Origin: Chromera velia
Taxonomy: Eukaryota; Sar; Chromeraceae
NCBI GenBank assembly: GCA_018398765.1
Contig: JAHBMJ010000201.1
Coordinates: 41,937 to 81,936, forward strand
Direction of reading: 5' to 3'
Length of the DNA: 40,000 nucleotides
The translations under genes were made by a program, and so were the position numbers. Under the pieces are notes generated by a model, which worked only from the letters and a program-made list of their open reading frames with translations, made no database searches and was not told the DNA's origin. Below, piece after piece: positions 1 through 40,000 of the stretch (position 1 is the stretch's first letter; each line of letters opens with the position of its first letter).

Positions 1-12
1 CCACCCACCCAC

Positions 13-830
13 CCAAAGTTCGCTCTCCATGGCCTTCCACGGCGTTCCCTTTCTGGCCAATTCTCTCTGCCGTCTCGCCACTGATGTGTGGAGAAGCCTC
101 TCGTCCCCCAGGGACTGCGGGAGAAAGTCTTGGTCACCCTTCTTCGATCGTGCCATTGACCAGGGTCTCAACTGCAAGCAGACAAGAAAATGAACGCCAA
201 TGTGCAGACTGACTGACACACATGCCCACGAACCTGGGGACATGTGCACATGCCTGCAGGATCCGAAAATATACCCGTATGCTCATGAGCGATCTACAAA
301 GGTTCGCATACGTGCACACACATAGACCTGCACAAAGACAGATACAATCATTCTCTAAGATGCGTGCAGTCCCTTCTAATTCTTCTTTATATGCCAAGCC
401 GCTTGAGCGTTCACATTTCTGCCCCTGTCAAGCTTACAGTGCCGGAAAGAAGGTCATCGATCATGTGGGTGTACAGGTCGGCTTTCATCTTGGGTGTAGG
501 CGCATCGTGCTGGATCCATACCATGTGCTGCACAGGCACGAGCAAAGATGGTGACACAAAGCCGGATGCATGATGAGAGACCTTCAATGTAGATGAAGGC
601 GGAGTCTCGTGTGCAGTGCGATCGCAGTGTAATGCACGTCCACACATCCGGTGCATGTACATACAAACGCTTGAGCGTGATGTACGGATATGCAAACATG
701 TAGCGTCACTTGTTTCATTGCAAGGATCACTGACCATCACACGCGTGTCGCAAGAGCAAACGCATAGAGAAAGCCTACAAAAAGTCTCAGTAAGCCGTCG
801 GTGTGCTTCTATACAGATGTGCAGACTGAC

Positions 831-879
<49 letters not shown>

Positions 880-3800
880 CCTGGAAGACGATATCAGAAG
901 CAGCAATCGACGCTGCAATCTGAATCGGCATAATTCCTCGAGCGTTCACTTCGTAGCTCCTCAAGTTGTCCGATAAGTTCACCAGCTCCTTCAGCATGGA
1001 AAGGCCCTTCTGCAGTCCAGAACAGGAAAGCCAATGTCTAGGATACATTGTCAAACTCGTGGACAAGGGGCGTGCACACACACGCTTGAGCTCGATGAGT
1101 TGACAAAAGCTCACTCATACTCTCACAAACTTCTCCAGCACTCATTCCTGTGCCCACACTTATTCGCTTTCTGATTAGGCAAAAGAGCTTCACTTCCATT
1201 CCATTGCAAATTAAGCCCTGCAAAATCACATGTCAAGCGAACAGACCCAGAGAGATACTAAAAAGATTATAATTCATCAGACCCAGACCCAGATAAATAG
1301 AGACAGTGAAGGCACGCAGCTGACAGACAGACATTCTGGAGCACGGGTGCTTTGAATGCGATGATATGCAGCGGAGTCGACTTCTCCAGAAGGTCAACGC
1401 AGGAGGAGCCCTCCAAAGTCAGTCCCACAACCAAACGGCAGTCGTCGCAATTCTGCTCCCATTGACGATTCCCGGCGCTCCACAGCCCCGGAATTGCCTC
1501 TCTTTGGTTGTGGGCGATTGCAAACATGAGCAAGTTGGCCTGCAGATTCGCATCGACGGAGCTATTGTTCCCTGTTCACAACGTGAACTTCAAGAGGAAA
1601 CCAGCAGACAAATGCATTGTCTAGTCTTTGGGATGTCATTGAAACGACTTCTCTTCTCTTACTTCAGAACTTATGATCTTTGTCAGTCAGACACACTGGC
1701 GCGTAGAAGAAGAGCGACCATGTCATCAAGGACAAAAATGCGACACAAAGAAGGAAAAGGAGAAGCTGTCGAGCGCTGAAAAAAGAAACTCAAAGATCCA
1801 GACAACCCTGTTGCTGGACGTCTGTGTGACAGTTGTTTTTCTTCCCGCTCAGGCGTAAAGTTGATCGAGCTTTGACTGACATCATCCAGAGTCTTGTAGG
1901 AATTGATATCGATTTTGAAGACCTGAATGAGGGCTGTGACGGCATCGAGAGCCCTCTCGACCTTGTATGACTCTGCCAGTTGGGCTTCTCTGTTGTGAAA
2001 GATCATGTTCGGATTGGGGGCCTCTTGCCAGCCCTCCAGAGGACACGCAAATCTGGATCTGGGGTCCGTTGTTGCTGTCCATTTTCTTTCAAGAGCCAGT
2101 GCATAGAAGCCCGGTCGAACCCCGTGGTTGTCTGCAGGGCAGAGGGAGTCGACGATGTCTTCCTCGGAGATAGACCAGTGAGCTGTCCCTCGTTGTCCCC
2201 GTTTCTCGTCCCCCCTACATTCCCATTCTCCGTCACTCACCCCTCCTCCTCCTCCTCTCACTGGCCATACGCCACTCTCTCCTCTCTCCTCATTTTCTCC
2301 ACACGGGAAATCGTGTCTTCTTTCCCCCTTTCTTTCATGTCTCCTGGAGGCCTCAAACAACGAGAAGATCGTGCTGTAGGCCCCTGCTGCCTGCACACAA
2401 TCAAGATCCAAGCAGATCTTCTTGCTGCCTGTGGGGCACAAGACGAAAGTTTCGACCCCGCGTAATAGAGCTCGCGTCCGTTGGGCTGGTCTCTCACAGG
2501 GGGTGGCTTCTTGAAGGCAAAGCAATTGAAAGAACAAAGAAAGAAAAGCGATATCGCAGGGGAGGGGAAAGCAGAGACTTGAGAAGAGCGGTTGAAGAGA
2601 GAGAAAGAAAAACAGTTTGAACGCTCAAAGGAAGAGACGAACACAAAAACAAAAAGCTGCATATCAGTCAATTAACCAACGCACGTTTGCTCGAGAGCTC
2701 AGGTCGACGTAGTGAAGTGCCGACCGCCCGTGGTGGTCTCTCTGTGTAATGTCTGCCCCAAAGTCGACAAGCATCTTCAATGCCTTCACATTATGTCTGC
2801 ATGCAGCAGATGGATCGATCAATCGAGATGAACCGACAATGAAAATCACTGTCAGGACAGGAGCAGGAGAATCGGCTTTGAAGGATCGACCAGATGACTT
2901 TTCATTCCCCAAGTGCACATTCTACTGACAACGAAGACGAGGACAGTAGAAAGCGAAACAGGCACACAATGGATGCCGGGTCTCGCGCAGTTGCGTTGTC
3001 TGTCGAATATTGGCATAAGGAATCCTTCGCAAATCCCAACAAATTAAGAGCAGGCCGCCGAATTACTTCACAGCCGCTTGTGCGGAAAAAGCAATTTTCG
3101 TCACGACTAGCGGTGAGTCGATCAGCCTCTGCCCGCCCTCTCCTGACGTACCTGTATGCAGCTATATGGAAGGGGCTTCCAAAGCCGCAGTCGCACACAC
3201 TGAACAGGCCACGGTATTTGGTGCCGTATCCGGCTTCCATCGGGACTCTCTCTGCGTGCAAAATGAAGGGAACCTCACTGGGAGGCACCTGGGAGGCGAA
3301 TTCGTCCAGCGAGAGCTGACAAACCTGCATGGATGCATGAGCACACGGATACATGCATGCATGGGCTCAGTCAGCCTGTTCAGGTGCAACAAGGGTTGTC
3401 TGAGGGATCTACAAGGCAGAAATCTGTCTTGGGTTTCGGTATTTCTTTCACGATGAAATCGAGCGATCCACAACTTTTTTCCATCGTAGCAGAAACATGC
3501 ACGCAGGTCGAGTTGCGGACTCTCTGGATCCAGAGCGCACATGCAGGTTTTTCTGTGTCAGGGTCATATAGACGGATGGGTCTGGGCCCATAAAGAAAGC
3601 GACATTAATGTCATTTGGACTCTTCAACCTCCCAAAAGGAAGACAAAATGAGGTTCCTCTCTCGGGAGGGATACACCGGTTACTGACTGCATGACTGACA
3701 TCTGCATTAGAGAATTTCAAAAGCCGGCGATCATCGTTGTCTGACAGATGAGCAACGTTGATGCCCTCAAGACTTCCCTTTACGACCTTCAGGCCTCCCT

Positions 3801-6611
3801 CAGTTGACTCATGGGGGCCCCGTGACCGCACAATGCCCCTTCTCCCCCTTCCTCCCCTGAGGCTATTCCCCCTTCCCGCCCCGACCCCGACGCTTCTTCC
3901 TGCCGCCTCCAGCGCGAGACCCTGCGAGAGAGCTGAAACCTCCAGCACCGCTCTGAGCACATCGGCACTTCCGAACGCGGCTCTCTTGCTGCAATCAACA
4001 TCCGTTCATTTCGTGAGTCAGCTCAGAGGATCCTTACTTCATTCCAACTAAACGCAGATATGCACGTCCCTGTTGTGTGGAATGCGGATCCCCTGCATGG
4101 AAGAATGTATGCAAGGGACGGAAACTCCTGAAAGCCAAATTTTCTCTCTTGCATCTCAACTAGCTTACCCACTACCTTCCTCTCCTCATAACCGACTATT
4201 ATGAGACACTTGACAATGACTCTACACGTGCCTCTCCAGGATGATCACCCTTTACCCCATGCATAACTGACATCGATGTACACAGAGATCCAGACTGGTA
4301 CTTCCTCCATTCGAGAGTCTTTTGATCTGCAGACACACTCGATGAGCAGAAAAAAAGAGACAGAGAGACTGAGAACGACAGGCAGCATAGGGCGATTTGC
4401 GGACAGCTTGTCTTTTCTGAAAGGTCTCGACCGAATTCCTGATCGTGAAAAAACTTAAACGGCTTTTGTTCTTCCATGAGCGGATGCATCGTATGATCGT
4501 TCCGCGAGATTTTGTCCAAGAAAATGATACTTACTTGCGTGAAAGTTCCGAATGACCCGTGCCGCCCCCTTGATTCCGAGATGCTCAGGACCTTGTAGCT
4601 CTATTGCACAGTCGAGAAGACTAGGTTCAGTCACGTAGGCGACAGTTGCGTTCTTTGCAAGTCCCCGAGTAAGGGGCCATTCTGGAGCGTAGAGATAAGG
4701 AGAGGTACCGTTGGGGGTCCAAAAGGCCCCTTCCATGTCCTCCTCTCTCAACTCAGCATCTGGCTCCCAATCGCGAAAGAAATCGGCAACACTGTGGGCC
4801 CTCAGTAAGGCATCTATTCGGACCTCCAAATCCCTCTGGCGTCTCTTCACAGCCTCCTGCGGCTCAGCAAGAATTGTCCCATTGAAAAACGCCTCCACTT
4901 CTGGCGGTCTCTGTTCCTTTATCCCTTCCCAGACATTCAATCCCCCTTTTCCCTCCCCGTCTCCTTCTTCTGAGGACCCAAAGATATTTCCTCGAGGGAA
5001 CCTCCACTCGTATATTTCCTGGTCCTCCTCTGTGGACCTGAAGGAGCCTTTGAGGGTCCCTAGATCTTCACGGGCCCACAGAAGATTCACCGGAGACGCA
5101 GAGGCAGAAGGGACAACGGGGGTAGGACAGAGTGCAGAGCGGAAGATGCCCTGTGTTGCCAGTTCGGGCATCGTGCCGTTCCTTTGGAGTCTTTGCTCCT
5201 GTTCCCACCGAGAGGCGAGCTTATGGACCAACGGAAGAGGTCCAAATTTAGCGGCGAGTCCGAGCTTTCCGGGAAGACCGAAGGGATGCTGCCATTCATT
5301 TTCGAGGGCCTCGAAGAATACAGGGGCGGCATAGGACTGTCTGGCGATGGCCAAAGAGACCAAATCCTCCAGACCGTATGTGAACCTGTCGAAACGGCCA
5401 CCGAGAATGTGGTACAGCTGGTGCTTCAGATCCGCTCTCCTCTCCTGCTTCGTTGTGACGGCATTTTTCACCTCCTCCACCAAGGTGAGAAGATCTGAGG
5501 GGTTTGGGGGCCGTCTGAGGAGTGCGAAGGGGTCGCACCTTGCCTGTGTGGGTAGTGCTACCTCGTGGTTCAGGCATCCGATAGATGCAATCGCCAGCGC
5601 CCAGTGGTCGCTCGCGAACCTGGAAATGAAGAAAGGCATTTGCATGGAGATGCGTGTCTTTCTTTTGGTTGTGATCGAGTCAGTGTAAAAAAAGAGTGAT
5701 CAGAAAACGTGGTTGAAAACCAAAAGGAGAAGTCAAATTTAGAGAAGAGAAGAAAGCCTAAAAACAAGGACGGCGGATCGGTTTCAAAGAAAGGCCCAGA
5801 ACCCGTATGTATTGTATTCATGTAGTCCTCCACTCAGGCAGCAACACAAAAAGAGAGCATAGATGAAACCAAGGCAAGAAGAAAGAAGCAAGAAGACGGG
5901 AGAATGAATGAGCAGACGGGGGGGCGAAACGAGATCGATAAGTGATGAGAGAAATTCCTCCTCACCTCATTTGGTCCGCCTTCTTCAACTCTGCTTGCTT
6001 CTGTTTCAGCATTCGTTCGTTCCGTCTGTGCACCCCCTCCCACCGAGCTTTCATCACAGACAGCTTCTTTTTCGACACACTTTTTTTCATTTTTTCTCGC
6101 TCCTTGAGGCCCTTCTTGGCTCGTTTTAGTGCGCGCTCGGCTGCTTTGATTCGCCGCTTCAGCGCCTCCTTGCCATGTTTCCGGATGACTTGGAGAAAGT
6201 CCCCGAAGAACTTCACGTCCCCATGCAGTGCTGCTAAGCTTAGAGGGTCAAGAAATGGCACGTAGACTTCTTTGTCAATGCGGTCGCCGCTCAATTTGAG
6301 TTCCTCCAGACCTGCAGTTGGGACTCGAAGTTGTTGGATCACCTCAGTCTCAATTCTCTGCATTCATTCAACACGTACAGAGAGCACAAGAGAAGGAATC
6401 ACAAGGAACAAGAGAGTGCGCGTTTCTTGTGTAATTTGAAAAGATACTTCTCATACCTGAAAGATTCTTTATTGTCTGCATAGCTTCAGACAGACAAAAC
6501 AAAAGACGAAAGACCAAAAACTCCCACGACACGCATGCCAGCGCAGGAGAGGAGTCTGGTTCTCCGAGTGAGTGAGTGAGAGTGTCTTCAAAAGCAAACC
6601 TGATATACACA

Positions 6612-6667
<56 letters not shown>

Positions 6668-6673
6668 GAGAGA

Positions 6674-6746
<73 letters not shown>

Positions 6747-8597
6747 GAGAGAGAGGTAAAAAGCAGAAGACCAACAAGGAGAAAGAGACAAAAAGAGAGA
6801 CAGACAGACAGACAGACGGACAGACAGAGAGACAGAGAGACAGACAGACAGACCGACAGACAGACAGTAGAATGACAGACCCTTGTTTGAAAGAGAGTCT
6901 GGTCCAATGAAATTTGGATGTCTCCGAAGGTGAAGTCCACCTTGCGCAACTTTGGTTCATTCTGCAGCAGTCAGTGTTTCGACACACACATGAACACAGC
7001 CACACATGCACGCACAGAAACACGCACAGTCTGTCTCAGAGCACAGAGACACAAAGAAAGGGCGCTGAACGACGACAAAAAGAAATCAAATTCCTGCAGT
7101 GATTCGGAAATCTGAGTGACACAAACTGAAAGAGGAGGACGGGAGACCACGTCCCTACAAGAAACTCGCTCAATCCTGTTGGAGTTTAGCCGCGGTGCCA
7201 CAAGATCCAAAAGTCAGTCTCTTCTACTGCCACAAGCGCTTCTCTTGCTTCTTTTTGGCGCTTTTTGACTTTTCATAAATACAGAGACGGACAGGAGTGA
7301 AACAAGCAGTCTGTCTGTCTGACTGACTGACTGACTGACTGGTTGACTGACCGACCGACCGACTGACTGACCGACCAATCGACCGACTGACCGACCGACC
7401 GACCGACCGACTGACTGACTGACTGGCTGACTGGCTGACCGACCGACTGACTGACTGACTGACCGACCAACTGACTGACCGACCGACCGACCGACTGACT
7501 GACTGACTGACTAACACGCAAAGGGAAGGAAGGAAGGAAGGAAAGAAAGAAAGAAGGCAGGAAGGCATGACTGCATTCCCGACCAACCGACCGACCAAAA
7601 ATGCAGGCCATTGCTCCAGCTGAGATTCCACGAGGTTCAAATCTTTTGAGACGACTCCAATAATCAACTGATCAAAAGCTTCGGACTTTCCGTTCGCAGG
7701 AGCGTCTGTTGGGGGGAGGAAGATCTTGAGGCAACCTCCAAACTCAGAACGAATCATGCCCTCACCACATCCATCGAATCCCTGTCCTCTGTCCTCCCCC
7801 AAGCCCTCTTCTTTCGAGGATCCTTTCCCTTCTTCTTCTTCTTCTTCTTCTTCTTCTTCTTCTTCTTCTCCTCCTTCTTCTTCTTTTTCCACGTCGTCCC
7901 CATTCTTTTTCTCATTCTCGTTGGTGTCATTTTCATCCGGTGAAGAAAAGGAGGCAGACGCTAAGAATCCGCTTTCCTCGTCCTTCTCTTCTCCTACACC
8001 CCTATCCGCCCTTCCAACAGTCTTTTCAGCCTCACTTGGGACCTCCTCTCTCCATGCTGTATTTCTCTCCACCCCCTCAACGTCTTCATTGTCATTCGGT
8101 GGGGGGACAGAGAGGACGCTCGCCTGGTTTTCGTCATTCGAAATCCCAACAGACAATCTCTCCACCGCCCCCTCCTTCTGCTGGTCCCTCGCTTCGGAAG
8201 ACTCCGTCGCACCTTCCAGCAGACCCCAAGCCCCCCTGTCGTCACCATTCCATGCAGGTTGCTGCGCTCTTCCATGCGAATTCAAAGTCTTGGACGGGCC
8301 TCCACCTTCCACAAACTGCATCATGTCGGACGGAATGCCGTCAATGACCACCACTCGGGCACCGTCTGTTGTCTCTTCCAATACATATCTCCGGTCCTGG
8401 GCGTGAGAAGTGAAGGTAGAGGGAAGTGGAAGCGAGAATTGAAGTGAATGGGCGCGCCTGAGCCGGGACCCGACCCCAGCGCCGTTCCGGGGCAACGCCC
8501 CCCTCGTAGGAGAAGTAAATGAAAAGTACAGAAGTAGTGCAAAGGTGCTACGAAAGCCAAACGCGATGAAAGTGCCATGCGCCTTCCAGCATGTCAT
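13..8597 (-). CDS. Large ankyrin-repeat protein with hydrophobic N-terminus (partial, runs off left edge)
   Basis: Multi-exon gene read right to left; function beyond ankyrin scaffolding is unknown. Phase-consistent exons: 8597-7596, 6961-6881, 6475-6457, 6311-5966, 5619-4535, 4326-4272, 3988-3684, 3552-3452, 3324-3152, 2796-2681, 2509-1881, 1539-1333, 1217-1131, 1009-881, 527-438, 171-13, then a GTGGGT donor at the edge; about 1,530 codons so far. Residues ~10-28 are hydrophobic (signal peptide or anchor), followed by an acidic run (poly-Glu, 7829-7869). Ankyrin signatures: SPFHIAAYRHNVKALKMLVD spliced across 3152/2796, GADITQRDHHGRSALHY, STPLHIIAFKAPVLQ at 1539-1333 and PLSLAALHGDVKFFG at 6311-5966, the last followed by a Lys/Arg-rich helix. 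LRR-like LEELKLSGD precedes it. The 2509-1881 exon may hide a short intron around 2258-2180. The 19-nt exon 6475-6457 and the link from the first exon are the weakest joints; two genes cannot be excluded. Confidence 0.82.
835..880 (-). repeat. Donor-adjacent (CT)n(GT)n microsatellite in ankyrin gene intron
   Basis: On the sense strand the intron after exon 1009-881 starts GTCTCTCTCT and runs without a break into a GT tract of about 13 units. The splice donor itself is the first repeat unit. Confidence 0.9.
6607..6880 (-). repeat. Intron-filling (GTCT)n(CT)n(GT)n simple repeats
   Basis: The intron between exons 6961-6881 and 6475-6457 starts GTCTGTC on the sense strand and is almost all GTCT, CT and finally GT repeats up to about 6607. 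Both strands are open in several frames here only because of the repeats. Confidence 0.9.
7310..7595 (-). repeat. GTCG/GTCA tetranucleotide repeats after a GTCGGT donor
   Basis: The sense strand of the first ankyrin-gene intron opens GTCGGTCGGTTGGTCGG, passes a CTTC/TTCC block (7523-7560) and continues as a mixed GTCA/GTCG tract to 7310. Confidence 0.88.
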
Positions 8598-10335
8598 AGC
8601 GACTGTCTCTCAAGTCGGAAGGAAAGCAGCGACGCACGAAACCAACGATGAATGGTGAATATCCAGACTGTACAAGTGTGTTCGTCGACTGATCGACAGG
8701 CAAAGGAGACAAAGAGCAACCAATTGCTATGCTTCACCGAGTCGCTTGTTTGCTTCTGCACACATTGACTGCAAGAAGATTCTTCTTTTCATCTACCGGG
8801 TCGATCCCTCACTGTTAGAACGAAAGTCAAGCCATGGCATGCTCTGGAAAACACTCCTGCATGCATGGCGTCCCGGGTGACAGTCTCCATGAGCGTGCGT
8901 GCCATTGCACCTCAAGGCGGTTTGCACTTTCAGGTGGCTCGTTGTACTTTCTGCTAGTGTTTCTCTCTTGTTTACGCACTTGTATGGCGCTTCTCTTCAG
9001 CGACAACTCCAACAGGTCGTGCACTTCTTATCCAATTGCGTGCTTGTTCACACAACACTTCGTACATGCAGGGCAGCTGCGTATCGGTCGGGCGAAAAGT
9101 GCATGAAAGGCGACGCGGAGCTTCTACACTTGAGAGTGGCCGCGCACTGCGCGCAGACCCCGTGCACCCCCGCAGGCCCCGATGTCGGTCGAGTCCGGAA
9201 TAGAAAGGGGGTTGTTACACACAAAACTTCTTAAAGTCTGAAGTAGTCTTCTTCTAGTGTCTGAAGCCTCAGCAATGCGGCGCACCAGGCCACACCTTTG
9301 CCGTCGCAGAGGCGACTGAATTCTGGTCTGAATCTGGTCGAACGGCAACTGTAGTTAACCTCGCATACCAATCTATACTAATCAAATTAAATAATGTAAA
9401 TCAATCATTATTACTCTCACAACAGCTATATACAACTTGAATGCTGTTATACTTTTAGGCAAAACATTTTTTTTTCCTAGTCATGTCACAACTCGTGTGG
9501 TCTTCATGACCAGAAACCTTCTCAGGAAGGTTCGCCAAGGTGTTCATGGCACATAAATTTTAACATAATAACACGTGCGACCAAAGTAAAAAAACATGTA
9601 TTAAAAATATTTTTTTAAAAAATAAATTTTTAAAATGCACAGTCTTTATCCAGTAAGCCTTTTGTCTAATACTTAGTGACTAGTCTTAGTCCCTTAGTGT
9701 TCATTCCCAGTCACCATCGTCGTAAGGGGCCTGAATTGCTGCGACCCCCCCAGCAGTGCTGAATGAAGCTTCCTCCCTCTAAATATTGATATCTGCCTAT
9801 CAAATCGGAATAAATCGTAAGATCGTCTTTGTTACTCTTTGTGTGCTTTTCCACTTTCATAGACCCTTCTTTCCCTACAATGGGTTTGAAATATATCTCA
9901 TACAACGGCCTTCGGTTTAGCGTTTAAGCATCATCTAACATCATAATCATCACTTTGTTTTACGTCGTTTATATTTATTTCACTCAAATTATGACTTAAT
10001 TCCTGTAGATATTTGTTTCAATTAGTTTCATGATACATTCATGCACTGTGTATGGTGTGATGTGGCCTAGATATATAATGAATACTAAGAGTAACTAGCA
10101 CAACATTATCAATATGCATGACTTTCGATTGACGCATGCAGTGTGCAGAATCACTGCAGCTAGATCGTTTCATCATTCAAATTTGCTTGATTTTTAACCC
10201 AGATTGTGTCCGAAAATACGCTCCTCCTTACCTGTGTCAGCCTGACTCAGCCAAAGCCGATCGAAACACGGCCATTCTGAAATGAAAAAGTTGGTTCTGT
10301 ACTTCGAACATAGTCTTTCTTTTGGCGTGTCTCGT
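8598..10335. other. Intergenic region, promoter side of ankyrin gene then AT-rich DNA
   Basis: 8598-9350 has balanced composition, the GC island and scattered GCATGC motifs; short plus-strand frames here (for example 8899-9234) show no family features. 9350-10190 is AT-rich with A/T homopolymers and no gene or clear transposon signature. 10190-10335 follows the coiled-coil gene's stop and is probably its 3' UTR. Confidence 0.6.
9115..9205. promoter_or_regulatory. GC-rich island upstream of the ankyrin gene
   Basis: A GC-rich stretch (GGCCGCGCACTGCGCGCAG and CCCCCGCAGGCCCC) about 520-610 bp upstream of the 8597 start. Likely promoter region by analogy with the other islands in the window. Confidence 0.4.
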
Positions 10336-12041
10336 CTAGACCTGCATGGCTTCATCGGGTTTCCTGCAAGGAAGGACAAAACAGGTGCATGACCGACATT
10401 AAGGGTACTTACTGATTGACTACTCGTTTCTTGCCATTTTAGCTTCTTGTGTCACCGAGTTTCGTCACAGGCTTCATCAATCAGACGCTGCCCGATTTTT
10501 GATTGACGGGGAGTTGCATGATGCAAAAAGAAGTAAAGTCTCAGTCTGATACCTTCTTCCGTTTCTATGGAAAACCCGTTGGACTTTCGAACAGCTTCAT
10601 TTCCCGATTGTGCCACCTCATTCATGCAGCTGACCTTCCGACGTCTGTGTGGATCTGGAGCCCGAATTCCTTCTGTCCCTCTGTCTCCCTTTCCCCTCCT
10701 TCTCGGTTTGTTACTCGTTCTCGTTCTCGTTTCGGATCGGGTTCGGTCGACCCCCTCTCCACTTTGTGAAGATCCCGGAAACGCAGCTCGCTGCAGCTGA
10801 ACGGTTGCTTCTGCATCAAGAAAAGTGTGAACATCAAATTATTCAGCAGAACTACCCAATCGGTTTGTTTACACTCACTGAACAGTTGGACCTGCATGCA
10901 TCCCCACAGAGAAATTTGGAAAGGAAAGGAAGAACGCAATGCATGGAAGAGAGAACCGCACAGAGGGGCGGTCAAATCTCAAGGAAGACGACAGAAAGAA
11001 ACCTGAGTGAATCCATTCAAACAGAAATCAGACCGATCGATAAATCCGGGATTCCCCCCCCTATCTGACCTTCATCCCTGCATGTGCATGTGCATGTGTC
11101 GTTTCACCTACCCGGCTCGTCTGTCCCAGGCTCTGCGGCTGCGGTCTTCAGAGCCTGGAGTTCCGTCCAGAGGGCCACTATCGTCTCCTCAAGATTGAAC
11201 TCCACACCCTTGCACTGCATGTAAGCAGGTATCCATTCATTCATTCATTCATTCATTTATTTATTCATTCATTCATTTATTCATTCATTCATTCATTCAT
11301 TCATTCATTCATTCATTCATTCAGGCGCTTTGAAGAACCTTGAACAAGAGCGCAAGAGGCTGAACTGATGACTGTGAGAGAGAGCGGAGAACTCGCGCAT
11401 ACGTCCACATACAACGAAAAATACGGAGAGGCTCTAAAGATATGTGCTGGTGCAAAGCCGGAACACGCTTCAGCAGGGAGAGACAAGAGATGACAATCAT
11501 ACAGGTCAACTGATAGCTCCGTCTGTGTTTCTGCCTCTTTGTCTCCATCTGTCTGTGGTCGAGAGCTGAGGGAGACCAAAGAGCTTTATGCTGTCGCCCG
11601 AAAAGCTCAACTGACTTTGGTTTCTTTCAGCCCACAGCATCTCAATTCAGTGCTATCTGCCCTGTGCTGTATGTCACCACGCATCAGAGACAAATTCTTT
11701 GTAAAGATTTAATCTGAACTGCAGAGTCTTCCTGTGCAATAAGGAATTCGTTTAATTGCCTTCTCTTCTACCCACCCGGACTGCGAGCTCTCTCATTTGT
11801 GCCGTTACTGCTGCTTTGTCTTTTGCACTTCCTCCCTTTTGTTCGGAGGCCTTGCTTGCCTTGTACCTGCGTGAGAGAGGACAGAAGGGAAGAAGACAAT
11901 CGCCATTCTGGGGACACTTTGGTGGTGGTGCACCAATTCTTTCTGCATTGTTTGTGGAGAGGGTGAAGGGGGAGGAAAATATGTCCCTTCAGAGACTAGA
12001 TCCTGTCAGTGGGATACAAGAGAATTGACTCAGACGGAGAG

Positions 12042-12088
<47 letters not shown>

Positions 12089-13869
12089 AGGGAGACAGCA
12101 GGTGGGGCGGACGCACAGCCCATGGAAGAGTTGAGAAAGGCACATGGAGGCTTGGGAGACACCCAAATAAACAAACGCGCACGGTCTTTCTTTCGTCAAC
12201 AAACTTACTTACAATTCATCGACTGCCCGTCTGTAACCCTCAGCCCTTCGAACGAGCTCCGCAGCTCCATTCTCCCTCGAGGCTGTTTCTGGAGCCTTGG
12301 ACTCTCCTTGAGAGGCCGTCTCCAAAGCCTTCAAACTGCATTCATTGAATTCGGATTGGATTCGATGGTCATCTCTTTCATTCATATTTAGAAAACACAG
12401 CAGAAGATTTCTGTTCAACAGTCTATCAGGATGTTTGGACCCACGCTGAGAGGCCATGCAATTATTTCGTCTTCAGACTTCAATTTGCACGCGCCCACGC
12501 ATAGAGAGAGTAAAAGCATGGAGCAATGAAAGAAGGCAATAAACGAGGAAAGAAACTTAACTAAACGAAATACGGCCTTTTGTGTTCGGGCAATATTCTT
12601 TTAAGGAGGAACAGAATTACTTAATTCAGGTGCCACGTCACCTTTCTGCACCCTTTCTTCTTCTCTCTCCTTCCATCTTTCTGTCTGGCCTTCTCTCTAT
12701 GCAAGAACGCATACGCACAGCTCGCACGGTGAATATCCGACTTGGGTTTGGGTTGCCTGCAAAACTGTGTGCAATTCGCCAGCCGTGAGAGGAGAGAGGC
12801 CTCTTCTCTCTCATGCAGCTGCAGTCTCTTGACTGACTGACTGACTGACTGACTGACTGACTGACTGACAGTCGGTCCACGGCCCTCTCCTTCCTGAGCA
12901 GGTTGTCCTCGTACACAGTCAGAAGCTCCACGTAGACCTTCCGATCCTTGTCTGCAGGGTCGTCGAAGGAGAAGGAACCTGAGGATGAGGAGAACGACGC
13001 TGGGGCAGACACCGTTGTGCACGGCTGTACAAATTGAGTTGGTTGCTTTGGTTTTTCCTGTGCCACCTGAGTGAACGCAGTTGGTGGGGTCCCGGGGGTT
13101 TTCTCCAGGATTTGGATTGGCGGTCCTGTTGGTTTGCGTTCTTTTGGCTTTGCTGTGGGGTTAGAGAGAGGGGACAGAGAGACTGTGGAGGGTTTCTTCA
13201 GACCGACAGGAGGTTGGGCTGTCTTGGCGAGGAATGATGACGGCGAGTTCAGTCTCCTGTTTTTGATTCTGGTCGCTTCTTGTGGCAGCGAGAGGAGGGG
13301 CGAGTCCGTTGTCTGCGTACAGGAGGAGAGATCAAAAACGCGCGCCGAGAAAGGTGTCATTGTACTGCTGGCGGATTGAACACGAAGGACCGTAGGTATG
13401 TATTGATATAGGAGAGGCAACGACAGAGAATTGAGCGAGCGAGGAACGAGGGGTGCATGGTAAAGACAGGTAGGTAGGGAGGGAGGGGGGAAGTTCGTGC
13501 AGACGCACTCCGAGAGAGGGCGGACAAAGAGAATGAAGAAAGGAACACACAGAGCGTGATGGGTATAGATGGGTGAGGATCGATAGGCGACAAGAGTGAT
13601 CATTTGGGGCAGTCCTTGGCAGAAAAGGGGAAACTTTGTCTATGTGCGGAGGCACACAAAAAGAGAACTAAATCTTTGATTGCGACATGCACTCCCAGGT
13701 TTTTTCTGCTGACATCAAGAATCATCTCCACCTCTACGTCTGCAGCCACTGAGGGCAGCCCGACCCCTTTGCCCGTTGGTGTTTCAGCCAGGGAAGTCAT
13801 CAGAAGGAAGGGAAGCCACAGAAGTTTCCTCCAGCTCCCCTGACTCCTTTGTAGGTGCTTCAATGACAT
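10336..13869 (-). CDS. Secreted proline-rich, charged coiled-coil protein, unknown function
   Basis: I do not recognise a family. Eight phase-compatible exons: 13869-13693, 13312-12870, 12756-12652, 12335-12213, 11866-11776, 11214-11108, 10790-10635, 10363-10336 (stop TAG at 10338-10336), giving about 409 residues. The N-terminus has basic residues then KLLWLPFLLMTSLA, a good signal peptide, so the product is probably secreted or routed through the ER. Exon 2 is rich in Pro, Ser, Thr and Lys (residues ~60-170), then turns charged and helical (DRKVYVELLTVYEDNLLRKE). Exons 4-7 encode helical, coiled-coil-like sequence (AAELVRRAEGYRRAVDEL; VALWTELQALKTAAAE) and an Arg/Glu-rich tail. It is divergent from the dehydrogenase gene at 14705, with 835 bp between the starts. 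Exon 1's donor and the 28-nt last exon are the least certain parts. Confidence 0.72.
11231..11324. repeat. (ATTC)n microsatellite
   Basis: About 23 near-perfect ATTC units, with a few ATTT variants, within the intron between exons 11866-11776 and 11214-11108 of the coiled-coil gene, 17 bp from the acceptor. Confidence 0.92.
12043..12094. repeat. (AG)n / GGGA microsatellite
   Basis: AG dinucleotide tract turning into GGGA units, inside the 12212-11867 intron of the coiled-coil gene; on the sense strand it is a pyrimidine tract. Confidence 0.9.
12831..12869 (-). repeat. (GTCA)n microsatellite starting at the splice donor
   Basis: On the sense strand, exon 13312-12870 is followed immediately by about nine GTCA units. 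The first unit and a half is the donor GTCAGT. Confidence 0.92.
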
Positions 13870-14325
13870 GGAAGTGAGGTTAACGATGTGGTCTTGATCT
13901 AAGTCAGATAAGAGCGCCGTTTGTTGAAAAAGTGAGGCCCTTCCCCTTTCTTGTTTGTGCAGCTCAGTGCTCGAGGGGGGAGGGGAGAAATCGGTCAGCA
14001 GGAAGTTTCATGCACTGCTGAGTTCAACGTGTCTTTTTCGATGCGCATGCATGCCCTCAGTGAGCCAATCTTTCACGCCTGCTTGACGTGGGGATGCGCT
14101 TTGCGTCTTATGGTAGCAGTCTGTCCACTGATCTTTCGGGAATGTAGAAAGAGGGCTATACGGGAGTGGAAGATTCACACTCCGATGTTCAGTCGAACTG
14201 CATGACACGAAGTCAATTGAATGAAGCCTTAATTATATATAATTGCAGGAAAGCTTTAAGTTGCATGCAAGATCGAGATGTATCGGTGTGCTTGGCGAAG
14301 TGCATGGAATGCAGCCATAAGGGAC

Positions 14326-14470
14326 CATGCACCTTTAGGGCCCCGGCATGCCCTGGCTAGCTTGGATCACGCGGCATGCCGGGGCCTCGCGCTACCGCGT
14401 GCTGTCGCGACTCGGACCTACATATAAGCACCAACCCGCGGCCAACGAAGTGGAATCGTGACTTGCACGA
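14326..14470. promoter_or_regulatory. Putative bidirectional promoter with a perfect 14-bp inverted repeat
   Basis: Lies between the divergent coiled-coil gene (13869, -) and dehydrogenase gene (14705, +). Contains the inverted repeat GGCCCCGGCATGCC (14339-14352) / GGCATGCCGGGGCC (14373-14386) with a 20-bp spacer, a GC-rich block and a TATA-like ACATATAAGC near 14420. CATGCACCTTT just left of the repeat recurs, inverted, in the island at 34.3 kb. Confidence 0.5.
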
Positions 14471-14704
14471 CACCGTCGACACAGGCTATTCAGACGAAAC
14501 AAACTCGACACCAAGTAGCGCCTTTGGAATCAAAGCGGTCTCATTGTAGTTCTCCGCTAACAGAGGTATCTTGACCGGCATTGCTGAACGAACGTGGAGT
14601 GCAACAGTAGGAGACGGCAGAGACGGCGGTTGCATTTGCACTCATTACCCCTTCGACCAATACGGACTTGCTTTGTCGCAACCAAAGAATATCTTTGTTG
14701 AGTA

Positions 14705-17700
14705 ATGAGCTCCAAGATTCGTGTGTCCCTGGAGGAATTGAAGCGGCTGACTCGCGAGAGTTTGCGTGCACTTGGGTCAGCACGGGAGATCGTGCTTGAG
14801 TGGAGACGGGGTGGCATGGAACCTTTCTCCTTCAACAGACTTGCAAGTCGATTTGTAAAGAAAAGAGAAATGGCTGAACTACTCAACGGAGTAAAGATGG
14901 GCATGCGTACTAAGTGTCTTCTTCTCTTGGCTTCTTGTCTGCAGGCATCATCAAGATGACTTGCAACGCATGGTGGAGCTTCTCGTCTTTGCGCAACTGA
15001 GGGGCAACAGCCAAGGAATCGTCAAAATGTCAGACAGAGTGGTGAAGGAGCGGGAACTTATACTAATCTCGTACGATGTCGTCCCGTTCTCTCTTTCGTG
15101 TATGGACGCGTGCCAGTTCTTTCTTTCTGCTGGTCTCTTTCGGCTTCCTTTGCTTCCCTCTTGGCTCCTAGGCAGTCAGGCTGAAGTGGTCAATTATCTC
15201 ATCGCCCTTGTGAGATCCTCGTGCCATTTTCTTTACGCTCTTTTCTCAATCTCTACCGTTCCTCAAAATGAGTGGATGCAGTCCCAGCGGCGGGATGAAC
15301 CCCCAAAAGGACGCAGGGGAGGTGGAGGTAGAGCACGAGACGCCGCTCTCGTGCATGCTCAACGCCAACAGACGGCCGGGAATGTGAGTCAGTGAGTGAG
15401 TGAGTGAGTGAGTGAGTGAGTGATTGAGTGAGTGAGTGAGTGAGTGAGTGAGTGAGTGAGTGAGTGAGTGAGTGAATGACCGAGCGAGCGAGTGAGTGAG
15501 TGAGTGGGTGGGTGGGTGGGTGAGTGAGTCTGAAGAGGGGATGGAGCACGTCTGTTTCCGATAAATAGATTCCGGCAGGCGAGAAAGAAACAGGGTGATG
15601 AAATCGACAGAGGGGTCATTTGTAGGCGTTGTGGTTCGTCTTCACAAGGAAGCACGTACATGCATTTCTTCTCCCTGTGTTCTCTGTCTGTGTTCAAGTT
15701 GCCTATTTGCACGCCCCGGCAACCACTTTTCTTTCTTTTCATTCTCTTCTCCCTCCTTCCTTCCTGCAGTGCAGGACTCTACAGGGCCACAGAGGAGGCA
15801 TGCATCTACTTTCATACAGAATTCTTTTTCACGCATTATACATACTTTTCCCTCCTTCCTGCAGTGCAGGACTCTACAGGGCCACAGAGGAGGCATGCAT
15901 CTACTTTCATACAGAATTCTTTTTCACGCATTATACATACTTTTCCCTCCTTCCTGCAGTGCCGGACTCTACAGGGCCACAGAGGAGGCCATGTCCCGTG
16001 CGAAGGCGCATGGTCGGTCAGTGAGAAGTAGAGTGCAGTAACGGAGAAAGGAAAGGATGACTGATGGGTTGTGGACTTCAGACATGCGTTGTTCTAAGGA
16101 AACCGGGTGAGTTGGCAGAAGAAAAGAAATGCAGACATTTAGGGGGTCGACAGAGAAATGGGCAACCATATGTAGGATTGGATGGATAGGTGGATCGGTT
16201 CAAGGGGGAGAGAAGGGAAAGCTGCTGCACTTCTGTCGCAAGAGGTCTGGGCGGAGGAGCATTCGTGTTGGTGGTTTTGGGGTCCCGAGCTTCATCCGTC
16301 TTTTGTTTATGTGTGTGCGTGTGTGCAGGTTTTGGATTGGTTAGTTGGTCGGTGTGTTTTCTTGAGAGAGGAATGGACTCTGACTGGAATCTCATCGTTC
16401 TCAAGCGGGCGGGGAAGGGCGGACTAGATGTGGAGGGGAGGGGGGGTGAGGAAGATAGGGGGGGCTCCGGGGGGACATTAAAATCTAAAGCAGTCATCGA
16501 TCAGTGCATAGAGGGGGGGGGAAAGAGGAGAGGGATCCAGTGGATATTTGTTCTTCCATTTTGTCGCATCTTTTGTTCTCGCTTCTTTGTGGTTGGTTTT
16601 TCGTATGTTTCTTTGTCCCTCTCCCAATGTTTGATCTCTTCTTCTCGGTGTGCAGGCAGGGCTCCATGGGGTGTGCACGGGAACGGGTGCGATCGGATTC
16701 TACGCAGAGAAGATGGCAAAGGAGGGACTGGTGGGGTTCGTCTTTACTCAGTCTCCGGAACTGGTGGCGCCGTATGGGTGCTATGAGGTGGGGAGTCGGG
16801 AGGGAGGGGGAAGCTGTGTCAATCTCTGTTTTTGTCTCTCTTTGTCTTTGTGTTTCTTTTTCTTTCTCTGGCTGTCTCTATCTCTGTAGCCATTTCTTCC
16901 ATGCTGCCTCACTTTGGCGCTGCACTCTGTTCTGTATAGCTATGCGCGGCTGCTCTGTTCTGCTCTGACGCACGCAGCCGATCTTCGGGACCAACCCGAT
17001 GGCAGTCGGGATGCCGAGACGCGCCCCTCTGGATCCAATCGTGTTGGACACCGCCATGTCGGCAATCGCCTTCTTTCGGTCAGCCTTCTGCCAACGTGAA
17101 AGAGAGTGCATGAGTGATCAGGTGTGGCTGTACATGTGACTGGAAGCCGATTGGCGCGCGTGTAAGATGGCTCTTCCCGTGCGTGCCTTCTTGGCCCGCG
17201 TTTTATGTCCGATCCTGTCAAAGTCCAACTCGGGGCACGAGGAAAAGCAAAATAGATTTGCCTGACTGACCCTCTGACTGACGAATCACTCATCGAGGAA
17301 TACATTCGAGCGAGTGCATGAGTGAGTGCAGGGTACACGAGGCCAAATGGAGGGGTGAGGCTCTTCCAGAAGGCGCGGCTTTCGATGCGGAGGGAAATGA
17401 GACGACTGCCCCTGAAGGCAAGTGCCCACACAGGAAGGAGACCTGTACATTAATACGTCACTTATTCTTGCTTCACGTGGAATAGAGGAGGCAGTGAAAG
17501 TCAAAAATCAGGGTTGATGATTCATGCCAAGGCTGTGCTCAGCAAACTGCTGCATCGTGACCTTGTGGCATTCTTCATAGACCTTTTTTTCGAATTGGAC
17601 TCAAGTGAAGTTCATTCGTCTTGTCTTGCTTGCATTCTTTGTTTAAAGCAATTACCGAGTGCGTAATGTGTCCGTCCGTCTCTCTCTTCACTGGTGAAAC

Positions 17701-19168
17701 AACTTTCTCTTTGTTCCGGACTATTGATGGATGCTTGAGCTTTCACCTTCATATCATTCGAAACTTCTTGCAGCTGCCTTGAAGGGTGCTTTGAGGGTTT
17801 TTGACAGGCAAGTAGTTTGTTTGCTTCTTCCTTCCTTCCTTCCTTCCTTCCTTCTTTCTTTCTTTCTTTACTTTCTCTTTTGAGTCAGGTCAAAATTTGC
17901 ATTTGGTTTCAGCAGAGTGCGTCGATGTGCGAGACAGGCGCGCGTTGGATTTGGATGTTGTTTGGACCAACAGCCCGATGGATAGACGGTCTTTTCATTC
18001 CGCAAAAAGAGAACTAACTGTTTCAGATGAAGCTCAGCCCATTTGCCTTAAAGACACACACAATCCATTTCGATTCGATCAAAATTCTTGTTCGTCAGAA
18101 GAAATCTCATGTCTGCCTGACACCTCGTTTGTCTGTTCTGTTGGCTGTATGGGCTTCCCTGAGTGCATGCAGGGGCTACAAGGGGAGTCACTTGGCGTTG
18201 ATGGTTGAGGTCCTCGGGGGGGTTCTGGGGGGTGGAGCTGTGAAGGAAAAGAAGGTATTGGGGGACCTGGGAAGGGTGTGGGGTTGGAGTGCGTCGTCAG
18301 ACATTCTCTACCTGTCTTATCCGGCCTTCTTTCTGGCTTGCTGGATGACCTATAGATTCATGCGAGTGCCACCATCAAGCCCCTTGCGTGTCATGAGCAG
18401 GTGTCATCTCTCTTTTGATATGAGACTTGCAACTGACTCGTCGTAGGCACTTAATTATCTTGGTGTCCTCCTACATAAGGATGGCTTCTCTATTTCCCTG
18501 GAGGTGCTCTCCCTCATCCCGCCGGACCATGCGCTGAGTGCAGGCAACCCGAGACTGGGGCAGCACCGTGTTCTGTTTCCGCATCGATTTGCTGGGGAAG
18601 GAGGGGGAATACTATGACAAAGTGGAGGTCAGTCAGGCAGGGGTAGAGGGGGGAGAGCGGTGGACGGTAATTAATTCGGACACAGTAAGCCATGCATGCG
18701 ACGCAACTTGCCCCAGAAAATCAACCGATAGCTGCCTCTGATTTCTGCTCGTGAAGAAGGGAGTTGTCTTTCTTTGATCCGGCCGCACCTTTTTTGAAAG
18801 TCGATACAAATTGAGGGGGACCTATGCCCACGGTTATTTTGCCGTGTGTGACTTGGGCTTGGTGAATCTGCAGGATCTCGTGGAGAGATTGAAGAGCGCA
18901 AAGAGAACGGAGGGCGCGCCTGAGCCTCTGTTGCCTGGGGAGAGGGGCAACAGGTCAGCTCGGAAGCTGCCTCTATTTTTCCCAAACGGTCCCTTCCTAT
19001 AGGCGAGCGACTGCAGAAAGCTGAATGGATCCTTTAGTTTTTCTTGTGCATGAGACATCGGCAAGCCTTAGGTTCAGGCTGAGAATGCCCTCTTCTTTGC
19101 AAACTAACAAGAGTCAAGGTGCCTTGCACTCTAAATGTCTGTCTCTCACTTCTTTGTCATGTGTGTGC

Positions 19169-19205
<37 letters not shown>

Positions 19206-19346
19206 TGCTTCGGTGTGTGAAGGGAGTCTGCTGCCGCCCTCTCTGCTGGAGCCGTGGAGTTGGACGCTCCCTTGGTAGAGAAGTTGAGGGAACTCGCCGA
19301 GAAGGGAGAGAGGGGGGAGATTGTGACAACCGCTGCAGCATTGTGA
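14705..19346 (+). CDS. Malate/L-lactate dehydrogenase 2 (LDH2/MDH2) family NAD(P)-dependent oxidoreductase
   Basis: Complete gene of 12 exons whose phases all agree: 14705-14775, 14945-15070, 15282-15383, 15960-16012, 16660-16787, 16978-17078, 17332-17417, 17774-17807, 18173-18254, 18544-18627, 18874-18953, 19223-19346 (TGA), 356 residues, the normal length for the family. Recognisable blocks are RVSLEELKRLTRESLRALG at the N-terminus, LRGNSQGIVKM (~42-52), TGTGAIGFYAEKMAKEGLVG (~124-143), IFGTNPMAVGMP (~162), LPEGAAFDAEGN, GYKGSHLALMVEVLGGVLGG and PGERG near the end. The family transfers hydride between 2-oxo or imino acids and NAD(P)H, in a fold unrelated to classical LDH/MDH. The catalytic His of the usual GHxG block is replaced (TGTG) and the usual SHG after RG reads SQG, so substrate may differ. 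No signal peptide: probably cytosolic. Introns 7 and 8 use GC donors. Confidence 0.94.
15384..15530 (+). repeat. (GTGA)n microsatellite starting at the splice donor
   Basis: Exon 15282-15383 of the dehydrogenase gene is followed by GTGAGTCAGTGAGTGAGTG, then more than 30 GTGA-type units with a short GGGT stretch near the end. The donor is the first unit. Confidence 0.93.
15770..15959 (+). repeat. Two identical 95-bp tandem copies of a 3' splice site plus exon start
   Basis: Copies 15770-15864 and 15865-15959 are identical. Each starts with the first ~30 bp of exon 4 (TGCAGGACTCTACAGGGCC) and ends with the pyrimidine tract and CTGCAG acceptor. The functional exon 4 at 15960 follows as a third, partial copy with GCC for GCA. 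Exon 4 is assigned to the third copy because only it continues in frame to a donor and to family sequence (TEEAMSRAKAHG). Confidence 0.95.
17821..17870 (+). repeat. TTCC/TTTC tetranucleotide tract
   Basis: Pyrimidine tetranucleotide repeats 14 bp after the GC donor of intron 8 of the dehydrogenase gene. Confidence 0.85.
19157..19203 (+). repeat. (GT)n microsatellite near an acceptor
   Basis: About 20 GT units (a few GC variants) in the last intron of the dehydrogenase gene, ending 20 bp before the final exon at 19223. Confidence 0.9.
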
Positions 19347-20857
19347 TTTGATCCAACAGAACTCATACAGGAGGCCCAGTGCTGCTACTGAGCAGAAATG
19401 CGAGGTGTATCTCTTTGATTCAAAGGACTCAAAGCATATGGAAAGACCCGCATCCGATTTTCGAAAGAATAGTCTTCAGGGTGTTTGGGTGTTCAGCTAC
19501 TGGCTCATGCTACGCTAGTAGCATTTGAATGTGACAGACAGGCTGTTAAAGGACGTCTGCTGGAGACGCTTTTGCGAATCGCAAAGAATGCTCAAGCAAT
19601 GCAGCTTTTTTTTTCTGCCCGGCATTTACGGGCGTCTTGTGCGACACCAGTGATTTAGATTGAGCAAGAAATGCTTCCCAAAGGAGGACAAATGTTTCGA
19701 TACAGACTTTGCTTTCGGTTTCTTCTTCCATATTCGTCTTTGTGGAGTTTATGTCTTTGTGGAGTTGATGATCTGTCCTCCTCACAGCATGTGCATGCTT
19801 TTGCTGTCGTGTTGCATTATGTCTCTCACCGTTTCTCTCAATCAGTCAGTGGCCCTCCCTGCAAACGTACCACTTGAATGAACTTTCCAGCACTCGAATT
19901 ACAGCTTGAATGACATTGAGAACAGCGGTCGCACCTAGCTTTTATGGTAGATGCTAGGGTAGATGCTTCTTCCATGATCGGCAGAACACTTCTTGTTAAA
20001 AAAAAAAAAAATCAGAAACTTTTTTTTTTCTTGTTTATATTTATGGAGTATTATAGAGTGCAAGGCCTGGATTTACTGGAAGAAACTATCAAAAGCTTAA
20101 TCATATTTTTTCATTATATTCTACTCTACTAGGACTTACATTTTCTAGTATATTTTAGAGTTAAGTAAACGTGTTTTATTTATAGTCACTCATAGTCACT
20201 ATATTTTAGTATATTCAAACAATCAGTAAAACGCAAAATTAATTCAAGTTGAATTAAATGCTGTTTGAAACTAAACTCATGCTCTGTTGGACTCAGTTTA
20301 AAAATGGTAGGATTGAACAGATTAATACTTCAGGTGAGGGATTTCATGAGTGAAATGAAAATTTAACCATCTGCCTTGCGTGTCATGACTTGCCGAACGC
20401 TAGACGCCTATTATGGGCCAAGAGCGATGGCGTATGATGATGGTGGCCTATAGACCGATCAATAATAATAATAATAATAATAATGATGATGATGATTCAA
20501 AATGAGATTGGCTTTTTTGAACAGTTCGAAGATGGGGAAGAATAAGCATCCAGCCCTCTCCTTTGACATGTCTTTCCCATCAGTCACACACGCTGTGCGG
20601 GCTTTTATGATGCCCGAAAACCATCCAGCAGGAGAGGGAGTGGATGACCAACCTGGTCTTCAAAAAGGAAAATTTGTTGCAACGTAGCTGTGAGAGCAGA
20701 CTGAGTATAAAGCTTAGCAATGGAAGTTTATTCTCTTTCTTGTTTCTCTGTTTTCTTTCCTTTTCATCTCCCCTTCCTTTTCTCTTACAGATAAAAGATG
20801 CAAGCACAATGACCAAACGGTCTTTTTCTGAATTGTTCATCCCTCTGACCCTTTGAA
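19347..20857. other. Intergenic region after the dehydrogenase gene
   Basis: The first few hundred bases are probably 3' UTR. From about 19980 the DNA is AT-rich with A and T homopolymers, then the retroelement-like tail at 20436. Frames up to 73 codons near 19660-19881 look random. No gene seen. Confidence 0.6.
20436..20500 (+). repeat. Retroelement-like 3' tail, copy 1
   Basis: GGTGGCCTATAGACCGATCAATAA followed by AAT and GAT triplet repeats. The same junction motif recurs at 23559 in direct orientation. A conserved end followed by short A-rich microsatellites is typical of non-LTR element 3' ends; no coding part is visible beside it. Confidence 0.45.
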
Positions 20858-21254
20858 ACAGAGTGGACTCCAAAGTAGGACTTAGTCGAATTCAAAGTGA
20901 CTTTTAAATTTACTATATTCTAGCTTCATTATAAAGTAAAACTAGGTTACTTAAAGCAACCTAAAGTTTTTTAGAGCATTTAAAATCTGCTCAAAAGACT
21001 GGTTGATTAGCTAAGGTGCATAGTAGGAAAAATTACGATCACCGCAGCATGTGGAAGTTAGTGAATGTTACCTGAAAAGAAATATACAGACACAACACTA
21101 ATAGATATGTTCAACAGCAATCAACTAGAAAGAATTGCTTCTTCTACAAGGGAAACAGTGCAGGAAGGAGGGCTTCACAGCTAGGCTGGTCAGACCGGAC
21201 AGGAGGTGGTCAGCAGGGGTCGGAGAGGATTCCGAAGAACAGAGCACAGAGACA

Positions 21255-21263
21255 ACATAATTC
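21255..21263. repeat. Target-site duplication, left copy
   Basis: ACATAATTC, identical to 22187-22195, bounding the 923-bp insertion. Confidence 0.75.
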
Positions 21264-21709
21264 CACCCTATGTTTTCTTCAGTTTTTCTTTTTTCGTTCT
21301 TTGACAAATTTCTTTTATAAGTGCCTAAGTGGTGCTTACTAGCTCAAAAGGGGAAACCGAATTTTTTTTTGAACGTGTCGTTTGTTTTTGATTTGACGAC
21401 CGCAGCACCTCTTTCTCTATCTTGTCTTTTCTATTGCTGGGTGGTTCGATCAATCCGTGCTGCGTCCAAGGGGGGAAAAGTCAGAAAACATGCATATGAG
21501 CGTGCTGTGTGCCAGCTCTTAATAATTTATGTTTGTCTGTCCTTCTTCTTTCTGTTCTTTCTGTTCATGTCCTTTAAAGTTATCTTTGTGTCCTTCGAGC
21601 ATATAGTCTTTTGACCGCTGTCTTTGGTCGTGATGTACCACTGTCTTGTCTTGAGGGTTTTTGTAGATTGAATTCGTTTGAGTTGTTTGCAGTCGTCTTG
21701 ACTGCACAG

Positions 21710-21759
<50 letters not shown>

Positions 21760-22186
21760 CAGTCTCTCTTTATCTATAGTTTCTATAGTCTTTGCTCTTT
21801 TGCTCTCTCTTTTCGAGTGATCATATATTATGCTGCAATTCGTTTCATCTTTGCATATGAATACATGAATACAATCAGTTATCATTATGCTCGTTCATCA
21901 TACGGGTGCCACTTTTCTGTATTCGTAGCGTACACATTCTGCAGTCTGTATACGACTTGCTGTCTGCTCTGCTTATATGTTTATCTCTCTTTTCTCTTTC
22001 CATCCTGGTGATGCATAAAGAGAGCAGGTATGAGGGATAAGGGGGTGAAAGAGAAGTTGAGTGACGGAATGTATGCTTGCGTGCATTCCTAGGGGAAAGA
22101 CTTTGACTGCTGGGTATTTTGGTTTAACGTCGGACTCCAGTGCATCCTTCTTCATCTTTTTCGCTGTGTGTTTATCCGTCCACATC
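21264..22186. mobile_element. 923-bp insertion inside the foldback element, flanked by 9-bp target duplication
   Basis: The foldback left arm is interrupted here and resumes after it. The 9-mer ACATAATTC sits at 21255-21263 and again at 22187-22195, while the right arm has a single equivalent site (ACATAATTT on its complement). The insert begins CACCCTATG and ends GTCCACATC, without clear terminal inverted repeats. It contains a CT microsatellite (about 21714-21760) and no convincing coding region. A 9-bp duplication is typical of Mutator-like elements, but the family is not identified. Confidence 0.75.
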
Positions 22187-22195
22187 ACATAATTC
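22187..22195. repeat. Target-site duplication, right copy
   Basis: ACATAATTC, identical to 21255-21263; foldback arm sequence resumes in it. Confidence 0.75.
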
Positions 22196-23558
22196 TATTT
22201 ACAAAGAACTCACACTACACGGCGTAAAAGCTTACAAATCGTTCTGCGTGTTTCAATGAGAAACTGTGAAAAAGAAAGACAGGTCTTTAGGTAGATCCAG
22301 ATGTTCAGAGGGAGACCAGTATGGAGTACTACAAATGAGGAAGGATGAACGAGTAAGGAGTACTTGCATCGGGATAGTATGGACCGCTTTGAAAGACTGA
22401 TACACACAGAGCAAGTGGAAGACATTCAAATATATGAAAGTTGAGCGATTAGTCTGGGTAGAAAAATGTCTGGCACAACTGAGAGCTGTGCAAAGCTTCA
22501 GAAGAGGCGGTCAAAAAATGGAGGCTCCAGCAGACTCTCCATCAACCCTCTCTCAGTCACTGTAACCTCCCTTATGCGTTTCGCTCAGAGACCAATCGCT
22601 CAGCCCAAACCAATCAGCTTTGATGCATTTGGATGTCTTCCACTTGCTCTGTGTATGTCAGTCTTTCGAAGTGGTCCATACTATCTTAATACAAGTACTC
22701 TTTACTCGTTCATCCTTTTTCATTTGTGGCACTCCGTACTGGTCTCCCTTTGAACATCTGAATCTACCTACAGACCTGTCCTTCTTTTTCACTGTTTCTC
22801 ATTGACATACGCAGAACGATTTGCAAGCTTTTACGCTGTGTAGTATGAATTCTTTGTGAATAAAATTATGTTGTCTCTGTACTCTGTTCTTTAGAATCCT
22901 CTCCGACCCCTGCTAACCACCTCCTATCCGGTCTGACCAGCCTAGCTGTAAAGCCCTCCTTAAAATTCCTGCACTGTTTCCCTTACAGAAGAAGCAATTC
23001 TTTGTACTTGATTGGCAGTGCTAAACGTTGCTGTTGAGCATATCCATTACTATTATGCCTGTATATTTCTTTGCAGGTAACATTCACTAACTTCCATGTG
23101 CCGCGGTGCATGATCGTAATTTTTCCTACCATGCACCTTAGCTAATCAACCAGTCTTTTGAACATATTTGAGCAGATTCACACAGAAGTAACGATTTTAA
23201 ATGCTATAAAAAACTTTAGATTGTTTTAAGTAACCTAGTTTTACTTTATAATGAAGTAAATTTAAAAGTCACTTTGAATTTGACTAAGTCCTACTTTGGA
23301 GTCCACTCTGTTTTGAACGCCTTCTTTGTGCATCCATTCCAATCCTTGTTCTCCCTCTTCACTGGTTTGCTCTGTCTGCTCTCAGTACTCTGGATTGGTT
23401 TGACTGTCGCAGCCTTCTACAGTGAGGGATGGCACTTAGATTGATTAAGCGTCATTTAGGCGCCAGGTTTTAGCTAGCAGACGGCAGCCCCACTTCAATA
23501 AGTAATACAGGTCTGGCAAAAAGGCAATACAGCATTATCCTAGACTCATACATTGCAT

Positions 23559-23612
23559 GATGGCCTATAGACCAATCAATAAATGATAATGATGATAATG
23601 ATAAAAATTTAA
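23559..23612 (+). repeat. Retroelement-like 3' tail, copy 2
   Basis: GATGGCCTATAGACCAATCAATAA followed by irregular GATAAT repeats, in the same orientation as the copy at 20436. Lies 250 bp outside the right end of the foldback element. Confidence 0.45.
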
Positions 23613-24159
23613 AATAAGATGATTTGGAGATTATGTATGAATATTCCCCACAAATTCTGAACAAAAAAAAAATAGGTATAACATTTCTTTTCTAAAACAT
23701 GCTAGTAAATTAAACCTAATTAAGCCTTTGCATTGCGTTATGTAGTGTTATAAATATTTTTTCTCACTTTAAATTCATTTTAGCAGCTGTAATGTAGTAT
23801 ACAGTCACCTTAGTCCCTATGATTGCGCATGCAAGTACGCCTAAGTACGCTTAAGCACGTCAGTGCCTGTAAAATACTGCAAAGCTGCCGTGTTTCTTTC
23901 CACGGCGCAGCCGCAAGGGCAGCGAGGCTCTTAAATTTAGTTTGCAGCTTTTAATAGCTTTTAAGGATATTTTCAAGCGCTTCCGCGGTGGTGTACCCTT
24001 CGGCACTCCCTCGCTCTAGCTACGAAGAAATTAGAAGAAATACAAAGAAACTCTCCCTTCTTTGCACCACAAACGCCAAAAACTTTTTGAGGGGTTCTTT
24101 AGTTACAAGTTTAGTATCAATGCTTTTACCGTGTTTTAATAAGTGACACACAGTGTGAA

Positions 24160-24310
24160 TGGGTTCGCCGCGGGGCTTCACAGACAAGCATACAGATAAG
24201 TTTGGGAAGTTGCTCCGCGGCGGGGCGCGGACACGAGAAAACTTTCCCCTGCGGCGCGCCGCGGGGCGCCCTTAATTTGGGCGGCCATGCGCGGGGTATA
24301 CGTCGCTCCT
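24160..24310. promoter_or_regulatory. GC-rich island upstream of the secreted Cys-rich gene
   Basis: CCGCGGCGGGGCGCGG and GCGGCGCGCCGCGGGGCGCC in otherwise AT-rich DNA, 265-415 bp upstream of the 24574 start, followed by GGGGTATACG. Probable promoter region. Confidence 0.45.
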
Positions 24311-24573
24311 GAAGCACGCCCTGCATGCGTAGACGGAGGAGAATCGGAGGAGACATCGATCATCTCCACTCATGCAGTGAGTCACATTTTTACATGTCCA
24401 TGCAGTCTCCAGAGTTACTATTCCACTGTCAGTGACACCTCACTGAGGACGAACTTGCGACCGAGCAATTCAAGACGTCCAAAGCCTGAACTTGTATGCA
24501 CCAGCAATCCGGACTTCACTTCTGTACGGCACGTATATATCGTCTGAGCAAGTCAATTGATTTGGATACAGAT

Positions 24574-25272
24574 ATGACAGGCTTGGATATCGTGAGAGAG
24601 AAGGCCCCAGCCGCGTGTGTCGTTATTATCCTTTTGCTTGCATCATTTCATGTCGTGCTGGCGAGAAACACAGTCTTCTGTAAGCTCGAGAATGCCTCGA
24701 GTCAATCGGTAGAGTATTCTTCATTTTACTTTTACGCGAAGTACTCTGATGGCGGAACCACCAGAGGTGGGGACCTCGGAGCGACCGGGACGTTGGCCCC
24801 ATGGGCAACGGTTTCAAAGGGCTGGGTCACGGTCAAGGATGGCTTCGGGAGCCAAATGGGGACCTACTCTGCCGCTCTTGATCCCGAATTAGCGGCACAA
24901 ATGCACTTTTCCAAAACAGAGATTCCACAGGCGCTCTGTGGAGCAAAGATAGATGGAGACGTTGTTTGGGGACTCGTCTGGGATCCCAGCATCGGCCCCA
25001 TGTATCTGAAGGAGCACGGGGGGAACGTAGATTTCTCAACAGATCCTTACACAATCACACTGCAGCACAGAGGAGACTTTACATCGTGCTCTGAATACTG
25101 CAGGGCGGAAGGAACTACAGGTGGGACGATCAAGGGGAGGGCGCCTTGGTGTGAGGCAACGTGTGGGGGAGATTGTGGGGGGAAACCGTGCGTACTCGCC
25201 AACAAGTCCTGGTCGGAGTACGGAGACAAGTGCTTGTGGGGGACCCAGGAGAAGATCTGTTGCTGTGATTAG
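24574..25272 (+). CDS. Secreted cysteine-rich protein, unknown function, intronless
   Basis: Single open frame of 232 residues beginning at the ATG of MTGLDIVREK. Residues ~12-31 (ACVVIILLLASFHVVLA) form a strong signal peptide with cleavage likely near LARNTV. The mature part starts with a beta-rich, Trp/Tyr-rich region and contains GLVWDPSIGPMYL near the middle. It ends in a cysteine-dense module (residues ~170-232) with C-x3-C, C-x3-CGGDCGGKPC and a terminal CCC, implying several disulfides and an extracellular or vacuolar location. I do not recognise the family. Codon use and GC are higher than in the AT-rich flanks, supporting a real gene, and a GC-rich island lies 260-410 bp upstream. 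An in-frame upstream ATG at 24496 exists but would bury the signal peptide, so the 24574 start is preferred. No intron signals interrupt it, unlike the spliced genes nearby. Confidence 0.8.
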   Translation: MTGLDIVREKAPAACVVIILLLASFHVVLARNTVFCKLENASSQSVEYSSFYFYAKYSDGGTTRGGDLGATGTLAPWATVSKGWVTVKDGFGSQMGTYSAALDPELAAQMHFSKTEIPQALCGAKIDGDVVWGLVWDPSIGPMYLKEHGGNVDFSTDPYTITLQHRGDFTSCSEYCRAEGTTGGTIKGRAPWCEATCGGDCGGKPCVLANKSWSEYGDKCLWGTQEKICCCD

Positions 25273-27254
25273 GCACAGAGCTTCCGAATCGGACTGCGCC
25301 GTACTTTCCTGTGAGTCTCGTGAAAGATATCCATCGAGAGCACAGTTAGTTACTCTATGAACCTCTCAAACTGACCAGCTAGGTGGCCAGAGATTTGCCG
25401 TCCTTGACCGGCGTCCCGTGACGTCCTTTTTTTTTGTTTTTGAAAAGTACGCCCGAAGTCTCCGCCAGGAGACTAGCCAGGAGAGGACAGAGAGGACAAA
25501 GAGGCCCGGAGATGTTGCCGTACGCTTAGTACGCTACGGTAACCTCGCAGAAGTGGCAATGCAAGCTGCGCATATGTGCGTAATGCTGTCACCGAGCATA
25601 GCCGGACTATCGGCAGGAGCAATTATAAGCGCTGTCAGTTTCAACTTCTAACTCTTTATACCTTAATTAATTCAAGATATGAAAAAAAAAGTTAAAAAAA
25701 AAATCAAAAACTAGATCAACAAATAAAAATTGACTTAATTGACTGATAATTAAGCGTTGCTAGTTTGAGCTCTTAACTGTTCATGCTTTGCAAAAAAAAA
25801 AAAAGATATCAAAAAACAAAAGCACGCAAAAAACTTTTTCTATGGAAAAATTAAATTTTTAATAGATTTAATTTTCTATCAATGATCAATTTTTTAGACC
25901 TGCTACCTCTGGCAACAGATAAACATATAGCTAGAAACATAGCAGGAAGGCTTAGCACGGAACCGATTGAAACCAATTAATTAATCAATCAATATACATT
26001 TTTTTTTTTTTTGTATAGCAATCATCTTAGATAGGATAAGATAGGATAGATTTATCTCAGGCTCAGGCTAGGCTATATAATGATGATGATTTCATTCTCT
26101 GTAAATCATTTTAAAGCGGAGTGATATCAGAAACTAAAAGGTTAATCACGTTTTATTATTACGGTTTTAAATTAAATCATGAATCAATTATTTTAATTAC
26201 GCCCTAATTGCGACACGTCATATACGGGTTTAAACGGTTTAGAGGCCGCTAAGCTTTCCTTCCAGAAAACTGTAAAACAACGTACATCCTGCAGTACGTC
26301 TAAGAACAACAAACCGACTGTACTTTTAAGTCCGACTACCACTAGTACGCCTCCAAGGTGGCAAGTTGGCCGTATGAAGCTCTATGAAGCTCTTCTTCTG
26401 TATCTGCCATGAATATTTGTTTCGTCATGCATCAAGCTGCGCCGTTTGATCTCGACAGAGCAGGACTGCGACGGCCAGGTTCCTTCTCGACGACTCGGAT
26501 CTGTCCCCCCCCCCTTTCGACAAATGTGGAGTGCACGACTGGTCCGACGAGCATGGGACTGCATTCCCTCCTTCATGGCAGCTCACCTCACCGAGCTATG
26601 TGGTAGTCGATACATTGGCCCTACAGTGCGCGGCCGTGGCTGAATTGAATCAGTTGACTGATTGGCTTTTCCGAGTCGGTCTCGAGCAACCTTCAGCGAG
26701 CAATTCGGAAATGAATGTTGATTTTGGGTTTGTGATGCATGGGGCTAAGACATGCTCAGTCAGACGTGGACTGCCACTTCTTTAATTGTATTGCTATGAC
26801 CAATGCCTGTCGTATGTGCGTGTAATGAAGGTGACGTTGGTGCTCTTTCTGTCAACAAAAAATCCAAATACCCAGCCGTGGCCTTGGTGTCATTTGTCCG
26901 GTGGGATGAAGATGTCTTGAACTGGTAATGAGTGGCTCCGGGTTCTTTCCTCTGTTGTGCGTGGAGTCTTGCCGCACTCCTCTCGCCACATTTTGTGAAG
27001 AAGACCGGCGCATCTGCACGCACGATGAAGGAAGGCGAATTGAGAGGGAGGAGAAAATTCGAGGGGGGGGAAGAAACGCTGCATGTTGGATCCCAAAGAA
27101 AATTATTCCGGACCGTTCGGTTGCCTTCTTTGCGCAAAGGTACTGACTGGATGAATCACTCATTTATTTTTTGGCTACATGCCTGCTTGACTGCCTGTCT
27201 GACTCACTGACTCAAGGTTTGAGTTTATGAAACCTCTTCTTCACTTTCCTTCTC
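25273..27254. other. Intergenic region between secreted protein and lipase 3' end
   Basis: 25273-25640 is likely 3' UTR and includes an imperfect hairpin (GTTGCCGTA at 25514 with TACGGTAAC at 25535). 25640-26350 is AT-rich with A and T homopolymers and a short ATG repeat at about 26079. 26350-27254 has balanced composition; frames on both strands up to 125 codons show no recognisable motif, and part is probably lipase 3' UTR. No gene supported. Confidence 0.55.
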
Positions 27255-27554
27255 TTAGTCGATCACATGCAAAAACAGATTTGTGGCTGACTTGAGGTAA
27301 TTTGGAGGCAGGTGTTCGTGGACGTCTATCGAGAATCCGCCCCCTTGCTCGTCCTCTGCCTCGACCACGAAATTGGTCTCGCTGCCGCTTCCCCGTGGGG
27401 AGGACTGTAACCTCTTGAGCGTCTCCGCGTGCTCCTCTGTGAGAGCCTGACTGATCAGGGTGTTCCGAGCCTTCACGGTTCTGTTCGATGTCGCAATCTC
27501 TGAGGCTCTGCACACACACACACACACACACATACATACACACACATACATACA

Positions 27555-27596
<42 letters not shown>

Positions 27597-30500
27597 CAGA
27601 CGTATGGTAGATAAGGTCTCTGACTTCATCTCAACGAAGACGTCAAAGGTGGCACTGCAGGAAGGACACCGTTGATCCCTCAGGTTTCTCGAGGAATGCA
27701 GGCAGAAAGACACACTCTGGCAGAAAAAGGCAGCTAGAGACAGAAAGGCTGAAATGAAGTCAAAAGACGTACAGAGGGGAATCTGTCGCACAGAAACAAC
27801 GAATTGAGCCTACCTCCTAGCTGCGAACATTTCTCTCCGCACCTCCTCCTCCAACAATTCCTCTTCTGTCTCTGCCTTGGAGGGGTCCGTCGGGTCATAG
27901 CAGCACAGACACGTGCCCCCGCTCCCGCAACACCCTTTGTTGGGCTTCACGGCACGTCCGTCCTTTTTTGCCCCGGGCCTCCAAGGGGGCATCACGATTT
28001 CGTCTCCCGTGTCCGTCGGTTCCCTGCGAGGGAGTAGTGAAGACAACAGTGAACAGGCAAAGACAACAGGGCAAATGCTTTTGTAAGTCTGGCTGGGAGT
28101 CTGCGCGATTTCCGTTGCGCGTACTTAAACTCCACCTTGTATTAATATTATAGTTTCGTTTGTCCCTCCCCACCCATGGTTGTCTTGGTACCTCCTTACA
28201 ATTTCCTTCCCTCTCACCTGTCTCCTTTCTCCCTTGGCTCCCACGTACATTCATGCACAAATCTTTGCGTGAGTGTCTGTCTGCCTGCGTTCTTGCCCAA
28301 TTTACTGACTGACTGACTGACTTGACAGAGGAGGTGAGGCTCTCGTCAGGGGACCGGGAGAGGAATTTTCTCGTGGAGACCTCTGCCTGTTCTCCCTCGC
28401 CCTCTGCCTCAGACTCCACAACCCCGTACCTCCAGGCACCCTCCAGGTGGAGAAACCCCTGCACAGATAGAGATAGTTCAGGGAGACAGACAAGATAGCG
28501 TGATTGAGAAAAAAAGAAAAAAAATCTGGGAGCTTGAAAGGACGAAAGCTCTTGAAATTCGAGAGGGACACACGAGCAGACCGACCGACGAACAGACTGA
28601 CTGACTGAAAAGACAGATTCCCTGGCTATCAGGCTCACTGACTGAGTGACAAAAGGGTAGGCACGGCATCTCAGAATACTACATTAGTTGCATTCAGACC
28701 AAGCCACGTTCGACCACTTTCCCTCCCTACGCCCACCCACCTGCATGGATGGAGGGACCATGGTGACCACGTCGAAGTGGTTGACTACTCTGATGATGCG
28801 CAGCCTGTCTCCCCTGTGGTCTGCCAAAGGCTTCTTGTGGAGCGCATCCGCGTCCTTCCGGACAGAGCTCAAAAAGTTGGGCCCGCCCACCTGCAAGAAG
28901 CATTCAATTGATGGCAACAAGAGGCAAAGATGAAGCAGGGAAGCGACAAGGAGGAACGGAGAAACGATTCAGAGTGATCGCGGGTAGACAGCCTGCCTTC
29001 TGGGGGGAACTTCGCTTTTGCCTGAGTGAGATCTAGGAGGATGAACAGAAGGTTTATCAGCAGTTGGTCCTCCTGTGTGTGGAGTTTATTGGAGAAATCG
29101 CTTGTTCTGTGAATAGGAGCGCAGCAGCTTTTGCCTCTTTCCTGTCCCTTTTGTCCGGTCTGTGGGTGAGTCAACCAACAGATTTTGCATGCGCGTAAGA
29201 GAAATATGGACAAAAACAGCAAGAGGCACGCAGAAGCATCCCTAGGGCTCCCAGAAAGCGATTCTGTTGCCGATAGCGGAAGACCTTATGAGCAAAAGAG
29301 TGGCACTGTTTGTTTGTGAGCGAAACGCGGTTCTCAGACAGAAGACAAGAGCTGACCGACTGACCCTCGGAGCCCCCAGAGTGAAGAGCGTGACCCTTGC
29401 GCCGCTTGAGAGAAGGGGTTGGAGAAGTGTCTTCTCCTCTCTGCATCGGGAGAGACGGACAAACAGGAAGAGAGAGCGCGCAAAGGAAAATGGAGGGAGG
29501 GGGGGGTGCGAATTTATGCTAATCGTTACTGTGAAGTGAACCAAGTGGGGACTTCAGACAGTCCTTGTCCGGTCCCAATTTTTCTTCTTGCTTGAGTCTG
29601 CATGGATAAGAAGGACAGAAAACAAAATTTGAATTTTGGGGACAGAAAACAAAAACACGAAGGGCAGGTACGTGACTGCACAGCAACAGGGAGAAGGCCA
29701 GATGCACCGATTTATTGCACAGAGTTGAATGATGCTATCCTAGAATCCACCCGTGCCTTTGTCTTCCTCTTGTGAATTCTCTCCTGGTACTTGAGCGAGG
29801 CATGAATGCACATAGTCCATTGACTGACTTGTGGAGGCAGGAGAGGAAGTAAGCAAGGCACTGGACAGCCAGGGCACCCCCTAAAGAGTGACCACAGAAG
29901 ATGATTTCCCTCAATGCAGCGCGCCGTGAAGGGTCTCGGAGAATGGGGAGGACCTGCAAGAGTGTACGCACGTGTTTTGTTCAACAATTTCAGATGCTGC
30001 TCCTCGGCATTCAGTCACTCTTCTGCTTCCTATTGTGTTGATCCAACGCACAGTTCTGCCAATTTTCGAAGTTTCAACCCTCCCCTCCGTCTCCTCCTAC
30101 ATCTGCGGGACCACAAATTCCTTCGATGATAGTCCAGAATTCTTCTTTTCTGAGCAACACACCCCCTGTGCATGCGGTCTCCTTCCTACCTGTTCCCGGA
30201 TGTGCTTGCGAAGAGGAAGGAAGGCGCTGTAGAAGCCCAAGTGGACCATTGGGGGTCGCACCTGCAGGCAGAAAGAGAAGTGGCCGAATCACACCTGAGA
30301 GGGGGNGGGGGGGGGGGGGGAAGGGCAGGGCCATACATTCGAGAGGCACGAACATATGGGCAAATCCGGTCGAGGAAAGAAGGAAGAGAACTGTGAGGCA
30401 GGACCAGGGCATGCCAGAAGGTCTATGCTTACATAGAACACAGCAAGGGGGAGACGCTCTGCATTCGTGCAGCTTTGTGTTTCTTCTCTTTCCACTTCTC

Positions 30501-31606
30501 CCCCATTTACTGTCAGTCCATCTTTCTGCACGCTGACACCACATGCACAAGCCGACTTACTGACCGAGTGGTCAGTGCAACAGAGGAACAAAGAGTCGAA
30601 GCACGCCCCGTGTCCGGCATGGTCCAGATCGTCGTGGGGTTCCCATCTGAAGGAAGGAAGGAACGAAGGAAGGAAGGAAGGAAGGAAGGAAGGGAAGGGA
30701 ACGGGAAGAGATATCAGAGGAGAGTCAGGCAGGAGGAGGGGGAGTATTTGTTGAGGGTGAGCCGAAGCAAGAGGCAACGGAGGAAGGATGAGTAATCTGA
30801 AGGCAAACTCGATGGATACAGGGCGAGTCTGCAAGCGGCTTGTCACGAATTTGGTAGAGATACTGGCAGGGAGACGTATAAAGAGTCAGAGGGAAGGAGT
30901 GGGGAAAATATTGGACTGCTTGCGTGTCCGTATGATTGACTGAAGATTGATGGAAGAACTGACCGTGTACGTGCAGCAATGAGGTCGGTGATCCAATCTT
31001 TGATCGACGTCGTTCCTCTGCACGCGAAGACGAGGATGGATCCGTCATTGGACAGGGCTGCGTATGCCTGAGTGTCCGTGTGGGCCTCGTCAATGAACTT
31101 TTTCAGACTGAACAAGACTGGCTCCTCTCCTTCCTCTTTGCAGATGCCCTTCTCCTCTAGGGTGACCCTGAGGCCCTTCGCACTGTAGACAGAAGGAACC
31201 CCAAAGCCGTCAGGACTCTCCACTTCCTCTCCGGTCTCCGGGTCCACCACCAGGCCGCCCTTCTCACCCACAGTAGAGGCCTCAAAGATCTCGCTGTCTT
31301 CCTCGTTCAGGTACGCTGCATGCATGCATGCATGCATAGGCAGAGAAGTTGCAACAGGTCTGTTAGTGCACGCAAGAGCACTTGTTATGGATATTTCACA
31401 TGGTCTCAGGCACTGCCGTTCGTTCTCTGAGCGGTACATATGCAACAGAAATAGTATGCGTGCATACTCCCCTTGACTCGCATGCGAGCCTCCAACCAAC
31501 CTGCAAGCGTCAATGCAGAAAGAAAAGGCGCCTCCTCACAGACGTCCTTCATCTGCTGTTTGGACGCCCCCGCCTTTAGGCTGATGTTCGTGCGGGAGGC
31601 GGACAT
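27255..31606 (-). CDS. Class 3 lipase (fungal-lipase-like alpha/beta hydrolase)
   Basis: Twelve phase-consistent exons: 31606-31501, 31315-30964, 30646-30565, 30261-30190, 29953-29829, 29597-29530, ~29438-29365, 28890-28741, 28458-28322, 28023-27814, 27654-27598, 27507-27255 (TAA), about 561 residues. Family landmarks appear in order: ILVFACRGTTSIKDWITDL (beta strand and oxyanion region), MVHLGFYSAF, the nucleophile elbow FCGHSLGGALA (Ser), LFTLGAPRVGGPNF across 29365/28890, VVNHFDVVTMVPPS (catalytic Asp) and GFLHLEG (catalytic His). The triad is therefore intact and a triacylglycerol or diacylglycerol lipase activity is expected. After the His come an acidic linker, a Cys cluster (CCGSGGTCLCC, possibly a lipidation site) and a helical C-terminus. 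No signal peptide is visible on this start. A possible extra 5' exon (31907-31767, in phase) would add a different N-terminus. The acceptor before 29438 is uncertain by 2 nt. Confidence 0.92.
27508..27597 (-). repeat. 90-bp intron made entirely of (CT)n and (GT)n
   Basis: The intron between lipase exons 27654-27598 and 27507-27255 starts GTCTGTCTCT or GTCTCT, depending on the exact donor, passes through CT then GT/GTAT repeats, and ends GTGTGCAG. Nothing outside the simple repeats remains. The phase-2 junction on both sides supports the splicing. Confidence 0.88.
28308..28321 (-). repeat. GTCA repeats at the donor of a lipase intron
   Basis: Sense-strand GTCAGTCAGTCAGTAAA directly follows exon 28458-28322, which ends in phase 2 and joins correctly to 28023. 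Confidence 0.85.
30301..30320. other. Poly-G run with an ambiguous base (N at 30306)
   Basis: A run of about 20 G contains the only N in the window, so its length is probably an assembly estimate. It lies in a lipase intron and affects no exon. Confidence 0.9.
30647..30698 (-). repeat. (TTCC)n pyrimidine tract forming an acceptor
   Basis: On the sense strand about ten CCTT units run directly into TTCAG at the lipase exon 30646-30565, so the repeat serves as polypyrimidine tract. Confidence 0.88.
31316..31337 (-). repeat. (GCAT)n tract forming an acceptor
   Basis: Sense-strand CATGCATGCATGCATGCAG ends at the lipase exon 31315-30964; the acceptor GCAG is the last, cut-off repeat unit. Confidence 0.85.
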
Positions 31607-31869
31607 CTCTCCTCGATCCCTCGCTCTTCCTGCCCGTCTACGTGACTTGCCTCAATGAACTGGTTTGAGGATCTTTGGATACGACCTTCATCACACTTCA
31701 AGGAAATGAGATGAGCTCGGTCAAAACTGCGGCGATGCGATCTCTTGACGCAAATGTGACCTGCCCGTTGAAGACGGTGCAGCTGCCCCCCGAGGCGATG
31801 TCGGCCGTCCGATGACCAGAATCGAGCACCTCATGCACGAGCTCACTGCATGAACTCGTCGCGCGGTCA

Positions 31870-32000
31870 GTCAGTAAATGCTGTAAGGCCCGCGGGGGCC
31901 CAGGCATTGAAGAGTCCGCGGAGAGTGCCCCGGCATCCCGACCCTAAATCGGCGCTGACGCGGGCCCGCGGCCGTATATGGAAGTTTGCATGCATGCATG
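31870..32000. promoter_or_regulatory. GC-rich island between divergent lipase and unknown genes
   Basis: Contains GGCCCGCGGGGGCCC (near 31888) and CGCGGGCCCGCGGCCG (near 31962), which can pair, then GTATATGG and GCATGCATGCATG. It sits between the lipase (31606 or 31907, -) and the 32278 gene (+), so it may serve both. Confidence 0.45.
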
Positions 32001-32277
32001 ACACGCAGGCGCGATTGTCTCAATTTGTCTGACCTTGATTCATTTCAGTCAGAATCATCTGACTGCATGGAGTCACTGGACGTCTTTGAAAATCTCTGAC
32101 AGTTGAAAACTGCGAGTTGGATCCGTTGGGACGTATTGAAGCTGCGTGATCTTCTGACGTTGCTTCTGGTCTTTTCAGCCATCGGATACGAACTTATAGA
32201 AACCGCACCTCGAGACTGTATTGGGTCCGAAGGTGGCTCCTCAACCTACATCTCGCGCACCCGTAAATATCGTGAGC

Positions 32278-33540
32278 ATGCAGCCCTCTGACGAGGCAAG
32301 CTCGTCTTCAAGCTCTGCCCACCAACCCCTTCACATTTACCCCTTCGTGTTTCTGCAACGCAATCCTCTCGTCTGGTTGACTGAGGAATCGGCCCTCCAC
32401 CAAACACTGGAAGGGGAGGATGGAGGAGACGAAGGTGCTGAGGTTGGGACCGTGCAAGACCACCAGCATGCTCTCACGGTGGGGGAACTGCAAAAGCGCA
32501 AGCTCGCAAAACTGTTGGATGTTCGTTTGGGCACGCTGAAATTTCCATCTAAGGTTTCCCTGAAGGCCCTTTTCAGATTTCCCTCCAGCGGCTCCGTCCC
32601 TCTCGACCTCCTCGTCAAGGAGAGGCAGTCGGTCGTCCTTCTAATAGACCCCTCCTTAGCCAGGAGTCTGGCGACACATCCGGACAGACAGCTGATCTCC
32701 GCCCTCAATTCAAAGTCCGTCATGAGGCTTTCTGCCTTTTTCCATCAAGCACAACCACTGGTGCTGTTGCAGAAGAACCCAACACGGAACAGCTGTGTCG
32801 TCATGGAAGAACTTGAGAGGAGAAGGCTAGCGAGGCTCGGTACAAGTGAGGACCAGCCACTGCTCATTGAGTCCCTCTGCCACGGCTGCAATAGAACCAG
32901 GCCGATTGCAGGGGAGCCAAAAGAAGCTCAGGGATTGTCTCTGCACTCGCGTTCTCTCTGGAGATGTAATGCTTGCAGGGGTGATCCAGAAAATTGCCGT
33001 CTGGCCCGCAGAGCCATCGCTACTTTCCGTTTGGGCACGGCCGAATATTCCACACGCAGTCATGCGACACTCCTGAACATGCTGGTGCCTGCAATCAAAC
33101 AGGGCCTAGCAGAGAGGACCGCGCTGGTTGCCTCTGCCCTTTCACCTTTGACCACAGGACAGTACCTTGAGAATGCCATCAAGGCCAGAAGGCTCGGTGT
33201 GGTTGCTTCTGTTCTCTCTGCCACAGACCCGAAATGTCTTTCCACGGTGTTGGCAAAAGCGGCAACCCGTTGGCAGAACGACGGTTTGCTCTTTGGAGAA
33301 ATCAGAACGCTTCTCAAAGAGGCCCAGGAGGCAGCACGCGGAACCGAGACGAAGAAGGGAAATGCCTCTGAAGCATCTGCACGCTGGTGGTTGATCCTGT
33401 GCAAACGTGCCGGGAAGGACGCAGCTCTTCCCATCAGATTGACTGAACTGGTTGCCTCCTTTGTTTTCAGTAGGGATGCAGAACGGTTGATTCATTTGCT
33501 CAGAGGAGTTCTTTTACGAACTGAGTGTATGTTGATCTAG
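32278..33540 (+). CDS. Intronless protein of unknown function with CxxC...CxxC motif and internal repeat
   Basis: Uninterrupted frame of 420 residues from MQPSDEASSS to TAG at 33540. I recognise no family. A serine-rich start is followed by two similar segments: PFVFLQRNPL ... ELQKRKLAKL (residues ~20-90) and PLVLLQKNPT ... ELERRRLARL (~157-185), suggesting an internal duplication. Next comes a zinc-ribbon-like pair, CHGCNR and CNACRG, about 26 residues apart (~200-235). The C-terminal half is helical and Ala/Leu-rich. No signal peptide or membrane segment is seen, so an intracellular, possibly nucleic-acid-associated role is only a guess. It is divergent from the lipase gene with about 670 bp (or 370 bp if the extra lipase exon is real) of shared upstream DNA containing a GC-rich island. 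Codon-level evidence is length and lack of stops; absence of introns contrasts with the lipase next door. Confidence 0.75.
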   Translation: MQPSDEASSSSSSAHQPLHIYPFVFLQRNPLVWLTEESALHQTLEGEDGGDEGAEVGTVQDHQHALTVGELQKRKLAKLLDVRLGTLKFPSKVSLKALFRFPSSGSVPLDLLVKERQSVVLLIDPSLARSLATHPDRQLISALNSKSVMRLSAFFHQAQPLVLLQKNPTRNSCVVMEELERRRLARLGTSEDQPLLIESLCHGCNRTRPIAGEPKEAQGLSLHSRSLWRCNACRGDPENCRLARRAIATFRLGTAEYSTRSHATLLNMLVPAIKQGLAERTALVASALSPLTTGQYLENAIKARRLGVVASVLSATDPKCLSTVLAKAATRWQNDGLLFGEIRTLLKEAQEAARGTETKKGNASEASARWWLILCKRAGKDAALPIRLTELVASFVFSRDAERLIHLLRGVLLRTECMLI

Positions 33541-34187
33541 GGGTACTTCGTGGAATTTCATAAACAGGTCCGCTCCTAAGATCGCGACCTCCCCTGATTT
33601 GTTGTCTGACAATGTCATTTTAGTCATCGCATGAGCCGGAATCTGTTGTCAGATTGCAGCTGAGCTGTGTTTATTACAGTGCTTAAGCCGTTGGGCATGA
33701 AAACTCCAGGACACACCATTCAAAAAGTTTAATAAACGTGAACTCGGCGTTAATTACTGGACATGAAACTAGGTGCACGATAGCGTGACACAACATTGTT
33801 GTTAATTGTTGTACATTATCGTACATTGTTGTGTATTCTGGTGTATTCTTGTAGATTGTCAAACAATATTGTAATACAATTGACTATATTAATAAAATTT
33901 TGAGAGACAATATTAAAAAGTGAACTAAAGTGAACTAACAGTGTCTAATGCCTAGGTCGTTCAATTCACACGGTTCAAAAACAAAGAAAAAAACAGTTAA
34001 TTTTAAAGACGATTAAAGGCGAGCTAGATTAAATAGGCTAAAAACAGAGTAATAAAAAATGAGGTAAAATGAACCTTCAAATGGTACTGCGGTAGCTAGT
34101 TCCTTCTAGTTCCTTCGTTTAACTGTAGGTTTCTAATGTATTGTCTTGGTATTGTTTAGTATTGTCATCTGTTATAGTGGTATATAG
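33541..34187. other. AT-rich intergenic region after the 32278 gene
   Basis: AT-rich from about 33700, with an AATAAA at 33731 (190 bp past the stop, possible polyadenylation signal) and TTGT-rich direct repeats around 33795-33880. No gene seen. Confidence 0.55.
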
Positions 34188-34450
34188 TGGGCGCCTACCA
34201 GGTCCCCGGGAACGGGGGGAGGGGGTCGAGGTTTTTCTCGGCACGCGCCCAGGGCTTTTGCGGAGCGCCGGGGGGGGTCCGGAGCAGCTTGAAAGGGCCG
34301 CGGGAGTCGGGCCGGTCGGCGTTGGCTAGCATGCAAAGGTGCATGTACGTGGGCCCGGCGGGCCTTGAGCCTTTAAATTTCGGGGCCGGCCGCCGGCTCC
34401 GCGCCCGCGCGGCCCGGGCCTCGATCAGGGCCGCGGCCTTCGCGTGCACA
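34188..34450. promoter_or_regulatory. GC-rich island upstream of the Cys/His repeat gene
   Basis: About 260 bp of very GC-rich DNA with GGGCCCGGCGGGCC, GGGGCCGGCCGCCGGC and AAAGGTGCATG (the inverse of a motif at 14326), abruptly bounded by AT-rich DNA on the left. It lies 0.8-1.0 kb upstream of the 35226 start, leaving room for a 5' leader exon. Confidence 0.4.
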
Positions 34451-34497
34451 AAAGCCGCCCCACCAAAATTGTCAAAAGAGGGAGTCCCAACAAACTT

Positions 34498-34743
34498 CTA
34501 TATAGAAACAGAGACATCGTGAGACGGAGAGGACACAAACAATTCCTCGAACGTTGCCATAGCATTTGCAAATGTCCCCCCATAATACATGAGGGAAAGC
34601 GCTTTGCAATCGACACTATTTGTGACACGATCGAAAGCTTTGTGTGCTTCTACGACCCACCAGTGAATTCCAGTTAATTGCCACGAGAGTTTTTCGCACC
34701 GAAGAAGAGGAAATTGACCCGACCCACTGCATTGAACGTTGAT
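34498..34743 (-). pseudogene. Degenerate reverse-transcriptase fragment (non-LTR type, motif A region)
   Basis: A stop-to-stop frame of 81 residues without a usable start contains WWVVEAHKAFDRVTNSV followed by KALSLMYYGGTFANAM, which matches the non-LTR retrotransposon reverse-transcriptase pattern (hydrophobic, D/E-x2-KAFDxV, L-x3-L/M-x2-G-x4-A). The first catalytic Asp of motif A reads Glu here, and stops bound it on both sides, so it is dead. Minus-strand open frames continue to about 35246 in shifted frames (34779-35246 and 34616-34900) and may be further decayed pieces of the same insertion, but no motif is clear in them. The fragment lies directly upstream of the Cys/His repeat gene. 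Confidence 0.55.
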
Positions 34744-35225
34744 CTAATTTGTGTCTCCGTCCTTCTTTGCACGTGCTGTCAACACGGCAGTTTCGTGTCG
34801 GTCGTGAGGAGGAGGGAACGAACGACTGCTTGTCCAACAAACGACTTCCACCATGGGTCAGCGACAAGATTTCTTTCGGCACCCCTTGTTTTCCTGGCAA
34901 AACAGCTTGGACTCTTTCTTCCTATGATATTTGATTGCGTGAGATCAGCAAGACTGAAGGTTTTTGCTTGTGTCGTTGGATCAGAGAAGTCCCATGTCTT
35001 TTCTTTCTGTTTGGGTTTTTCTGTTGTCGCCGAGAATGTTGCCAAAATTGATGTTGTTGTGTCTCCAGGAAATTCTCCTTCATACTTGCTTTTCTGCGTG
35101 GAGGGTGCTTCCTTGCCGTCAGGGATGGAGCCTCCCTCGAACAAGAATGCCGGCCCAAAGAAATTGCGGAATGTCCTATTCGGATCTAGTTTTACAATCT
35201 GGCACCCTTTGGTGTATCCACCTAG

Positions 35226-37040
35226 ATGTATGGTTGGAAGTTTCAAATGATCGCATTCTTTCTGTCTGTGCTTTGTTTCTCAGCAGAGAGACTTCCCTCG
35301 GTCTTCCAGGGTTTCTCCTTGTCCGGAAGCAACGTGAACTCCGGCGGTAGCGGCTTCCGCTTTTCCAGTGGGCAGGCTGCTGCTGCCCCTGCTGCTGCCG
35401 CTCCGTCTGCTGCTGCTGCTGCTCCGGCCGCTGCTGCTCCTGGTTCCTCCAACCCTCTCCCTCCTGCGCCCGCCCCCGCGCCCGAACCTTGGCGTCCCTC
35501 TGGCAAGAAGGGTCGTCCCCCAAAACGCGAGAACCGTCCTCCCGCCGCCGCACTCTGTGACCACGGCAAGCGTAAATACGATTGCAAGGCGTGCGGAGGT
35601 TCAGCCTTCTGCCCCTGTGGGAAGTACAAGAGCCGCTGCCTCACGTGCGGGGGGAGTGGTATCTGCGAGCACGGCAAAAGGAAGGAGAGGTGCGTCGAGT
35701 GTGGTGGGAGACACCTGTGCCCCCACAAGAAGCGTCGAGACCTCTGCAGAGCGTGTGGAGGTTCGCAGTTTTGCGAGCATGAGAAGATCAGAAGAAACTG
35801 CAAAGAGTGCAAAGGGGCAAACCTGTGCGTGCACGGTAGGATGAAGAGACTGTGCAAGGAGGGGTGTGGGGGGTCAGCGCTCTGTGTCCACGGTAAGGAG
35901 AAGCGGCGGTGCCGCGAATGTGTGACTCCAGGAGAGCGTGGAAGCGCCTTCTGTGTCCACAAGAAGTGGAGGGGGTACTGCAGCGAGGAAGGGTGTGACC
36001 GTCGTTATCTCTGCGAACACGACAAGGATAAGTCCAAGTGCAAAGTGTGCAACCCAGACAAGTACTGTGTACATGGAAGGACGAAGGCAAGGTGTAGGGA
36101 GTGTGGGGGTGAGGCGTTTTGCGAACACGGGAAGGACAAGCGGTTTTGCAAGACGTGCGATGGGAAAGCAATCTGCGAGCATGGGAACAACAAATACAGA
36201 TGCCGCAAGTGCGGCTCCCCCGCCTTCTGCCAGCAACACAAGCGCGACAAGCGCACGTGCCGCCTCTGCTGGTCCCTCGGTCATTGCGACCACGGCATTC
36301 CCCGCTGTCAGTGCCCGACATGCTGCTTCATCCGCCGCAAACCTCGCCAGCTCCAGAAGAAGGAGCAGCAGCGTCTCGATGAGTATGAGACCTCCGATGA
36401 CTCTGAATTCGAGCAGAGAAAGGCCAACCGCTCTCCCCCTGCGAGTGAGATGGGCGCAGAGGATCTGAATGATCTCCTCGAGGATCTGGAGAGGGGTGGG
36501 AGGGATGAGGAGTTCAGTGGGGGGGAGGACCGGGGAAGGAAGCGAGACCGTTCTCCGGGTGTCGAGGCCCGAAGTGAGGGGGATTGGGAGGGTGATGGTG
36601 AGGGGGATGGGGAGGAAGAGGTGGAGCAACGGAAGAGGATGAAGGGGGGGGGTGAAGATGGAGAAGGGGGGGAGGGGCATGAGAACACGCATGGGAGTGC
36701 TTGTGCTTCTGCTAGTTCGTCTTCCTCTTCCTCTTCCTCTGCCCACGCTCCCGCAAAGGCAGAGGAGGCAGAGGTTGTCCAGGGTCCGTCTCCGTCTCCT
36801 GCCGCCTCCTCTGGGGCAGAGTTTCCCCCTGCCTTTGGTGTCCCTTCCTCCGTGGGAGGGGACTGCCCTCCTGCTGCCCTCGTTCCTTCCTCTTCTTCTG
36901 CTGCCGCATCTGTCCGCACCCGCACAGAGGAGACAGAAATGCCCCACGCCTCCTCCTCCTCTCGTGCCGCTTCCTCTCGTGGAGCGTCTCCCCCTGCCGT
37001 TGGAGGGGGGGGTCCCGGCCTTCTGCTAAGTAGAGAGTAG
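35226..37040 (+). CDS. Protein with 14 tandem Cys/His (CxHGxxKxxCxxCGG) repeats and low-complexity tail
   Basis: Uninterrupted 604-residue frame. After an Ala/Pro-rich region (residues ~50-90) and an AT-hook-like GKKGRPPKREN (~93-103), residues ~111-377 hold about 14 repeats of 17-22 residues with consensus C-x-H-G-x2-K-x2-C-x2-C-G-G, for example CEHGKRKERCVECGG and CVHGRTKARCRECGG. The spacing of Cys and His suggests each unit binds a metal, probably zinc. Similar repeats occur in predicted proteins of algae and oomycetes; a nuclear, DNA- or protein-binding role is inference. The C-terminus (380-604) is acidic then Ser/Ala/Pro-rich with RKRDRSPG and long Ser runs, likely disordered. The start is doubtful: residues ~8-20 (MIAFFLSVLCFSA) look like a signal peptide, but the DNA there also reads as a pyrimidine tract ending CTCAGCAG at 35287, a credible splice acceptor, so the true first exon may lie upstream. 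Confidence 0.82.
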   Translation: MYGWKFQMIAFFLSVLCFSAERLPSVFQGFSLSGSNVNSGGSGFRFSSGQAAAAPAAAAPSAAAAAPAAAAPGSSNPLPPAPAPAPEPWRPSGKKGRPPKRENRPPAAALCDHGKRKYDCKACGGSAFCPCGKYKSRCLTCGGSGICEHGKRKERCVECGGRHLCPHKKRRDLCRACGGSQFCEHEKIRRNCKECKGANLCVHGRMKRLCKEGCGGSALCVHGKEKRRCRECVTPGERGSAFCVHKKWRGYCSEEGCDRRYLCEHDKDKSKCKVCNPDKYCVHGRTKARCRECGGEAFCEHGKDKRFCKTCDGKAICEHGNNKYRCRKCGSPAFCQQHKRDKRTCRLCWSLGHCDHGIPRCQCPTCCFIRRKPRQLQKKEQQRLDEYETSDDSEFEQRKANRSPPASEMGAEDLNDLLEDLERGGRDEEFSGGEDRGRKRDRSPGVEARSEGDWEGDGEGDGEEEVEQRKRMKGGGEDGEGGEGHENTHGSACASASSSSSSSSSAHAPAKAEEAEVVQGPSPSPAASSGAEFPPAFGVPSSVGGDCPPAALVPSSSSAAASVRTRTEETEMPHASSSSRAASSRGASPPAVGGGGPGLLLSRE

Positions 37041-40000
37041 AGAGAAAGCTTAGGGGGAGAGGGGGGGGCAATGGGGTTTGGTAGAAGAAAAGGTGCAGGG
37101 GGGGGGGGATCGACATTGCTCGACGCTCTGTTTCGAACGATCGAGCGATATATGGGCGCGCCGTTTTTTCTTTTTCCTGCCCTGCCCGCTTTGTGGCACT
37201 TCCGCCCTTTTCTCTCTGTGCTTCTTGATTGTTCTTCTGTTCTTGGGCGGGAGAGGAGAGGAGGGATGTTTCGCCCTCGAATCCTTTTCTTCTCTCTGGG
37301 TTTCTTTTCTGTTTCTTTCTTCTTCCATCGCTTCTTCCCATCCTTCACTCCCTGGTGCTGCAAATTAAATGAAGAGAGGACCTGCTGAAGAAGAATCACT
37401 TCTTACAAAGAAAGCACACACCCTAGGGAGGAGAGGAAAGAAGATGGATGAGCGGTAAGAAGAAAGAAAAGAAAAGACAAGAGAAGGACGGAGGCTTCGG
37501 ACGGTCGTGAGTGAGTGCGGCAATTTGAGCAAGAAGAAAATCGAATCAGTATCTCTGTCCTTTCATTCCCTCCCTCCTTTCACTTGTGGCTCATTTCTTC
37601 CAATCCTTCCTACCTGCTCTTGGCTCCTTCTTGGACAGAAGAGAGCAGACAAGGGACTTAGGTAGCAGAGAAACGTATACAGTGCAAATCTGGTAAAAAA
37701 AAAATGAACGTGCAGCAACCAAAGGGAGTCCAAAGTGAACGAGAAAAAATGACGGAACAACGTGCCTGCATGGCCTTTTTCTCCTTTCCTTCTTTCCTGC
37801 ATGCCGTCACTGGACGGTTCTCCCTTTTCTCTCTTGTCCTCTACTATTCTTGATCCGTGCTTGTCTTCTCCTTTCCCCGTCTCTCATCGCCATTTGCACT
37901 TTTCGAACGTGTGTCTTCTTCCTTCCTTGTCCAAAGTGTCAAGAAGAAGAAGAAAAGAGTCCAGACTTTTTTTTTTTTCAACTCAATCTCTGTTTCCCCG
38001 TCCCCGTTCCTGTCTTCTCTTTCCCCCCTCCTGTCCTGCGTACGTTGTTGTGCGTGCATAGTTGGGAGTTCTCCTGTTGTAACTACACCTTCAACCAGGC
38101 AGCTGTCATCACTGTTCTAATTAACTTACGCCTCTCCTTCTCCTTCCCTGTCTTTCTTTGCGATTGACCGACAGCATGCTTGGGAAAGAAGAATCGGCCC
38201 CTGAAGAAGGAAAAGGGACGGAGAGGGAGAAAAGGCAGATAATCGATTCTGTCCTTCCCATTACTCGTCTTCCTTTCAGTTATAGCCGGGCTTTTTCGAT
38301 TCTTCCCTCACATGCAGGTCCCCCCCTTGTTAATTCCTTCGTTGACAGATCCTTCCTTCGAAGAGGGCAGGCAGGCATGCAGGAAGGAAGGAACTTGAAG
38401 GAAAACGGAAAAGCACTTTTCAGATAGGCCAATAACAAAGTGTAACGAAAACAGAACTCTTCCTATTTCTTCTTTCTCCCTTTTCTCCCCTAGCTCTTTG
38501 GATTGATTCAGTCCTGTCATCTCCAGTAAATGCAACGGTGTGTCACACCGGCTTTCCAAAAGAAAGATTGCATGCACGCCGAGAGAGAGAATACCCGGGA
38601 AACTTTCGCTTCACCCCCTTCACCTTCGTTTTCCTTCTTCTCTCTTTCTGCTCATCCCTCCGTCATTACATGCCCATGTCCTTGCTGTATAGTTCTCTTT
38701 TGAATTTTTTGTCAACCTGCTTGGCTGACGGTTGTCTCGTGAGCGTCCTTCCCGTCCCCATTCTCTCCCAGCTGCCTTCGTTTGTTTGGGTGGGACGACG
38801 GTCGTTCCGGTCGGACCTCGATAGAGAGAGTGGGGGGGAACGGCCGGAGGGAGCGGGGCTGTTCCAAAGAAAGCTGCTGCGCTCACTTAATTAATTCAGT
38901 TCTTCTTCGTTAATGGACCGCAGAGGCGCGCAGAGGAAGGCCGGACAGAGGGCGCATCCGGGGGTGCGCAGTGGAACGCCGAAAGGAAGCAAAGAGAAAA
39001 GACAAGGCAAAGCAGAGGGCTTGCAGAGAGACAAAAAGGAAAAATCGTCGGTTCTCTCTTTTTCTCTTTTCTCTCCGGCATACCGACTCAGGGCAGCAGA
39101 TGCTGTTTTACCCTTTAGCCGCCCCGGTCCTCCTGTCCCTTCTTCTTCCTTTCCTCTTCTTTCTCTTTTTGTCTCTCTCAGTCAATGTAAGTCCTCGTCT
39201 ACGCCGATTGAATGTTTTTGGGCGTTCCTGCGTATGTTCCTTGCTGTCGTGTCGGTTGTTTCGAATATTTGTCTGTCACGTTCCTTTCTGATGGGAACAG
39301 AGATCGACAGGCAAAACTGTTGGGTCACAGACAGACACACACACACACCGAGAGGGAGAGAGAGAGAGAGCCAGAGACAGAGACAGACAGATGGAGAGGG
39401 AAGGAGAGAACCACGAGCAAGAAACGCCCGTGCCTCCTCCCCTATCTGACGGGAATGCGGAAAGAGAAGAAAAAGCAAACAAACAGAAGGAGAGAAACGC
39501 TCCGACCATCGTGGCTGGGGAGTCACTTCTCTCTCGGAGGGAAGTCTCTTCACATGATCGAAGGTGTTCTTTGTGTTGCTTCCTCTTTTTCTTTCGTTCT
39601 GTCAGTTGTCCCTTCCATCATTTCCGTTTTTCTAATTGTGCTTTTTCTCTGCACACTCCACAGCATGGCACAGCGTTCTTGAAATTCTAATCCTTCGCGG
39701 TTCCTCAATAGCCGACGATACGATTACACATGCATCACGCGAAATATATATATATATATATATAGAAAGATACTTTCTGGACCAAACTTGTGTCCTACGA
39801 AAGCTGCATGAGCGTGATTGGCCGGAAAGTGGAAAGCGGAAGAATCGATAAATTCAATATTATACGACGATACTTATCGATTAATATTCAACTACACTGG
39901 AACTATAGTGTATCACAATGAGAATTTCTAGAACCTTTTTTGTAATACAATAATTGTGATATTAAAAACTTAATTTTGATTGATTTAATTAAATCACACT
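37041..40000. other. Pyrimidine-rich then AT-rich DNA without a convincing gene
   Basis: 37041-39700 is rich in TTC/CTT and T runs on the plus strand, which opens long frames (for example 37078-37368, 38913-39449) of Phe/Leu/Ser-rich or Lys/Arg/Glu-rich composition on either strand. None shows a family motif. Part is probably the 3' UTR of the Cys/His repeat gene; introns of a gene running off the right edge cannot be excluded. A TA repeat lies at about 39746-39764, and DNA after 39840 is strongly AT-rich. Confidence 0.5.

What the first reader, a model, noticed from the sequence alone, without database searches (positions are those of the whole stretch)
13..31501. Splice donors of form GTNNGTNN that grow into intronic microsatellites
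In phase-checked introns of all four spliced genes the donor is repeated with a 4-nt period: GTCAGTCA (12869, 28321, 29364, 29828, 18628, 1880), GTGAGTCAGTGA (15384), GTGGGTGG (12, 28740), GTAAGTAA (12212), GTTGGTTG/A (31500, 2680), GTCGGTCG/A (7595, 16013), GTCTGTCTGTCA (1332). In several cases it continues as tens to hundreds of bases of the same repeat, always in the sense orientation and starting exactly at the exon edge. This suggests replication slippage seeded by the donor (its GT at +1 and G at +5 already have period 4), or selection for repeated donors. It could be a route of intron growth, or a decoy or backup 5' splice site array.
Basis: partly seen in the sequence, partly recalled or inferred. 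Interest (0 to 1): 0.85.

Follow-up and report, generated by a model that had tools for sequence, protein, structure and literature searches.

The report
Splice sites echoed every four bases
In this genome the start of an intron is often copied again at four-base steps into the intron, and the end of the intron shows a similar four-base rhythm, which suggests that small tandem duplications at the splice sites keep reshaping intron ends.

Summary
I placed introns by spliced alignment to seven conserved human proteins, allowing only GT/GC...AG: 92 junctions accepted of 118. GT sits at +1, +5, +9, +13, +17 in 100, 75, 37, 18 and 27% of them, against 0-9% out of phase (137 of 243 GTs from +7 to +42 in phase, 62 expected). 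The NN letters are copied too (20 of 69; 8 expected), flanking exons show no period, and arrays start at the donor (13 of 92; 1.3 expected). Without gene models, 17-nt GTCA arrays begin in the donor phase 1,144 times against 453 in a control phase. The U1 and U6 genes found are canonical, so pairing does not explain it. Simulation comes close on the donor side with 4-nt duplications 3-5 times commoner near intron ends; uniform slippage, or selection for GT, fits worse. The acceptor T rhythm exceeds every model run. Decoy sites and intron growth are not supported. A gene-finder set agrees more weakly. Eight open-access library searches showed no earlier report.

The parts
12830..12869 (-). donor at 12869 running into (GTCA)x10
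   Evidence: TRF; gene finder donor exact, (below my later score filter)
15384..15529 (+). donor at 15384 running into (GTGA)n, 146 nt, in the Ldh_2 gene
   Evidence: TRF; gene finder; gene family
28304..28321 (-). donor at 28321, GTCAGTCAGTCAGTCAGT, in the lipase gene
   Evidence: below my later score filter; family
29352..29364 (-). donor at 29364, GTCAGTCGGTCAG (lipase gene, just after the GAPR codons)
29821..29828 (-). donor claimed at 29828, GTCAGTCA, after an open frame with GHSLGG; not called by the gene finder
28732..28740 (-). donor at 28740, GTGGGTGGG
31492..31500 (-). donor at 31500, GTTGGTTGG
18628..18636 (+). donor at 18628, GTCAGTCAG (Ldh_2 gene)
16013..16025 (+). donor at 16013, GTCGGTCAGTGAG (Ldh_2 gene)
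   Evidence: gene finder
12203..12212 (-). donor at 12212, GTAAGTAAGT
   Evidence: below my later score filter
1322..1332 (-). donor at 1332, GTCTGTCTGTC
1873..1880 (-). donor at 1880, GTCAGTCA
7579..7595 (-). donor at 7595, GTCGGTCGGTTGGTCGG
7311..7512 (-). 202-nt GTCA/GTCG array in the same intron, starting 83 nt from the donor
   Evidence: TRF; intron 7595-6962
6786..6880 (-). further donor at 6880, GTCTGTCATTC, with a GTCT array (6786-6867) close behind
2673..2684 (-). donor region; reader puts it at 2680, gene finder at 2684 (GTGCGTTGGTTA)
1..12 (-). GTGGGTGGGTGG at the window edge; donor status not testable here

Best explanation
The intron ends are shaped by tandem duplication of 4-nt units. 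The donor holds GT at +1/+2 and G at +5 (99% G), so a duplication of its first four bases leaves it intact, rebuilds a working donor and pushes the older unit inwards, giving GTNN-GTNN-GTNN. At the other end duplication of NTGC in front of the final AG gives NTGC-NTGC-AG. Purifying selection on exons stops the array at the exon edge. Duplications are fixed about 3-5 times more often within some 24 nt of an intron end than inside it. Shown here: the phase-locked pattern at both ends, copying of the NN letters, no echo into the exon, and a genome-wide array-start phase for one motif (GTCA). Inferred: that the copying is slippage or tandem duplication, and that the end bias is mutational rather than selective.
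For: Homology-placed introns (92): GT at +1,+5,+9,+13,+17,+21 = 1.00.75.37.18.27.14; in-phase 137 of 243 in the 88 of at least 100 nt (count of 88), shift mean 61.9, highest of 5,000 shifts 101; lag-4 identity .474 near donor.354 mid.471 near acceptor, Wilcoxon p 2.4e-8 and 2.3e-6, 82 introns of at least 200 nt. Gene-finder set (93 introns on other loci, but its splice scores and first coding model come from the homology set): 105 of 247 against 63.7.431/.368/.451, p .003 and .0015, 78 introns. NN copied unit 1 to 2: 20 of 69 against 8.3; unit 2 to 3: 10 of 31 against 4.1; gene-finder set 18 of 74 against 10.0 and 7 of 20 against 3.9. Exon lag-4 .25-.26 (80 introns). Genome-wide starts of GTCA arrays 1,144 against 453; base before the array G in 60 of the 100 listed. 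Simulation with a .03-.04, b .3, end factor 3-5: donor lag-4 .45-.50, mid .32-.33, NN .29-.31, donor arrays .13-.15 (real .474.354.29.159).
Against: The conditional rate of NN repetition at GTNNGT is lower at donors than mid-intron. Binned without pairing, the gene-finder set shows no donor excess (.407 at +7..+12.405 at 61-100), only an acceptor one (.478.402). In that set with donor chains removed the phase signal is not significant (52 of 174 against 45.1, p .18), though it stays in the homology set (50 of 110 against 27.4). That set also shows one significant match across the exon edge (exon -1 with intron +4, p .001). Uniform slippage with a splice filter is not enough, so an extra end bias has to be assumed. 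The acceptor T rhythm (.67.60.55; mean of even positions -6..-14 .26) is stronger than in all simulated versions. Paralogous introns look too diverged, by eye, to show a single duplication event. No RNA evidence.
Confidence: 0.6

Rival explanations
1. Selection for repeated donors: extra GTs every 4 nt act as backup or decoy 5' splice sites, or hold U1 near the exon edge.
For: In-phase GT stays raised to about +33 and persists in homology-placed introns without a donor chain (50 of 110 against 27.4); G+9 and T+10 are slightly commoner than NN copying alone predicts (my own estimate). In the gene-finder set array mismatches are somewhat fewer at G,T (7+3) than at NN (7+9).
Against: Lag-4 identity is no higher at GT columns (.39-.49) than at NN columns (.49-.59) in the homology set, and about equal in the gene-finder set (.34-.46 and .33-.52); array mismatches are not depleted at G,T in the homology set; GT-retention models give a flat GT profile and NN copying of .14-.18. 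Use of a +5 donor would shift the frame (inference).
Confidence: 0.15
2. A splicing factor or the spliceosome of this lineage reads a 4-nt-periodic signal at both intron ends (GU every four at the 5' end, U every four in place of a continuous pyrimidine tract at the 3' end).
For: T at -9, -13, -17 of .66.59.51 with .21-.45 at the other positions from -6 to -16; simulated duplication explains only part of it.
Against: NN is copied as well, which such a reader would not need; the donor side is nearly explained without it. The U1 and U6 genes found are canonical.
Confidence: 0.15
3. A merely extended donor consensus with independent columns (for instance GTCAGTCAGT), set by pairing with U1 or U6.
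For: +7 C .51 and +8 A .40 resemble +3 C .46 and +4 A .50 in the 80-intron set.
Against: Columns covary within introns (+7/+11 49 of 80 against 25.3); U1 reads ACTTACCTG and U6 GATACAGAGA, which favour GTAAGT, not C at +3 and +7.
Confidence: 0.04
4. Chance or artefact: tetranucleotide microsatellites are common in this genome and happen to lie at some donors.
For: Lag-4 excess also in called intergenic DNA (.326) and mid-intron (.354).
Against: Phase locking to the splice sites and 13 of 92 array starts against 1.3 expected; array-start phase 1,144 against 453 genome-wide.
Confidence: 0.03

Closest known systems
GYNNGY tandem donors (4-nt-spaced alternative 5' splice sites; PMC4267661, abstract and passages seen)
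   Same: Two GTs four bases apart at the exon edge; GT at +5 in 69 of 92 donors here.
   Different: Here the repeat can go on for many units, the NN letters are copied too, and the acceptor side shows it as well; use of the second GT is not shown.
Tetranucleotide microsatellites in introns (PMC6387519, passages seen)
   Same: Period-4 arrays, under-represented in exons, common in non-coding DNA.
   Different: Here they are locked in phase to the splice sites at both intron ends.
Introner elements of Amoebophrya (PMC7789003, passages seen)
   Same: Alveolate introns with short repeats at the exon-intron edge (that this genome is an alveolate is inferred).
   Different: Those have inverted repeats, direct repeats overlapping the exon edge and sequence families; here no echo crosses the edge in the homology set and introns of different genes are hardly similar.
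Intron gain by tandem duplication (AGGT-type; PMC4974935, search listing and start of abstract only)
   Same: Tandem duplication that makes or keeps splice sites.
   Different: That is the origin of a new intron; here 4-nt units appear copied inside existing introns.

Membership tests
GYNNGY tandem donors | second GY four bases after the first | tested here: met
   GT at +5 in 69 of 92 homology-placed introns
GYNNGY tandem donors | both sites used in splicing | not testable with these tools
   no RNA reads available
microsatellite (tetranucleotide) | tandem copies of a unit, letters copied | tested here: met
   117 arrays in 92 introns against 3-10 in five shuffles; NN copying
microsatellite (tetranucleotide) | copy number varies between alleles or close relatives | tested here: inconclusive
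   paralogues L040/L041 differ at the same intron position (GTCAGTCAGCC against GTCAGTCAGTCAGTCAGTCAGAC), but they look too diverged to see the event; no alleles compared
introner elements | sequence families of similar introns | tested here: not met
   among these 92 introns only, arrays masked: 10 short hits at E up to 1e-3, 6 of them between introns of one gene (L031)
introner elements | direct repeats at the two exon edges (target-site duplication) | tested here: inconclusive
   exon-end = intron-end over 4 nt 11 against 8.1, p .052; over 5 nt 6 against 3.6, p .047; over 6 nt 2 against 0.85, p .20
introner elements | terminal inverted repeats | not tested
   not looked for
extended U1/U6 consensus | letters beyond +6 match an altered U1 or U6 | tested here: not met
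   U1 (one hit over cut-off, one below) and U6 (five of six matches) recognition sequences canonical; the U6 pattern fixed CAGAGAAG (up to 2 mismatches), so a strongly altered U6 would have been missed

The most novel reading that the evidence does not exclude
Splice sites of this lineage are self-renewing: duplication of the terminal 4-nt unit regenerates the donor and, at the other end, the acceptor, so that mutation by repeat copying, rather than snRNA pairing alone, sets the splice-site consensus (C at +3, GT every four, T every four before TGCAG), and a 4-nt-periodic signal has replaced the ordinary pyrimidine tract.
Probability: 0.3. Interest if true: 0.88.

Novelty: new variant of a known kind. 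Interest (0 to 1): 0.72.

Why it matters
Splice-site consensus is usually read as a product of selection for snRNA and protein binding. Here a process with a fixed step of four appears to be written into intron ends across a genome, at both ends, with canonical U1 and U6. If right, it gives a clear case where repeat mutation shapes a core gene-expression signal, a testable account of how intron ends turn over, and a practical warning for gene prediction and for reading tandem donors in such genomes.

Tried and rejected
Extended consensus by snRNA pairing: rejected, U1 and U6 canonical and columns covary. Introner origin: no intron families among the 92, no clear target-site duplication. Intron growth by donor arrays: no correlation with length. 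Uniform slippage plus splice filter: too weak. A first gene finder without splice signals performed poorly and was replaced (it recovers 77 of the 80 homology introns it was trained on and predicts 10 others). In some searches the simulated acceptor end was blocked by my own index limit; fixed. The statistic 'NN repeated given GTNNGT' is not donor-specific. The built-in control was useless because the reversed motif is its own complement family; the same kind of control serves as a phase control, a use I saw only afterwards. Rows dropped: 26 of 118 aligned junctions with weak or gapped context; 103 of 196 gene-finder introns failing splice-score or length limits; introns under 100 or 200 nt in phase and paired tests (82 of 92 and 78 of 93 kept in the paired test). 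The species name rests on size, low-complexity content and PMC4501334 passages; no direct test. Typed human sequences were not checked against a database.
Full report
Setting. The window is bases 41937-81936 of contig 200 of a 177.8-Mb, 4040-contig genome. It is eukaryotic and intron-rich; [quoted passage not shown] That name is inferred only. One spliced gene in the window is an Ldh_2 malate/lactate dehydrogenase (about 14.7-19.3 kb, +) and one a class-3 lipase (about 27-31.6 kb, -).

Window check. All 15 listed coordinates have GT on the stated strand. A gene finder that scores only exon -3..-1, donor +5/+6 and acceptor -5..-3 has 12 of them exactly and a thirteenth within 4 nt among its 42 window introns; 9 of the 12 pass the later score filter. 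It misses position 12, at the window edge, and 29828, which nevertheless follows an open frame with GHSLGG. The finder was retrained on the sample that includes the window, so this is support, not proof.

Introns placed by homology. Of 118 junctions in 23 loci, 92 (from 21 loci) passed a local-identity filter; 26 were dropped. A second set of 93 introns (of 196 called) comes from the gene finder on the window plus 20 further 10-kb stretches at fixed contig steps. Searches used the first 80 homology introns.

Donor. In the 80-intron set +5 is G in 99%, +9 G 65%, +10 T 59%, +13 G 47%, +14 T 42%. In the 92-intron set GT occupancy is 1.00.75.37.18.27.14.10.14.12 at +1, +5 ... +33 against 0-.09 at out-of-phase positions; 137 of 243 GTs from +7 to +42 are in phase against 61.9 on random shifting, and 105 of 247 against 63.7 in the gene-finder set, p 2e-4 each, the floor of 5,000 shifts. 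Lag-4 identity falls from .53 (+3..+10) to .36 (61-100), other lags staying at .22-.34 apart from 8 and 12. The letters between the GTs are copied within an intron (20 of 69 against 8.3, p 2e-4; gene-finder set 18 of 74 against 10.0, p .003). Flanking exons show lag-4 of .25-.26; in the 92 homology introns no match across the edge is significant, two of four positions being testable at the donor. 17 of 21 loci have at least one donor with GTNNGT and either NN copied or GT at +9.

Acceptor. The other end shows the same: T at -5, -9, -13, -17 of .89.66.59.51 (92 introns), and .74.60.53 at the last three in the gene-finder set, p 2e-4 each. The pairs -6/-10, -7/-11, -10/-14, -11/-15 and -12/-8 covary within introns; -5/-9, -8/-4 and -9/-13 do not beyond their column frequencies. 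The unit reads NTGC in front of AG. This was not in the finding.

Whole genome without gene models. Arrays of 17 nt of the GTCA motif starting with GT occur 1,144 times; the tool's reversed control, which equals the same motif starting with CA, 453 times (p 6e-69). The flank letters excluded are A and T in each, at swapped places. Among the first 100 listed, the base before the array is G in 60 (one third expected with A excluded, p 4e-8), as at exon ends; the base before that G is T in 25 and A in 15, unlike the usual exon end (A 65%), though half of the ten homology donors that begin GTCAGTCAG (dropped junctions included) also have T at that place. The listing comes from the first contigs only, and 5 of the 100 lie in one 1-kb stretch of contig 167.

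Against. Given GTNNGT, NN repetition is lower at donors (18 of 59; 18 of 74) than mid-intron (158 of 330; 336 of 576): interior GTNNGT mostly exists because of arrays. Interior arrays are plentiful (81 in 28,748 positions) and called intergenic DNA has a lag-4 excess too (.326). The gene-finder set is weaker throughout: without pairing its donor zone has no lag-4 excess (.407 at +7..+12.405 at 61-100), array starts at the donor are 6 of 93 against 1.7, and without donor chains its phase signal is not significant; it also has one significant cross-edge match, exon -1 with intron +4, p .001. The sense bias is partly composition.

Mechanism. U1 reads ACTTACCTG in the one hit over the Rfam cut-off and in the next, and U6 reads GATACAGAGA in five of six matches to a pattern that left the first four letters free. 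So C at +3 (42 of 92; GTCAGT 18, GTRAGT 10) and the echo do not come from altered pairing. Array mismatches are not fewer at G and T than at NN in the homology set (12, 31, 10, 26 over 159 unit pairs, where one chain of 59 units weighs heavily); the gene-finder set has 7, 3, 7, 9 over 60. Simulated introns with 4-nt duplication, deletion, substitution and a splice filter fail if the process is uniform (donor-zone lag-4 .35-.37, NN .13-.18) and come close if duplication is 3-5 times commoner within 24 nt of the ends (with a .03-.04.45-.50, NN .29-.31, donor arrays .13-.15; real .474.29.159). A third run at factor 5 with a .05 overshoots (.535.36.183). Retention of in-phase GT with uniform slippage does not fit (NN .14-.18). 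These are rough fits, not estimates. The acceptor T rhythm remains stronger than in any version: the main unexplained item.

Prior work. Searches covered an open-access library for Chromera introns, tandem donors, splice-site repeats and intron gain; listings and some passages were seen. I saw no report of a splice-site-anchored tetranucleotide rhythm; subscription papers and supplements were not searched.

Noticed in passing
L028-L050, homology-placed introns: Acceptors carry a 4-nt rhythm of T (-5, -9, -13, -17) stronger than any duplication model run; T at -6, -8 and -10 lies below the intron background.
   Followed up: partly
L003:1503-1511 and L004:1503-1511 (U1), six U6 matches: Donors favour C at +3 (42 of 92) although U1 and U6 are canonical; GTCAGT (18) outnumbers GTRAGT (10).
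   Followed up: partly
window 15754-15989 (+): A 95-bp tandem repeat, 2.5 copies, carries a 3' splice site with the first part of the following Ldh_2 exon, so three acceptor copies lie in a row.
   Followed up: no
homology-placed introns: 38 of 92 downstream exons begin with GT, so these acceptors read AG|GT, as at proto-splice sites (term recalled).
   Followed up: partly
window 35226-37040 (+): Long open frame with a repeated cysteine/histidine motif (CxHGxxKxxCxxCGG-like, by eye); family not determined.
   Followed up: no
window 16329-16339 (+): Predicted 11-nt microexon in the Ldh_2 gene, followed by a donor GTTAGTTGGTCGGTG.
   Followed up: no
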